Shown piece by piece: positions 1 to 64,000 of a stretch of DNA of 64,000 nt. Made by a program: the position numbers and the translations under genes. Every line of letters begins with the position of its first letter. Position 1 is the stretch's first letter. Origin of the DNA: Endozoicomonas sp. G2_2 (GTDB lineage Bacteria > Pseudomonadota > Gammaproteobacteria > Nevskiales > Salinisphaeraceae). Below the pieces are notes generated by a model. The model worked only from the letters and a program-made list of their open reading frames with translations, was not told where the DNA came from and made no database searches. Location: the NCBI RefSeq assembly GCF_017744135.1, contig NZ_JAGHQU010000002.1:310001-374000 (forward strand), read 5' to 3'.

Positions 1-723
1 CGCTCGTCCACGCATATTTCGCGTTCGGAATCGCTGATGAAGTACGCGCTCGGTCCGTTGTATTCCGAGGAGGCGCTGGCCAACGGCATCACCACCGAAA
101 AGGCCGATATGCTGTTCGCCTCGATTCCCTACGCGATCCTGGCGGATTTTCAGAAGCCGATATTCGACGAGATACGCAAGGTGGACGCCGACTTCTACGA
201 CAAGTTGGAAAACGCCGGGTTCATGCTCGACTTCGGCCCCGACGACTCCGGGCTGTTCATGAAGTATCTACGCCGCGCCTCCGGCTACTACATCGATGTC
301 GGTGCGTCTCAGATGATCATCGACGGCAAGATCAAACTGGAAAGCGGTTCTGAAGTCGCGCGGCTCACCCGGAACAGCGTCCAGCTCGAAGACGGGCGTG
401 AGATTCCGGCAGATGTCGTCATCTATGCCACGGGCTATGGCTCCATGAACGGCTGGGCCGCGGATCTCATTTCGCAAGAGGTCGCGGACAAGGTCGGCAA
501 GGTCTGGGGGCTGGGCTCGGACACCCCGAAGGATCCCGGCCCTTGGGAAGGCGAACAGCGCAACATGTGGAAGCCAACACAACAGGAGGCGCTGTGGTTT
601 CACGGCGGGAATCTCGCGCAATCAAGATTCTACTCCCACTTTCTCGCGTTACAGCTGAAGGCACGCATGGAAGGGTTCGCCACACCAGTCTACGGTCAAC
701 AGGAAGTGCATCACACCCATTAG
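1..723 (+). CDS. Flavin-containing monooxygenase-like protein, C-terminal part (5' end outside window)
   Basis: The frame is open from base 1, so only the last 240 residues of a longer protein are visible; the internal ATG at 37 is not a credible start. The end of the Rossmann-type flavoprotein fold can be seen: the stretch DVVIYATGYGSMNGW (about residues 138-152 of the visible part) is the ATG-containing motif shared by flavin-containing and Baeyer-Villiger monooxygenases. The segment LYSEEALANGI and the C-terminal FHGGNLAQSRFYSHFLALQLKA resemble the group often annotated as putative flavoproteins involved in K+ transport. Members oxygenate ketones or N/S nucleophiles using FAD and NADPH. 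The substrate cannot be inferred. A strong terminator follows 28 bases after the stop, so the gene ends its transcription unit. Confidence 0.75.
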   Translation, partial: RSSTHISRSESLMKYALGPLYSEEALANGITTEKADMLFASIPYAILADFQKPIFDEIRKVDADFYDKLENAGFMLDFGPDDSGLFMKYLRRASGYYIDVGASQMIIDGKIKLESGSEVARLTRNSVQLEDGREIPADVVIYATGYGSMNGWAADLISQEVADKVGKVWGLGSDTPKDPGPWEGEQRNMWKPTQQEALWFHGGNLAQSRFYSHFLALQLKARMEGFATPVYGQQEVHHTH

Positions 724-751
724 CGGCATCTAGAAATCACTTTAAGTTGAG

Positions 752-778
752 CGGGGGCCATTTGGCCCCCGTTTTTTT
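752..778 (+). terminator. Rho-independent terminator of the monooxygenase gene
   Basis: A perfect inverted repeat, CGGGGGCCA at 752-760 and TGGCCCCCG at 763-771, is followed directly by seven T residues (772-778). The position just after the stop at 723 fits a classic intrinsic terminator. Confidence 0.93.
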
Positions 779-952
779 ATGCGCTTTCCGCGCCTGTCTG
801 GAATTTTCTCTCGCAAGACGAGTCAGACTTGCCCTTGGCCGTCGGTAACGTGATGCGCGCGCCGGGTTAAAGCTTCTGAATGACGGGTTTACGTGTGCCG
901 TTGTGGCCTGGGGTAAACTCGACACTGTTATTGCGCTAGGGAATGTTCCTGC

Positions 953-1621
953 ATGGCCGAATTTTCGGTTATCGAAAAGAGGGCGCGCGAGCGCATGGGC
1001 GGCCGCGACGCACTGGAATCGCGCCTCATCCGCCCTGAGCCGCCTGAATCGCTCGCCATGATCGGTGACGATCGCTACCTTTCCGTCATGAATCGCCGCG
1101 TTTTTCGTGCCGGTTTGACGCACACGCTCGTGGACGCACGATGGCCCGCCTTCGAGGCCGCGTTCGCGGATTTCGATGTTGGATCGGTCGCCGCACTCGA
1201 CGATACGGCGCTGCAACGCCTCGCACGTGACGAAACGCTGATCCGACACCGCAAGAAGATATTCGCCGTTCGGGACAACGCCATCGCGATGCAGGCGATT
1301 ATCGAGGAGTTCGGCAGTTTCGGGTTCTGGCTCGCAGAATGGCCGGAAGACGAAATCGTGGATCTTTGGCAAACCCTGCGTCGCCGCTTCAGCCAACTGG
1401 GCGGCAATTCCGCGCCTGCGTTTTTACGCATGTGCGGCAAGGACACCTTTTTGCTGACCGACTGGGTTCTGAGCGCGCTCGCATACTGGGGCGCCCACGA
1501 AGGGCGTGCCACGAGCAAGACGGCACTCGCCGCCATTCAGCAGGCCTTCAACGACTGGCAGCGAGCATGTGATCGACCGCTGTGCCAGATCAGCCAGATT
1601 CTCGCTTTTTCAATAGATTAG
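953..1621 (+). CDS. DNA-3-methyladenine glycosylase I-like protein
   Basis: This 222-residue protein resembles the Tag/HhH-GPD family of base-excision glycosylases that remove 3-methyladenine. The part from YLSVMNRRVFRAGLTHTLV (about residues 42-60) through RLARDETLIRHRKKIFAVRDNA (about 83-104) follows the family pattern for the helical core that flips out the base. It is longer than E. coli Tag (187 residues), mainly because of an N-terminal stretch of about 35 residues. The Cys/His zinc-binding residues of classical Tag are not obvious, so this may be a divergent Tag-like branch without the zinc snap. It lies 10 bases upstream of the next gene in the same direction and is probably cotranscribed with it. 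A DNA-repair role near the SOS cassette is plausible, but no LexA box is visible here. Confidence 0.72.
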   Translation: MAEFSVIEKRARERMGGRDALESRLIRPEPPESLAMIGDDRYLSVMNRRVFRAGLTHTLVDARWPAFEAAFADFDVGSVAALDDTALQRLARDETLIRHRKKIFAVRDNAIAMQAIIEEFGSFGFWLAEWPEDEIVDLWQTLRRRFSQLGGNSAPAFLRMCGKDTFLLTDWVLSALAYWGAHEGRATSKTALAAIQQAFNDWQRACDRPLCQISQILAFSID

Positions 1622-1633
1622 ATAAGAGTCTTG

Positions 1634-2452
1634 ATGCAACTACGAAACAAATGTCGCAAGCTGTTTCTTCTCGCCGCCATGCTTGGGCTGGCACTCGCGG
1701 TCGCAGGATGCGGCGCAGAGAAGGACCAGCAGATCACACTCGCCGGCAAGCTCACGTATCCCGGCGACACCAAAGTGCCGCCCGAGTCCGGCGCCCGCAT
1801 CAGCATGGTCGAGCAGGGTACGGCCGGCGGTGACAAGCGCATCGTCGCGGAACGCTCTCTTCATAATATCGGTCAGAAACCCATTGATTTCGATATCGTT
1901 GTCGACCGCGGCCTGATCAATGCCGAGGGTCGTTACGCGCTGCGTGCCGAGATTCTGGATAACCAGGGCGACACACGGTGGACAACGAAGCAGCCTGTAA
2001 CGATCAAGCCCCTCGAGAGCGTCGATCCCATTCAGTTGGCGCTTCAGCCCACGGCTGAACGCGAACAACTTGCATTTACCAAGTATCGCTGCGAGGACGG
2101 TTTCCATTTCGGTGCTGCAACCACCGAAGACAAGGCCGTTGCCAGGCTCGGCAACCGACGGCTTGCGCTCGATGCCGCCAGGAATGACGAGTCCAGCCAG
2201 CTATTCCGCGATTCGCATGGCAACGAGTTGCGCGTCGGTGAAACGACAACCGACTTCAACGTCGATGGCGGCGCACACGAGAACTGCCAGGTTGTGAAGG
2301 ATCACACGCCGGCGGCCGAAAACGGCAACCAGTCATCGCCGTCAAACGACGACCTAAAGTATCGCTCGGCTGAGGGTGAAGGTGACGCCGGGGATGCCGC
2401 GCAGACGCCAAACAACCCCGCAGGCGCAGACGAATCGCGTGACGGGAGCTAA
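1634..2452 (+). CDS. Lipoprotein with YbaY-like and MliC-like domains
   Basis: The start is placed at ATG 1634 (a TTG lies one codon upstream). The N-terminus has a charged KCRK segment, a hydrophobic core and the lipobox VAGC (Cys about residue 26), so a lipid-anchored envelope protein of 272 residues is expected. Residues about 33-130 resemble the YbaY (YscW/lipoprotein-related) beta domain, with LAGKLTYPGDTKVPPESGARISM. Residues about 149-222 resemble the membrane-bound lysozyme inhibitor MliC domain, which starts at YRCEDG and ends with a paired Cys in HENC. A polar, acidic, Gly/Asn-rich tail of about 50 residues follows. The inferred role is periplasmic, with possible inhibition of C-type lysozyme, but the MliC active-site signature is degenerate and this is not certain. 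Confidence 0.7.
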   Translation: MQLRNKCRKLFLLAAMLGLALAVAGCGAEKDQQITLAGKLTYPGDTKVPPESGARISMVEQGTAGGDKRIVAERSLHNIGQKPIDFDIVVDRGLINAEGRYALRAEILDNQGDTRWTTKQPVTIKPLESVDPIQLALQPTAEREQLAFTKYRCEDGFHFGAATTEDKAVARLGNRRLALDAARNDESSQLFRDSHGNELRVGETTTDFNVDGGAHENCQVVKDHTPAAENGNQSSPSNDDLKYRSAEGEGDAGDAAQTPNNPAGADESRDGS

Positions 2453-2800
2453 AAACAGCGAACGCCATGTGTTAGCTGGCGACTCATTTAACTGAGCGCA
2501 AAGTCGCGACTTAGCGGAACCGTAGAACAATCGACCCGGATCTTGTGGCTCGACACATGACGCCGATCGATCGCCAGCGATCGAACGCCGCTCAAGGTAT
2601 CTCCCATAGCGCGACAAGCTGATCGAGGACCAATTAGAAGGTGCCAGGGATCTCGACCAGCGACCTGAGCCACACACATGACTGTTCATAATGTATATTA
2701 TGTTAAATAATATATTTCAGGCTATAACCGTGGCGCCTAAAAAGCTTGATGCAGTGTCTCCTTAACGCAGCGCCCTAGGTTCGTGACATGTCGAGTGCAC

Positions 2801-2829
2801 TAGTCATCAAACGCATAACTGTATATAAA
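2801..2829 (+). promoter_or_regulatory. Candidate imuA promoter giving a leaderless transcript
   Basis: TAGTCA (2801-2806, four of six matches to the -35 consensus) is separated by 17 bases from TATAAA (2824-2829, -10-like). A start seven bases downstream of the -10 would fall at or next to the ATG at 2837. The -10 lies inside the LexA box, so repressor binding would block polymerase directly. Confidence 0.5.
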
Positions 2830-2836
2830 TACAGTT
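2817..2836 (+). promoter_or_regulatory. LexA (SOS) box of the imuA-imuB-dnaE2 cassette
   Basis: AACTGTATATAAATACAGTT matches the gammaproteobacterial LexA operator, with CTGT-N8-ACAG and symmetric flanking AA/TT. Its last base immediately precedes the ATG of imuA. This is direct evidence that the cassette belongs to the SOS regulon. Confidence 0.92.
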
Positions 2837-3616
2837 ATGGCAAGTTTGAATTCACAACCTATTTCGACTGCAGAGGCTGCGTGGCAACGCTTTGGTGTTT
2901 ACCGCGCCAGCCATCAGGCTGAGCTTCTCACCATAAGTACTGGTTGGCCGGCACTGGATCACTTGCTGCCGGGTGACGGTTATCCGGTGGGTGCAGTAAC
3001 CGAGCTGCTGGTTGAGTGTCCCGGTATAGGCGAAGTCAGTCTGTTGCTGCATGCGTTATCCAATCAGCTCTGCACACATCCCTCTCGCCGGCTGGCAATA
3101 ATCGATCCACCGCCGGCTTTGAACGCACCCGCACTGATACAGCTCGGCATTGATTGCCGGAATGTACCGTTCATAGCCTGTCGCAACGACGGTGAACGTG
3201 TTTGGTGTGTCGAACAAATGAGCACCGCCGGAGAGTTCGTGGCGTTTGTTGTCTGGGGCGACACTCTGGACACAACAGCACTACGCCGATTGCAGCTGGC
3301 CGCAGAAAAGGCAGTCTGTCCAGTATTCGTCTATCGGCACTTGTACCGTGCGACAGAGCGTTCACCAGCGGCATTACGCCTGGCGGTTACTGCACACCTT
3401 GTTGACGGGCATCTGCATCAGCGCTTGAAAGTAGTTAAGTGCCGAGGGCCGGCCGGCGCACGCATCGATAGTTTAATGATCGCGGACGGCAAACCGTGGC
3501 GGCTACCGTCCGAGCAGCGCGATTTATCCAGCTGTATGCGTGCTTCCAACGAACAATGGAGCGAGGAGCACTGCGATGTGGCTGGCTCTGCTTTTTCCAC
3601 ATTGGGCACTCGATAG
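2837..3616 (+). CDS. imuA: ImuA, SOS mutagenesis accessory protein (RecA/SulA-like)
   Basis: This 259-residue protein is recognisable as the first member of the imuA-imuB-dnaE2 cassette. The region STGWPALDHLLPGDGYPVGAVTELL (about residues 34-58) is the characteristic N-terminal segment of the family, which is distantly related to RecA and SulA. The protein is thought to act with ImuB and DnaE2 in damage-induced, error-prone translesion synthesis. The ATG at 2837 is preferred because the family signature begins soon after it and no other Met lies nearby. There is no Shine-Dalgarno sequence, because the LexA operator occupies positions -1 to -20; translation is probably leaderless. The 3' end overlaps imuB by 41 bases, which suggests translational coupling. 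Confidence 0.88.
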   Translation: MASLNSQPISTAEAAWQRFGVYRASHQAELLTISTGWPALDHLLPGDGYPVGAVTELLVECPGIGEVSLLLHALSNQLCTHPSRRLAIIDPPPALNAPALIQLGIDCRNVPFIACRNDGERVWCVEQMSTAGEFVAFVVWGDTLDTTALRRLQLAAEKAVCPVFVYRHLYRATERSPAALRLAVTAHLVDGHLHQRLKVVKCRGPAGARIDSLMIADGKPWRLPSEQRDLSSCMRASNEQWSEEHCDVAGSAFSTLGTR

Positions 3617-5015
3617 CCGCGGCGCAATGGCGTCCCAGAAGGCGCTTGCGCTGGTTGCGGACTCGAGCCTTGGTCGCCGTCATGTGATCGCGGCCAGCGA
3701 AGCGGTTGTTCGTAGCGGTGTGCAGCGTTTGATGGAGCTGGCCGACGCCCAGCTCCGTGCGCCGGACGCTTGCGTACTCGAGCGTCGTGCCGACGCTGAA
3801 TCGGCAGCGCTGGAGCGACTTGCCGGCTGGGCCTGGCGATACAGCGCGCAGGTACATGTTGCTCGCGAAAGCAACAATGTCGCGACAACTCGACTGGTTT
3901 TCGAAATCGGGGCCAGCCTACGGCTGTTTGGTGGTCAGCGTGCTCTAATCGCCCGTATTCAGGACAATCTTGCCGATTTCGGTTATCGGCACAATGCCGG
4001 TATTGGTGATACGCCTGCCATGGCTCTCGCTAGAGCCCATGCACCGCGACGACTTAGGAGCCAGCCTTTGGCGCGGTTGCCGTTGAGCTGCCTGGCATTG
4101 CCCTCTGGCACGCTGGCCTCGTTACAGGCGAGCGGTCTGCGTGAAATCGGCGAGTTGCTGAGCTTGCCTTCGGCGATGTTGCACAAACGTTATGGGGCTG
4201 AACTGCTCGAATACCTAGATCGCCTTCATGGTTTCCGACCGCACGGTTTGGCGTGTTATCGACCACCACAGCGCCACATCACCCGTCACGAGCTTTTCGG
4301 TGCCGTGGAAAGCGTACAAGGTTTGGCTTTCGTGCTGCGTCGAGTATTTATCGAACTCGGCGCCGTATTGCGTGGCGCCGGGGCCGCCATACAGACTCTC
4401 AAACTGGCACTTATTCACGACCAAGCGCCGACTACGCGCCTGACGCTGCACCTAAGTGCCCCTTCGCGCAGCGCCGATCATTTCGAACGCATTGCCCAAT
4501 ACCGGCTGGCCCGACTCGACCTGGTAGCCCCGGTGTTGGAGATTGGCCTGGCAACGGACCAACTACGCCCCGTAGAGCCGGATCAACAAACGATCGAGCA
4601 CGATAACAGTGCAGCTCCGACGCCCGGGCATTGGCCCGCCGTGCTGGATCGACTGCGTGCAAGGCTCGGCCATGATGCGGTCTACTGGCTTCATGCACCG
4701 GCCGATCATCGTCCCGAGCGGGCCAGCTGCCGCGCTGAACAACCGACTGATTCTCCAACACCATCCGCAGCGCCGCGTCCGCTCTGGCTGATCGAACCGC
4801 CCCGCCCTGCACCTGCCAACCTGCGATTTATCAGCGGCCCCGAGCGCATTGAAACCGGGTGGTGGGATGAGGCGACAAGTGTGCGGCGTGATTACTTTCG
4901 CGCGGTCGACGGCAACGGTCGTCAACTCTGGGTTTATCGTCGACTCGACGATGAAGTTGCAACTGGTTCAAACGTCGATACGCCCCGCTACTATCTGCAC
5001 GGGCTATTCGGCTGA
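3576..5015 (+). CDS. imuB: ImuB, catalytically inactive Y-family polymerase homologue
   Basis: The start is ATG 3576, giving MWLALLFPHWALD. It has a good AGGAG ribosome site (3564-3568) lying inside imuA, and gives 479 residues. The architecture follows Y-family polymerases (palm, fingers, a helix-hairpin-helix region near residues 160-210, little finger). The catalytic carboxylates are gone: the usual DVDxFFAxVE motif is replaced by PHWALD, and SIDExYLD by FEIGASLRLFG (about residues 108-118). This is typical of ImuB, which is regarded as a scaffold bringing DnaE2 and ImuA to the beta clamp. The C-terminal segment with LLDRLRARLG-like sequence (LDRLRARLGHDAVYWL) and DHRPERAS is also family-typical. 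The clamp-binding hexapeptide normally found just before it is not evident. It is followed by dnaE2 after 56 bases. Confidence 0.88.
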   Translation: MWLALLFPHWALDSRGAMASQKALALVADSSLGRRHVIAASEAVVRSGVQRLMELADAQLRAPDACVLERRADAESAALERLAGWAWRYSAQVHVARESNNVATTRLVFEIGASLRLFGGQRALIARIQDNLADFGYRHNAGIGDTPAMALARAHAPRRLRSQPLARLPLSCLALPSGTLASLQASGLREIGELLSLPSAMLHKRYGAELLEYLDRLHGFRPHGLACYRPPQRHITRHELFGAVESVQGLAFVLRRVFIELGAVLRGAGAAIQTLKLALIHDQAPTTRLTLHLSAPSRSADHFERIAQYRLARLDLVAPVLEIGLATDQLRPVEPDQQTIEHDNSAAPTPGHWPAVLDRLRARLGHDAVYWLHAPADHRPERASCRAEQPTDSPTPSAAPRPLWLIEPPRPAPANLRFISGPERIETGWWDEATSVRRDYFRAVDGNGRQLWVYRRLDDEVATGSNVDTPRYYLHGLFG

Positions 5016-5071
5016 CACGCCATGGGGTTTAGTTCGCTTTCCGGGATTGGCCTGGGCGTGGGCTGCGGCTC

Positions 5072-8000
5072 ATGAGTGGCTATGCCGAACTATGCTGCGT
5101 ATCGGCCTTTTCTTTTCAGCGCGGCGCATCGGTGCCCGAGGAACTGGTCCTGCAGGCGGCGAAGCTCGGCTACGAAGCGATCGCGATCACAGACGAATGC
5201 AGTCTAGCCGGCGCCGTTCGCGCCCTGCAGGCCGCCGAAACGGCACGCGATACGCATGGCATCGCGATCAAACTAATTTTGGGTACGCGGCTGATGCTGG
5301 CCGAGGGTATAGAAATCGTGCTGCTGGCTCGCGATTTCGCCGGATACACCCAACTTTGTCGGCTGATCACTGAGGCCCGGCGGCGGGCAACGAAAGGGCA
5401 TTACGGCATCTCACAGACCGATATTGAAGGTCGCGACCTCAGCGGCTGTCGGTTGCTCGTTTTGCCCGTTCATGACGTAGCCTCTGGTGCGTCCCTGCAT
5501 ACAGTGCTGGCTTGGCTGTCAGCCACTTGGCCGCATCAATCGGGCATTGCACTGGCCTTACACCGACAAGCTCGTGACGGCGCTCATCTGCAATCACTCG
5601 AGAATCTGCGCACACGATACGGTCTGCCGCTGGTCGCCGTGGGCGACGTGCATATGCATCGTCGCTCACGACGCGCGCTCCAGGACGTGTTCACCGCCCT
5701 GCGCTTCAATACCACCGTAGCCGAGGCCGGCTATCGGTTGGCATCCAACGGTGAGCGTTACCTGCGACCGATCGCCACGATCAAAAAACTCTATCCGGCG
5801 CATGCCATCGAAGCAGCACGCTGGGCGGCAGCAGATTGCAGTTTTTCGTTGCGAACGATCGAGTACAAATACCCTTCAGAGCTTGTCGACGACACCAGAA
5901 GTGCCGATGATTTATTAAAAAAATATGTTCATAGGGGCTGTGCGACTATCTGGCCAGAAGGCATTCCCGCCAAAACGAAAAAACAGATCGACTCCGAGCT
6001 CGAAGTTATAGGTCGCATGAACTATGCGCACTATTTCCTAACCGTGTACGACATCGTTCGAGAAGCCAATCAACGAGGCATTCTTTGTCAGGGGCGCGGG
6101 TCCGCAGCCAACTCTGCGGTGTGCTACTGCCTGGGCATCACCGCGGTCGACCCTACTCGTAATGAACTTCTGTTCGAACGCTTCATCTCCGAAGCGCGCA
6201 AAGAGCCGCCGGATATTGACGTGGATTTCGAGCATGAGCGCCGCGAAGAAATAATCCAGTACATCTATGCGAAATACGGTCGTCATCGAGCAGCGTTGGC
6301 GGCGACCGTCATTCATTATCGGCCGCGTAGTGCCATGCGGGATGTCGGTCGGGTGATGGGTCTGAGCGTCGATCAGATCGACCGGCTTAGCGCGGCCCTG
6401 TCCCGACGCAGTGACGACGGCAGCCTGGGCGACCAACTGGCCGAACATGGCATCGATATCGGTCAGCCTCTGCTCGAAAAGATACTCTGGCTGGTGAACG
6501 ATCTGATCGGCTTTCCCCGGCATCTATCTCAGCACGTGGGCGGCTTCGTTCTCTCCGATCGCCCACTCGAGGAACTGGTGCCGGTAGAGAATGCCGATAT
6601 GCCAGATCGCACCATTATTCAGTGGGACAAGGACGATCTCGAAGCCGTCGGGCTGATGAAGATCGACGTACTCGCGTTAGGGATGTTGTCTTGCATTCGG
6701 CGCTGTTTCGATCTCATAGAAAGTCATACCGGACAGCGTCTGAGCATGGCCAGTATTCCGGGCGGCGACGCGCCGACCTACGCCATGATTCAAAAAGCGG
6801 ACACCATCGGCGTATTCCAAATCGAATCCCGTGCACAAATGACGATGCTGCCGCGTCTCAAACCCGCGCGCTTCTTCGATTTAGTGGTAGAAGTCGCCAT
6901 TGTGCGCCCAGGGCCGATTCAGGGCGGCATGGTCCATCCGTATCTGGAAGCTCGAAACAAGAATCCGGCAGATATCGAATACCCGAGCGAGGCCTTGCGC
7001 GGCGTACTCGAACGAACGCTCGGCGTGCCAATCTTCCAAGAGCAGGTGATGAAAATTGCCATGGTGGCAGCCGGCTTCAACGGCAATGAAGCCAACGGCT
7101 TGCGGAAATCAATGGCGGCCTGGAAGAAAGAAGGTGGGCTCGAATCCTGGCGAGAGCGTCTAAAATCCGGCATGCGCGCCAACGGTTACGATGACGACTT
7201 CGCCGATCGCATCTTCGAGCAGATCAAGGGTTTCGGCAGCTACGGATTTCCCGAGTCGCACGCCGTAAGCTTCGCCCTGCTGGTTTATATTTCGGCCTGG
7301 CTCAAGTGTCATTACCCGGCAGCCTTCACCGCTGCGTTACTCAACAGCCAGCCGATGGGGTTTTATGGCCCGTCTCAGCTCGTGACCGACGCACGCAATC
7401 ACGCAGTCGATGTTCGCAAGCCGGACGTACGCTACTCGGATTGGGATTGCACATTGGAGACCGTTCCTGGCGTTGCGGCCGCAAACGAGCCGCGACCGGC
7501 TCTGCGATTGGGCTTGTCCCGCGTCAAGGGATTATCGCCTGACGCCGCTCAGCGACTGGTTGCCGCAAGGTCTTGTGGAGGGTTTCGTAACGTGGCTGAT
7601 CTCGTGCAGCGCGCGGCACTCGATCGGCGTGCCCGTGATGCCCTGGCCCGTGCCGATGCACTGGAGGGGCTGGCCGGAAATCGCCACAACGCCCAATGGC
7701 ATATCGCCGCTGCTCGAGTTCACGATGATCTGTTCGCCGATCTGGACCCGCCAGAAGACCCCATCGCTCTTCCCGAGCCGGCTGAGGGCACCGATATCAT
7801 TTCCGACTACGCCAATCTGGGGCTGACGCTTAGACGTCATCCGCTGGCGCTATTGCGTAAAACCCTAAGCCGCAAGGGCGTATTGCACGCCCGCAGCTTT
7901 AATCGGCTGGCCGATCAGCAGACCGCTCACGTCGCCGGCCTGACGACCATCCGCCAACGCCCCGGCAGTGCAAAAGGCACGACATTCGTGACGATCGAGG

Positions 8001-8200
8001 ACGAAACCGGGCCAGTCAACGTTGTCATATGGCCATCGGTATTCGCACAGTATCGCGTGGCCGTAACCAGCGCACGATTGTTACGCGTTATCGGTCATAT
8101 GCAGCGTGCCGGGCCGGTTACACATTGCGTGGCAAGGCATATCGTGGACGACAGCGCGCTTCTCGGCGCGCTGTCGGTTCGCTCACGTGATTTTCATTGA
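5072..8200 (+). CDS. dnaE2: DnaE2 (ImuC), error-prone DNA polymerase III alpha subunit
   Basis: This 1042-residue C-family polymerase is the catalytic member of the SOS mutagenesis cassette. The N-terminal PHP domain (about 1-280) begins YAELCCVSAFSFQRGAS, the DnaE2-type variant. The palm contains PDIDVDFEHERREEIIQY (about residues 381-398), with the catalytic aspartates. The finger region (NEANGLRKSMAAWKKEG) and a C-terminal OB domain (VAGLTTIRQRPGSAKGTTFVTIEDETG) are present. It is shorter than the replicative DnaE encoded at 40894-44394, as expected because DnaE2 lacks the C-terminal tau-binding part. It is cotranscribed with imuA and imuB under LexA control. The DNA is visibly AT-richer and uses more A/T-ending codons than neighbouring genes, for example near 5910-5930. 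Confidence 0.93.
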   Translation: MSGYAELCCVSAFSFQRGASVPEELVLQAAKLGYEAIAITDECSLAGAVRALQAAETARDTHGIAIKLILGTRLMLAEGIEIVLLARDFAGYTQLCRLITEARRRATKGHYGISQTDIEGRDLSGCRLLVLPVHDVASGASLHTVLAWLSATWPHQSGIALALHRQARDGAHLQSLENLRTRYGLPLVAVGDVHMHRRSRRALQDVFTALRFNTTVAEAGYRLASNGERYLRPIATIKKLYPAHAIEAARWAAADCSFSLRTIEYKYPSELVDDTRSADDLLKKYVHRGCATIWPEGIPAKTKKQIDSELEVIGRMNYAHYFLTVYDIVREANQRGILCQGRGSAANSAVCYCLGITAVDPTRNELLFERFISEARKEPPDIDVDFEHERREEIIQYIYAKYGRHRAALAATVIHYRPRSAMRDVGRVMGLSVDQIDRLSAALSRRSDDGSLGDQLAEHGIDIGQPLLEKILWLVNDLIGFPRHLSQHVGGFVLSDRPLEELVPVENADMPDRTIIQWDKDDLEAVGLMKIDVLALGMLSCIRRCFDLIESHTGQRLSMASIPGGDAPTYAMIQKADTIGVFQIESRAQMTMLPRLKPARFFDLVVEVAIVRPGPIQGGMVHPYLEARNKNPADIEYPSEALRGVLERTLGVPIFQEQVMKIAMVAAGFNGNEANGLRKSMAAWKKEGGLESWRERLKSGMRANGYDDDFADRIFEQIKGFGSYGFPESHAVSFALLVYISAWLKCHYPAAFTAALLNSQPMGFYGPSQLVTDARNHAVDVRKPDVRYSDWDCTLETVPGVAAANEPRPALRLGLSRVKGLSPDAAQRLVAARSCGGFRNVADLVQRAALDRRARDALARADALEGLAGNRHNAQWHIAAARVHDDLFADLDPPEDPIALPEPAEGTDIISDYANLGLTLRRHPLALLRKTLSRKGVLHARSFNRLADQQTAHVAGLTTIRQRPGSAKGTTFVTIEDETGPVNVVIWPSVFAQYRVAVTSARLLRVIGHMQRAGPVTHCVARHIVDDSALLGALSVRSRDFH

Positions 8201-8287
8201 TCGCTTTGATGCTCCAACGCCAATTGCCATACGCACCATTTCGAAAATGCCGCAAATGGTTCTGGTCGCTGCGCTCTCGTAAAGGAT

Positions 8288-9679
8288 TTATTTTTTTATT
8301 CCGCCCTTGGTCAGATCGGCAGGATCAAGCAGACGGTCGATTTCTTCCTCGCTGAGGTCGGTCTGTTCGAGGGTCAGCTCCTTGATCGGCTTACCTTCCT
8401 TGTAGGCCTGTTTGGCGATCGCGGCGCCCTTGTCGTAGCCGATGACCGAATTGAGCGCGGTGACGAGAATCGGGTTCTTCGACAGCGCGTCGTTCAGGTT
8501 GTCCTGATTGACGGTGAAGCTGGCGATGGCCTTGTCCGCCATGACTTGGCTGGTGTTGGCCAGCAGTTCGATGCTCTGCAGTAGGTTGTAGGCGATGACC
8601 GGCAGCATGACGTTGAGCTGGAAATTGCCGGACTGGCCGGCGACCGTAATCGTGCTGTCGTTGCCGATGACCTGGGCGCTGACCATGGCGGCGGCTTCCG
8701 GGATCACCGGGTTCACCTTGCCGGGCATGATGCTGGAGCCAGGCTGCAACGCTTCAAGCTGGATTTCGCCGAGGCCGGCCAGCGGGCCGGAGTTCATCCA
8801 GCGCAGGTCGTTGGCGATCTTCATCATCGAGACGGCGACCGTCTTGAGCTGGCCGGACAGTTCCACCGCGGCATCCTGCGACGACAGGCTTTCGAAGTAG
8901 TTGCTGCTGGGCTCGAAGCGGCAGCCGCTGGCGGTGCCGATGGCCTTGGCGAAGCGCTCGCCGAATTCCGGGTGCGCGTTGATGCCGGTGCCGACTGCGG
9001 TGCCGCCCTGGGCGAGATGGCGCAGGCGCACGAGTGCCGATTCGACGCGGGCGATTCCGGAATCGATCTGCGCAGCCCAGCCGCCGAGTTCCTGGTCGAA
9101 GCGCACGGGCATGGCGTCCATGAGGTGCGTACGCCCGGTCTTGACCACGTCGGAGAGTTCGCCGCCCTTCTTGCGCAGCGTGTCGCGCATATGGGTGAGC
9201 GCTGGCAGAAGCTTGCGTTCGCCTTCGATGACCGCAGCCACGTGAATCGCCGTCGGAATCACGTCGTTGGACGACTGGCCCATGTTGACGTGGTCGTTCG
9301 GGTGCACCGTCTGGCCGGCGGCCTTCGTGGCGAGATGGGCAACCACCTCGTTGGTGTTCATGTTGCTCGACGTGCCCGAGCCGGTCTGGAAGATATCGAC
9401 CGGAAAATGATCGTCGTACTGGCCTTCGGCCACCGCCTTGGCGCTGTCGATGATGGCCTGGGCGATATCCGCATCCAGCAGCCCGAGATCGCGGTTGACC
9501 TCGGCAGCAGCGGCCTTGATCAGGCCCAGCGCGTTGATCATGGCGCGCGGCGCACGCAGATCCGAGATCGGGAAGTTATCGACGGCGCGCTGCGACTGGG
9601 CACCCCAGAGCGCGTTGGTGGGCACTTGGAGTTCGCCCATGCTGTCTTTCTCGATCCGGTAATCGTCCTGTGGGGCCAT
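8288..9679 (-). CDS. fumC: Fumarate hydratase class II
   Basis: This 463-residue enzyme of the fumarase/aspartase superfamily hydrates fumarate to L-malate in the TCA cycle. The start is ATG 9679 with a strong GAGGAG ribosome site; the longer open frame upstream is spurious because it runs across purB. Visible signatures are TGSGTSSNMNTNEV (about residues 99-112), THLMDAMPVR (about 187-196) and the catalytic lyase loop GSSIMPGKVNPVIPEA (about 318-333). The Lys and Asn of KVNP and the second Ser of the loop are conserved. It is iron-independent, unlike FumA/B. It is divergent from purB with a palindromic intergenic element, and convergent with dnaE2 (87-base gap). Confidence 0.97.
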   Translation of the reverse strand: MAPQDDYRIEKDSMGELQVPTNALWGAQSQRAVDNFPISDLRAPRAMINALGLIKAAAAEVNRDLGLLDADIAQAIIDSAKAVAEGQYDDHFPVDIFQTGSGTSSNMNTNEVVAHLATKAAGQTVHPNDHVNMGQSSNDVIPTAIHVAAVIEGERKLLPALTHMRDTLRKKGGELSDVVKTGRTHLMDAMPVRFDQELGGWAAQIDSGIARVESALVRLRHLAQGGTAVGTGINAHPEFGERFAKAIGTASGCRFEPSSNYFESLSSQDAAVELSGQLKTVAVSMMKIANDLRWMNSGPLAGLGEIQLEALQPGSSIMPGKVNPVIPEAAAMVSAQVIGNDSTITVAGQSGNFQLNVMLPVIAYNLLQSIELLANTSQVMADKAIASFTVNQDNLNDALSKNPILVTALNSVIGYDKGAAIAKQAYKEGKPIKELTLEQTDLSEEEIDRLLDPADLTKGGIKK

Positions 9680-9778
9680 CGATCGCTCCTCTTCAAGGTT
9701 GCTGACGACCGAGCTTGAGCCCGGCCGGGTTGAAGTCCGGCATGCGCGCGGCGAGCGACGCACGCCCTTTGAATTCGG

Positions 9779-11212
<1,434 letters not shown>

Positions 11213-11220
11213 GCGCGACG

Positions 11221-11847
11221 ATGGATGTTTTCGAAGCGATCGCGACGCGCCGCTCGGTGCGTCATTTCGATCCCGAGCACCGGATGACGGACGCCGAGGT
11301 GCGCGAGCTCATGGAGCACGTGCTGCTCTCGCCAACGGCGTTCAATATTCAGAACTGGCGTTTTGTCGCAGTCGAGGACGACGCGCTGCGCGACGAGATC
11401 CGCAAGGCGGCCTGGGATCAGGCACAGATCACCGAGTCGTCACTACTGCTCGTGCTCTGCATGGACCTGAAAAGCTGGGCCAAGTCACCGGAGCGGTACT
11501 GGCGCAATGCGCCGGCCCAGGTGGCCGATAACATGGTGCGGGAAATCAAGCACTTCTATCGGGATGACGAGGCCCTGCAGCGCGATGAAGGCATGCGCTC
11601 CTGCGGGATGGCCGCACAGACAGCGATGCTCGTGGCCCGTGCCATGGGTTACGACTCCTGCCCGATGGACGGGTTCGACTTCAAGCGGGTCGGCCATCTG
11701 ATCGACCTGCCGCCAGATCATCGCATCTGCATGATGATCTGCATCGGCAAGACGCTCAAAGGCGCGCACCCGCGCAGCGGCCAGTTGGCGCTGGACGACG
11801 TATTCATGCGCGACCGGTTTCCCGAAGGCGAGTACGAGACGGAATAG
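11221..11847 (+). CDS. Nitroreductase family flavoprotein
   Basis: This 208-residue protein has the nitroreductase fold expected to bind FMN. The N-terminal FEAIATRRSVRHFDPEHRMTDAEV is the family signature with the FMN-phosphate-binding RRSVR. SPTAFNIQNWRFVAV (about residues 38-52) is the second FMN contact, and GMAAQTAMLVARAMGYDSCPMDGF is the central helix with the usual AMG-type turn. Such enzymes reduce nitro groups, quinones or enones with NAD(P)H; the physiological substrate is unknown. It lies 8 bases after purB, which may mean shared transcription rather than shared function. It is convergent with the thioesterase gene that ends at 11873. Confidence 0.85.
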   Translation: MDVFEAIATRRSVRHFDPEHRMTDAEVRELMEHVLLSPTAFNIQNWRFVAVEDDALRDEIRKAAWDQAQITESSLLLVLCMDLKSWAKSPERYWRNAPAQVADNMVREIKHFYRDDEALQRDEGMRSCGMAAQTAMLVARAMGYDSCPMDGFDFKRVGHLIDLPPDHRICMMICIGKTLKGAHPRSGQLALDDVFMRDRFPEGEYETE

Positions 11848-11872
11848 CGCTTAGCGCGAAATGCTTGCCGCC

Positions 11873-12313
11873 CTATTCTTCCGGCGGCACAGCCTCGTAC
11901 TCGCGAATGCGTTCGCGAATGGTTTCCGGCACACGCATGCTGGTCTGGGCGCCGAAATCGAACCAGACGACCACGGTGTCGTAGACCGCGATCACATCCT
12001 CGGTTTCCGCAAAGAACAGACACTGCTCGAGTTCGAAGCTCGCCCGGCCGATGCGCTTGACACGCGTTCCGATCTCCACGTCCGCCGGAAAACGCAGCTG
12101 TTGTCGAAAGCTGCAGCGCAGGTCGGCCAGAATCGGGCCGTCGCTGGTCTGGGTGTCGCCGCCGTCGGCGATCATGTGGATATAGTCGATGCGCCCGTCT
12201 TCCGAATAACGGTAGAACACCGTGTTGTTCACGTGGCCGAGGCTGTCCATTTCGCCCCACTTCACTGTGATCGGTACGTAGTGGACGTAATCGGACCGGG
12301 TCGGTTGACGCAT
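11873..12313 (-). CDS. Acyl-CoA thioesterase, YbgC/4HBT hotdog family
   Basis: This 146-residue single-hotdog protein contains WGEMDSLGHVNNTVFYRY near residues 20-37, the 4-hydroxybenzoyl-CoA thioesterase signature with the catalytic Asp followed by GHVNN. The body (FRQQLRFPADVEIGTRVKRIGRASFELEQ) matches the beta-sheet part of the family. It is predicted to hydrolyse acyl-CoA thioesters in the cytosol; chain-length preference is unknown. The start is placed at ATG 12313 (MRQPTRSDY); an in-frame ATG ten codons upstream is possible. It is divergent from the TetR gene across a 340-base gap. A second hotdog thioesterase lies at 16648-17103. Confidence 0.85.
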   Translation of the reverse strand: MRQPTRSDYVHYVPITVKWGEMDSLGHVNNTVFYRYSEDGRIDYIHMIADGGDTQTSDGPILADLRCSFRQQLRFPADVEIGTRVKRIGRASFELEQCLFFAETEDVIAVYDTVVVWFDFGAQTSMRVPETIRERIREYEAVPPEE

Positions 12314-12453
12314 GCAGGCTCCATAGCACGTGTTGTGGGGCATTTTTCAGTGACCGAGCGCCTGGACGGCACCGAGTCGCATCGAACAGGGCGCGCCGCG
12401 CGCCGTCCCTTTGCCGAAGCGATCCGCTCGCTCGCGGCGCACCGCCAAGAGCG

Positions 12454-12466
12454 CCATATTATATGG
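12454..12466. promoter_or_regulatory. Palindrome, possible TetR-family operator
   Basis: CCATAT-T-ATATGG is a perfect 13-base palindrome standing out as AT-rich inside GC-rich DNA. It lies 188 bases before the tetR start, within the divergent control region, so it is a candidate binding site. Direct evidence of function is lacking. Confidence 0.35.
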
Positions 12467-12611
12467 ACTCTGCCCGTGCGACGCGTAAGGCGCACGCGCG
12501 AACAGGTTCGAACCCGCCGGGGCGCCACAGAGTCCAAACAGGCAATAGCGGCACGAATGGCGCGGCGCAGCCGTTGCGTCACGCCATCGGCGACCGCCAT
12601 ACGCCGGCGTA

Positions 12612-12642
12612 TTGACACGCCGATACAAGTCAGCAACATTAT
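12612..12642 (+). promoter_or_regulatory. Candidate promoter of the tetR-fadE unit
   Basis: A perfect TTGACA (12612-12617) is followed by CATTAT (12637-12642) with a 19-base spacer, just ahead of the ribosome site and the ATG at 12654. The spacer is longer than ideal. Confidence 0.4.
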
Positions 12643-12653
12643 ACGGAAGTCTT

Positions 12654-13316
12654 ATGACGCAGCGCCGCATGACCAAAACGCAGAAAGTGATGCTGACCGC
12701 CCAGGACTGGGCCGAAGCCGCGCTCGACGCCATCGGGCGGCGTGGTGTGGAAGGCGTGGCGGTGGAGCCTCTCGCTCGCGAACTGGGCGTGACCAAAGGC
12801 AGCTTTTACTGGCATTTCCCGAACCGCGAGGCCCTGCTCGTTGCGGCGCTCAAACGCTGGGAAGCCCGCGAAACCGATGAGGTGCTCGAGCGCGTACAGC
12901 AGGAAGTCGATCCACGTGCGCGCATCAAGCGCCTGATCACCGAGGTGAATACGTCCAAACGGGCCAGCCGTGTCTACATGGCGCTTTCCAGCGCCAACAA
13001 GCCGGCATTCGTGCGTGATTATGTCGAACGCGTTTCCAAGCGGCGGCTCGATTTCATCATCGACAGCTATGCCGCGCTTGGGCTATCGGCCGACAACGCA
13101 CGGCGCTGGGCGCTGATGACATTCTCGGTGTTTCTGGGCGCCCTGCAGATCCGGCGTGATCTGCCCGGCGAATGGCCCAGCGCTGACGAGCCGGCGTTCG
13201 CCGAATACGTGCGTTTTCTGATGGTGAGTCTCATGCCCTCGGAACTCGATGCCGCCACCGACGCGCCGCCGCCGGTTAACGGCTGGGCTGCCAACAGCGG
13301 TGGTCAGGAATTCTAA
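12654..13316 (+). CDS. TetR/AcrR family transcriptional regulator
   Basis: This 220-residue regulator has an N-terminal helix-turn-helix: VAVEPLARELGVTKGSFYWHFPNREALLVAAL (about residues 39-70), the conserved TetR DNA-binding signature. The remaining 150 residues are a divergent ligand-binding helical domain, with a Trp-rich segment RRWALMTFSVFLGAL. ATG 12654 is preferred over upstream starts because of the ACGGAAG ribosome site. The gene ends 13 bases before fadE in the same direction, so the two are almost certainly cotranscribed. By analogy with PsrA/FadR-type TetR regulators, an acyl-CoA ligand and control of fatty acid oxidation can be inferred, but the sequence does not prove it. Confidence 0.88.
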   Translation: MTQRRMTKTQKVMLTAQDWAEAALDAIGRRGVEGVAVEPLARELGVTKGSFYWHFPNREALLVAALKRWEARETDEVLERVQQEVDPRARIKRLITEVNTSKRASRVYMALSSANKPAFVRDYVERVSKRRLDFIIDSYAALGLSADNARRWALMTFSVFLGALQIRRDLPGEWPSADEPAFAEYVRFLMVSLMPSELDAATDAPPPVNGWAANSGGQEF

Positions 13317-13329
13317 AACGGAGGTTGTT

Positions 13330-15795
13330 ATGACAGCTTTAATTTCCATTCTGGTCGCCATAGCGGCTGCCTGGACGCTGGCCTATGTCGGCGCGTCCCT
13401 GGCGGTCTGGAGCGCGGCCGTGGTCGTCTACTTCGGCCTGCTGGCCGCAGTCGGCGCGATCGGCTGGGTGGGCGTGATCATTGCCGCGCTGGTGTTCGCA
13501 CCGCTTCTGGTGATCTTCAACAGCACGAGCCTGCGCAAGAAGCTGGTCACCGCCCCGGTCTTCAAGGGCTTCAAGGCCGTGTTGCCGCCGATGTCGGACA
13601 CCGAGCGCGAAGCGCTGGAAGCCGGCAGCACCTGGTGGGAAGCCGAGATGTTCCGCGGCAAGCCGGATTGGCAGTACCTGCTCGATTTCAAGCGCACCCA
13701 GCTCACCGCCGAGGAGCAGTCGTTTCTGGATAACGAAACGGAAACGCTCTGCGAGATGCTCGACGAGTGGGAAATCATGAACGAGCTCAAGGATATTCCC
13801 GAGCAAGGCTGGCAGTACATCCGCGACAACAAGTTCTTCGCCATGCTCATTCCCAAGGAGCACGGCGGCCTGGGCTTTTCCGCGGTCGCGCAGTCAACGG
13901 TGGTGGCGAAGATCGCGTCGCGCTCGCTGACCACGGCGGTGACCGTGATGGTGCCCAACTCGCTCGGCCCGGGCGAACTGCTCGTGCATTACGGCACCAA
14001 GGCACAGCAGGAGAAATGGTTGCCCGGCCTGGCCGACGGCAGCGAGATCCCCTGCTTCGGTCTGACCGGCCCGGAAGTCGGCTCCGACGCAGGCGCGCTG
14101 CCGGACACCGGCATCGTCTGCCGCGGCGAGTACAACGGCGAAGAAGTGCTGGGCATGAAGCTCACTTTCTCCAAGCGCTGGATCACGCTCGCGCCGGTGG
14201 CCACCGTGATCGGCCTGGCGTTCAAGCTGTATGACCCGGAGGGCCTGCTCGGCGACGAGAACAAGACGGACTACGGCATCACCTGCGCGCTGATCTCGGC
14301 CGAAGAGCCCGGCGTGGAGATCGGCCGTCGTCATGCCCCGGGCGCGTTCATGAACGGCCCGATCTACGGCAAGGACGTGTTCGTGCCGCTAGACGCCATC
14401 ATCGGCGGCCAGGAAAAAGCCGGCGGTGGCTGGCGCATGCTGGTCGAATGCCTGTCGGCCGGTCGCGGTATTTCGCTGCCGGCGCTGTCCTCGGCCGCGT
14501 CGAAGACGGCCTATCGCATGACCGGCGCGTTCGGGCGTATCCGTCGCCAGTTCAAGGTACCGGTCGGCAAGTTCGAGGGCGTGCAGGAGGCCACCGCGCG
14601 TATCGGCGGCCTGAACTACAAGATGGAGGCCGCGCGTATCTTCACCGCGTCCGGCGTCGATCAGTGCACGCCGTCGGTGGTCACGGCCATGGCCAAGTAC
14701 CACATGACCGAGTGGATGCGTCAGATCGTGAACGATTCGATGGACGTGCACGGTGGTCGCGGTATTCAGCAGGGCCCGCGCAACTATCTGTTCGGCTCCT
14801 ATCAGTCGGTGCCGATCGCGATCACGGTCGAGGGTGCGAACATCCTCACCCGCAGCCTGATGATCTTCGGCCAAGGCGCAATCCGCTGCCATCCCTATGT
14901 CTTCCCCGAGATGGAAGCCGCGCGTAACGACGATCTGGACGAGTTCGACCACCTGCTCTGGTCGCATGTGGGCCATTCGGTCAACCGTGCCGCGCGTACG
15001 CTGACGTTTGGCCTGTCGGGGTCGATCACGGCCAAGGCGCCGGTCGATGGCGTGGCCGCGCCCTACTATCGCAAGCTCGAGCGTTTCTCCTCGGCGCTGG
15101 CGATCTGTTCGGACATCACCATGGGCATGCTCGGCGGCGAGCTGAAGAAGAAGGAACTGCTCTCGGCGCGTCTGGGTGACGTGCTTTCCGAGCTGTACTT
15201 CGGTTCGGCCACGCTCAAGTACTTCTACGACGAAGGCAAGGAAGACGCCGAGGACATCGCCCATCTGCATTACGTGATGGAGGATTGCCTGCACAAGATC
15301 GAGGAGGCCTTCGACGGGTTCTTCCGCAACTTTCCCAACGCGTTCATCGGCGGTGCCATGCGCGTGCTGGTCTTCCCGACCGGCCGTCGCCACAAGGGCC
15401 CGAGCGACAAGCTCATCAATGCGCTGGGCGATGCAATCCTCGAGCCGTCCGCGTTTCGCGACCGGGTGACCGCCAACATCTATCTCGGCACCGGCACCAA
15501 CAGTGCCACCGGCCGTATGGAAGTGGCCTTCAACAAGCTGATCGAGGTCGAAGGCGTGTACGACAGCTTCGCCAAGGCGATCGCCAAGGGCGACGTGTCC
15601 GGCTTCACGATCGATGAGCAACTCGAGGACGCGGTCAGGAACAACGTTCTGACCGAAGCCGAAGCCAAGCAGGTCAAGGAGTATGACGACCTGCGCTACG
15701 ACGCGATCCTCACGGACGCGTTCAGCAAGGAATATCTGCGGGACCCGATCTCGCACCAGCACGAGGACAAGCGCCTCGAATCGCGCGTCGCCTAG
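13330..15795 (+). CDS. fadE: Acyl-CoA dehydrogenase, FadE type
   Basis: This 821-residue flavoprotein catalyses the first step of beta-oxidation, acyl-CoA to trans-2-enoyl-CoA with FAD. The size matches E. coli FadE (814) rather than the short 380-residue dehydrogenases. The N-terminus has two hydrophobic segments (about residues 2-33 and 40-62), consistent with membrane association. The middle holds the dehydrogenase core: LIPKEHGGLGFS (about 176-187), CFGLTGPEVGSDAG (about 240-253, flavin-binding) and MDVHGGRGIQQGPRNYLFG (about 472-490). The C-terminal part is the FadE-specific extension. The start at ATG 13330 has a GGAGGT ribosome site. A terminator follows the gene. Confidence 0.95.
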   Translation: MTALISILVAIAAAWTLAYVGASLAVWSAAVVVYFGLLAAVGAIGWVGVIIAALVFAPLLVIFNSTSLRKKLVTAPVFKGFKAVLPPMSDTEREALEAGSTWWEAEMFRGKPDWQYLLDFKRTQLTAEEQSFLDNETETLCEMLDEWEIMNELKDIPEQGWQYIRDNKFFAMLIPKEHGGLGFSAVAQSTVVAKIASRSLTTAVTVMVPNSLGPGELLVHYGTKAQQEKWLPGLADGSEIPCFGLTGPEVGSDAGALPDTGIVCRGEYNGEEVLGMKLTFSKRWITLAPVATVIGLAFKLYDPEGLLGDENKTDYGITCALISAEEPGVEIGRRHAPGAFMNGPIYGKDVFVPLDAIIGGQEKAGGGWRMLVECLSAGRGISLPALSSAASKTAYRMTGAFGRIRRQFKVPVGKFEGVQEATARIGGLNYKMEAARIFTASGVDQCTPSVVTAMAKYHMTEWMRQIVNDSMDVHGGRGIQQGPRNYLFGSYQSVPIAITVEGANILTRSLMIFGQGAIRCHPYVFPEMEAARNDDLDEFDHLLWSHVGHSVNRAARTLTFGLSGSITAKAPVDGVAAPYYRKLERFSSALAICSDITMGMLGGELKKKELLSARLGDVLSELYFGSATLKYFYDEGKEDAEDIAHLHYVMEDCLHKIEEAFDGFFRNFPNAFIGGAMRVLVFPTGRRHKGPSDKLINALGDAILEPSAFRDRVTANIYLGTGTNSATGRMEVAFNKLIEVEGVYDSFAKAIAKGDVSGFTIDEQLEDAVRNNVLTEAEAKQVKEYDDLRYDAILTDAFSKEYLRDPISHQHEDKRLESRVA

Positions 15796-15830
15796 CTCAC
15801 GCTGGCACGCGCACCGCGTTCTACGGTACA

Positions 15831-15860
15831 AGGCCCGGGAGTTCTCTCTCGGGCCTTTTT
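15831..15860 (+). terminator. Rho-independent terminator after fadE
   Basis: AGGCCCGGGAG (15831-15841), loop TTCT, then CTCTCGGGCCT (15846-15856) pair over 11 positions (one G-T), followed by further T residues to 15860. The T-run ends one base before the ATG of the next gene. Confidence 0.88.
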
Positions 15861-15861
15861 C

Positions 15862-16278
15862 ATGTCCGACGATCTGGGGGCAGCCTTCGAGGCCGCCCGC
15901 TATCGCGTCTTCATCAACGACGACAGCCATGTGCTGGCGATCGGCGCGCTCTGCCCTCAGCCGATCGCGACCTGGATGTCACGCCACGCGTCCGGGCAAT
16001 GCGCCTGGCTGGTGACTGCCCACAATCCGAACGCCGAACAGATCGACGCCGAGCGTAATCGCGCGCGCCATGCCCTGTTACGCGCCTGGGCCACCCGGCG
16101 TGCTGGGGGCTGGCTGGAAACCGTCAATGAAGACCCCGACAACCACTGGCCCGACGAGCCCGGGGTGCTTGCGATCGGAATCGACGAAGGCGAAGTTCGC
16201 GCCCAGGCGCGGCGCTTCGGCCAGGCTGCGATTGTCGCCGTCCCTGCGCAGGCCGACGTCACGCTGGTATGGCTCTAA
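15862..16278 (+). CDS. DUF3293 domain protein
   Basis: This 138-residue protein matches DUF3293: AWLVTAHNPNAEQIDAERNRARHALLRAW (about residues 47-75) is the core, followed by a GGWLETVNEDPDNHWPDEPGVLAIGI segment and the closing RRFGQAAIVAV. The family has no established function. The start at ATG 15862 agrees with the domain start, but it sits immediately after the T-run of the fadE terminator with no room for a ribosome site. Expression therefore depends on read-through, a leaderless transcript from an internal promoter, or a later start. It is convergent with the SelW-like gene (91-base gap). Confidence 0.75.
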   Translation: MSDDLGAAFEAARYRVFINDDSHVLAIGALCPQPIATWMSRHASGQCAWLVTAHNPNAEQIDAERNRARHALLRAWATRRAGGWLETVNEDPDNHWPDEPGVLAIGIDEGEVRAQARRFGQAAIVAVPAQADVTLVWL

Positions 16279-16369
16279 CCCGCCGAATATTCCAGGGCGC
16301 GCCGCAGCCTTGGCGCAGCGGCGGTCTTTCGGTTTCGGTCCCGATCCTGTTACTGGCGTGCGGCGTGTC

Positions 16370-16645
16370 TTACCTGTCGCTATGACCGAGGCCACGCGCC
16401 GGGTCGATCCGATCCCGAATCATCTGCTTGATCGGCTTGGTTTCGGGAAAGCCGCCCTCGCGTTTGCGCGAGTGCAGCAGTTCGCCGTCGAGATGGATCT
16501 CGAACACGCCCGAGCCGGCCGGCAGGATCGCGACCTCGCCGAGCGCATCGCCGAAAGTGGTGAGCAGTTCCTGGGCCATCCAGGCGGCGCGGGCGACCCA
16601 GCGACAACCGGGGCAGTAATGGATTTCGACGCGCGGGGCAGACAT
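16370..16645 (-). CDS. SelT/SelW/SelH (Rdx) family protein, cysteine form
   Basis: This 91-residue protein starts MSAPRVEIHYCPGCRWVARAAWMAQELL, the thioredoxin-like Rdx family signature. The CPGC motif occupies the place of the CxxU motif of animal selenoprotein W. The sequence then runs GEVAILPAGSGVFEIHLDGELLHSRKREGGFPETKPIKQMIRD, with the conserved GxFE-type strand and the F-P-x-x-K segment. A cytosolic thiol-redox role is inferred from the fold. The start lies only two bases after the stop codon of the thioesterase gene upstream, so the two are translationally linked. Confidence 0.82.
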   Translation of the reverse strand: MSAPRVEIHYCPGCRWVARAAWMAQELLTTFGDALGEVAILPAGSGVFEIHLDGELLHSRKREGGFPETKPIKQMIRDRIDPARGLGHSDR

Positions 16646-16647
16646 GA

Positions 16648-17103
16648 TCAGCCGCGGGTCGGCGCGCCGGGAACCGCGCGGTAAGCCTCGACGAACGATT
16701 GCGGCATGCGCCGCGCCCGGCCGTTCGAAAGCTTGACGGTGACGTACTGCGTGCGTGCGCGGAACACGGTTCGGCCGTCGGCAACGCGCCGGAACTGGAA
16801 GCCGCGCCACATGGTAAGGCGGCCGTCGTTCTCGGCGATCCAGGTCGCGACTTCCAGCTCGTCGCCGAGATGGGCCGGCATGAGGTAGTCGAGCTCGTGA
16901 CGATGCACGACACAGGCGGCATCGAGATCGACATAGGTCTGCCAGTCGATGCCCAGCGCTTCGGTGTGGTGCCAGGCCGCCTGCTCCATGAACGTGAGAT
17001 ACATGGCGTTGTTCATGTGCTCGAGACGGTCGATATGCGACTCGTCCACGGTGAACGCCGTCACAAACGGCGCATCAATATCCCAGTCGTCACTGCGCGG
17101 CAT
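16648..17103 (-). CDS. Acyl-CoA thioesterase, 4HBT hotdog family
   Basis: This 151-residue protein has a single hotdog fold. The segment FTVDESHIDRLEHMNNAMYLTFMEQAAWHHTEALG (about residues 16-50) is the 4HBT signature with Asp in the catalytic position and HMNN. The later WRGFQFRRVADGRTVFRARTQYVTVKLSNGR is the central sheet. It is predicted to hydrolyse acyl-CoA esters; substrate unknown. ATG 17103 (MPRSDDWD) is preferred, as the upstream in-frame start adds only a short basic peptide. It is cotranscribed with the SelW-like gene directly downstream. Confidence 0.83.
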   Translation of the reverse strand: MPRSDDWDIDAPFVTAFTVDESHIDRLEHMNNAMYLTFMEQAAWHHTEALGIDWQTYVDLDAACVVHRHELDYLMPAHLGDELEVATWIAENDGRLTMWRGFQFRRVADGRTVFRARTQYVTVKLSNGRARRMPQSFVEAYRAVPGAPTRG

Positions 17104-17178
17104 CGCGCGACCTCTCAAGCGATCAATGAAACGCGGGCAAGCCTAGCGCGACGCCGGGCTTGCACACCAGCCATACAC

Positions 17179-17208
17179 AAAAAAGCCGGCATGCAGGACA
17201 TGCCGGCT
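17179..17208 (-). terminator. Rho-independent terminator of the small lipoprotein gene
   Basis: On the minus strand AGCCGGCATG and CATGCCGGCT form a perfect 10-base-pair stem with a five-base loop, followed by six T residues. It lies 19 bases after the stop at 17228. Confidence 0.92.
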
Positions 17209-17227
17209 GGTATGCAACGCGCGTGGT

Positions 17228-17668
17228 CTAGCGCGCGGACGCGACCTGCATGTCGGGCGGCGTGCCGACGATTTCATACAGGCTGGTCAGCCACTGCTCG
17301 GCGTCTGCATCGCCAGCGAACAGGCGCGCGTAATTGGCCTGCACCTGATGCTCGAATGCCGCGGTGTCTTCGGCATGCATCATGTAGGCGAGCGTTTCCA
17401 GGTTTTCGCCCTGGCCACGCGCGGCTTCGCGCTTGATCATGGCCATCTGGGAACCGACGAATTCGCGACGTGCCGCGTGCGTGCGAGCGTCCACGTCATT
17501 CGCGGTGTTGGTGGTCACGTTGCTGGTGCCCTGCACGGCATTCGTGGTGGCGTCGGCAATGCGCGCGGTGCCATCCACAATGGTGTCGGACGTGATGGTG
17601 ATCTGCGAACAGCCGGCGAGAGCCGTGCCCGCCAGCGCCAATGCACCCAGACGAATCATAGGCCGCAT
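17228..17668 (-). CDS. Small lipoprotein, possibly DUF3015-related
   Basis: This 146-residue protein has an N-terminal signal peptide ending in the lipobox LAGC (Cys about residue 20), so it should be lipid-anchored in the envelope. A Thr/Asn/Asp-rich linker (about 21-65) follows. The C-terminal half, GENLETLAYMMHAEDTAAFEHQVQANYARLF, resembles the conserved C-terminal part of DUF3015 proteins; this match is from memory and weak. ATG 17668 is chosen for its good AGGGAGT ribosome site. The gene is a single-gene unit with its own terminator, divergent from the suf operon. Confidence 0.6.
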   Translation of the reverse strand: MRPMIRLGALALAGTALAGCSQITITSDTIVDGTARIADATTNAVQGTSNVTTNTANDVDARTHAARREFVGSQMAMIKREAARGQGENLETLAYMMHAEDTAAFEHQVQANYARLFAGDADAEQWLTSLYEIVGTPPDMQVASAR

Positions 17669-17873
17669 ATGGAACTCCCTGTTTGTCATGTAAAGAACTG
17701 GCATTAAAGCTGGATTTCAGGGCGGCCGCAACTGAATCGAAGTGGGGCAATGCCTTGAACCGCTTTAATAGACCCCCACTATCGTACACATCGTCATGCA
17801 TGCCGCCGGGAGCCGCGCGATTCGCGTTATACTTGGTGGATAAACCGCATACTTCCTAACGATCGAAACAGCT
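17669..17873. promoter_or_regulatory. Divergent control region of the lipoprotein gene and suf operon
   Basis: A good -10-like TATACT lies at 17828-17833, 40 bases ahead of sufB, but no matching -35 hexamer is present, which would fit an activator-dependent promoter. The direct repeat ATACTT occurs at 17829-17834 and 17850-17855. No IscR or other Fe-S regulator site could be assigned with confidence. Confidence 0.35.
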
Positions 17874-19361
17874 ATGGCCGCACATCAGGAAGACGTCGAG
17901 ACACTTGTCGCCGAGCGCGAATACGAAGCCGGTTTCGTCACCGACCTGGAATCCGACACGGTTGCGCCGGGGCTGGACGAGGATGTCATCCGCTTCATTT
18001 CGGCCAAGAAAGACGAGCCGGAGTGGATGCTCGACTGGCGCCTCGAAGCATTCCGGCAGTGGAAACAGATGCGCACGCCGAAATGGCCGCATCTGCATTA
18101 CAAGCCGATCGACTATCAGGCGATTTCCTACTATTCCGCCCCGAAAAGCGCCAAGGACAAGCCCAAGAGCCTGGACGAAGTCGACCCCAAGCTTCTCGAA
18201 ACGTACGAGAAGCTCGGCATTCCGCTGCGTGAGCAGGAAATGCTCGCGGGCGTCGAAGGCGCCACCTACCCCACCAGCAACAGCAATGTGGCGGTGGACG
18301 CGGTGTTCGACAGTGTGTCGGTGGCAACGACATTCAAGCAGAAGCTCGCCGACGCGGGCGTGATCTTCTGTTCGATCTCGGAAGCCATCCGCGAGCATCC
18401 GGAGCTGGTCAAGAAATATCTCGGCTCGGTCGTGCCGCGTGGTGACAACTTCTTTGCCGGTCTGAACTCGGCGGTATTCACCGACGGTTCGTTCGTTTAT
18501 ATCCCCAAGGGGGTCAAGTGCCCCATGGAGCTGTCGACCTACTTCCGGATCAACGCCGAAAACACGGGTCAGTTCGAGCGCACGCTCATCATCGCCGAGC
18601 CGGGCAGCCATGTGAGCTACCTCGAGGGGTGCACGGCGCCGCAGCGCGACGAGAATCAGCTGCACGCCGCCGTGGTGGAGCTCGTTGCCGAGGAAGACGC
18701 CGAGATCAAGTACTCCACGGTCCAGAACTGGTACCCGGGCGACGAGAACGGCAACGGCGGCATCTTCAACTTCGTCACCAAGCGTGGCGATTGCCGCGGT
18801 GACCGCTCCAAGATCTCCTGGACCCAGGTCGAGACTGGTTCGGCGATCACCTGGAAATATCCTAGCTGCGTGCTTAACGGCAACGACTCGGTCGGCGAGT
18901 TCTACTCGGTGGCGGTGACGCGCGGCATGCAGCAGGCCGATACCGGCACCAAGATGATCCACGTGGGCAAGAACACCAAGTCCACGATCATTGCCAAGGG
19001 TATTTCCGCGGCGCGCGGCGAGCAGTCTTATCGCGGGCTCGTCAAGATCCTGCCGAGCGCGAACAACGCGCGAAACTTCACCCAGTGCGACAGCCTGCTG
19101 ATCGGCGACAAGTGCGGGGCCCACACCTTCCCCTACGTCGAGACCAAGAACTCGACCGCCAAGCTTGAACATGAGGCCACCACCTCCAAGATCGGTGAAG
19201 ACCAGATGTTCTACTGTCAGCAGCGCGGGCTCTCCGAGGAAGACGCCGTCAACCTCATCGTGAACGGCTTCTGCAAGGACGTGTTCAAGGAGCTGCCGAT
19301 GGAATTCGCCGTCGAGGCCCAGAAGCTGCTCAACGTCACGCTCGAGAACGCCGTCGGCTGA
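17874..19361 (+). CDS. sufB: Fe-S cluster assembly scaffold protein SufB
   Basis: This 495-residue protein is the scaffold component of the SufBCD complex, on which nascent Fe-S clusters are assembled under oxidative or iron-limiting conditions. Typical segments are [22 protein letters not shown] (about residues 42-63), [33 protein letters not shown] (about 210-242), [19 protein letters not shown] and the Cys/Glu-containing C-terminal region [32 protein letters not shown]. The length is normal. It is the first gene of the operon. An unusually strong hairpin separates it from sufC. Confidence 0.97.
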
Positions 19362-19392
19362 TCGCACGCGACAGCCCGGCGAATGAATATCG

Positions 19393-19415
19393 GGCCCGCG
19401 CCGCGTGCGCGGGCC
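19393..19415 (+). other. Strong hairpin in the sufB-sufC spacer
   Basis: GGCCCGCG (19393-19400) and CGCGGGCC (19408-19415) form a perfect 8-base-pair GC stem with a 7-base loop, and no T-run follows. It may stabilise the sufB message end or set the ratio of SufB to SufC, D and S. Confidence 0.5.
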
Positions 19416-19444
19416 TGCCACGTTCAATCCGCTAAAAATAATTT

Positions 19445-20206
19445 ATGCTTTCCATCAAGAACCTACAGGCCGAGGTCGAGGGCAAGCCGATTCTGCGCGG
19501 CGTCGACCTCGAGATTCCGACCGGCGAAGTCCACGCCATCATGGGCCCGAACGGCTCCGGCAAATCCACGCTGGCGAGCATTCTCGCCGGCCGCGAGGAT
19601 TACGACATCACCGGCGGCAGTGTGTCCTACAAGGGCAAGGATCTGCTCGACCTGGATGCCGACGAACGAGCCTGCGAAGGCGTGTTTCTCGGTTTCCAGT
19701 ACCCGGTCGAGATTCCGGGCGTCTCCAACCTCTACCTGCTGCGTGCGGCCGTTAATGCGCGCCGGAAGTATCGCGGCGAGCCCGAGGTCGAGGCGATGGA
19801 ATTCATGCAGATGATCAACGAAAAGATCGCGCATGTCGGCATGAGCATGGACATGGCCAAGCGTGGCGTGAACGAGGATTTCTCGGGCGGCGAGAAGAAG
19901 CGCAACGAAATCTTCCAGATGCTTGTGCTCGAGCCGAGCCTGTCGATCCTTGACGAAACCGACTCCGGTCTGGATATCGACGCACTCAAGGTCGTCGCCG
20001 ACGGCATCAACCGCCTGCGTTCGCCCGAGCGCTCCACCGTGCTGGTAACCCACTACAAGCGTCTGCTCGAGCATGTCGTGCCCGATCGCGTGCACGTGCT
20101 CGCCAACGGCCGCATCGTGCGCTCGGGCGGTCCCGAACTGGCCGATACGCTCGAGGAACAGGGCTACGTGAATCTCGAAACCGATAGCGAAACGGCACCC
20201 TCATGA
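19445..20206 (+). CDS. sufC: Fe-S cluster assembly ATPase SufC
   Basis: This 253-residue ABC-type ATPase drives conformational change in the SufBCD complex. Walker A is GPNGSGKST (about residues 35-43), the ABC signature is [10 protein letters not shown] (about 147-156) and Walker B is [12 protein letters not shown] (about 168-179). The H-loop region is VTHYKRLL. There is no Shine-Dalgarno sequence: the ATG is preceded by the A/T-rich TAAAAATAATTT. Initiation may rely on ribosomal protein S1 binding to that unstructured stretch. The stop overlaps the sufD start by 4 bases (ATGA). Confidence 0.97.
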
Positions 20207-21531
20207 ACGATATCGCGCCGCTCATCGACCATTACCTGGCCGAATACGCCCGTATCGAGCGCCAGCTGCCGGGCAGCGACGCGAACAAGCGGGCCCGCAA
20301 GGCGGCACTGAAAGCCTTCGGCGAAGCCGGCTTTCCGGACACGCGTCAGGAGGACTGGAAGTACACCAGCCTGCGTCCCGTGGAAAAGCGTCGCTTCGAG
20401 ATCAGCGACGAGGCGGGCGACGTCTCCGAAGACGCCCTCGCCCCGTTCCTGCCGGCAGATCTGGACGCGTATCGCATCGTCATCGTCGACGGCCATTTCA
20501 GTGCGCGCCTGTCGATGCTGGACGGCCTGCCCAAGGGCGTGATCGTACAGTCGTTCGCCGAGTATCTGGAGTCGGACGCCGAAGCGACGGTCCAGTCGGA
20601 AGCGATCGCGTCGCAGCCGGGCAGTCTGTCAGACATGAACGCCGCGTTCGCCACCGACGGCGCCTACGTGCATCTCGCGGCAAACGCTGCGGCCGACAAG
20701 CCGATCCACGTGATCACCGTGTCGAGCGGCGGTCACGAGGAGCGCATGGCGCAGGTGCGTCATCGCTACGTGATAGACGCCAGCAGCCAGGCGACGGTCA
20801 TCGAGCACTACGTCGGTCTGGGCGACAAGCCCTACTTCACCAACATCGTGACCGAGGCGGTCATGGGCCAGAATGCGCAGCTTACCCGCTGCCGCGTACA
20901 GCAGGAGTCCAGCCGCGGCTACCACGTGGCCAGCTTCTTTGCGCACCAGACCCGCGACAGCCGCGTGCTCAATCACGGCTTTGATCTGGGCGGACGCCTG
21001 GCGCGTACGGATACCCATGCCCGGCTCGTCGACCCGAATGCCGAAGTGCATTTCTACGGCGTTTACGTGCCGACCGGCCGGCAACACATGGACAACCACA
21101 CCTGCGTAGATCACGACACCGAACACAGCGTTTCGCGCGAGATCTACAAGGGCGTACTGGCCGATTACGGGCGCGGCGTGTTCAACGGCAAGATACTTAT
21201 CCGCAAGGACGCCCAGAAAACCGATTCGGACCTGAGCTGCGATGCGCTGCTGTTGTCCGACAAGGCCGAGGTGGACGCCAAGCCGGAACTCGAGATCTAT
21301 GCCGACGACGTGGTGGCCGCACACGGCTCGACCGTCGGGCAGCTCGACGAGGATGCGGTGTTCTATCTCAAGAGCCGTGGCGTCGAGGACGACGGTGCAC
21401 GCGCGATCCTGACCTACAGCTTCGCCAACGCGCTGGTGCAGAAGGTCGGCCTCGAGCCGGTCGAGCGCTTTGTCGAAGCTGCGCTGATGTCCAAACTGCC
21501 AGGCGGAGAAAGCTACGCTGACCTCGCCTGA
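20203..21531 (+). CDS. sufD: Fe-S cluster assembly protein SufD
   Basis: This 442-residue SufB paralogue pairs with SufB in the SufBC2D complex and helps iron entry. The N-terminal helical part includes [15 protein letters not shown] (about residues 48-62), typical of SufD. The C-terminal beta-helix contains [30 protein letters not shown] (about 305-334), [39 protein letters not shown], with the conserved His near the end. It is coupled to sufC by a 4-base overlap, and sufS follows after 21 bases. Confidence 0.96.
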
Positions 21532-21552
21532 TCGCAACGCGAGAGACAAACC

Positions 21553-22803
21553 ATGGCCATCGCCGAAGCCGCCAAGCAACTGACATTTGACCCGGCCCGT
21601 TTCCGGGCGGATTTTCCGATTCTGTCGGAACCGCTGGATCAGGGCGTGCAACTGGCCTATCTCGACAACGCGGCCACCACGCAGAAGCCGCTGGCCGTGA
21701 TCCAAGCCAGCGACGACTACTACCGGCACGCCAACGCCAACGTGCATCGGGCGATTCATGCGCTGTCACAGCGTGCCACGCGCCAGTACGAAGGCGCGCG
21801 TGACCGTCTCGTGGACTTCATCAATGCTCGAGCGCGGGCCGAGGTCGTCTACACGCGCGGCACCACCGACGGCATCAACCTCGTCGCACAATGTTATGCG
21901 CGACCGCGCCTGACAGCGGGCGACGAAATCCTGGTCACGGAACTCGAACATCATTCGAATATCGTGCCCTGGCAGATGATCGCCGAACAGACGGGCGCGA
22001 CAGTCGTGGTGGTCCCGGTCGAGGACGACGGCAGCGTGACGCTCGAGGCGTTCAAGGCGAAGCTGTCGGACCGCACGGCGATCGCGGCCTTCGCACATGT
22101 GTCGAACGCGCTGGGCACGGTGCTGCCGGTGGCCGACATGGTCGCGGCGGCGCACGAAGCCGGCGCGATCACGCTCATCGACGGGGCCCAGGCCGTCGCC
22201 CACATGCCGGTCGACGTGCAGGCGCTGGGCACGGATTTCTATGTCTTCTCCGGGCACAAGCTGTTCGGCCCGACCGGCATCGGGGTGCTGTACGGCAAGG
22301 AAGCCCTGCTCGACGACATGCCGCCCTATCAGGGCGGTGGCGACATGATCGAGACAGTCTCCTTCGAAGGTACGACCTGGAACGAGCTGCCCTACAAGTT
22401 CGAGGCCGGCACGCCGAACATCGCCGGGGCATCAGCGTTCGGCGCGGCGATCGAATATCTCGAGGGCGTGGATCTCGACGCGGTCGCACACCACGAGCAC
22501 CGTCTGCTCGAGCGTGCGACGGCCGGCATGCAGGCGATCGATGGCCTGCGCATCTTCGGCACGGCGCCGGGCAAGGCCGCGACCCTCTCTTTCGTGATGG
22601 ACGGCGTGCACGCCCATGATATCGGCACCCTGCTGGATGAATCCGGTGTCGCGATTCGAACCGGCCATCACTGTGCCATGCCGCTGATGACGCGCTTCGG
22701 CGTGCCCGCGACCGCGCGCGCCTCGTTCGCCGCCTACAACGACGACAGCGACGTCGACGCGCTGATCAAGGGCCTGGAGAGCGTGCAGCGGATTTTCGGC
22801 TAG
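21553..22803 (+). CDS. sufS: Cysteine desulfurase SufS
   Basis: This 416-residue PLP enzyme removes sulfur from cysteine to feed SufBCD. The PLP lysine is in FSGHKLFGPTGIG (about residues 230-242). The catalytic cysteine lies in RTGHHCAMPLM (about 369-379), the group II desulfurase arrangement with a short loop. The N-terminal YLDNAATTQKP and HRAIHALSQRAT (about 57-68) are family hallmarks. No SufE or SufU sulfur acceptor gene lies in this operon, so the partner must be encoded elsewhere. An imperfect long inverted repeat follows the gene. Confidence 0.96.
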   Translation: MAIAEAAKQLTFDPARFRADFPILSEPLDQGVQLAYLDNAATTQKPLAVIQASDDYYRHANANVHRAIHALSQRATRQYEGARDRLVDFINARARAEVVYTRGTTDGINLVAQCYARPRLTAGDEILVTELEHHSNIVPWQMIAEQTGATVVVVPVEDDGSVTLEAFKAKLSDRTAIAAFAHVSNALGTVLPVADMVAAAHEAGAITLIDGAQAVAHMPVDVQALGTDFYVFSGHKLFGPTGIGVLYGKEALLDDMPPYQGGGDMIETVSFEGTTWNELPYKFEAGTPNIAGASAFGAAIEYLEGVDLDAVAHHEHRLLERATAGMQAIDGLRIFGTAPGKAATLSFVMDGVHAHDIGTLLDESGVAIRTGHHCAMPLMTRFGVPATARASFAAYNDDSDVDALIKGLESVQRIFG

Positions 22804-22870
22804 GCTGCTGATTATCCGGACCGACGGCTCCGGCCGTATTCGCTATCCTCCAGGCCGGATCGAACAGGTC

Positions 22871-22952
22871 TCACGCAAAGCCGCCAAGGCGCTAAGCAAA
22901 CACAAAGTCTGCAATGTCGCGGCATTCTTGGCGTCTCTGCGCCTTGGCGTGA
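22871..22952. repeat. Imperfect long inverted repeat, probably a dispersed intergenic element
   Basis: The left arm TCACGCAAAGCCGCCAAGG (from 22871) is similar to the reverse complement of the right arm ending GCGCCTTGGCGTGA at 22952. The arms run for about 26 bases each around an unpaired centre of about 30 bases. Similar CGCAAAGnCGCnAAG repeats occur between genes in many bacteria. A T-run (22954-22961) follows, so it may also end suf transcription. Confidence 0.6.
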
Positions 22953-22998
22953 CATTTTTTTCGCGGGATTCTTCCCCTAACCGAATCGAGAGCAAGCA

Positions 22999-23319
22999 AT
23001 GACGGACTGGGTCGATGTCGCCAAGGACGGCGAACTCAAGGAAGGCCAGTGCCGCGTCGTCGACGTGGACGATGTGATGGTGGCCGTGTTCTATCGCGAA
23101 GGCGACTACTACGCCATCGAGGACATGTGCACCCATGACGGCGGCGAACTCGCCAGCGGCGAAGTCGAGGGCGACGAGATCATCTGCCCGCGTCATGGCG
23201 CGCGTTTCTGTATCAAGAACGGCAAGGCGCTTACGCCGCCTGCCTACGAGGACGTCCACGCCTTTCCGGTACGGGTCGAGGACGGTATGGTCCAGGTCTG
23301 CGACGATCGTTTCGACTGA
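22999..23319 (+). CDS. Rieske-type [2Fe-2S] ferredoxin
   Basis: This 106-residue protein has the full Rieske cluster-binding pair: CTHDGG (about residues 38-43) and CPRHGARF (about 56-63), i.e. CxH and CxxH ligands. The overall length fits soluble ferredoxin subunits of the non-heme iron oxygenase type. It follows sufS after 195 bases in the same direction, separated by the inverted repeat. No oxygenase component is nearby, so an electron-transfer role linked to Fe-S assembly or to an unlinked oxygenase is inferred. The acidic composition is notable. Confidence 0.9.
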   Translation: MTDWVDVAKDGELKEGQCRVVDVDDVMVAVFYREGDYYAIEDMCTHDGGELASGEVEGDEIICPRHGARFCIKNGKALTPPAYEDVHAFPVRVEDGMVQVCDDRFD

Positions 23320-23377
23320 GAGCGGCCGCTGGCGCCCTGCGTCGGCATGCGGCTGAGCTTACCGGGGGCAACAGATC

Positions 23378-23674
23378 ATGGGCGTACTTGTACTGATCTT
23401 CCTCGGCTGGGTGGCCAGCCAGTTTGGCCGGCCTTTTTTGTTCGCCGGCATCTGGGGCCTTTTCGTCTTCTTTTCTGGCATCGCCATTCAAGAAGCCGGC
23501 CTGTTCGCGGCCCTGATTCAGAGCGTGCTTGCCGTCGCCCTGGCGGCTGTGTATTTCTGGCTACTCGATCGTTTTTCAGACCAGATACTCCTCTGGCTGG
23601 CCATCCTCATCGGCGTGCCCGCGCTCATGTTCGTCGCCCAGCTGCAACTGGTAGCCAGCCTTGAGGGCGGCTAG
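23378..23674 (+). CDS. Small membrane protein of unknown function
   Basis: This 98-residue protein is almost entirely hydrophobic, with about three to four transmembrane segments (roughly residues 2-20, 21-38, 42-62 and 68-90). I do not recognise a family. It lies 58 bases after the Rieske ferredoxin gene in the same direction and is convergent with recJ. The gap holds no clear terminator apart from a short CGCGCG repeat near 23695-23709. Confidence 0.55.
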   Translation: MGVLVLIFLGWVASQFGRPFLFAGIWGLFVFFSGIAIQEAGLFAALIQSVLAVALAAVYFWLLDRFSDQILLWLAILIGVPALMFVAQLQLVASLEGG

Positions 23675-23720
23675 CGTTCGTTCCGATGAATGAACGCGCG
23701 CCCCGCGCGCGGGCCTGTTG

Positions 23721-25445
23721 TCAGTTCCGGCGAACCGCGCTGACAATGAGATTCGCGCTCATGCGTTCGCGAAACACATTGACCGCCAATCGATATACCA
23801 GCCGATACACTGCTCCGGTTTCCAGCAGATCGGCCTGGTTGAAGACCATTGCTTCGATGGTAGTGCTGGCCTGCGGATGTCGAACCTCGAGCTTCAGGTG
23901 GCGCTCGCCGACAATGCGTTGCGATACGACTTCAAACAGGCCGTGGAACAGCGGCTCTTCGAAACCATTGCCCCATGGCCCGCTGGCCTCAAGCAACCGC
24001 GCGGTATCGAGATTCAGCTCCTGCGCGGTGAGCGACCCGTCGGTGACGATGTCCGGGCTCAGCATGGCCGGCGTCAAACGCGCGGCGACGGTTGTTTCGA
24101 AGGCCTGCTCAAACTCATGGAGTGCATCGGGCGACAGAACAAGCCCGGCAGCCTGGGCATGACCACCGAACTGGGTGATCAAGCCGGGATGACGCGCATC
24201 CACGGCGGCCAGCGCATCGCGAATATGCAAACCGGCGATCGAGCGTGCCGAGCCCTTGAGCAATCCGTGGGCCCCTGGCGCGAACGCGACCACCGGGCGG
24301 CCGTGGTGCTCGCGCAGACGCGAGGCGATTAAACCCACAATGCCTTCATGCCAATCGTCGCTATGGACGACCAGCGCCGCGCGTTCTGCCGGCGCGCGGT
24401 CTAGCTTGGCGAGTGCGTTGTCGGCATCGCTTTGCATACGCCGTTGCACGCTCTGGCGTTGGCGATTGATAGCGGCGAGTTCGCTGGCCTTGGACGTAGC
24501 GGTCGGTGTATCGCTTGCGCGCAGACAGGCAACGCCGATCGACATATCTTCGAGCCGACCGGCCGCATTCAGCCGTGGGCCCACCGCAAAGCCGATATCC
24601 GCAGCGTTAAGCCGCGCCGCGTCGCGTCCGGCGACCTCGATGAGCGCGGCGATGCCCGGCCGCGCCTTTCCCTGGCGTATACGACGCAACCCCTGGCTGA
24701 CGAGCATCCGATTGAGATGGTCGAGCACGACGACATCCGCAACCGTACCGACCGCGACCAGATCGAGATAGTCGCTCAGCCTCGGGAGCGCTCGTTCCGG
24801 CTGTGTTTCGGCCAGGCGGGCACGTACGGCCGCCATCAAATAGAAGGCTACGCCAACACCGGCCAGGGCCTTGCCCTTGAATTCGCAGCCCGGCTGGTTC
24901 GGGTTCACGATGGCCTCGGCGGCCGGCAGCGTATCGCCGGGCAGATGGTGATCGCAGACCACGACCCGCCAACCGGCCGCTTGTGCGGCCTCCACGCCGG
25001 CGATGCTGGCGATGCCGTTATCGACCGTGATGATGAGGTCGCCCTGCTCGCCCGTACCGACCGCTTCGACCACAGCAGGCGACAAGCCATAACCATGGCG
25101 TGCCCGATGTGGCAGAAAATATGAAACGCGGCGTGCGCCCATGGCTTCCAGCGCGTCACAAACCAGTGTGGTACTGGTGGCGCCATCGGCATCGAAATCC
25201 CCAACCACGAGAATACGGTGGCCGCCGTGCATGGCGCTTTCGATCAGATCACAGGCTGAGTCGATGCCTTTGAATGTCGAATAGTGCGGCAGGTGACGCA
25301 GGCCGTAGTCCAGCTCGTCGGGTGAGCGTACGCCCCGCCCGGCATAGAGGCGCTGCAATAAGGGCGGGCCCACGTCTGCGAGCGCCGCGGCAATATCGAC
25401 CTCACGCTCGACGATGCGGGCGGTAACGGGCGTGTCACGGCTCAC
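23721..25445 (-). CDS. recJ: Single-stranded-DNA-specific exonuclease RecJ
   Basis: This 574-residue 5'-3' exonuclease acts in recombination, mismatch repair and base-excision repair. DHH motifs are visible: VVGDFDADGATST (about residues 79-91), ITVDNGIAS (about 139-147) and CDHHLPGD (about 163-170). The DHHA1 domain occupies about 350-450, with SARSIAGLHIRDAL and GGHAQAAGL. The C-terminal OB part follows. The length matches E. coli RecJ (577). It is the last gene of the run alaC-hom-thrC-recJ, an order I recall from other gammaproteobacteria. Confidence 0.96.
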   Translation of the reverse strand: MSRDTPVTARIVEREVDIAAALADVGPPLLQRLYAGRGVRSPDELDYGLRHLPHYSTFKGIDSACDLIESAMHGGHRILVVGDFDADGATSTTLVCDALEAMGARRVSYFLPHRARHGYGLSPAVVEAVGTGEQGDLIITVDNGIASIAGVEAAQAAGWRVVVCDHHLPGDTLPAAEAIVNPNQPGCEFKGKALAGVGVAFYLMAAVRARLAETQPERALPRLSDYLDLVAVGTVADVVVLDHLNRMLVSQGLRRIRQGKARPGIAALIEVAGRDAARLNAADIGFAVGPRLNAAGRLEDMSIGVACLRASDTPTATSKASELAAINRQRQSVQRRMQSDADNALAKLDRAPAERAALVVHSDDWHEGIVGLIASRLREHHGRPVVAFAPGAHGLLKGSARSIAGLHIRDALAAVDARHPGLITQFGGHAQAAGLVLSPDALHEFEQAFETTVAARLTPAMLSPDIVTDGSLTAQELNLDTARLLEASGPWGNGFEEPLFHGLFEVVSQRIVGERHLKLEVRHPQASTTIEAMVFNQADLLETGAVYRLVYRLAVNVFRERMSANLIVSAVRRN

Positions 25446-25492
25446 GGCGTCTTGAACCCGGCTGTATGCCCCATCCGGCAGGCGGCACGAGC

Positions 25493-25520
25493 AGCCGGCG
25501 GCGCTTGCACGCCGCCGGCT
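25493..25520 (-). terminator. GC-rich hairpin after thrC
   Basis: AGCCGGCGGCG (25493-25503) and CGCCGCCGGCT (25510-25520) give a perfect 11-base-pair stem with a 6-base loop, one base past the thrC stop. On the minus strand no T-run follows, so it may be a weak terminator or an mRNA-stabilising structure before recJ. Confidence 0.5.
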
Positions 25521-25521
25521 G

Positions 25522-26910
25522 CTAGTGCCGATGCTCGGCCACGTAGGCTTGCACTGCCTTCAACTCGGCAGGCAAGACGTCGTAGCGTTCGTCGCGCGAC
25601 ATCAGATCGTGCATGTTCTCGGGCAAGGGCGCACCCTCGAACCCTGCCTTGACCACTGCCTCTTCGAACTTGGCCGGATGTGCGGTCGCAAGTGTGATCA
25701 TGGGCGTGGTTTCGTCCGCACGGACACGCTGCGCCGCGCGATAGCCGGTCGCAGTATGCGGGTCGAGGAGTTCACCAGTGTGCTCGAATGCTTCCCGGAT
25801 GACTTCCAGAATCGTGTCGTCGCCGACGCTGTGGCTGGAAAACAGCTTACGCAATTCGGCCAGTGGCGCTTCGTGCAGCGACGTCGGCGACTGGGCGAAA
25901 CGACCCATCAGATCGGCCACATCTTTGCCGTTTCGGCCGTAGGCTTCGAACAGCAGCCGTTCGAAGTTCGACGACACCACGATATCCATGGACGGCGCCA
26001 GCGTCGGCTTGAGCTCCGTTTTGGAAAAGTCGTTGTCCGTAATCGTGCGATGCAGGATGTCGTTTGCGTTGGTCGCGATCACGAACTGCTTGACCGGCAG
26101 GCCCATGCGCTTGGCCATATAGCCGGCAAACAGATTGCCAAAATTGGCCGAGGGCACGCAGAAGCTGACTTCGCGATGCGGGGCGCCGAGGACCACCGCG
26201 GACGCTACGTAATACACGATCTGAGCCATGATCCGAGCCCAGTTGATCGAATTGACCGCGATCAGCTGGGTGCCCTGTAGGAAGCCCTGATCGGCAAAGC
26301 TTGCCTTGACCATCGCCTGGGCATCGTCGAAATTGCCTTCGATGGCGATGTTATGCACGTTATCCGCGAGCACGGTCGTCATCTGACGGCGCTGCACCGC
26401 CGACACGCGCTCATGCGGATGCAGGATGAATATGTCGAGGTTGTCGCAATGCCGACAGCCCTCGATAGCGGCCGAGCCGGTATCGCCGGACGTCGCGCCC
26501 ATGATCACGCCTTTCTGGTCGCGTTTGGCCAAGAAGTGATCGAGCAGTCTCCCCAGCAGCTGCAGTGCCACATCCTTGAACGCCAGCGTCGGCCCGTGGA
26601 ACAGCTCGAGCAGATGGTGGTTGCAGTCGAGCTGCTTGAGCGGCACCACGGCGTCGTGCTTGAAGGTCGCATACGACGCATCGATGATTTCGCGGAAGGT
26701 GGCGTCATCGATCTCGCCGCCGACGAACGGCTTCATCACCCGAAACGCGATCTCGGTATACGGCAGTCCCGCCATCGCCGCCAGCTCGTCGTGCGTGAAC
26801 TGCGGAATGGTTTCGGGCACGTACAGCCCGCCGTCGCCGGCCATGCCGGTGAGCACGACCTCCTCGAAGTTCAATGCGGGCGCGCTGCCCCGGGTGCTGA
26901 TATAGCGCAT
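25522..26910 (-). CDS. thrC: Threonine synthase
   Basis: This 462-residue PLP enzyme converts O-phosphohomoserine to threonine. The N-terminal MRYISTRGSAPALNFEEVVLTGMAGDGGLYVPE is the standard start of the longer threonine synthase type. The PLP lysine is in GPTLAFKDVALQLLG (about residues 104-118), and the phosphate-binding region is GATSGDTGSAA (about 138-148). ATG 26910 is preferred to the in-frame start 12 codons upstream. It lies 16 bases after hom, so threonine biosynthesis is one unit. No thrB homologue is in the window. Confidence 0.96.
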   Translation of the reverse strand: MRYISTRGSAPALNFEEVVLTGMAGDGGLYVPETIPQFTHDELAAMAGLPYTEIAFRVMKPFVGGEIDDATFREIIDASYATFKHDAVVPLKQLDCNHHLLELFHGPTLAFKDVALQLLGRLLDHFLAKRDQKGVIMGATSGDTGSAAIEGCRHCDNLDIFILHPHERVSAVQRRQMTTVLADNVHNIAIEGNFDDAQAMVKASFADQGFLQGTQLIAVNSINWARIMAQIVYYVASAVVLGAPHREVSFCVPSANFGNLFAGYMAKRMGLPVKQFVIATNANDILHRTITDNDFSKTELKPTLAPSMDIVVSSNFERLLFEAYGRNGKDVADLMGRFAQSPTSLHEAPLAELRKLFSSHSVGDDTILEVIREAFEHTGELLDPHTATGYRAAQRVRADETTPMITLATAHPAKFEEAVVKAGFEGAPLPENMHDLMSRDERYDVLPAELKAVQAYVAEHRH

Positions 26911-26926
26911 CGAGAGTCCGGCGCTC

Positions 26927-28240
26927 CTAGTCTTCGAACTGGGCAACGCGCATGTGCACCACGCCGTCGCGGGTGTACGGCAAGGCGCGGATATGGTCGA
27001 GCACCTGCATGAGACTGCGCTCGCGCGCGGGTTTGGTCACGATCATCACGCGCGCGTCGTCTTCGGCAGTCGGCGGGTCCTTCTGCAGAATCGCCTCGAT
27101 GCCGATCTGCTGTTCCGCCAGCGCGCGGGTGATCTCGGCCATGACGCCGATCTGGTCGGCGACCTGCACGCGGAAATAATGCCCGCAGACGAAATCCTCG
27201 GATGCGAGGACCGGCTCATCGGTGATCTGGTCCGGCTGGAATGCCAGATGCGGCACGCGTCCGGACGGGTCGACGCTCATGATGCGCACGGTATCGATGA
27301 GGTCCGCGACCACCGACGAAGCGGTTGGCCCTGCCCCGGCGCCGGCGCCGTAATAGACGGTCGGGCCGACTGCGTCGCCATGGACCATGATGGCGTTCTT
27401 CTCGCCTTCGACGTTCGCCAGCAGTGCTTTCTGCGACACGAGCGTCGGGTGGACACGCAGCTCCACGCCCGTGTCCTGGCGCCGTGCGATACCCAGATGC
27501 TTGATGCGATAACCCAGTTCCGCGCAGTACTCGATATCGACGCTATCGATGTCGCGGATGCCCTGGGTGAAGATCTTGTCGAAGGACAGCGGAATACCGA
27601 AGGCGATCGCGCCGATGATCGCGAGCTTGTGGGCCGCATCGATACCTTCCACGTCGAAGGTCGGGTCCGCCTCGGCGAAGCCGAGCCGCTGGGCATCGGC
27701 GAGCGCATCCTCGAAGCTCTGGTCCTCGAACATCATCTGGCTGAGGATGAAATTGCCGGTGCCGTTGATGATGCCGGCGACCCATTCGATATGGTTCGCG
27801 GCCAGGCTTTCGCGCATGGCCTTGATGATCGGAATGCCGCCGGCAACGGCCGCCTCGAAGGACACCACCACCCCGGCCTCGTCGGCGGCCGCGAAGATCT
27901 CGTTGCCATGCAGCGCGATCAGATGCTTGTTCGCGGTGACCACATGCTTGCCGTTGGCGATCGCCGCCATCACCAGGTCATAGGCTTCGGTGTCGCCGCC
28001 GATCAGCTCGAGCACCACGTGGATGTCGGGGTCGGTGACGATCGCGTTGCAGTCGGTGCCGATCTGGATGTCGGCCGTGGCGCACTCGCGCGCCTTGTCC
28101 GGGTTGCGCACGGCCGCGCGGGTGACGCGAATCGCCCTGCCCGCGCGACGCGTGATCTCGGCGCCGTTGCGTTCGAGCAGATTGACGGCGCCGGCACCGA
28201 CGGTGCCGAGCCCGAGTAGTCCCACGTTGACCGGTTGCAC
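26927..28240 (-). CDS. hom: Homoserine dehydrogenase
   Basis: This 437-residue enzyme reduces aspartate semialdehyde to homoserine with NAD(P)H. The Rossmann motif is GLLGLGTVGAGAV (about residues 7-19). NKHLIALHG and GIPIIKAMRESLAANHIEWVAGIINGTGNFIL (about 134-165) form the catalytic domain. A C-terminal ACT domain (about 355-425), with FRVQVADQIGVMAEITRALAEQQIGIEAIL, indicates feedback control, probably by threonine. The start is placed at GTG 28240, six bases after an AAGGAG ribosome site, because upstream residues are not family-like. It is a monofunctional enzyme with no aspartokinase part. Confidence 0.95.
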   Translation of the reverse strand: MQPVNVGLLGLGTVGAGAVNLLERNGAEITRRAGRAIRVTRAAVRNPDKARECATADIQIGTDCNAIVTDPDIHVVLELIGGDTEAYDLVMAAIANGKHVVTANKHLIALHGNEIFAAADEAGVVVSFEAAVAGGIPIIKAMRESLAANHIEWVAGIINGTGNFILSQMMFEDQSFEDALADAQRLGFAEADPTFDVEGIDAAHKLAIIGAIAFGIPLSFDKIFTQGIRDIDSVDIEYCAELGYRIKHLGIARRQDTGVELRVHPTLVSQKALLANVEGEKNAIMVHGDAVGPTVYYGAGAGAGPTASSVVADLIDTVRIMSVDPSGRVPHLAFQPDQITDEPVLASEDFVCGHYFRVQVADQIGVMAEITRALAEQQIGIEAILQKDPPTAEDDARVMIVTKPARERSLMQVLDHIRALPYTRDGVVHMRVAQFED

Positions 28241-28278
28241 TTGCGTCTCCTTCTGGTCGTCGCCGCTCGCGGCGCGCA

Positions 28279-29490
28279 CTACAGGCTGTCGATCAGCCCG
28301 TCGCGTTTGAACATGCGCTTGATATTACGCAGCGCCTGACGGGTGCGCTGCTCGTTCTCGATCAGGCCGAAACGCACATGCGTGTCGCCGTATTCGCCGA
28401 AGCCGATCCCCGGGGACACGGCCACATCGGCGTCCGCAAGCAGCTTCTTGGTGAATTCGAGCGACCCCATGGGCAGATAAGGATCCGGGATCGGCGCCCA
28501 GACGAACATCGTCGCCTTGGGCCGATCGACCAGCCAGCCGATATCGTTGAGGCCGTCGCATAGCACGTCGCGGCGTTTCTGATACATGTCGCGGATCTCG
28601 GTCACGCATTCCTGCGGACCGTTGAGCGCGGCGATCGCGGCCACTTGAACCGGCGTGAACATGCCGTAATCGAGATAGGATTTCATGCGCGCCAGTGCGG
28701 CGATGAGCGTGCTGTTGCCGCACATGAAGCCGACACGCCAGCCGGGCATGTTGTAGCTCTTCGAGAGCGTGTAACACTCGACCGCCACGTCCTTGGCGCC
28801 CGGCACCTGCAGGATAGACGGCGCTTCATAGCCGTCGAAGCACAGGTCCGCGTACGCCAGATCCTGCACGATCCACAGATCGTACTCGCGCGCCATCTCC
28901 ACGCAGCGTTCGAAGAACTCCAGTTCCACGCACTGCGTGGTGGGGTTGCCCGGAAAATTGAGCAGCATCATCTTCGGGCGCGGCCAGGATTCCTTGATCG
29001 CCTTTTCCAGCTCGGCGAAGAAGTCGGTGTCCGGCATCATCCGCACGTGGCGCACGTCCGCCCCGGCGATCACCGCGCCGTAGGGATGAATCGGGTACGC
29101 GGGATTGGGCACCAGCACCTGATCGCCGTGCTCGAGAATGGCGAGCATGAGATGCGCCAGACCTTCCTTGGAACCCATCGTGACGATGGACTCGGTATCC
29201 GGATCCAGATCCACGTCGAACCGACGCTTGTACCAGTCGCAGATCGCCAGACGCAGCCGCGGCACACCCTTGGATACCGAATAGCGGTGGGTATCCGGAC
29301 GCTGGGCCGCGTCGACGAGCTTGTTGACGATATGCTCGGGCGTCGGCTGATCGGGGTTGCCCATGCCGAAATCGATGATGTCCTCGCCCCGCGCTCGCGC
29401 CGCCTGCTTGAGTTCGTTGACGATGCCGAACACATACGGCGGCAGGCGATTGATTCGCGCGAATTCAGACTTGGGCGACGGGTTTGACAT
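28279..29490 (-). CDS. alaC: Alanine transaminase, AlaC-like
   Basis: This 403-residue fold-type I PLP aminotransferase is close to glutamate-pyruvate aminotransferase AlaC. It begins [42 protein letters not shown], typical of that group. [12 protein letters not shown] (about residues 176-187) and the PLP lysine in [16 protein letters not shown] (about 235-250) are visible. It should make alanine from pyruvate; related enzymes are sometimes called LL-DAP aminotransferases, but dapC and dapD here supply the succinylase route. ATG 29490 is preferred over an upstream start. It lies 38 bases upstream of hom in the same direction. Confidence 0.87.
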
Positions 29491-29601
29491 GGTCGATCGG
29501 CTTGAAGAGTCGTGAGTGACTCGGTGGATCAGCGAACGCAAAAAGCAAGCGCCGCAGTTTGCCAGAATCGCCGAGGTGCGACTACCGGATGCAGAGGCCG
29601 C

Positions 29602-30513
29602 TCAGTCCTCGTTCGGCAAGACGCTCGCGGGGTCGATGGGCCGCCCGTCGCGCCGGATCTCGAAATGGAGCATGGGCTTGTTCTGGGGGCCCAGCCCCAT
29701 GTCGGCGATGCGCGTGCCCACGGCCACATCCTGACCCTGCGCGACCCGCGTGTTGCGCGTGAAACCGTACGCCGACAGATACTCCTCGTCGTGCTTGATG
29801 ATGATGAGCTTGCCGTAGCCCTTCAGGCCGGTCCCGTTGTATACGACGCGCCCGCTCGATGCGGCATAGACGGGCGAGCCTTCGCGTCCGCCGATATCGA
29901 TGCCCTGGCGGGTGCGCTGAGCGGCATAGCCGCGGATGATCGAGCCGCTGGCCGGCCACTGCCAGCCGTCCTCGCTCGGCCCGCCGGTGCGCGTGGGCTG
30001 GACCGGCGCCTGCTCGCTGGCCTTGTTGATCTGCGCCTCGGTCGCGACTTCGTTCTCGGCCATCGTTTCTTGCGGCGGCTCGGAGCGCGGTTGCGGGCGC
30101 GGTGTCGTGGGCCGGCCGGTATCGGGCTTGTCGACGTGCTCGATCGTGCGCGTGAGTTGCGGCGTGGAAGCCTGAATCGCGGCCTCCTGGGCAGCGCGCG
30201 AATCCTGCGGCGCGCGCGCCACCCGCGGTTGTCGGGGTGCGGGCGGTGCCGGGGCGCGGCTTGTCGTGCGCGACGCGGAGTAGTCCAGCGGCGGGTACGG
30301 ATCGAGCGAAATCCGCTGCCCGACCTCGATCCGGTAAGGCGGGCCGATCTGGTTCCAGCGCGCGAGATCGCGCCAGTTCAGCCCGTAGGTCGCCGCGATG
30401 CGAGATAGCGTGTCGCCGCGCTTGACGGTGTAGACATCCGGGCGCATGGCGCCGCGCAGCGAACAGCCCGCGACCACGATGACGATAGACAGTACGAGCG
30501 CAAGGCGTTTCAT
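29602..30513 (-). CDS. nlpD: NlpD-like murein hydrolase activator lipoprotein
   Basis: This 303-residue envelope protein has a signal peptide with lipobox VAGC (Cys about residue 17). It has a LysM domain, DVYTVKRGDTLSRIAATYGLNWRDLARWN (about 27-55), a long Pro/Arg/Gln-rich linker (about 75-190) and a C-terminal LytM (M23) domain (about 195-300). The LytM zinc ligands are degenerate: the usual H in HxGID is Gln (QGIDIG), and the HLH is MLHFEIR. That is expected for NlpD, which activates amidase AmiC rather than cutting murein itself. The start overlaps the yqaA stop by 4 bases. Unlike the usual order, rpoS does not follow. Confidence 0.93.
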   Translation of the reverse strand: MKRLALVLSIVIVVAGCSLRGAMRPDVYTVKRGDTLSRIAATYGLNWRDLARWNQIGPPYRIEVGQRISLDPYPPLDYSASRTTSRAPAPPAPRQPRVARAPQDSRAAQEAAIQASTPQLTRTIEHVDKPDTGRPTTPRPQPRSEPPQETMAENEVATEAQINKASEQAPVQPTRTGGPSEDGWQWPASGSIIRGYAAQRTRQGIDIGGREGSPVYAASSGRVVYNGTGLKGYGKLIIIKHDEEYLSAYGFTRNTRVAQGQDVAVGTRIADMGLGPQNKPMLHFEIRRDGRPIDPASVLPNED

Positions 30514-31085
30514 TGCAGCTTCAGTACGGCGATCACGATGACAATCACGGCGACGATGGCCCACCCGATCCAGTCGATATACTTGAGCAGGCGTTGCTCG
30601 AACACCGGCCCGAGCCAGCGTACCAGCCCCGCAACCAAGAAAAAGCGCGCGCCCCGCCCCACGGCCGAACCGAGCAGGAACGGCAGAAACGGCATGGCGA
30701 CGGCCCCGGCCGCGATCGTGAACACCTTGTAGGGAATCGGCGAGAAGCCGGCCAGCAGGATGGCCCAGAAGCCGTAGGCGTCGAACCAGTCGCGGGCGGT
30801 CTCATAGGCATGAAAATACCCGAGATCCTTCAGCCACGGCAGTAACGCGTCGAGAAACAGCGCTCCGATCCAGTAACCCAGAATGCCGCCGGCGACCGAA
30901 GCCAGCGTGGTGATCAGCGCAAACCACCACGCCCGCCGCGGCCGGGCAAGCGCCATGGGCGCGAGCATGACATCGGGCGGAATCGGGAAAAAGGACGATT
31001 CCGCAAATGCCAGCAACGCGAGCAACGACGGCGCGCGCCGATGCCCGGAAGCGCGAACCACGGCCTCGTAGAGACGTCGAAACAT
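30510..31085 (-). CDS. yqaA: YqaA family membrane protein (DedA/VTT-like)
   Basis: This 191-residue inner-membrane protein resembles YqaA, of the DedA/SNARE-associated (VTT) superfamily. The sequence FAESSFFPIPPDVMLAPMAL (about residues 27-46) carries the family's E-x-x-x-x-P-x-P-x-x motif, and LAGFSPIPYKVFTIAAGAVAMPFLPFLLGSAVGRGARF (about 113-150) is the second conserved part. Several hydrophobic segments span the protein. Related DedA proteins are linked to lipid flipping and membrane homeostasis, which is inference here. It is coupled to nlpD by a 4-base overlap. Confidence 0.85.
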   Translation of the reverse strand: MFRRLYEAVVRASGHRRAPSLLALLAFAESSFFPIPPDVMLAPMALARPRRAWWFALITTLASVAGGILGYWIGALFLDALLPWLKDLGYFHAYETARDWFDAYGFWAILLAGFSPIPYKVFTIAAGAVAMPFLPFLLGSAVGRGARFFLVAGLVRWLGPVFEQRLLKYIDWIGWAIVAVIVIVIAVLKLQ

Positions 31086-31141
31086 GGGCAGATCCTATGC
31101 GCGGGTGCGCGTCGACGACACGCGAGAGGCCAGATCGGGCT

Positions 31142-31834
31142 TCATCCGATGCGCTCGTCGGCCCGCTGTTCGATCAGCGGCACGAAGCTCACCGCGTCCA
31201 GCGCCTGCTCGCGATAGTTCGCGCCATCGCGGTAAATCACCATGAGACGCTGATCGCCGCTCGGGCCGACCGGCACGATCATGCGCCCGCCGTCGGCGAT
31301 CTGCGCATACAGTGCCTTGGGCAACCGCTCCGCGCCAGCGGTTACCAGAATTGCATCGAAGGGCCCGTAATCCGGCAGTCCGAGCACGCCATCGCGCGCC
31401 AGCCGGGCCCGCACGTTGCGATAGCCGAGTTCCGCGAACCGTCGGCGGGCGCGTTCATACAGCGGTTGAATACGCTCCACGGTATAGATCGACGGCAGAA
31501 TCTCGGCCAGCACCGCGGCCTGGTAGCCGCTGCCGGTGCCGATCTCCAGCACGTTCTCCGGCCGACCCTCGGCGATGAGCAGACTCGTCATCTGCGCGAC
31601 GATATAAGGCTGGGAGATGGTCTGGCCGTAACCGATGGGCAGCGCGGTATCGTCGTAGGCGCGGCTGGTCATCGCCTCGTCGACGAACTGATGACGCTGC
31701 ACCTTTTCGATCGCTGCCAGCACGGTCTCGTCGTCGATACCGAGGCCGCGCAGGCGCTCCACGAGTCGCGCACGGCTGCGCGCCGACGCCATGCCGAAAC
31801 CGCGCACGTGGGGGTGTTTGTCGTGCGCGTTCAC
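31142..31834 (-). CDS. pcm: Protein-L-isoaspartate O-methyltransferase
   Basis: This protein of about 230 residues repairs isoaspartyl residues using S-adenosylmethionine. The SAM-binding motif is [19 protein letters not shown] (about residues 90-108). [30 protein letters not shown] (about 46-75) is the family substrate-binding region, and [17 protein letters not shown] is motif II. The GTG at 31834 overlaps the surE stop in a GTGA arrangement and is used here; ATG 31849 is an alternative. The surE-pcm-yqaA-nlpD order resembles the standard surE-pcm-nlpD cluster. Confidence 0.95.
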
Positions 31835-32580
31835 AGTCTCTGCACCCATTCGCCGACGCTCGATACCGCGCTGTGCTGCGTGAGATCGATCTGGATCGGC
31901 GTGATCGACACCTGCCCCTGGGCGACCGCGTGGAAGTCGGTACCGGGGCCGGCATCGGCCTCGCCGCCGGCCCGGCCGATCCAGAAGATCGGCCGACCGC
32001 GCGGGTCGCTGTCTTCCACCAGCCGTTCCGCGCGATGGCGATTGCCGAGCCGGGTGGCCGCGTAGCCGCCGAGCTCGCCGAACGCCAGGTCCGGCACATT
32101 GACGTTCAGAATGGTGTCGTTGGGCAACGGATGGTCGATGAGCAGGCGCACCACGGAGACGGCGACCCGGGCTGCCGTATCGTAGTGGCGCGGGTTTTCC
32201 CCGACCAGCGATACCGCGACCGCGGGCAGCCCCAGCGAGCGGCCTTCGGTGGCCGCCGCGACCGTACCCGAGTACAGCACATCGTCGCCGAGGTTCGCCC
32301 CCTGGTTGATGCCCGACACGACCATGTCGGCGTCCTGCTCGAACAGGCCGGTGGTCGCCAGATGCACGCAGTCGGTCGGTGTACCGTCGACCGAGTACAG
32401 ACCGTCGGCCACCCGGTTGACGCGCAACGGGCGCTCCAGCGTCAGGGAGTTGCTGGCGCCGCTGCGGTTGCGGTCGGGGGCGACCGTGACCATGTCGTCG
32501 CAGATCTCGGCCATCGCCGCGCGCAGGGCCGTAAGGCCGGGCGCATGACATCCGTCATCGTTACTCAGCAGTAATCGCAT
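31831..32580 (-). CDS. surE: 5'/3'-nucleotidase SurE
   Basis: This 249-residue stationary-phase survival phosphatase dephosphorylates nucleoside monophosphates with a divalent metal. Metal-binding residues are visible in [14 protein letters not shown] (about residues 3-16, NDDG) and [26 protein letters not shown] (about 88-113, GINxGxN and YSGTVxAAxE). The [13 protein letters not shown] segment (about 36-48) is also family-typical. It heads a minus-strand unit with pcm, yqaA and nlpD, and is divergent from smr. Confidence 0.96.
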
Positions 32581-32684
32581 GCAAGGGTTTCAGGAAAGTG
32601 CGTGAAAACCGGCACGTGCAAGCACGCTGCAGGCTCGCTAGCATAGCCTATCTTGGCGGCTTCCTGCTTGGATGAATTGCCACC

Positions 32685-33263
32685 GTGAGCGATCGTTCCC
32701 ACACCACCGGAAAGCCATCGGGCACAGACCCGGCGGCGATCAGCGACGACGACAGCGCGCTGTTTCGCGAGGCGGTCGGGCCCGTGGCGCGGCTTGCGAA
32801 GGGTAAACGCCGGGCGCCTTGGCGACGCATGCCCTCCCCGCGTCCGGCCATCCGCGAGGCCGACGAACAGGCCGTCATCGGCGAACTGCTCGACACGCCG
32901 CCACCGGACGACGTGGAAACGGGCGACGACCTGTTTCACCGGCGTGAAGGCGTACAGCTGTCCGTCATGCGCAAGCTGCGCCGCGGCCAGTACCGATGTC
33001 AGGCCGAGATCGATCTCCACGGCATGATCGTCGATGTCGCCCGCCATTGCCTCGCGGTGTTTCTACGCGAGGCGCTGGATCGCGACTACCGCTGCGTACG
33101 CGTGGTGCACGGCAAGGGCTTGCGCTCCGGCAACCGTGGGCCGGTGCTGAAGGTCAAGGTGGCCGGTTGGCTGCGCCAGCGCGACGAGGTGCTGGCCTAC
33201 TGCTCGGCGCGGGAGAACGACGGCGGCACGGGCGCGGTTTACGTACTCCTGCGCCGCGGCTAG
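32685..33263 (+). CDS. Smr domain protein
   Basis: This 192-residue protein has an N-terminal charged region with low conservation (about 1-95) and a C-terminal Smr domain (about 108-190). The domain contains IDLHGMIVDVARHCLAVFL (the DLHG motif), VVHGKGLRSGNRGPVLKVKVAGWL and a closing GAVYVLLRR. Smr domains are structure- or damage-related nucleases of RNA or DNA; SmrA/SmrB proteins have this layout. Translation appears to start at GTG 32685. It lies between truD and surE on the opposite strand, only four bases from the truD stop, which breaks the usual same-direction truD-surE order. Confidence 0.88.
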   Translation: MSDRSHTTGKPSGTDPAAISDDDSALFREAVGPVARLAKGKRRAPWRRMPSPRPAIREADEQAVIGELLDTPPPDDVETGDDLFHRREGVQLSVMRKLRRGQYRCQAEIDLHGMIVDVARHCLAVFLREALDRDYRCVRVVHGKGLRSGNRGPVLKVKVAGWLRQRDEVLAYCSARENDGGTGAVYVLLRRG

Positions 33264-33267
33264 CACG

Positions 33268-34350
33268 CTACTCGGCGTCGCCTGCCTGCGGGCCGGCCTC
33301 GCAAACCACGGCGAACTCGCGCAATACGCTGGTCGCAAAGGCGCCGGGCGGCAGTGAAAACGCTACACGCAGACAGCTGTCGTCCTCGAACACCCAGTCC
33401 AGATCCGGCACGGGCAACCGAAGCGCCCGGCGGGCGGCATCCACACCGGCGCTGGCGAGCCCGCCAACGAGATCGGGATAGGCCGCCAGCACCTCAGCCT
33501 CGAGCGCACGGGCGGTCGCCGATACGACGTCCGGCCCGTCGCGGCCCGGCAGCGGTCCGCTGGGGTGGATATCGAATGCGTCCAGCCGCTGTTCAAGCGC
33601 CGCGGCGGATTGATCGGTGGCGTCGAGCTCAAACAGGCTGTGGCTGCCGTCGAGCATCACCGCCTCGCCGTCAATCAGCCGATTCCAGCTGCCGTCACGT
33701 ACGCGTGCGTCGAGCACGGCATTGAACAACAGCGAACGCGCGGCCGAAAGCGCGAATCCGCGCCGGTTGCGCGACAGGCGCTTGCCCGCGAACAGCGCCC
33801 GCGACAGCGCGATATTGCGACCGCCGCGCCCAAAGCGTTGGGCGCCGAAATAGTTCGGTACCCCCACGGCGCGAATGCGTGCCAAGTCCTGCTCTAACGA
33901 CGCGCGTTCGCCGCGAAGTTGCCGAAGACGCAGAACGAATCGGTTGCCGCGATGTGCGCCGCGCTTGAGCTTGCGCTCGTGGCGCTTCATGTCGAGCACG
34001 GTCAATCCGGCGATATCGTCGAAGTCCGGCAGATCACGGGCAATCGGCCAGGCCAGCGAGATCCACTGACGGGTGACCGCCACACGGTCCTTCATCCCGG
34101 AGAAGCCGATCTGGCGCGGATGCACGCCGGCCGCGCGTGAAAGCGCCTGAACTGCGTCCTGGGTGGTGAGATTGGTCTTCTCTACGTGACACCAGAGGTG
34201 TTCACCGCTGCCGCTCAGAGCGATGTCGCAGTCTTCGTCGACGAAGAAATCCGCGGGTTGCTGGCGAATGACCGCCTGGACCCGCGGCTGTTCGCCGCGC
34301 GCGTAGGCGAGCGCGGCGATATCCACCGCGTCCCCGTCGAGCAGAGGCAT
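33268..34350 (-). CDS. truD: tRNA pseudouridine(13) synthase TruD
   Basis: This 360-residue enzyme converts U13 of certain tRNAs to pseudouridine. GFSGMKDRVAVTRQWISLAW (about residues 78-97) contains the catalytic Asp of the GxKDRxAxTxQ motif. NYFGAQRFGRGGRNIALSRALF (about 165-186) and the N-terminal VIRQQPADFFVDE are also family signatures. The start codon directly follows the ftsB stop with zero spacing. In most relatives ispD and ispF lie between these two genes; there is no room for them here. Confidence 0.95.
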   Translation of the reverse strand: MPLLDGDAVDIAALAYARGEQPRVQAVIRQQPADFFVDEDCDIALSGSGEHLWCHVEKTNLTTQDAVQALSRAAGVHPRQIGFSGMKDRVAVTRQWISLAWPIARDLPDFDDIAGLTVLDMKRHERKLKRGAHRGNRFVLRLRQLRGERASLEQDLARIRAVGVPNYFGAQRFGRGGRNIALSRALFAGKRLSRNRRGFALSAARSLLFNAVLDARVRDGSWNRLIDGEAVMLDGSHSLFELDATDQSAAALEQRLDAFDIHPSGPLPGRDGPDVVSATARALEAEVLAAYPDLVGGLASAGVDAARRALRLPVPDLDWVFEDDSCLRVAFSLPPGAFATSVLREFAVVCEAGPQAGDAE

Positions 34351-34662
34351 TTACCGTGCGGCCTGGTGACTGCTGTCGGCGGTACCGGGCGGCGCGATGG
34401 TGAGGAAGAACTGCTCGTCGCGCTTGATCATGCCCATGTCGGAGCGCGCACGGCCTTCGGTGGCACTCTCGCCGGACTTGAGGTCGTCGACCTCGGCCTG
34501 CAGGGCGTTGTTGCGAACAAGGCGCTGCTCGTTGGCCTCGTGCAGCTGTTCCTTCATCTCGCCCAGACGATGGACTTCCGCCCAGCCGCCATCCGCGATC
34601 CACAGGCGATACTGCAGACCGGCGAGCACGACGACGAGCGCAATGACCACGATACGATACAT
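34351..34662 (-). CDS. ftsB: Cell division protein FtsB
   Basis: This 103-residue bitopic membrane protein matches E. coli FtsB in length. It has a short N-terminus, a transmembrane segment (YRIVVIALVVVLAGLQYRLW, about residues 2-21) and a periplasmic coiled coil (about 30-70, LGEMKEQLHEANEQRLVRNN) that pairs with FtsL in the divisome. ATG 34662 is used; the upstream in-frame start adds an Arg-rich peptide that would disrupt the topology. It lies downstream of eno as in other gammaproteobacteria. Confidence 0.92.
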   Translation of the reverse strand: MYRIVVIALVVVLAGLQYRLWIADGGWAEVHRLGEMKEQLHEANEQRLVRNNALQAEVDDLKSGESATEGRARSDMGMIKRDEQFFLTIAPPGTADSSHQAAR

Positions 34663-34726
34663 ACGCCGATTGTAGCGCGCCCGCGGCCGCTGTCCAGCAT
34701 GGGCGAGATCCGCCCGCATGTTCATG

Positions 34727-38560
<3,834 letters not shown>

Positions 38561-38572
38561 CTAGCCGAAAGC

Positions 38573-39895
38573 CTACGCGCGGACAACGCGCAGCGTACCG
38601 TCCATCAGGCGATGACGCCAGACGACCGTGCCGATCGCGTGCTCCGATACCTGTGCCATCCGCGGATGGCGCCAGATGCCCGGCACGACGATCAGTTCGC
38701 CGTTCAGATGGATCAAGGGCATGCGCTCACGTACCCAGGGCGCGACCCGGGCTTCGCGCAGAACGTCCTTGAGGCGCCGATGGGTCCCGCCGGCCTGGCG
38801 CAGACGCTCGCCGCCGCGACGAAACGCCACCGTGAGCGTCGGCATCGCCGCGCCGCCAGACTCCAAGACCAGCGAGCCGCATTCGTTCGGCAGATGCAGG
38901 GTGTTACGGCCGGTCCAGGCGATCGCATCGACTTCAGGTACCGTGTCCAGCGCCGGCATCGCATGAAGCCGGCCATCGAAAAGCCGCACGTCGGTCTGGG
39001 CGAACCGCACGCAGGGGCTGGCAGTCAGGCTCGCATCAGTCAGGCGCAGGATTTGCGCAAGCTGGCGATGGTCCGGCGTGTCGCGCCCAGCGCGCGTGAG
39101 CCAATGTCTTACCGCCTGCTTGCGCCGGGCAAACGACAGCGCCTTGAGCGCCTCGCAGGACAAGGTCCCCGCGCGATCGCGGACGCGATCGAAATCGGCG
39201 GTTGCCAGCGCCTCGATCGCTTCGCGTGCCTCCTGCGTATAGGTGGCCGCGCGCGACAGCGTTGCCGCGGCGGCAGGCCAGCGTGTTTCGATCAGGGGCA
39301 GCACTTCGCTGCGAATGAAACTGCGCGCGACATGCGGATCGTGATTGCTCGGGTCCTCGATCCAGTCCAGCTCGTGGCGCGCCGCATAGGCCCGGATATC
39401 CGACCGCGCAATATCCAGCCATGGCCGCCAGTGTACGCGCTCCGCAAACGCCGCCGTCGATGGCATGGACGCCAAGCCGTCGGGCCCGCTACCGCGTAAC
39501 GCCTGGAGCAGGAAGGTTTCGGCCTGGTCGTCGCGGTGATGCGCCGTGACAAAGGTTTCACCGGCCGCCAGCGCGCCGGCGATCGCCTCATAGCGCGCCT
39601 CGCGTGCCGCGCCCTCCATGCCGCCCCCGCGGCCGTCGACACGCACGTCGAGACGAGTGAAAGCAATGTCCCAAGCCTGACAAACCGCACGACAATGCGC
39701 GGCCCAGGCCTCCGCTTCGGGCTGCAGGTGGTGACAGACATGAACACCGCGCAGCGGGATCGCAGGCGCACGGGCCGCGAGCGCATGGAGCAAGGCCGTG
39801 GAGTCCAGACCGCCGCTGAACCCGACCGCCAGGCCCGCGGTGCCATCCGGCGGCGCGGCCAGAGCGTCGGCCAGCGCCGCGAACCGGTCGTTCAC
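38573..39895 (-). CDS. tilS: tRNA(Ile)-lysidine synthase
   Basis: This 440-residue ATP-dependent enzyme modifies C34 of tRNA-Ile to lysidine so that AUA is decoded. The PP-loop motif [16 protein letters not shown] (about residues 24-39) sits near the N-terminus. [29 protein letters not shown] (about 117-145) is the second conserved region, and a C-terminal substrate-binding domain follows. The start is GTG 39895, overlapping the accA stop as GTGA, so translation is coupled to accA. Confidence 0.95.
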
Positions 39896-40863
39896 CCCAC
39901 GAGCTTGAAGTCTCCGAACGCCATCCAGCGCTTGTAACGCGTCTCAAGCAGTTCGTCGACGCTCATGTGCTTGAGCCGCGACATGTTGGAGAGCAGGCGC
40001 TCGCGCATCTGCTCCATCAGCTGCTTGGGATCGCGGTGGGCGCCGCCCAGCGGTTCCTCGAGCACTTCGTCGACTAGCTTCAGACGATGCAGATCCTCGG
40101 AACCGACCTTCATGGCTTCGGCCGCGTCTTCGGCCCGCTCGGCGGATTTCCACAGAATCGAGGCACAGCCTTCCGGCGAGATCACCGAGTAGATGCTGTA
40201 CTGGAGCATCATCAGATGATCGCCGACGCCGACCGCCAGCGCGCCGCCGGAACCGCCTTCGCCTACGACCGTGCACAGGATCGGCACGCGCAGGCGCGCC
40301 ATCTCGAACAGATTGCGCGCGATCGCCTCCGATTGGTTGCGTTCCTCGGCGCCGATGCCGGGATAGGCGCCGGGCGTGTCGATGAACGTCAGCACCGGCA
40401 TGTTGAAACGCTCGGCAAGCTTCATCAGGCGCAGCGCCTTGCGATAGCCCTCGGGGCGCGGCATGCCGAAATTGCGATGGATCTTTTCCTTGGTGTCGCG
40501 GCCCTTCTGGTGACCGATCACCATCACCGACTGGCCGCCCAGGCGTGCAGTGCCGCCGATGATGGCGCGATCATCGGCATAGGCACGATCACCGTGCAGT
40601 TCCACGAAATCCGTGAACATGCCGTTGATATAGTCTTCCGTGTAGGGGCGCAGCGGATGGCGCGCCATCTGGGCAACCTGCCACGTCGACAGCTTGCCGA
40701 AGATCTGCTCGGTGAGGCTGCGGCGCTTGCCCTCGAGCTTGGTGATCTCTTCGTTGAGATTGACCTCGCTGCCGTCCGCGACAAAGCGCAGCTCCTCGAT
40801 CTTTTCCTGCAGCTCGGCGATCGGCTGTTCGAAATCGAGATAGTCGAGGTTTTTCTGCGCCAT
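39892..40863 (-). CDS. accA: Acetyl-CoA carboxylase carboxyltransferase subunit alpha
   Basis: This 323-residue subunit transfers the carboxyl group from carboxybiotin to acetyl-CoA together with AccD, the first step of fatty acid synthesis. It begins [21 protein letters not shown], a standard AccA start. [38 protein letters not shown] (about residues 113-150) and [27 protein letters not shown] (about 159-185) are the CoA/biotin-binding regions. [20 protein letters not shown] carries the oxyanion-type glycines. dnaE lies 30 bases upstream. Confidence 0.97.
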
Positions 40864-40893
40864 CGTGATTGCTGTGTCTTTCCGCGGTGCGGT

Positions 40894-43800
40894 TTATTGA
40901 ACGGGGGTCTGTCCGCGACGATAACGTACTTGCACCTGATCCGCACCCACGAGATGCCTTAGATCGGCAAGCAATTCGTCGCAGATGCGCACCCGCGTCT
41001 CGCCAAGCGTGAATACCGCCCGCGCCCGATCGTTGGCATAGCGCAGCACGACGTCGCAGCCGGCTTCGGTGCGATGCCGATCCACACAGCCGGCGAGCGC
41101 CTCGATATCGGGTACCGTCGGCGCCTGCAGCTTGAGCAGCACGCGGCTGGCGTAGCGCGCCCGCGCCTCGCCGATATCCATCACCGTGTTCGCATTCAGC
41201 CGGAAACCGTCGGTGAAATCGTCGTATTGCAGATTGCCTTCGACGATGACCAGCTTGTCCGCGGCCAGTAGATGTCCGTATTCGGCCGCCTTTTCCTCGA
41301 ACAGCGGGCATTCGATACGACCGCTGCCGTCGTCGAGCACCACGATGATGCGCTTGCCTTTCTTCATGCGCCGCACCTCGACCACCAGCCCGGCCACGAT
41401 CGCGCTGCGCTTGTTGCCGCGCCGGCCGCGCCCGCCCTCTTCCGGGCGCGGCATGGCCGCAATCTGATCAGCGATCTTGCCGTTGGTCATCAGCGCGAGT
41501 TCGTCTTCCCAGGCCTTGATCGGATGGCCGGTCAGATATAGACCCAGCGTGTCGCGCTCGGCCTTGAGGCGTTCGTCCTCCGGCCATTCCGGGCGTTCTT
41601 CGAGCGGCGGGCCCATGTTGTCGGCGGCGTCCTCCGCCAGGCCGAACATGTCGTTCTGGCCCGCACTCGCCGCACTGCGGTCCTGTTCGGCCGCGGCAAG
41701 CGCGCGGGTCAGGCCCTGCATGAGGCTGGCGCGATTCGGCCCGAGCGCATCCAGCGCGCCGGCGTTGATCAACGCCTCCAGCGCGCGGCGATTGGCCTTG
41801 GAGGTATCGATACGCCGGCAGAAATCGTAGAGGTTGGCGTAGGCCCCGTTGTCGCGGCGCTCGACGATCACCGAGTCGATCGCACCCTTGCCGAGGCCCT
41901 TGATCGCGCCCAGGCCGTAGCGGATGGTCTTGTCGTCGACGACCGAGAAATCGTATTCGGAGTTGTTCACGTCTGGCGGCGCCACCTCGATATCCATGCG
42001 GTGGCATTCGTCGATCATGATCACGACCTTGTCGGTGTGATCCATGTCCGCCGAAAGCACGGCCGACATGAAATCGGCCGGGTAATGCACCTTCAGCCAG
42101 GCGGTCTGGTAGGTAAGCAGTGCATAGGCCGCCGAATGCGACTTGTTGAAGCCGTAGCCGGCGAATTTCTCGACCAGGTCGAAGATGTAGGCGGCGGTGT
42201 TTTCTTCGATATTGTTCTCGACCGCACCCTTGATGAAGCCGTCACGCTGCTTGGCCATCTCCTCGGGCTTTTTCTTGCCCATCGCGCGGCGCAGCAGGTC
42301 GGCACTGCCCAGCGAATAGCCGGCCAGCACCTGCGCAATCTGCATCACCTGCTCCTGATACAGAATGACGCCGTAGGTCGGCTCCAGCACCTCTGCCAGG
42401 CTATTGTGCGGGTAAACCACCTTCGCGCGGCCGTGCTTGCGGTCGATGAAGTCCTCGACCATGCCCGACTCCAGCGGGCCCGGGCGATAAAGCGCGACGA
42501 GCGCGATGATGTCCTCGAAGGCGTCCGGCTTGAGCCGCTTGATCAGCCGCCGCATGCCCGAGGATTCCACCTGGAAAACCGCGGTGGTATCGCCGGCCTT
42601 GAGCAGATCGAAAGTGCCCTTGTCGGTCATGCCGATCGAGCGCACGTCGATCGGCGCCTTGTCCTGGCGCGCCAGGCGCTCGTTGGCCACGCGCACGGCA
42701 CGGTCGATGATGGTGAGCGTGCGCAGGCCGAGAAAGTCGAACTTGACCAGGCCGACCGCCTCGACATCGTCCTTGTCGAATTGCGTGACGCGGTTGTTGC
42801 CGCCCGCCTCGCAATAGAGCGGCGTGAACTCGATCAGGTCGTCCGGTGCGATGACCACGCCGCCGGCATGCTTGCCGGGGTTGCGGGACAGGCCTTCGAG
42901 CGCCAGCGCCAGATCGAGCAGATAACCGATCTCCTCGTCTTCCTTGGACTGGCGCAGCTCCTCGGACTCCTCCAGCGCACGCGTGAGCGTCATGTCCGGT
43001 GCGAACGGCACCTGCTTTGCAATGCGATCGACCAGGCCGTAGGGGTGGCCGAGCACACGCCCCACGTCGCGCACCACGGCGCGCGCGGCCATGGTGCCGT
43101 AGGTGATGATCTGACTGACCTTTTCCTTGCCGTAGGCTTCGGCCACGTATTCGATGACGCGGTCGCGCCCGTCCATGCAGAAGTCGACATCGAAGTCGGG
43201 CATGGATACACGTTCGGGGTTGAGAAAGCGCTCGAACAGCAGGTCGTATTCCAGCGGGTCGAGGTCGGTGATGCCCAACGCGTAGGCCACCAGCGAACCG
43301 GCGCCCGAACCACGGCCGGGCCCGACCGGCACGCCGTTCTCGCGCGCCCAGCGAATGAAGTCCGCCACGATCAGGAAGTAGCCGGGAAAACCCATGGTCT
43401 TGATCACGTCGAGTTCGTGATCTAGACGCTTGTCATAGACAGGCTGCTCCTTGGCGCGTCTGTCCGCGTCCGGGAACAGATCGGCCAGGCGCTCGGCAAG
43501 CCCGCGCTCGGATTCGGCGCGCAGGAAGGAGGCGGCGTCGTGCTCGGGCGGCACCGGGAAATTCGGCAGCACGTTCTCGCCGAGCGTGAGCTGCAGATTG
43601 CAGCGCTGTGCGATCTCCACCGTGTTCTCGACCGCCTCCGGCAGGTCCGAGAATAGCTCGACCATCTCCTGCGGCGTCTTCAGATACTGGGCTGGCGTGT
43701 AGTGCTTGGGCCGACGCGGATCGGCGAGCGTATAGCCGCCGTGAATAGCGACACGCGCCTCGTGGGCTTCGAAGTCGTCGGCGTGTGGGAAACGCACGTC

Positions 43801-44394
43801 GTTGGTCGCGACCAGCGGGATATCGTGCCGCAGCGCGAGCGCCACGGTCTCGGACAGCCAAGCGGCCTCGCCCTGTCGGTCACAGCGCGTGACTTCGAGA
43901 TAATAGCGATCGCCGAATACCTGCTGCCAGCGTGCGGCCTGCGCATCGGCCAGTTCGGGCTTGCCGGCCATGAGCGCGGCGCCGGTGTCGCCGACCATCC
44001 CGCCCGAGAGCGCGATCAGCCCCTCGGCCTTTTCCTCGACCCATTCACGCCGGCAGAGCACCTGCCCTCGGTTCTGGCCATGCAGATAGGCGCGTGTGAG
44101 CAATTCGCAGAGATGGCGATAACCGTCACGATGCTGGGCGATCAGGGTCAGCCGCGACGGTGTTTCCTGGGGCCCTTCGTCGATATGGAAATCCACGCCC
44201 ACGATCGGCTTGACGCCGGCACCGAGCGCGGCCTTGTAGAACTTGACCATGCCGAACAGATTGACGTTGTCCGTGATGGCCACGGCCGGCATGCCCGCAT
44301 CGCGCGTCTGGGACAGCAGCGGCTTGATCCGCACGATGCCGTCGGACAGCGAATACTCGGTATGCACACGAAGATGAACGAATTCAGCAGGCAT
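40894..44394 (-). CDS. dnaE: DNA polymerase III alpha subunit (replicative)
   Basis: This 1166-residue protein is the replicative C-family polymerase, close in length to E. coli DnaE (1160). The PHP domain begins FVHLRVHTEYSLSDGIVRI (about residues 5-23). The palm contains the catalytic Asp pair in MPDFDVDFCMDGRDRVIEYV (about 397-416). Further on are YQEQVMQIAQVLAGYSLGSADLLRRAMGKKKPEEM (about 672-706), the helix-hairpin-helix region and a C-terminal OB fold (AIVAGLVVEVRRMKKGKRIIVVLDDGSGRIE). ATG 44394 (MPAEFVHL) is preferred over upstream in-frame starts. It is distinct from the SOS dnaE2 at 5072. Confidence 0.97.
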   Translation of the reverse strand: MPAEFVHLRVHTEYSLSDGIVRIKPLLSQTRDAGMPAVAITDNVNLFGMVKFYKAALGAGVKPIVGVDFHIDEGPQETPSRLTLIAQHRDGYRHLCELLTRAYLHGQNRGQVLCRREWVEEKAEGLIALSGGMVGDTGAALMAGKPELADAQAARWQQVFGDRYYLEVTRCDRQGEAAWLSETVALALRHDIPLVATNDVRFPHADDFEAHEARVAIHGGYTLADPRRPKHYTPAQYLKTPQEMVELFSDLPEAVENTVEIAQRCNLQLTLGENVLPNFPVPPEHDAASFLRAESERGLAERLADLFPDADRRAKEQPVYDKRLDHELDVIKTMGFPGYFLIVADFIRWARENGVPVGPGRGSGAGSLVAYALGITDLDPLEYDLLFERFLNPERVSMPDFDVDFCMDGRDRVIEYVAEAYGKEKVSQIITYGTMAARAVVRDVGRVLGHPYGLVDRIAKQVPFAPDMTLTRALEESEELRQSKEDEEIGYLLDLALALEGLSRNPGKHAGGVVIAPDDLIEFTPLYCEAGGNNRVTQFDKDDVEAVGLVKFDFLGLRTLTIIDRAVRVANERLARQDKAPIDVRSIGMTDKGTFDLLKAGDTTAVFQVESSGMRRLIKRLKPDAFEDIIALVALYRPGPLESGMVEDFIDRKHGRAKVVYPHNSLAEVLEPTYGVILYQEQVMQIAQVLAGYSLGSADLLRRAMGKKKPEEMAKQRDGFIKGAVENNIEENTAAYIFDLVEKFAGYGFNKSHSAAYALLTYQTAWLKVHYPADFMSAVLSADMDHTDKVVIMIDECHRMDIEVAPPDVNNSEYDFSVVDDKTIRYGLGAIKGLGKGAIDSVIVERRDNGAYANLYDFCRRIDTSKANRRALEALINAGALDALGPNRASLMQGLTRALAAAEQDRSAASAGQNDMFGLAEDAADNMGPPLEERPEWPEDERLKAERDTLGLYLTGHPIKAWEDELALMTNGKIADQIAAMPRPEEGGRGRRGNKRSAIVAGLVVEVRRMKKGKRIIVVLDDGSGRIECPLFEEKAAEYGHLLAADKLVIVEGNLQYDDFTDGFRLNANTVMDIGEARARYASRVLLKLQAPTVPDIEALAGCVDRHRTEAGCDVVLRYANDRARAVFTLGETRVRICDELLADLRHLVGADQVQVRYRRGQTPVQ

Positions 44395-44578
44395 AGATTG
44401 TGGTCGGTCGGGGTCGCGAGTGGGTCGATCGAGTCGGACAACAACAGCCGCGTTCGCCGATTGCGCAGGCAGCGGCGGGCGGTTGTTAGCCGGCCCGGTC
44501 ATTCTAACGAGCATTGGCGCGGGCCGGGTTTACGCCGCGCGGCCTGTGCCCCGCGAAAGCCCGCCACGCCAGCGGCGG

Positions 44579-45211
44579 TCAGATCATGAGACCGTCGAAA
44601 TTCATCTGACGGGCGCCCGCGGCCCGCGCGACCGGCGCAAAACTGCGCCGATGAATGGGCGTGACGCCCTGCGCCTCGATCGCGGCGCGGTGCGTTGCCG
44701 TGCCGTAGCCCTTGTGTTGCGCAAAGCCGTAGCCGGGATAGACGTCGTCATAGGCGACCATCTGCCGATCACGCGCGACCTTGGCGATGATCGACGCCGC
44801 GCTGATGGCCGGCACATGGCCGTCGCCGCCGATCACGGTGCGTAGCGGGCGCGCGAGTGGCGGCGCCTGATTGCCGTCGACCCAGGCGGCCGCTGGCGTC
44901 AAATGCAGCGCGGCGACCGCCCGCTGCATCGCGAGCAGGCTGGCCTGGAGAATGTTGAGGCGGTCGATTTCTTCCGGCGACGCCTCGGCGATCGCATAAG
45001 CAAGCGCGCGTGCGCGGATCTTTTCATCCAGGCGCTCACGATCGACTGCGCTGAGCGCCTTGGAATCCGTCAGCCCGCGCGGCAACGGCCGCGGCGCCAG
45101 GATGACTGCAGCCGCCACGACCGGCCCGGCCAGCGGCCCGCGCCCGACCTCGTCGACACCGGCAACGAGCGGACAGGCAAAACGCGTGGTTCGGCGAGCG
45201 CGAGCGCTCAT
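44579..45211 (-). CDS. rnhB: Ribonuclease HII
   Basis: This 210-residue enzyme nicks RNA in RNA-DNA hybrids, including single ribonucleotides in DNA. The acidic active site is seen in [15 protein letters not shown] (about residues 17-31, DExGRG), and the later segments WVDGNQ and [15 protein letters not shown] (about 139-153) are conserved. It overlaps the lpxB stop by 4 bases (ATGA) and precedes dnaE, as in other gammaproteobacteria. Confidence 0.95.
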
Positions 45212-46368
45212 CGTCGCGCCGCCACCAGGTCGGCGACGGCCCGCGCCGCGCGCCGGTCCGCATCGAGGGCAAGCTGTTCGTGGATCGAATCGAAGGCATC
45301 GGTCTGCTGCTGGCGTGCGGTCGAGGACTGCAACAGCCGGAACACCCAGGGGCCGATCATCTCCGCGCGCGCATCGGTCTGCAGAAACTCGGGTACCAGG
45401 GCCCGTCCCGCCAGCAGGTTGGGCATGCTCACATGCTCGATCTTGATCAGGTCGAGGCCGCGAGCAATGGCGTAATTCGTCTGCGAGAGCATATAGGCGA
45501 CCACCATCGGCGTCTTCGCCAGCAGTGCCTCGAGCGTGGCGGTGCCGGATGCGAGCAGCAGCACGTCGACCGCGCGCATCGCTTCGCGCGAACGTCCGTC
45601 GATCAGCGTGATATCCAGATCATTACCGGCGTCACGAAGCTGCGCTTCGAACAGGGCACGCATCCGCGGATTCGCCATGGGCGCAACGAAGCGCAGGCCC
45701 GGCCGGCGTCGCTGCAGCCAGCGCGCGGTCTCGATGAACAATGGGCCGAGGCGGCGAACCTCGGCGCCCCGACTGCCCGGCAGCAGTCCCACGAGCGCGT
45801 CGTTCGCGGGCAGCGCCAGCGCGGTTCTCGCGGCCGCGCTGTCGGGGTGTAGCGGCAATTCGTTCGCCAGCGGGTGGCCCACGAAGGTCACCGGAATATC
45901 GAAACGACGGAAGAACGCCTCTTCGAAAGGAAAGATCGCGAGCAGCAGATCGACCGCCTTGCGAATACTCCGGGTGCGCCCCTGCCGCCACGCCCATGCG
46001 GTCGGACAGACGTAGTGCACGGTGGTCACACCGCACCGCCGCAGGCGCATCTCCAAGGCCGTATTGAAGGCCGGCGCATCGATACCGATGAACGCCGCGA
46101 CATCGCGACCGCGCACATGGTTGAACAGCTGCCGGCGCAGCCTGAGCAGACGCGGAATCTCGCCCACCACCTCGCTGACGCCGAACAGCGACAACTGTTC
46201 GATATCCGCCAGCGACGTGCAGCCCTCGGCGCGCATGAGCGGGCCGGTAACGCCTTCGAAGCGCGCCGCCGGGTAGTGCTGGCGCAGCGCGCGCATCAGT
46301 CCGGCACCAAGCGCGTCGCCGGACTGCTCGCCGGCGACGATCACGAACAGGGGCGCGTCGGTGGCCAT
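45208..46368 (-). CDS. lpxB: Lipid-A-disaccharide synthase
   Basis: This 386-residue glycosyltransferase (family GT19) joins UDP-2,3-diacylglucosamine with lipid X to form the lipid A disaccharide. The N-terminus [23 protein letters not shown] (about residues 6-28), the segment [19 protein letters not shown] (about 93-111) and [26 protein letters not shown] (about 270-295) are typical. It is a peripheral inner-membrane enzyme, 17 bases downstream of lpxA. Confidence 0.95.
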
Positions 46369-46385
46369 GCCGGCGCGTCCGTGCG

Positions 46386-47159
46386 CTAGCGAATGATGCC
46401 GCGTTCGGCCTGCTCCAGCGACTCCAGCATCAGCTGCACCGAGGCGCTCGACTGGGCCGGTTCCCGCAACGCATCGCGGGCCTGTTCCAGGCGCAGTTTG
46501 GATCGGTAGATGGTGCGGTAAGCGCGCTTGGCCGCGGCGACCTCTTCTTCGCTGTAGCCGCGACGACGCATGCCGACCGAATTGATGCCGTGCGGCACCG
46601 CGGGTGCCCCGGCCGAGCGCACGAATGCCGGTACGTCCTGCTGTACGCCGCTGCAGTACGCGAGGAACGCCATCGTCCCGACGCGCCGGAACTGATAGAC
46701 CAGCGCAAAACCGGCGAGGATGCAGTAATCCCCGATACGGACATGGCCGGCCAGGCTTGCGCCGTTGGCCATGGTGATGCCGTTACCGAGCACACAATCG
46801 TGCGCGACGTGGGTATAGGCCATCAGCAGATTGTCGTCGCCGATGATCGTTTCGCTCTGATCGATCGTGGTGCCGCGGTGCACGCTGCAGTATTCGCGGA
46901 AGGTGTTGCGGTCGCCGATCGTCAGCCGCGTCGGTTCGCCGGCGTATACGCGATGCTGCGGTTCCGCACCGAGCGAAACGAACTGGAAGACGTTGTTCTC
47001 GTGCCCGATCGTCGTGTGGCCTGAAATGACCACGTGCGGACCGATCCGCGAACCGGCGCCGATCTTTACGTGCGGCCCGATGACGCTGAACGGGCCGATA
47101 TCGACATCGTCTGCGATCTGCGCTTCGGGGTGGACCTGGGCGCTGGGATCAATTGGCAT
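46386..47159 (-). CDS. lpxA: Acyl-ACP-UDP-N-acetylglucosamine O-acyltransferase
   Basis: This 257-residue enzyme performs the first step of lipid A synthesis. The N-terminal two thirds form a left-handed beta-helix of hexapeptide repeats (about residues 4-185). The catalytic His lies in AYTHVAHDCVLGNGITMANGASLAGHV (about 114-140). A C-terminal helical region follows. The chain-length ruler residue cannot be assigned by eye. It overlaps the fabZ 3' end by 11 bases, so the two are translationally linked. Confidence 0.96.
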   Translation of the reverse strand: MPIDPSAQVHPEAQIADDVDIGPFSVIGPHVKIGAGSRIGPHVVISGHTTIGHENNVFQFVSLGAEPQHRVYAGEPTRLTIGDRNTFREYCSVHRGTTIDQSETIIGDDNLLMAYTHVAHDCVLGNGITMANGASLAGHVRIGDYCILAGFALVYQFRRVGTMAFLAYCSGVQQDVPAFVRSAGAPAVPHGINSVGMRRRGYSEEEVAAAKRAYRTIYRSKLRLEQARDALREPAQSSASVQLMLESLEQAERGIIR

Positions 47160-47619
47160 CTGCGGCCTCCGGCTGCTCGTCCGGCTTCGCGGGAATCGCC
47201 ATCAACTGGGCGCGACAGGCGAGTTCATCACCGACCCAGGCCTCGGCATCGAAGCGCCAGATCCGCTTCTTGGCCGAACCGATCACAATCTTCAGCAGCA
47301 GCTGATCGCCCGGCACGACCTGGCGCTTGAAGCGCGCCTTGTCGATGCCGGCGAAATACACGATGGTGCCATCCGCCGAGTTCACCGTGCGCATGCCCAG
47401 GATGAGCCCGGCCTGCGCGAGCGCTTCCAGAATCAACACACCCGGCATCACCGGATGGCCCGGAAAATGCCCGGGGAAGAACGGCTCGTTGATGGTGACG
47501 TTCTTGATTGCGGTGATCGACTGGCCGGGTTCGCATTCGAGCACGCGGTCCACCAGCAGGAAGGGGAACCGGTGCGGCACCATGCGCATGATGGCCCGGA
47601 TGTCGTCTTGCTCGCTCAT
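47149..47619 (-). CDS. fabZ: 3-hydroxyacyl-ACP dehydratase FabZ
   Basis: This 156-residue hotdog-fold enzyme dehydrates 3-hydroxyacyl-ACP in fatty acid synthesis. The catalytic segment FFPGHFPGHPVMPGVLILEALAQAG (about residues 47-71) contains the active His and Glu. MVPHRFPFLLVDRVLE is the usual N-terminal signature. A short acidic tail (PDEQPEAADAN) ends the protein. Its start codon directly follows the lpxD stop. Confidence 0.97.
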   Translation of the reverse strand: MSEQDDIRAIMRMVPHRFPFLLVDRVLECEPGQSITAIKNVTINEPFFPGHFPGHPVMPGVLILEALAQAGLILGMRTVNSADGTIVYFAGIDKARFKRQVVPGDQLLLKIVIGSAKKRIWRFDAEAWVGDELACRAQLMAIPAKPDEQPEAADAN

Positions 47620-48666
47620 TCACTGATCTCCACTGGAGGGGGCATCCCGCTCGACGCGCCGAAGCCGTTGCTCGATCCGGTCGAGCTGACGGAACAGCGC
47701 CAGACGCTTGCGCCATGTCCCTGCCGGCATGGCGCGAAAGGTTGACGAGTATACCCCGCTGTCTTCTATGTTCTTCGGAACCTGGCTGGCCGCCGTGATG
47801 ATCACGCCATCGGTGATGCTCACATGATCGCCGATACCGACACCGCCACCGATCATGCAGTTCGCGCCGATCGTGCAGGAACCGGCGATCCCGGTACAGC
47901 CTGCGATCACGGTATGCGCACCGATCGCGCAGTTGTGTCCGATATGCACCTGGTTGTCGATCTTCACGCCCGGCGCGATTCGGGTGTCTTCGAGCGCGCC
48001 GCGGTCGATGGTGGTGCCGGCACCGATCTCGACGTCGTCGCCGATCTCGACACCCCCCATCTGTGGAATCGCCTCCCAGCCGCCGCCGTTGTGCACGAGC
48101 CCGAAGCCACGCGCACCGATCACGGCGTTCGGCTCGACGCTCACACGCTCGCCGAGCCGCACATTGTCGCCAATGCTGCAGTTGCTCGCGATCGTGGATT
48201 GCGCGCCGATACGGCAACCGGCGCCCACCACCGTGTTCGCACCGATGACCACCCCGGCTTCGACAGTGCTGCCCGCGCCGATGACCGCATGGGGGCCGAT
48301 ATGCGCCTCGGCGTGCACATCGGCGGATGACTCGACCACGCTGGCCGGGTGAATGCCCGGCCGCGGGCGATCGCGCTCGAAAAGCGCTGCGATGCGCGCA
48401 AAGGCCAGCCGGGGTTGATCGGCCACAAGCACGGGCAGCGCGCTCGCATCGACGAGCGATTCGGGCACGATCACGGCCGCCGCCGCACTCTCGGCAAGCG
48501 CTTGGCTGTTGGCCGCACCTTCGGCAAACGCAATGCAGCCGGCACGGCCCGGCGTGAGCGCGCAGACACCCGATATCGGGGTGTCGCCCGTGCCACGCGG
48601 GCACTCGAGGTCGAAACGTTCGGCCAGCGCGGCCAGCGTGAGCGCGGCCTCGGGCTGCGACACCAT
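47620..48666 (-). CDS. lpxD: UDP-3-O-(3-hydroxyacyl)glucosamine N-acyltransferase
   Basis: This 348-residue enzyme adds the second acyl chain in lipid A synthesis. An N-terminal uridine-binding domain (about residues 1-105) is followed by a long left-handed beta-helix of hexapeptide repeats (about 108-300). The catalytic His lies within VHIGHNCAIGAHTVIAGCTGIAGS (about 240-263). A C-terminal helix, FRQLDRIEQRLRRVE, closes the protein. It lies 4 bases after skp. Confidence 0.96.
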   Translation of the reverse strand: MVSQPEAALTLAALAERFDLECPRGTGDTPISGVCALTPGRAGCIAFAEGAANSQALAESAAAAVIVPESLVDASALPVLVADQPRLAFARIAALFERDRPRPGIHPASVVESSADVHAEAHIGPHAVIGAGSTVEAGVVIGANTVVGAGCRIGAQSTIASNCSIGDNVRLGERVSVEPNAVIGARGFGLVHNGGGWEAIPQMGGVEIGDDVEIGAGTTIDRGALEDTRIAPGVKIDNQVHIGHNCAIGAHTVIAGCTGIAGSCTIGANCMIGGGVGIGDHVSITDGVIITAASQVPKNIEDSGVYSSTFRAMPAGTWRKRLALFRQLDRIEQRLRRVERDAPSSGDQ

Positions 48667-48670
48667 GCGG

Positions 48671-49225
48671 CTAGCCGCCCTTCAATTCGGCAAGAATCTC
48701 GTCGGTGACGTCCACGGCATCGCTGGTATAAAGCACGCCGTCGCCCAAAATCAGGTCATAGCCGTTATCGTCGGCGTACTGATCGATGACCTCGAGAATG
48801 TCGGCGCGCATCTGGTCGAATTCCTTCTGTTCGGCGTCGCTGACGTCGTCGTTGTATTTGCTGCGCTGCATCTGCAGTTCGCGCTGGCGGTCGCGAATGT
48901 CGCTCTGCAGGCTTTCGCGATCACCCTCGCTCATCACAGAGCCATCCTGGGACAAACGATCCATGTCCTGGCGCAGCGCATTGGACTGTGCCTCGAGCTC
49001 GTTCTTGCGCTTGGCAAACTGGCTGGCCATGCTCGTCTTGGCACGGGCGGCCTGCGGCGACTCACTCACCACACGGGCCACGTCCACCACGCCGATCCGC
49101 AACGCTTGTGGCGCGGCCTCGCCCTGGCCGGCCGTAGCGTCCGCGGCTTCCTGGGCCATTGCCGCCGGGCCGGCCAGGCCGAGCAGGACGACCACGAATG
49201 CGCGTTTGAGCGGTAGGTAAGTCAT
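48671..49225 (-). CDS. skp: OmpH/Skp family periplasmic chaperone
   Basis: This 184-residue protein has a signal peptide (KRAFVVVLLGLAGPAAMAQ, cleavage near residue 25). A helical coiled-coil body follows (about 60-150, with KTSMASQFAKRKNELEAQSNALRQDMDRL and DRQRELQMQRSKYNDD), the OmpH tentacle region. It escorts unfolded outer-membrane proteins to BamA, which is encoded just upstream. ATG 49225 is used, with a GAGGT ribosome site; a longer frame upstream overlaps bamA and is not likely. Confidence 0.93.
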   Translation of the reverse strand: MTYLPLKRAFVVVLLGLAGPAAMAQEAADATAGQGEAAPQALRIGVVDVARVVSESPQAARAKTSMASQFAKRKNELEAQSNALRQDMDRLSQDGSVMSEGDRESLQSDIRDRQRELQMQRSKYNDDVSDAEQKEFDQMRADILEVIDQYADDNGYDLILGDGVLYTSDAVDVTDEILAELKGG

Positions 49226-49262
49226 GCGACCTCGCTTGATCGTCTGTCGTACCGGCGACCGC

Positions 49263-51641
49263 CTATAGCCCGACACCGAAGGAGAACTGGAAGCGGTCGA
49301 CCTCGTCGTCTTCCTCGCCGTCGACGTAAGCGGCATAACTCACACGCAGCAGACCGAAGAACGGCGTGAACCAGTAGAAGGCGACACCCGCCGACTTGCG
49401 CAGTTCCGACGCTTCGAAGGCGCTCGCGTCCTCATAGACGTTACCGATGTCGTAGAACGCGGTAAGACGTGTCGACTTGTTGTCGGACTCGAGGAACGTC
49501 GGGATGACCAGCTCGCTCTGCAGCGTGGTCAGGAACTGGCCACCGTAGGGGTTATCGAACGAGTCGCGCGGGCCGAGGCCACCGTTGGAGAAGCCGCGCA
49601 CCGAGCGCGCGCCGCCGGCAAAGAAGTTGTCGTACGGCGGTACGTCCTCGCCCTCGCCCCAGACATCGGTCTGTGCGACGCGGCCATCCATGGACAGCAC
49701 GACCTTGTCGGACAGGCCGGGCACCCACGAGCCGATACGGAAATAGCGCTCGTGCTCGATGCTGCTGTCGTAGTACTCGAGGTCCGAGCCCGGCCCCTTG
49801 ATATTGAATTCGAATTCGGTGTTCGAACCGCGTGTCGCGAAGAAGGTGCGGTTGCGCGTATCGCGCTGCCAGCCGGTCTGCAGTTCGTAAGTGGTGGCTT
49901 CCCTGCCGTTTTCGTCGATGAACTCACGCAGTTCGTCCGACAGCCTGTCTTCGCCATCACGATTGACCGCGGAATTGATCTCGTTGCGTTCGACGCCGAG
50001 ACCGGCGCGCAGCTGCGAGTACTCGGTGATCGGCAGGCCGAACGTAACCGCGCCGCCGACCGAGTTCAAATCGAAGCCCGAACCGATGCGAATAAGCTGG
50101 TCGGTGTTGCGATAGAACGCCGAAATCGTGCGCGACACGCCCTCGTCGGTGAAGTACGGGTCGGTCCAGCTCGCGCCGACGCTCTTGGCGTAGTCGTTGG
50201 TCTCGGCACGCAGGCTCACGCGGTTGCCGGTACCGCGGAAGTTGCTGTGCGACACGCTGCCGTTGACGAGAAAGCCCTGCGCGTCCGAAAAGCCCACGCC
50301 GAACTGCAACGTACCGGCGGCGCGCTCGCTGACGTCATAGTCGACATCGACGAGATCTTCGCTGCCGGCCACCTTGTCGGTGTTGACCTGCACATCCTGG
50401 ATATAGGGCAGACGGGCGAGACGGGTGCGCGAGCGCTCGACGCCGCGACGCGAGAATGGCGCGCCTTCGAACTGGCGCATCTCGCGACGCAGCGTTTCGT
50501 CGTTGGTCTTTTCGTTGCCGTTGAACGTGATCTGGCGCACGTAGGCACGCTTGCCGGGATCGATGAAGAAGGTGAGATCGACGGTCTTGCTCTCTTCATC
50601 GACCCTGGTGAGCGGGTCCACGTCGGCAAACGCATAGCCGAAATCGGCCAGGCCGGAGCTGATCGCGTCCGCCGAGGCGTCGACGTCGCTGCGCGAGAAG
50701 ATCTGGCCACCCTCCACGGTCACGAGTCGCTGCAGGCTGGTCTGCGGCACGATCATGTCGCCGGCGAACTCGTAGTCGTTGATCGTGTACTGGTCGCCCT
50801 CGTCGACATTGATCGTGAGGAAGATGTTGCGCTTGTCCGGCGACAGCGACACCTGAATCGAGGACACGTTGAAACGGATATAGCCGCGGTTCTGGTAGAA
50901 GGAGTTCAGCGATTCGAGATCGCCGAGCAGCTTTTCTCGCGAGTAGCGGTCGCGGCTGCGCCAGAACGTCAGCGGCCGCGTGTAGGCCGGCGAGCTGGCC
51001 TGCAGTTCGAAGACATCCTGCAACTCCTCATCGGTGAAGTTCTCGTTGCCGATGATGTTGATGTCCTTGATGGAGGCGACCTCGCCCTCCTTGACCGTGA
51101 TGTCGATGGCGACCCGGTTGTTGCCCAGATCCTCGACCTCGGTATCGATCGCCACGCTGTAGTAGCCGTTGGCGTAGTACTGCCGGCGCAGTTCCTGCTC
51201 GAGCTGGTCGACGAGCGACCGCTTATAGAGCTCGCCCTGTGCCAGGCCCTGATCGGCCAGCGCTTCCTTGAGCTGGTCGCCACCGATGTTCTTGTTGCCC
51301 TCGATGGTGAAGCGCGCGATCTCGGGACGCTCGGTCACGTCGACGACAAGCGTGTTGCCTTCGCGCTCGAGCGTGACGTTCTCGAACAGCCCGGTTTCAT
51401 AGAGCGCGCGAATGGATTGCTGCGCTCGGGCTTCGGTGAGCCGATCCCCGACCGAAAGCGGCAGATAGGTCAGCACGGTGCCGGCTTCGAGGCGCTGCAC
51501 ACCCACGACCCGCACATCCGACACCTGGAAGTTGTAGCCGGACTGGCTGGACTGACTCGGTACGGACTGATTCTGAGCCCACGCGCTCACGGCAAAAAGA
51601 CACAGGAGCACGGCGAACGCGCGCATCAGAAATACAGGCAT
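49263..51641 (-). CDS. bamA: Outer membrane protein assembly factor BamA
   Basis: This 792-residue Omp85-family protein inserts beta-barrel proteins into the outer membrane. A signal peptide (about 1-22) is followed by five POTRA domains (about 36-440; POTRA1 begins FQVSDVRVVGVQRLEAGTVLTYLP). The 16-stranded barrel follows, with the lid-loop motif VRGFSNGGLGPRD (about 678-690). The length is normal. The last residues, RFQFSFGVGL, end in Leu rather than the aromatic residue common in BamA. It is 13 bases downstream of rseP and precedes skp, as in related bacteria. Confidence 0.96.
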   Translation of the reverse strand: MPVFLMRAFAVLLCLFAVSAWAQNQSVPSQSSQSGYNFQVSDVRVVGVQRLEAGTVLTYLPLSVGDRLTEARAQQSIRALYETGLFENVTLEREGNTLVVDVTERPEIARFTIEGNKNIGGDQLKEALADQGLAQGELYKRSLVDQLEQELRRQYYANGYYSVAIDTEVEDLGNNRVAIDITVKEGEVASIKDINIIGNENFTDEELQDVFELQASSPAYTRPLTFWRSRDRYSREKLLGDLESLNSFYQNRGYIRFNVSSIQVSLSPDKRNIFLTINVDEGDQYTINDYEFAGDMIVPQTSLQRLVTVEGGQIFSRSDVDASADAISSGLADFGYAFADVDPLTRVDEESKTVDLTFFIDPGKRAYVRQITFNGNEKTNDETLRREMRQFEGAPFSRRGVERSRTRLARLPYIQDVQVNTDKVAGSEDLVDVDYDVSERAAGTLQFGVGFSDAQGFLVNGSVSHSNFRGTGNRVSLRAETNDYAKSVGASWTDPYFTDEGVSRTISAFYRNTDQLIRIGSGFDLNSVGGAVTFGLPITEYSQLRAGLGVERNEINSAVNRDGEDRLSDELREFIDENGREATTYELQTGWQRDTRNRTFFATRGSNTEFEFNIKGPGSDLEYYDSSIEHERYFRIGSWVPGLSDKVVLSMDGRVAQTDVWGEGEDVPPYDNFFAGGARSVRGFSNGGLGPRDSFDNPYGGQFLTTLQSELVIPTFLESDNKSTRLTAFYDIGNVYEDASAFEASELRKSAGVAFYWFTPFFGLLRVSYAAYVDGEEDDEVDRFQFSFGVGL

Positions 51642-51654
51642 ATATAAAGCTCCG

Positions 51655-53016
51655 CTACCCGAGCAAGCGCAGGATATCGTTGTAAAAAGCCAGGGTCATC
51701 AACATCAGCAGTGCGACCATGCCCATCTGCTGTCCGGCGACCTGAACGGCCTCCGAGAGAGGCCGGCCCCTTATCCATTCGATCGAATAATACAGAAGAT
51801 GCCCCCCGTCTAACACCGGAATGGGCAGAAGGTTGAGTACCGCAAGGCTCACGCTGACCAGGGCCAGGAAGCCGACAAACGCCTCGACGCCGATGCTCGC
51901 GGTCTGTCCGGCGTAGTTGGCGATCTGGATCGGACCACTCACGTTGCGCCAGGACACGTCACCGGTGACCATGCGTGCCATCAGGCGCACCGTCAGCGCG
52001 GACACTTCCCAGGTCTTGGACACGGCGGCCGGTACCGCGGCCAGCGGGCCCAGCTGGCGCGTCGTGCGCATCGCTTCCCATGCTTCACCGTCGACGCCGA
52101 TCTGCGCGCCGAGGCGACCGACGGGCTCGCCGGCCTCGTTCTCGGCTGCCGCCAGGGTTACAGGCACTTCCTGCCGACGACCGTCGCGCGCGATGGCCAG
52201 CGTGACGCGTTCGCCCGGCTGTGCCTTGATCCGATCGACCAGGCCTTGCGGCGAGTCGACGCTTTCGCCATTGACGGCGAGCACCTCATCGCCGGCCTGA
52301 AGCTGCGCGGCTTCGGCTGCCGAGCCCGGCACCACACGGGCAATCAAAGGCGTTGCCGGCGGCTGATACGGCGCCAGACCGAGGCGGTCGAAAAGTTTTT
52401 CGGGATCGGCCGGCACACCACGCAGGTCGAGCGACACGTCGCGCGCCATGCCATCGTCTCCGCGCACGGAAAGATCCACCGCCTGACCGTCGAGGCCGCG
52501 CTCGATCAGTGTCAGCCGCAGATCCTGCCAGTCGCCGATCGCGCGGTCGTCGATCGCCACGATCTCATCGCCGGCACGCAATCCGGCCGCGTTTGCCAAC
52601 GTGCCGTCGGGCGCACTGGCGATCATGGGTTTGATGCCGGCCACGCCAATCATGAACACGAGCCAGTAGGCCACGATGGCAAAAAGAAAATTCACCCCCG
52701 GCCCCGCCGCCACGATGGCGATGCGCCGCCACGGGTGCTGGCGATTGAAGGCGTACGGCTTGTCGGCTTCGGCCACTTCGCCTTCGCGCTCGTCGAGCAT
52801 CTTCACGTAGCCGCCCAGGGGAATCGCCGACAGCCAGTATTCGATGCCGCTCTGCCGGCCCGTGAAGCCCCACACACGTCGACCGAAGCCAATCGAATAG
52901 CGAAGCACTTTCACGCCGAGGCGCCGCGCGACCCAGAAGTGGCCGTACTCGTGAATCGCCACCAGCAGGCCGATCGAGACGATGAACGCGGGCACTGACA
53001 TCAGCCAGTCGGACAT
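51655..53016 (-). CDS. rseP: Site-2 protease RseP
   Basis: This 453-residue inner-membrane zinc metalloprotease cleaves the anti-sigma factor RseA in the sigma-E envelope stress response. The HExxH motif is in AIHEYGHFW (about residues 20-28), and the third ligand Asp lies in the LDG motif NLLPIPVLDGGHLLYY (about 392-407). Two PDZ domains occupy about 115-200 and 205-300 (with SAAEAAQLQAGDEVLAVNGE). The upstream gap to cdsA is 150 bases and lacks dxr. Confidence 0.95.
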   Translation of the reverse strand: MSDWLMSVPAFIVSIGLLVAIHEYGHFWVARRLGVKVLRYSIGFGRRVWGFTGRQSGIEYWLSAIPLGGYVKMLDEREGEVAEADKPYAFNRQHPWRRIAIVAAGPGVNFLFAIVAYWLVFMIGVAGIKPMIASAPDGTLANAAGLRAGDEIVAIDDRAIGDWQDLRLTLIERGLDGQAVDLSVRGDDGMARDVSLDLRGVPADPEKLFDRLGLAPYQPPATPLIARVVPGSAAEAAQLQAGDEVLAVNGESVDSPQGLVDRIKAQPGERVTLAIARDGRRQEVPVTLAAAENEAGEPVGRLGAQIGVDGEAWEAMRTTRQLGPLAAVPAAVSKTWEVSALTVRLMARMVTGDVSWRNVSGPIQIANYAGQTASIGVEAFVGFLALVSVSLAVLNLLPIPVLDGGHLLYYSIEWIRGRPLSEAVQVAGQQMGMVALLMLMTLAFYNDILRLLG

Positions 53017-53166
53017 GGACTACTGCTCTCCAGACGCGGGGTTGGCGCAAACGGTATCGGCGTTGTAGACCGCAGAAAATGGTGGGCGATCCGCAAGCCG
53101 CCGATCGCGGCGATGTGTGACCGCAATACTACGTGATCGGTGCCAGGCGCGATGCCAACGCTTTGG

Positions 53167-53997
53167 CTAGACCGCGGACGGCAACCAGTGCAAGCCGGCA
53201 ACGAACCACGGTGCGGCGGCGAGCACACTGTCCAGGCGATCCAGCACGCCGCCGTGCCCCGGAAAGAGCGTGCCGCTGTCCTTGATCCCGGCATGACGTT
53301 TGAACATGCTGATGCTCAGATCACCGACGACCGAAATAATCGCCACCCAACCGCCAAGAAACATGAATGCGATCAGGCGATCACCGCTGTAGCCCAGCAG
53401 CCATGCGCCCGCCCCGGCGAACAGCATCGCGGCCACGAAGCCGCCAACCGCGCCCTCGCGCGTCTTGCCGGGGCTGACCGCAGGCGCGAGCTTGTGCCGG
53501 CCCAGCATGCGCCCGGCGAAGTAGGCACCCGTATCCGCGGCCCAAACCAGGAAGAAGAACGTGAGCAGCAGCAGCGGCCCCTGGTCGCTCTGGTGCAGAT
53601 AGGTTACCGCTGCGACCGGGGCAACCAGCACGATCAGCCCGACCGCGACGCCGACCGCCGTGCGCCCCATGGTCTCGGCCCAGCCGCGGGGAAAGCGCGC
53701 GATCCAGTAGATCGCGACCAGCCACCACAGGCAGGCCGCGCCGACGAGCAGATTGTCGGCGGCCACGAGCCAGAGCTGCGTACGCACCAGCGCGAACAAG
53801 AAGATGAGCAGTGCCACGGCCAGCGTGAGCACAATGCGGCCGGTATCCGTCAGACGCATCAAGCCGCCCCATTCCCATGCACCAAGCAGCATGAGCAGGG
53901 CGAACACGAGCGTAATTACCGCGGTCGGCAGAAACAGCATGCCGAGAACGGCCAGTGGCACGACCGCCAGGGCGGTGGCGATACGGGTCGAGAGCAT
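53167..53997 (-). CDS. cdsA: Phosphatidate cytidylyltransferase
   Basis: This 276-residue integral membrane enzyme makes CDP-diacylglycerol from phosphatidic acid and CTP. Multiple hydrophobic segments span the protein. The C-terminal signature SMFKRHAGIKDSGTLFPGHGGVLDRLDS (about residues 231-258) is complete, with the conserved KDSG and GHGGxLDRxDS. The spacing to uppS is 5 bases. In other gammaproteobacteria dxr follows here or lies next to uppS; neither place holds it. Confidence 0.95.
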   Translation of the reverse strand: MLSTRIATALAVVPLAVLGMLFLPTAVITLVFALLMLLGAWEWGGLMRLTDTGRIVLTLAVALLIFLFALVRTQLWLVAADNLLVGAACLWWLVAIYWIARFPRGWAETMGRTAVGVAVGLIVLVAPVAAVTYLHQSDQGPLLLLTFFFLVWAADTGAYFAGRMLGRHKLAPAVSPGKTREGAVGGFVAAMLFAGAGAWLLGYSGDRLIAFMFLGGWVAIISVVGDLSISMFKRHAGIKDSGTLFPGHGGVLDRLDSVLAAAPWFVAGLHWLPSAV

Positions 53998-54002
53998 GGG
54001 AG

Positions 54003-54725
54003 TCAGCCGCCGGGTGCCGCAGCCTGCGGCAGACGCCCGAAGCGCCGCTGGCGGTGGGCGAACCAGTCGACCGCCTCGCTCAGGCTGGCCTTGTCGAAGT
54101 CGGGCCAGAGTTCGTCGGAAAAATACAGTTCGCTGTACGCCAGATCCCAGAGCAGGAAGTTGCTCACGCGGCGCTCGCCGCCCGTGCGGATGAACAGATC
54201 GGGCGCGCCAAGCGCCGACAGCGACATGTGCTCGCCGAAACAGGATTCATCGATATCGTCCGGCGCGATCTCGCCCGCCGCGCACGCCCGGGCGATGCGG
54301 CATGTCGCCTGGACGATATCCCACCGCCCGCCGTAATCGATCGCGATCACGAGGTTGAGTGCTGCGTTGTCGCGGGTGCGCTCTTCAGCCTGCGCCATCT
54401 CGCGCTGCAGCGCATCCGAAAAATGCGAACGCTCGCCGATGAAGCTCAGGCGCACGCCGTTGTCGTGCAGCGAGCCGATCTCGCGGCGGATGGTTCGCCG
54501 GAACAGATCGAGCAATAGCCGGACCTCGGCTCGCGGGCGTTGCCAGTTCTCGCTGGAAAATGCGAACAACGTCAGCGTTTTAAGGCCTATTTCTCGAGCC
54601 GTTTCGACAATATCGCGCGCAGCACGCGCACCCGACCGGTGCCCGGCCGCGCGCGGCATGCCGCGCTGGCTGGCCCAGCGGCCGTTGCCGTCCATGATGA
54701 TGGCGACGTGTTCGGGAACACTCAT
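54003..54725 (-). CDS. uppS: Undecaprenyl diphosphate synthase (cis-prenyltransferase)
   Basis: This 240-residue enzyme extends farnesyl diphosphate with isopentenyl diphosphate to make the cell-wall lipid carrier. It begins VPEHVAIIMDGNGRWASQRGMPRAAGH (about residues 3-29), with the catalytic Asp in MDGNGRW. LTLFAFSSENWQRP (about 51-64) and the C-terminal PDLFIRTGGERRVSNFLLWDLAYSELYF (about 180-207) complete the pattern. ATG 54725 is used. Its need for isopentenyl diphosphate makes the missing dxr, ispD and ispF neighbours more notable. Confidence 0.96.
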   Translation of the reverse strand: MSVPEHVAIIMDGNGRWASQRGMPRAAGHRSGARAARDIVETAREIGLKTLTLFAFSSENWQRPRAEVRLLLDLFRRTIRREIGSLHDNGVRLSFIGERSHFSDALQREMAQAEERTRDNAALNLVIAIDYGGRWDIVQATCRIARACAAGEIAPDDIDESCFGEHMSLSALGAPDLFIRTGGERRVSNFLLWDLAYSELYFSDELWPDFDKASLSEAVDWFAHRQRRFGRLPQAAAPGG

Positions 54726-54760
54726 ACGCGAAGCGCCTGTCACTCGTTCGCGGTCTGTGT

Positions 54761-55318
54761 TCAGACCGTCATGATCTCCTGCTCCTTTTCTTCGAGCAGG
54801 CTGTCGATACGGTCGATATGCTTGTCGGTGAGCTGCTGGATACGCGTTTCGCCACCGTGCTGATCGTCGGCACTGATCTCCTTTTCGTTGACCAGCTCCT
54901 TGAGCGTGGAGTTCGCGTCACGCCGAATGTTGCGCACCGCCACGCGGCCATCCTCGGCTTCGGCGCGGATCACCTTCACCAGATCCTTGCGGCGGTCCTC
55001 GGTAAGCGGCGGCAGAACCACGCGGATCACCTGACCAGCGGTCGAGGGATTCAGGCCGAGATCGGCGGTCATGATCGCCTTCTCGATCGGCTGAACCATG
55101 GTCTTTTCCCACGGCTGAATGGTGATCGTGCGCGCATCCTCGAGCGCGACGTTGGCCGCCTGATTGAGCGGCACCTCTGCGCCGTAGTAGTCCACGGTCA
55201 CATGATCGAGCAGGCTGGTGCTCGCCCGGCCGGTGCGAATCTTGCTGAAGTTCTCGCGCATGACGCTGATGGTCTTGTCCATGCGCTGCTGCGCGTCGCT
55301 GTAAATCTCGTCAATCAT
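54761..55318 (-). CDS. frr: Ribosome recycling factor
   Basis: This 185-residue factor releases ribosomes after termination, together with EF-G. The sequence [38 protein letters not shown] (about residues 20-57) is typical, and the C-terminal helix [30 protein letters not shown] follows. The start overlaps the pyrH stop by 4 bases (ATGA). Confidence 0.97.
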
Positions 55319-56061
55319 CCGTTTGCTCTCGTCGTATCGTTGTCGACCAGCGTGCCGACGTCATCCTCGCCAGAGACGATCCGCTTGAGATCGCCCGCGC
55401 GGTTGATGTCGAACACCCGCAGCGGCATGCCGTTGTCGCGGCAGAGCACGATTGCGGTCGTATCCATGACGGTCAGCCGCTGGTCAATGACTTCGTCGTA
55501 GGTAAGGTGCGTATAGCGTTTCGCACTGCTGTCGCGCATCGGATCCGCGCTGTAGATGCCGTCGACCTTCGTGGCCTTGAGCATGAGATCGGCATTGATC
55601 TCGATCGCCCGCAAGCTGGCCGCGGAATCCGTGGTGAAAAACGGATTGCCCGTACCTGCGGCAAAGATCACCACGCGGCTTTTTTCCAGGTGGCGGATCG
55701 CGCGGCGGCGAATGTAGTCCTCGCAGACCTGATTGATGCGAATGGCGGACATCACCCGGGCCGTCATGCCGGCGTGCTCGATGGCGTCCTGCAATCCGAG
55801 CGCATTGATCACCGTGGCGAGCATGCCCATCTGGTCGCCGGTCACGCGGTCCATGCCGCGGCCAGCGAGGCCGACGCCACGGAAGATATTGCCGCCGCCC
55901 ACCACCAGTGCGACCTGCACACCGGATTCGATCAGTTCCTTGATCTCCGCGGCGAGCCGTTCCACGACGTCGGCGGAGATGCCGTAGTCGGCCTGGCCCA
56001 TGAGGGCTTCGCCGCTGAGCTTCAGCAGTATGCGTTTATAGGTGGGCTTGGACTTGGTCAT
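55315..56061 (-). CDS. pyrH: UMP kinase
   Basis: This 248-residue hexameric kinase phosphorylates UMP to UDP. The N-terminal [21 protein letters not shown] (about residues 8-28) and [36 protein letters not shown] (about 54-89) carry the ATP- and UMP-binding residues. [22 protein letters not shown] (about 136-157) is also conserved. A terminator separates it from tsf upstream. Confidence 0.97.
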
Positions 56062-56148
56062 CGAGTGGCGCGAACGTGCAACGACATGAAGGCGGCTCCT
56101 GGCCGGCGAAGATAACTCAGCTGCCTGTCGGCATCATACCGGCAGGCC

Positions 56149-56178
56149 AAAAAAAAGCCGGCTGCCTGAGCAGCCGGC
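56149..56178 (-). terminator. Rho-independent terminator after tsf
   Basis: On the minus strand GCCGGCTGC and GCAGCCGGC pair perfectly around a 4-base loop, followed by eight T residues. It lies 10 bases after the tsf stop and separates rpsB-tsf from pyrH. Confidence 0.95.
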
Positions 56179-56188
56179 CGTGTTGCCC

Positions 56189-57070
56189 TCAGGCTGTTTT
56201 TTCGGCTTGCGCCTTGACCTCGGCAGCGAAGTCTTCCTGTTTCTTCTCGATGCCCTCGCCGACTTCGATACGGGCATAGTCGATGATGGTCGCGTTCTGC
56301 TGCTTGCAGAGCTTTTCCACCGTCATGTCCGGGTCCTTGACGAAAGGCTGCCCCATGAGCGTGATTTCGCCCAGGAACTTGCGCAGCCGGCCTTCGACCA
56401 TCTTCTCGATGATCTCCTCCGGCTTGCCGCTGTCACGCGCCTGCGCCATGAGCAGCTCTTTTTCGGCGTCCCGACGCTCCTGCGGCACATCGTCGGCCGA
56501 CAGATGCGCCGGCGCGGTCGCGGCCACATGCATGGCCAGATCGCGCGCCAGCGCGTCCTCGCCACCGGCCACGGCAACGGCGCTGCCGATGCGCGAACCG
56601 TGCATGTAGACGTCCAGCCTGCCTTCGCCGGCTTCGATGCGACGGAAACGACGGATGGTGATGTTCTCGCCCAGCGTGGCGACCAGCGCACGGCGCTTGG
56701 CGTCCAGGCTTTCGCCGTCGATCTCGATTTCGGCCAGCGCATCGACATCGGCCGGGCCGTTGTCGAGCGCGGCCTGCGCCGCCATTTCCGCGAAGCCGAC
56801 GAAATCGTCGTTCTTGCCGACGAAATCGGTTTCGCAGTTCACTTCGAGCAGGATCGCAACGCTGCGATCGCTGGACAGGGCCGTCGCCACGCGACCTTCG
56901 GCCGCGACACGGCCGGCCTTCTTGTCGGCCTTGGCCAGGCCTTCACGACGCATGTTGTCGGCCGCGGCATCGATGTCGCCGTCGGTCGCCGTGAGTGCCT
57001 TCTTGCACTCCATCATGCCGGCGCCGGTGCGTTCCCGCAGCTCTTTAACCAGAGCAGCACTAATAGCCAT
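56189..57070 (-). CDS. tsf: Elongation factor Ts
   Basis: This 293-residue factor exchanges GDP on EF-Tu. The N-terminal [32 protein letters not shown] (about residues 3-34) is the UBA-type signature. [26 protein letters not shown] (about 78-103) contains the TDFV contact with EF-Tu. The start is ATG 57070, with GGAGA upstream. It is cotranscribed with rpsB, as in nearly all bacteria, and the unit ends in a strong terminator. Confidence 0.97.
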
Positions 57071-57139
57071 GATTCGTTCTCCGCAAAATGAGGTAACGGC
57101 CACGCCGGCCCGAACGATACCGGGCCGGCGCGGCTGGAA

Positions 57140-58054
57140 TTACTTGTCCGACGGCTTCGCGTCGGCGTCTTCCGGGTTCTCCGACGGCACGGCGGCCACA
57201 TCGCCCAGCGACGCGGTCGCGGTCGGCTCGGACTCGCCCTGCGATTCCTGGATCACGGAATTCTGGGTCGCTTCGCTCGCGGCTTCGTTCTGAGCCGGCT
57301 TTCCGGGCTCGTGGGAAGCGCCCTGCTCCTGGAGCTCGATCATCTCGTCGTCCTGGCCGGTGAATTCGCCCTTGCTGCCACGACCGGCAAGCACGGCGTC
57401 GGCGACCATCTCGGTGTAGATGCGGATCGCACGAATCGCGTCGTCATTGCCCGGAATGACCACGTCGATGTTGTCCGGCGAGCAGTTGGTGTCGACCACG
57501 GCCACGACCGGAATGCCCAGCTTGCGCGCTTCGTCGACAGCGATCTTCTCGAAGCCGACGTCGATCACGAACAGCGCGTCGGGCAGGCTGGTCATTTCCT
57601 TGATACCGCCGATACCGCGCTCGAGCTTGTCGCGCTCGCGATACAGATCGAGAGCTTCGCGCTTGTTGAGCTTGCGGATGGAGCCGTCCTCGATCATCTG
57701 CTCGAGATCGTGCAGACGCTGGATGGAGTTCTTGACCGTCTTGAAGTTGGTGAGCATGCCGCCCAGCCAACGGTGGTTCACGAACGGCATGCCGGCACGA
57801 CGGGCCTGCTTGCCCACCGCCTCGCGCGCCGCGCGCTTGGTGCCCACAAACATGATGTTGCCGCCGTTGGCGGACAGGCGACTGATATAGTTGTAGGCAT
57901 CCTTGAAGAGCGGCAGGGTCTCTTCGAGGTTGATGATATGAATCTTGTTGCGATGGCCGAAGATATAAGGGGCCATCTTGGGATTCCAGTAACGGGTGCG
58001 GTGGCCGAAATGAACCCCCGCCTCGAGCAACTGGCGCATGCTGATCTGACTCAT
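57140..58054 (-). CDS. rpsB: 30S ribosomal protein S2
   Basis: This protein is 304 residues, longer than E. coli S2 (241). The core begins [30 protein letters not shown] and includes [21 protein letters not shown] and [25 protein letters not shown]-type sequence. After about residue 228 comes a 76-residue tail rich in Glu, Asp, Gln and Ser, with about 18 acidic residues against three Lys. The ribosome site GGAG is good. A structured leader precedes the gene, which fits S2 autoregulation. It is divergent from map. Confidence 0.97.
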
Positions 58055-58313
58055 GGATTGTCTCCGGGTTGTGGCTTACGCGCATCCCATGAAACAACCG
58101 GCCTGCGTCCCGCAGGCTGGCACCCCGTTTCATGTGTCGATACACGTGCGGATTTTCGATATCGAATTCGGTCGAAAATCGACCGTTTACGTCGCGTTGA
58201 TCGCGGCGCATTGCCGCGAACGCGAGCGGTTTATACCATAGCGGCCCTCGCCAGGCCAGCACCGGCCGATTTTCAAACCGACATTTTCCCGGACTCGCAA
58301 GGACGAACGACGC
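58055..58313. promoter_or_regulatory. Divergent rpsB/map control region with structured rpsB leader
   Basis: On the rpsB side, GCCTGCG-TCC-CGCAGGC (58101-58117) is a perfect hairpin. CCGGGTTGT (58064-58072) can pair with ACAACCGG (58094-58101), so two adjacent stems lie just before the rpsB ribosome site. This resembles the conserved S2-responsive leader known upstream of rpsB in gammaproteobacteria. Further upstream, GATTTTCGA (58151-58159) and TCGAAAATC (58172-58180) form an inverted repeat. Promoter hexamers could not be assigned firmly. Confidence 0.55.
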
Positions 58314-59078
58314 ATGAGCGTGACCATCAAGACGCCCGAAGAACAGGACAAGATGCGCGAGGCCGGACGGCTCGCCGCGCAGGTCCTGGACATGATCACG
58401 CCCTATGTAACGCCCGGCGTGACCACCGACGAACTCAACACCCGCTGCCACGACTTCATGGTCGACGAGCTCGGCACGACACCGGCGCCGCTCAATTACC
58501 ACGGTTTTCCCAAGTCGATCTGCACCTCGGTGAATCATGTGGTCTGCCACGGCATCCCCGGAGAGAAGGCGCTCAAGAAAGGCGACGCGGTCAATATCGA
58601 CATCACGCTCATCAAGGACGGCTATCACGGCGACAGCTCTCGCATGTATTTCGCGGGTGAACCCTCGATCAAGGCCCGTCGTCTGTCGGACATCGCGGAA
58701 GCCGCGCTCTACAAGGGCATCGACGTCGTGCGCCCCGGGGCAACGCTGGGTGATATCGGCGCCGCCATCCAGGCATTCGTCGAGTCGCGTCGCGCCTCCG
58801 TGGTACGCGAGTATTGCGGCCATGGTATCGGGCTGGGCTTTCATGAGGAGCCGCAGGTTCTTCACTACGGCAAGGCCGGCACCGGGCTGCGTCTGGAAGC
58901 CGGAATGACATTCACGATCGAGCCGATGGTCAACGCGGGCAAGCGCCATGTGAAGGTGCTGCCGGATGGCTGGACCGTGGTCACCAAGGATCATTCGCTG
59001 TCGGCGCAGTGGGAACACACCATTCTCGTTACCGAGGATGGCGCCGAGATCCTCACGCCCAGCCAGCTGGCCTCCTGA
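58314..59078 (+). CDS. map: Methionine aminopeptidase type I
   Basis: This 254-residue metalloenzyme removes the initiator methionine. KGDAVNIDITLIKDGYHGDSSRMYFAGE (about residues 87-114) supplies the two metal-binding Asp residues. EYCGHGIGLGFHEEPQVLHYG (about 164-184) supplies His, and MTFTIEPMVNAG and AQWEHTILVTEDGAEIL supply Glu ligands. The start at ATG 58314 has an AAGGA ribosome site 9 bases upstream. It is divergent from rpsB, and glnD starts at the very next base after its stop. Confidence 0.97.
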   Translation: MSVTIKTPEEQDKMREAGRLAAQVLDMITPYVTPGVTTDELNTRCHDFMVDELGTTPAPLNYHGFPKSICTSVNHVVCHGIPGEKALKKGDAVNIDITLIKDGYHGDSSRMYFAGEPSIKARRLSDIAEAALYKGIDVVRPGATLGDIGAAIQAFVESRRASVVREYCGHGIGLGFHEEPQVLHYGKAGTGLRLEAGMTFTIEPMVNAGKRHVKVLPDGWTVVTKDHSLSAQWEHTILVTEDGAEILTPSQLAS

Positions 59079-61751
59079 GTGGCTAGTCGCCCTGCCGACC
59101 GGCCGCGCAGCCGAACCGGCCCACGCGACTGGCGCGCGTTCCTCGACAGTGTCGCCGGTATCGACCCGTCATCGATACAGGCGGCACGCGACAAGCTCAA
59201 CGAGGGGCGCGCGCGCATCGAGGAAAGCTTTCGCGACGGTGCCCACGTCGATGCCCTGGTGGGCGCTCGCAGCGCGCTGGTCGACGCCATCCTGATCAAT
59301 GCCTGGGACGGGCTCGTCGACACGAACGACGCCTGCCTGGTGGCCGTCGGCGGCTACGGCCGCGGCGAACTGTTGCCGCATTCCGATATCGACCTGCTGA
59401 TTCTCTACCGCGATGGCACGCTCGATGCCGTCGGCCCGGCGCTCGAGCGCTTTCTGACCCATCTATGGGATATTGGGCTCGAAGTCGGTCACAGCGTGCG
59501 TTCGCCGGCCGAGTGCGCGCAACTGGCCAGCGATGACATCACGATCATGACCAATCTGATGGAGTCGCGCGCGCTCGCCGGCGATGCGGCGCTGTTTGCG
59601 GCCATGCGCGCCGCGACCTCTGTCGAGCACATCTGGTCGTCCGCGGCATTCTTCAAGGCGAAGGTCGATGAGCAGCAGGCACGCCATGCCCGTTATGACG
59701 AGACGGCCTACAAGCTCGAGCCGAACACGAAGGAGTCGCCGGGCGGACTGCGCGATATCCAGACCATCGCCTGGGTCGCCAAGCGCCAGTTCGCCGCCCA
59801 CACGCTGGACGGCCTCGTCGACTACGGGTTTCTCAGCGATCGCGAGTTCACCGAGCTCAAGCGCGGCCAGGCATTTCTATGGCGGGTGCGTTTTGCCCTG
59901 CATACCCTGACTGATCGCGCCGAAGACCGGCTGCTGTTCGATCACCAGATCCAGGTTGCCCAGATGCTCGGCTACGAAGACGAGCAGAACAGCCTGGCGG
60001 TTGAGCAGTTCATGCAGCGATATTATCGCAATATCAAGGCATTGACGGCTCTTAACGACATTCTGCTTCAACTGTTCTCGGAAGCCATTCTCCACTACGG
60101 GGAAAGCGAACGACCGCGCGCCATCAATGAGCGCTTTCAGTCGCGTCACGGCTTCATCGAGGTCACGGGCGACGATGTGTTCGTGAACACACCGAGCGCG
60201 CTGCTCGAGATCTTCTATCTCATGCAGACGCGCCCACGCCTGACCGGCATTCGCGCGCATACGCTGCGCCTCATGCGTCGCGATCGACACCTGATCGACA
60301 AGAACTTCCGTTCATCAATCCATTGCCGCCGACTTTTTACCGAGATTCTGCGCCAGCGCAGCGGCGTCACCCGAGCGCTGCGGCGCATGAACCGGTACGG
60401 AATTCTCGGCCGTTATCTACCGAATTTCCGCAAGATCATCGGGCGCATGCAGTACGACCTGTTCCATACGCTCACGGTCGACGAACACACGCTGTTCGTG
60501 ATTCGCAATCTGCGACGCCTGGTGCTCCCTCGGTTCCGGCACGAACTGCCCTTTGCGAGCGAGCTCATGCAGTCGCTCAACAAGCCGCAGATTCTCTATA
60601 TCGCCGGATTGATGCACGATATCGCCAAGGGCCGTGGTGGCGATCATTCAGAGCTCGGGGCGAAGGACGCACTGGAGTTCTGCCGGGATCACGGCATCTC
60701 GTCGGACGACACCGACCTCGTGTGCTGGCTGGTTCGCCAGCACCTGCTGATGTCGATGACCGCGCAACGCCGTGATATCAACGACGTACAGGTGGTTAAT
60801 GAGTTCGCACGTGAAGTCGGCAGTCGCGAGCGTCTGGATCGATTGTTCTTGCTCACGGTCTGCGATATCCGCGCCACCAACCCGAATTTGTGGAATTCGT
60901 GGAAGGAAAGCCTGCTGGTGGACCTGTACACCAGCACGCGTCGAGCGCTCGAGCGCGGCCTCGACGACCCGCTCAACGAGGCCGAGCTGATTGCCGAGAC
61001 GCGCAGTGCCGCGGCGGCCATGCTCACGCGAACGCGCGTGAACACGCCGCTGTTCAAGGTGGTCTGGGCGCGTTTCGAGCCGGACTACTTCCTGCGTCAC
61101 AGCCCGGAAGAGATCGCGCGTCAGACCCGCGCGATCGTCACCCACGACGGAGACGGCCCGCTGGTCACGCTCGCAGAGATCACGGACCAGGGCAGCACGC
61201 TGTTCGTCTACAGCCGGGACCGCAACTATCTGTTCGGCGTGGCCACCGGCGTGCTCGCGCAGCTCGGCCTGTCGATTCTCGACGCCCGTATCAACACCAC
61301 GAGCGACGACTACACGCTCGACACCTACGTGATCTGCGAAAGCGGCGGCCAGCCGATCACGGATGCATTCCGCCGGCGCGAGATCGAAGACACGGTACGG
61401 GCGGCGATCGCAGACCCCGCGGTCGAGAGCATCGACGTCACCCGTCGGGCCTCGCGGCGCAGTCGCTACTTCAATGTGCCCACGCAGATCTATTTCAGCG
61501 AAGCCACCGAGCGGGCCTGCACGGTCATGGAAGTCGTGACCGCCGATCGGCCAGGCCTGCTGTCCATTATCGGTGACATGTTCTATCGATTCGGCATTCT
61601 GCTGGAGACCGCAAAGATCGCGACCATCGGCGAACGGGCCGAGGACGTGTTCTTCATCACCGACCGCGAGCACGAACCCATTCGCGACCGCGACATGCGC
61701 TCACGCATACGTGAAGCGTTGACCACGGAACTCGACAAGAACGGCCCATGA
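59079..61751 (+). CDS. glnD: Bifunctional uridylyltransferase/uridylyl-removing enzyme GlnD
   Basis: This 890-residue nitrogen sensor adds UMP to, or removes it from, PII proteins according to glutamine level. The nucleotidyltransferase motif GGYGRGELLPHSDIDLLILY (about residues 91-110) carries the catalytic GxGGxGRG-like loop and two Asp. The HD phosphohydrolase domain has GLMHDIAKGRGGDHSELG (about 508-525). Two C-terminal ACT domains (about 705-780 and 812-885) bind glutamine; the second contains VMEVVTADRPGLLSIIGDMFYRFGILLETAKI. It starts with GTG directly after the map stop and overlaps dapC by 4 bases. Confidence 0.97.
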   Translation: MASRPADRPRSRTGPRDWRAFLDSVAGIDPSSIQAARDKLNEGRARIEESFRDGAHVDALVGARSALVDAILINAWDGLVDTNDACLVAVGGYGRGELLPHSDIDLLILYRDGTLDAVGPALERFLTHLWDIGLEVGHSVRSPAECAQLASDDITIMTNLMESRALAGDAALFAAMRAATSVEHIWSSAAFFKAKVDEQQARHARYDETAYKLEPNTKESPGGLRDIQTIAWVAKRQFAAHTLDGLVDYGFLSDREFTELKRGQAFLWRVRFALHTLTDRAEDRLLFDHQIQVAQMLGYEDEQNSLAVEQFMQRYYRNIKALTALNDILLQLFSEAILHYGESERPRAINERFQSRHGFIEVTGDDVFVNTPSALLEIFYLMQTRPRLTGIRAHTLRLMRRDRHLIDKNFRSSIHCRRLFTEILRQRSGVTRALRRMNRYGILGRYLPNFRKIIGRMQYDLFHTLTVDEHTLFVIRNLRRLVLPRFRHELPFASELMQSLNKPQILYIAGLMHDIAKGRGGDHSELGAKDALEFCRDHGISSDDTDLVCWLVRQHLLMSMTAQRRDINDVQVVNEFAREVGSRERLDRLFLLTVCDIRATNPNLWNSWKESLLVDLYTSTRRALERGLDDPLNEAELIAETRSAAAAMLTRTRVNTPLFKVVWARFEPDYFLRHSPEEIARQTRAIVTHDGDGPLVTLAEITDQGSTLFVYSRDRNYLFGVATGVLAQLGLSILDARINTTSDDYTLDTYVICESGGQPITDAFRRREIEDTVRAAIADPAVESIDVTRRASRRSRYFNVPTQIYFSEATERACTVMEVVTADRPGLLSIIGDMFYRFGILLETAKIATIGERAEDVFFITDREHEPIRDRDMRSRIREALTTELDKNGP

Positions 61752-62953
61752 ATCCACGACTCGACGCGCTCCAGCCTTATCCTTTCGAGCGGCTGGCGAC
61801 GCTGCTGCGCGAGATTCGCGCCAACCCCGATCGCGATCCGATCTCCCTGGCGATCGGCGAACCCCAGCATCCGCCAGCCCGAGTGGCCTGTGAAGCGCTG
61901 GCTGCCGAACTTGGCGGCGTTGCCCACTACCCGCCCACGAAAGGCAGCGAAGCGCTGCGCGCCGCGATCGCCGAATGGCTCACCCTTCGCTTCAACATCG
62001 ATCGCCAGGCGATTGACGATAAAAGACATATCCTGCCGGCGGCGGGTACACGAGAAGCATTGTTCTCGTTCGCTCAGGCGGTAGTGGATTCGCACAAGCC
62101 GGGGGCTGCCGTGGCCATGCCCAATCCCGGTTACCAGATCTACGAAGGCGCTGCACTGCTCGCAGGCGCCGAGCCGCTGTATCTGCCCTGCCAGCCGGAA
62201 ACCGGTTTTCTGGCAGATCTGGACGCCCTCGCGCCGCATGACTGGGATCGCGTCCAGTTGTTGTATCTATGCTCGCCCGGCAACCCCACCGGCGCAGTCG
62301 CCGACCGCGATTACCTGCAGCGCGCGCTCGCGCTCGCGGATAAGCACGACTTCGTGATCGCATCCGACGAGTGCTACAGCGAAATCTATGCCGACGAATC
62401 CGCCCCGCCGCCGGGTCTCCTGGATGTCGCGCACACTCAGGGGCGCGCCGACTTCGAGCGCTGTATCGTTTTTCACAGCCTGTCCAAGCGGTCGAACCTG
62501 CCGGGCTTGCGCTCGGGGTTTGTCGCCGGCGACGGCCGTGTGCTGCAAGAGTTTCTACGCTATCGCACCTATCACGGCGCAACGCTGGGCAATCATGTGC
62601 AGGCAGCGAGCATCGCGGCCTGGCGCGACGAGGATCATGTGCGGGAAAATCGCGCGCGCTATCGCGAGAAGTACGATGCAGTGATGCCGCTGATCGAGTC
62701 GCTGTGCGAAGTCACCCGCCCCCAGGGCTCGTTCTATCTCTGGCCGCGATTCGACGCCAGCGACGAGTCCCTGACCGTGGCGGCGTTACGCGACGAAAAT
62801 CTGAAGGTGGTGCCGGGACGTTATCTCGCCCGCGCGGTGGGCGGCGTCAACCCGGGCGAAAATCGCCTGCGTCTGTCGCTGGTTGCCCAGACCCATGATT
62901 GTGTGGAAGCCGTGCAACGCCTCGCCCGTGTCTGCGCGACGGTCGCCGCATAG
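61748..62953 (+). CDS. dapC: Succinyldiaminopimelate transaminase
   Basis: This 401-residue PLP aminotransferase acts in the succinylase branch of lysine/diaminopimelate synthesis. It begins LDALQPYPFERLATLLREI, typical of DapC. YPPTKGSEALRAAIAEWL (about residues 60-77), LCSPGNPTGAV (about 177-187) and the PLP lysine in FHSLSKRSNLPGLRSGFVAG (about 240-259) are visible. The start overlaps the glnD stop by 4 bases (ATGA). dapD follows after 178 bases, consistent with the pathway. Confidence 0.94.
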   Translation: MNPRLDALQPYPFERLATLLREIRANPDRDPISLAIGEPQHPPARVACEALAAELGGVAHYPPTKGSEALRAAIAEWLTLRFNIDRQAIDDKRHILPAAGTREALFSFAQAVVDSHKPGAAVAMPNPGYQIYEGAALLAGAEPLYLPCQPETGFLADLDALAPHDWDRVQLLYLCSPGNPTGAVADRDYLQRALALADKHDFVIASDECYSEIYADESAPPPGLLDVAHTQGRADFERCIVFHSLSKRSNLPGLRSGFVAGDGRVLQEFLRYRTYHGATLGNHVQAASIAAWRDEDHVRENRARYREKYDAVMPLIESLCEVTRPQGSFYLWPRFDASDESLTVAALRDENLKVVPGRYLARAVGGVNPGENRLRLSLVAQTHDCVEAVQRLARVCATVAA

Positions 62954-63131
62954 GCGCGATTGCCGCACCCCTCGGCACCCAAACGCGGGGCGTTGTCGGC
63001 GGCTGTTTCCGAAGTGGCGCCTCGTCGCCGCGCGGCGCGGCATGAAATAACGACAGGCCCTGGGTTAAACTCCGCGGCCGAAAACACATCCGGATTCACG
63101 CGCGAACCACGGTTCGCAAGGGAGCACAGTC

Positions 63132-63953
63132 ATGGCTGACACGCAGCAGATCATCGAAGACGCATTCGAAAACCGCGCCGACATTTCCCCGGACAGCGCC
63201 GACGAGAGCGTGCGTGACGCGGTTCAGAGTGCGCTCGACCTGCTCGATTCCGGCGAGGCACGGGTCGCCGAGCCGACAAGCGATGGCTGGGTCGTCAACG
63301 AATGGCTCAAGAAGGCCGTGCTGCTGTCGTTCCGGCTGCGCGACAACGAGCCCATCGACGGCGCGCATACCCGCTATTTCGACAAGGTGCCGGCCAAGTA
63401 TGCCCATTTCGACGCGGATGATTTCAAGCGCCAGGGCGCACGTATCGTGCCGCCGGCCATGGTCCGCCGCGGTGCGCATATCGCGCCGAATGCCGTGATC
63501 ATGCCGAGCTATGTGAATATCGGCGCCTATGTCGGCAGCGGCACCATGATCGACACCTGGGCCACTGTCGGCTCCTGTGCCCAGGTCGGCGAGAACGTGC
63601 ATCTGTCCGGTGGTGCCGGACTGGGCGGCGTACTCGAGCCGCTGCAGGCGGCGCCGACGATCGTTGAAGACAACTGCTTCATCGGCGCGCGCTCCGAGAT
63701 CGTGGAAGGCGTGCGCGTGGGCCGCGGCTCGGTGATCTCCATGGGCGTGTTCATTGGCGCCTCGACCCCGATCTACGACCGCGAAACCGATCAGATCCTG
63801 CACGGCGAAGTGCCGGCCGGTTCGGTCGTCGTCGCCGGCAGCCTGCCGCGCGACAACGGACGCTACAGCATTACCGCCGCGATCATCGTCAAGAAGGTCG
63901 ACGAGAGCACGCGGTCCAAGGTCGGCATCAACGAGCTGCTGCGCAGCGCCTGA
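63132..63953 (+). CDS. dapD: 2,3,4,5-tetrahydropyridine-2,6-dicarboxylate N-succinyltransferase
   Basis: This 273-residue enzyme succinylates tetrahydrodipicolinate in lysine/diaminopimelate synthesis. The N-terminal helical domain (about 1-95) is followed by a left-handed beta-helix with hexapeptide repeats (about 105-230), including [26 protein letters not shown] and [19 protein letters not shown]. The last part is [41 protein letters not shown]. The length matches E. coli DapD (274). AAGGGAG upstream is a good ribosome site. Confidence 0.97.
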
Positions 63954-63964
63954 ACGGACACGTC

Positions 63965-64000
63965 ATGATCACGCTCTACGGCATCCCCAACTGCGACAGC
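63965..64000 (+). CDS. ArsC/YffB-like protein, first 12 codons (3' end outside window)
   Basis: ATG 63965 begins MITLYGIPNCDS and runs off the window. The YGIPNCDS start is the typical N-terminus of ArsC-like YffB/Spx proteins, with the CxxS-type redox cysteine. It follows dapD by 11 bases. In E. coli yffB lies next to dapE, so a dapE neighbour beyond the window is plausible. Confidence 0.65.
   Translation, partial: MITLYGIPNCDS

Follow-up and report, generated by a model that had tools for sequence, protein, structure and literature searches.

The window considered here, a stretch of 64,000 nucleotides from Endozoicomonas sp. G2_2 (contig NZ_JAGHQU010000002.1, positions 310,001 to 374,000), retains uppS, whose product consumes isopentenyl diphosphate (IPP), while dxr, ispD and ispF of the MEP pathway are missing from it, raising the question of how this precursor is made. 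We consider it highly probable (roughly 95%) that an ancestor of the family that includes Salinisphaera lost the MEP pathway, and that the family now depends on mevalonate, through a pathway whose genes form a single cluster.

Two lost sites in a conserved gene order

The minus strand of the window carries the run rpsB, tsf, pyrH, frr, uppS, cdsA, rseP, bamA, skp, lpxD, fabZ, lpxA, lpxB, rnhB, dnaE, accA, tilS, pyrG, kdsA, eno, ftsB, truD and surE, ten of the window's genes having been named by profile search and the remainder by sequence. At the first lost site, that of ispD and ispF, ftsB (34351–34725, minus strand; NCBIfam PRK00888, 92.2 bits with a cut-off of 101, and position) and truD (33268–34350, minus strand; TIGR00094, 178.3 bits, above the cut-off of 172.2) meet at 34350–34351 with zero bases between them, a junction that in relatives is occupied by ispF and a stretch of ispD size; eno lies at 34727–36010 (minus strand; TIGR01060, 653 bits, above cut-off). 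At the second site, a gap of 150 bp (53017–53166) separates cdsA (53167–53997, minus strand; PRK11624, 172.8 bits with a cut-off of 385, and position) from rseP (51655–53016, minus strand; TIGR00054, above cut-off). The retained uppS (54003–54743, minus strand; TIGR00055, 277 bits, above cut-off) lies 5 bp from cdsA and 17 bp from frr (54761–55318, minus strand; TIGR00496, 226 bits, above cut-off). Since ftsB and truD abut and the three gaps are this short, none of ispD, ispF and dxr can fit into these sites.

Two relatives, G022 and G018, which belong to the same taxonomic order but to other families, served as positive controls. Their gene run is as in the window, but dxr is present in the cdsA–rseP gap (1203 and 1294 bp, respectively), and ispF lies between ftsB and surE, preceded by ispD-sized ftsB–ispF gaps of 743 and 726 bp; surE was taken as the truD-side flank there because, at E 1e-8, truD gave no match in the stretch examined of either control. 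The absence of ispD, ispF and dxr from the window is a loss from an inherited gene order, and not chance. The sequence-only reading, which had described three MEP genes as missing from two conserved sites beside a retained uppS, is thus borne out by the abutting ftsB and truD, the short cdsA–rseP gap and controls that keep dxr and ispF. A search with Rfam found no match within positions 29000–58000 of the window, and in five further loci it found tRNAs and nothing else.

Genome-wide absence of six MEP-pathway genes

A full MEP set elsewhere in the same genome, which had been named as the finding that would overturn pathway replacement, was looked for by searching six genes (dxs, dxr, ispE, ispF, ispG and ispH) genome-wide with working controls, ispD being judged at its locus. 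In a genome rated 99.78% complete, the profile search returned 0 matches to dxr, ispF, ispG and ispH and none above cut-off to dxs, and matches to PF00288 (GHMP kinase, IspE family) were confined to the mevalonate cluster described below, leaving six of the seven genes absent by this search. The pattern extends to the family, since 17 of 17 genomes examined are without a match to dxr, ispG, ispH or ispF and none has dxs above cut-off, the ispE search covering the present genome alone. The best match to the dxs profile TIGR00204 scores 58 bits in the genome search and 86.5 bits as a whole protein (cut-off 465.95 bits), and this protein is a transketolase (TIGR00232, 938 bits). A transketolase-like synthase of 1-deoxyxylulose 5-phosphate (DXP) was rejected for this genome, both of its dxs-profile matches being transketolases, and the single dxs-profile match listed in 8/17 family genomes was likewise counted against such an enzyme. 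In one Nevskia-like genome (G028) dxs is retained although dxr, ispF, ispG and ispH are gone, which allows the stages of the swap to be placed in sequence. Fosmidomycin, which inhibits Dxr, should have no effect on family bacteria that lack the MEP pathway.

The source of DXP for vitamins B6 and thiamine

The genes pdxJ and thiG, the products of which both take DXP as substrate, are retained in 17/17 family genomes, and the source of this DXP is puzzling because they are kept without dxs or pdxS above cut-off in any of the 17. One plausible explanation, falling somewhat short of even odds, is that DXP arises through a known Dxs bypass, of which the available sections of PMC10663253 list four, namely a methylthioadenosine shunt, a YajO-type reductase, altered RibB and altered AceE, two of them appearing also in the available text of PMC3424233. 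The universal retention of pdxJ and thiG in the family would accord with such a bypass. However, the E. coli RibB bypass mutants described in that part of PMC3424233 are altered at Gly108 or Asp113, and both residues are intact in the RibB proteins of the two family genomes examined, leading to rejection of the RibB route, while the aldo-keto reductase adjoining HMG-CoA synthase is of the Tas type by profile. A new gene adjoining pdxJ or thiG in this genome was also rejected as a candidate, as the neighbours, named by eye, look ordinary (lepA-lepB-rnc-era-recO-pdxJ-cysM and thiSG-trmB).

We tentatively propose, as a conjecture that may well fail, that in the Salinisphaera family a non-Dxs enzyme makes DXP for vitamin B6 and thiamine, and that the fused reductase-kinase described below also passes mevalonate from site to site. 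Because isoprenoids there no longer draw on DXP, the family isolates a vitamin-only DXP source, and if the proposal is true it could reveal an unrecognised DXP synthase. Alternatives to Dxs are posed as an open question for other species in the available portion of PMC10663253, and genomes that lack dxs and bear pdxJ and thiG turn this question into a direct genetic screen.

The mevalonate cluster and its fused enzyme

On another contig of the genome (C27, about 246,064–252,673) a gene for HMG-CoA synthase stands divergent from mvaD, a phosphomevalonate kinase gene, a fusion of HMG-CoA reductase with mevalonate kinase, and idi. Next to the cluster are a farnesyl-diphosphate-synthase-like gene and, read from the opposite strand, two hopanoid-type genes. 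All five enzymes tested (HMG-CoA synthase, reductase, mevalonate kinase, phosphomevalonate kinase and decarboxylase) are encoded in this genome, and HMG-CoA reductase was found in 17/17 family genomes. The two parts of the fusion exceed their profile cut-offs (HMG_CoA_R_NAD, 411 bits; TIGR00549, mevalon_kin, 246.4 bits with a cut-off of 163.05), as does idi, while HMG-CoA synthase and phosphomevalonate kinase fall below the equivalog cut-offs yet match solved relatives. The mvaD product scores 268.1 bits with TIGR01240 (mevDPdecarb; cut-off 171.35) and 198.7 bits, below the cut-off of 475, with the phosphomevalonate decarboxylase model NF040704, suggesting an enzyme of the classical diphosphomevalonate decarboxylase type. 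With six MEP genes absent and a cluster running from HMG-CoA synthase to idi, the earlier suggestion of pathway replacement, perhaps by mevalonate, finds support.

HMG-CoA reductase and mevalonate kinase form one protein, encoded in a single frame in 9/9 loci here. The same fusion occurs in the best 80 of 585 database matches, Wenzhouxiangella loci among them, although these are matches to the fused query and 80/80 is not a frequency. Glu83, Lys268, Asp284 and His382 of the reductase part (positions set by alignment with 1qax) and Lys457, Ser550, Glu582 and Asp593 of the kinase part, the catalytic residues of such enzymes, are invariant in 50/50 alignment rows. The reductase part, with its P. 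mevalonii-type Glu, Lys, Asp and His, is accordingly predicted to be a class II HMG-CoA reductase, and the kinase part, matching TIGR00549 and bearing Lys, Ser, Glu and Asp, a GHMP mevalonate kinase. A structure model shows two folded parts that match solved structures of the P. mevalonii reductase and of the L. major and M. mazei kinases, and its pLDDT falls below 50 at residues 434–447 and 449–452.

A match to the NCBIfam model TIGR00532, named degradative, and the presence among the closest solved relatives of the degradative P. mevalonii enzyme, whose chains are 48–51% identical in the fold search, might indicate that the fused reductase works in breakdown, with mevalonate imported and isoprenoids obtained otherwise. 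This is very improbable, given that no MEP route to IPP remains and that the reductase is fused to mevalonate kinase and clustered with decarboxylase, phosphomevalonate kinase, idi and HMG-CoA synthase. Moreover, Asp146 of the P. mevalonii enzyme, which we take to be the mark of degradative, NAD-dependent HMG-CoA reductases and to act in the choice of NAD, is replaced by His in 50/50 rows; among the solved relatives shown, the NADPH-bound S. pneumoniae enzyme (5wpj) has Tyr at this position and the other four have Asp.

In the biosynthetic pathway favoured here, acetoacetyl-CoA and acetyl-CoA would be joined to HMG-CoA, which two domains of one chain would convert to mevalonate, probably with NADPH, and on to mevalonate 5-phosphate; mevalonate diphosphate, IPP and DMAPP would follow, with flux presumably running towards consumption by UppS and IspA-type synthases. 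That the MEP genes were merely relocated and the pathway is intact, with the mevalonate cluster additional as in fusion-bearing Cryobacterium or Litchfieldella genomes, can be virtually dismissed, for although such coexistence is common (an ispG match in 17 of 50 named fusion-bearing genomes), dxr, ispF, ispG and ispH are unmatched and dxs is below cut-off here and in 17 family genomes, this genome has no IspE-type kinase outside the mevalonate cluster, and the genome-wide profile searches for six of the seven genes reject a relocated set.

Comparison with known systems

The bacterium is probably a Salinisphaera; the nearest named loci are those of this genus, in a quick tree with SH-aLRT support only. 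Mevalonate-only bacteria are already known, and what is new is the reductase-kinase fusion and the missing DXP source. No report of either was found among the open-licence papers searched; the single Salinisphaera paper among them, PMC8896826, is about NadA and not that genus's IspG or mevalonate genes. The sequence-only reading did not extend to the fusion, the family-wide extent, or the loss of dxs despite DXP-using vitamin genes. A proteobacterial family, in 17/17 genomes examined, appears to have swapped an essential pathway, and isoprenoid engineering could make use of the fusion as a ready-made natural module that covers two steps to mevalonate phosphate.

According to the available sections of PMC10663253, 541 of 4,400 species are bacteria that use mevalonate and lack a full MEP pathway, and those of PMC7691419 assign a mevalonate pathway to Wenzhouxiangella. 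The present family resembles such bacteria in these respects, but here, as in Wenzhouxiangella loci, reductase and kinase are fused, and dxs is lost while pdxJ and thiG are kept; Salinisphaera is not among the organisms named in these sections. The reductase part shares its fold and four catalytic residues with the class II HMG-CoA reductases of Pseudomonas mevalonii (1qax) and Delftia (6dio), from which it differs in its fusion to mevalonate kinase, its His in place of Asp at 146 and an apparently biosynthetic cluster. Similarly, sequence and fold match the mevalonate kinases of Methanosarcina mazei (6mde) and Leishmania major (2hfs), whereas here the kinase is the C-terminal half of a fusion, behind a linker of low model confidence. 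Enterococci possess MvaE, a fusion enzyme of acetoacetyl-CoA thiolase and HMG-CoA reductase, which likewise places two mevalonate-pathway steps on one chain; however, MvaE couples the reductase to the upstream enzyme, while the fusion described here couples it to the kinase that acts next.

Loss of the MEP genes

Two conserved gene runs in the window (G+C 63.4%), each a usual home of genes of the MEP pathway (dxs, dxr, ispD, ispE, ispF, ispG and ispH), are closed up at the expected sites: truD (33268-34350) abuts ftsB (34351-34725), and rseP (51655-53016) and cdsA (53167-53997) lie 150 bp apart, with spacings of 17 bp for frr-uppS and 5 bp for uppS-cdsA. The same stretch was read, as a control for gene order, in G022 and G018, genomes from other families within the order, where the run is as in the window plus dxr between cdsA and rseP, and where ispF sits between ftsB and surE, leaving ispD-sized ftsB-ispF gaps of 743 and 726 bp; at E 1e-8, truD was not detected in the two control stretches. 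The window has truly lost genes from an inherited order, in line with the sequence-only reading, which had noted dxr, ispD and ispF missing from these two sites.

That reading had gone on to propose replacement of the MEP pathway, perhaps by mevalonate, and the whole assembly (G000; 3.73 Mb, 33 contigs, 99.78% complete) bears this out. MEP genes were sought elsewhere by profile searches for six of the seven (all but ispD), which returned no match for dxr, ispF, ispG or ispH, nothing over cut-off for dxs, and three matches to the IspE kinase family, all within one cluster on contig C27; as a positive control, every MEP-family search gave matches in at least 9 of 14 control genomes. Among the 17 genomes examined of its family (more members may be in the collection, and the IspE result is that of G000), dxr, ispG, ispH and ispF were each matched in none and dxs over cut-off in none, while all 17 carry an HMG-CoA reductase, in open frames between 756 and 1024 aa long. 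The only dxr-less genomes among the 41 were these 17 and the Nevskia-like G028. One genome (G021) has no ispG match, which may be an assembly gap since dxr, ispH and ispF are present there, and eight order members combine dxr with an HMG-CoA reductase match.

The mevalonate cluster

The mevalonate cluster of G000 lies in locus L014 (C27:239000-258000). It comprises HMG-CoA synthase (L014:12205-13674, plus strand, below the equivalog cut-off, its closest solved relatives being HMG-CoA synthases), mvaD (L014:11055-12134, minus strand, over the equivalog cut-off, matching solved diphosphomevalonate decarboxylases), phosphomevalonate kinase (L014:10004-11305, minus strand, below the equivalog cut-off, closest to Lin0012 among solved proteins and then to mevalonate and phosphomevalonate kinases), a 758-aa fusion of HMG-CoA reductase and mevalonate kinase (L014:7658-9934, minus strand, both halves over equivalog cut-offs) and idi (L014:7065-7661, minus strand, over the equivalog cut-off). 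The phosphomevalonate kinase probably starts near residue 86 of its frame. Neighbouring the cluster are a farnesyl-diphosphate-synthase-like gene (L014:4531-5418, minus strand, NF045485 over cut-off) and two plus-strand genes, one HpnM-like and one HpnG-like, which score 130 and 154 bits and do not reach their cut-offs.

In three family genomes the cluster is adjoined by an aldo-keto reductase of the Tas type (a profile result for L014 alone) and a phosphoribulokinase-like gene recognized by eye (L014:13736-15917, L021:13132-15276 and L019:13579-15635). Separately, a stretch some 46 kb to the left of the window (L114:4300-11413, contig C22) holds genes resembling RuBisCO large and small subunits, phosphoribulokinase and aldolase, by eye, and a profiled transketolase-like gene, and is likely a carbon-fixing operon.

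The reductase-kinase fusion

Residues 1-428 of the fusion correspond to class II HMG-CoA reductase and 455-757 to mevalonate kinase; among 42 matched solved sequences none spans both halves. A single reading frame was found in all nine fetched loci (eight family genomes and G028) and in all of the best 80 of 585 matches of a genome_contigs scan, which was made with a fused query and is therefore uninformative on the frequency of unfused forms, giving 89 of 89 loci read across several phyla (L014:7658-9934 and L024-L103 among them); in the remaining nine family genomes fusion was judged from open-frame length alone. The linker (reference residues 428 to 452) spans 16 to 57 residues, with a median of 21 over 50 rows. 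In the predicted structure of the Salinisphaera shabanensis fusion (59 rows; mean pLDDT 83.7, linker below 50) each half matches its known fold, and because the pTM is low (0.54) the model does not fix their mutual placement.

Catalytic residues are invariant in all 50 aligned rows, as is a His at the position of Pseudomonas mevalonii Asp146. Of five solved relatives displayed, four have Asp there, and the Streptococcus pneumoniae enzyme, whose entry 5wpj is NADPH-bound according to its title, has Tyr. Earlier work on Asp146 leads us to infer that the reductase would use NADPH and work in the biosynthetic direction, a prediction from sequence at odds with the label 'degradative' borne by the NCBIfam model that this half matches. 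G028 has a second HMG-CoA reductase (L016:8573-9778; top NCBIfam match TIGR00533, the NADPH type, below cut-off), near which lies a P450-like gene recognized by eye.

Distribution and possible transfer

Among named loci, the G000 fusion clusters with Salinisphaera sp. UBA6602 and S. shabanensis on a branch with a support of 100, and the family is therefore called that of Salinisphaera. Named carriers among the best 80 of 585 matches include Salinisphaera, Wenzhouxiangella, Dyella, Nevskia, Litchfieldella, Marinobacter, Cryobacterium, Frigoribacterium, Calditrichota and Balneolaceae. When 50 of the 80 carrier genomes were searched, 17 were found to have an ispG match (broken, or partial with a stop, in G083 and G054) and 33 to have none, although some absences may be gaps in genomes whose completeness is not given; the cluster thus stands beside the MEP pathway in some lineages and apparently in its place in others. 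In G083, a Natronospirales MAG with a fused mevalonate cluster at L091, ispG (L132:8079-9232) is present only as broken pieces with stops, reflecting either ongoing decay or assembly error.

In a midpoint-rooted tree of the 89 fusions (quick method, SH-aLRT support only), a branch supported at 100 unites the Salinisphaera family with 12 Microbacteriaceae and sets them apart from the other Pseudomonadota. This branch, together with the divergent HMG-CoA synthase they have in common (beside mvaD in 11 of 12 Microbacteriaceae loci), suggests transfer between phyla, in either direction; idi directly follows the fusion in none of those 12 loci. The G028 fusion adjoins that of a Nevskia MAG, and G028 has lost dxr, ispF, ispG and ispH and kept dxs. 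By eye, within L115:4330-11025, its dxs directly follows an xseB-like gene, with no ispA-like gene between as there is in G022 (L127:9696-12802), and is followed by a UbiA-like gene and oxidoreductases.

Vitamin synthesis in genomes lacking dxs

PdxJ and ThiG both use 1-deoxyxylulose 5-phosphate (DXP) as substrate. Each is encoded in all 17 family genomes, none of which has dxs or pdxS over cut-off. For PdxJ the family's scores fall in a range overlapping that of relatives with dxs, and for ThiG they are slightly lower (353-374 bits, against 367-384 for complete matches of others). PdxS, the Dxs-free B6 enzyme, exceeded its cut-off in none of the 17, nor in any of the 41 genomes overall, with one weak match in G003. 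That pdxJ and thiG are unused leftovers is possible but unlikely given their retention in 17 of 17 genomes.

Two sources of DXP were considered and rejected: both dxs-profile matches in G000 are transketolases (938 and 919 bits to TIGR00232), and Gly108 and Asp113 of RibB, two positions mutated in bypass strains of E. coli (PMC3424233, in part), are intact in both family RibB proteins read. At L112:1869-2867, some 11 kb away from the reductase-kinase gene, thiG by eye opens with a part resembling ThiS and appears to encode a ThiS-ThiG fusion; it has no NCBIfam match at 1e-20 and matches PF05690 at 1.2e-108.

Relation to known systems

In the open-licence literature, mostly surveyed at listing level, no report was found that describes the reductase-kinase fusion, or this family's retention of DXP-using vitamin genes without dxs. 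Isoprenoid pathway diversity is surveyed in PMC13001223 (available in part), whose main text lacks 'Salinisphaer' and whose single 'fus' match appears to be an IspDF fusion; neither 'fusion' nor 'fused' occurs in the available part of PMC12632256 or, by word counts, in PMC11052028. PMC10663253 found 181 candidate species without Dxs and names known bypasses, and by its own account its approach would miss species in which an alternative accompanies a complete mevalonate pathway. It also counts 541 of 4,400 species that have the mevalonate pathway and whose MEP set is absent or incomplete, and Wenzhouxiangella is a mevalonate user (PMC7691419, in part). Mevalonate-using bacteria are already well known; what is new here is the reductase-kinase fusion and the dxs-less vitamin pathway.
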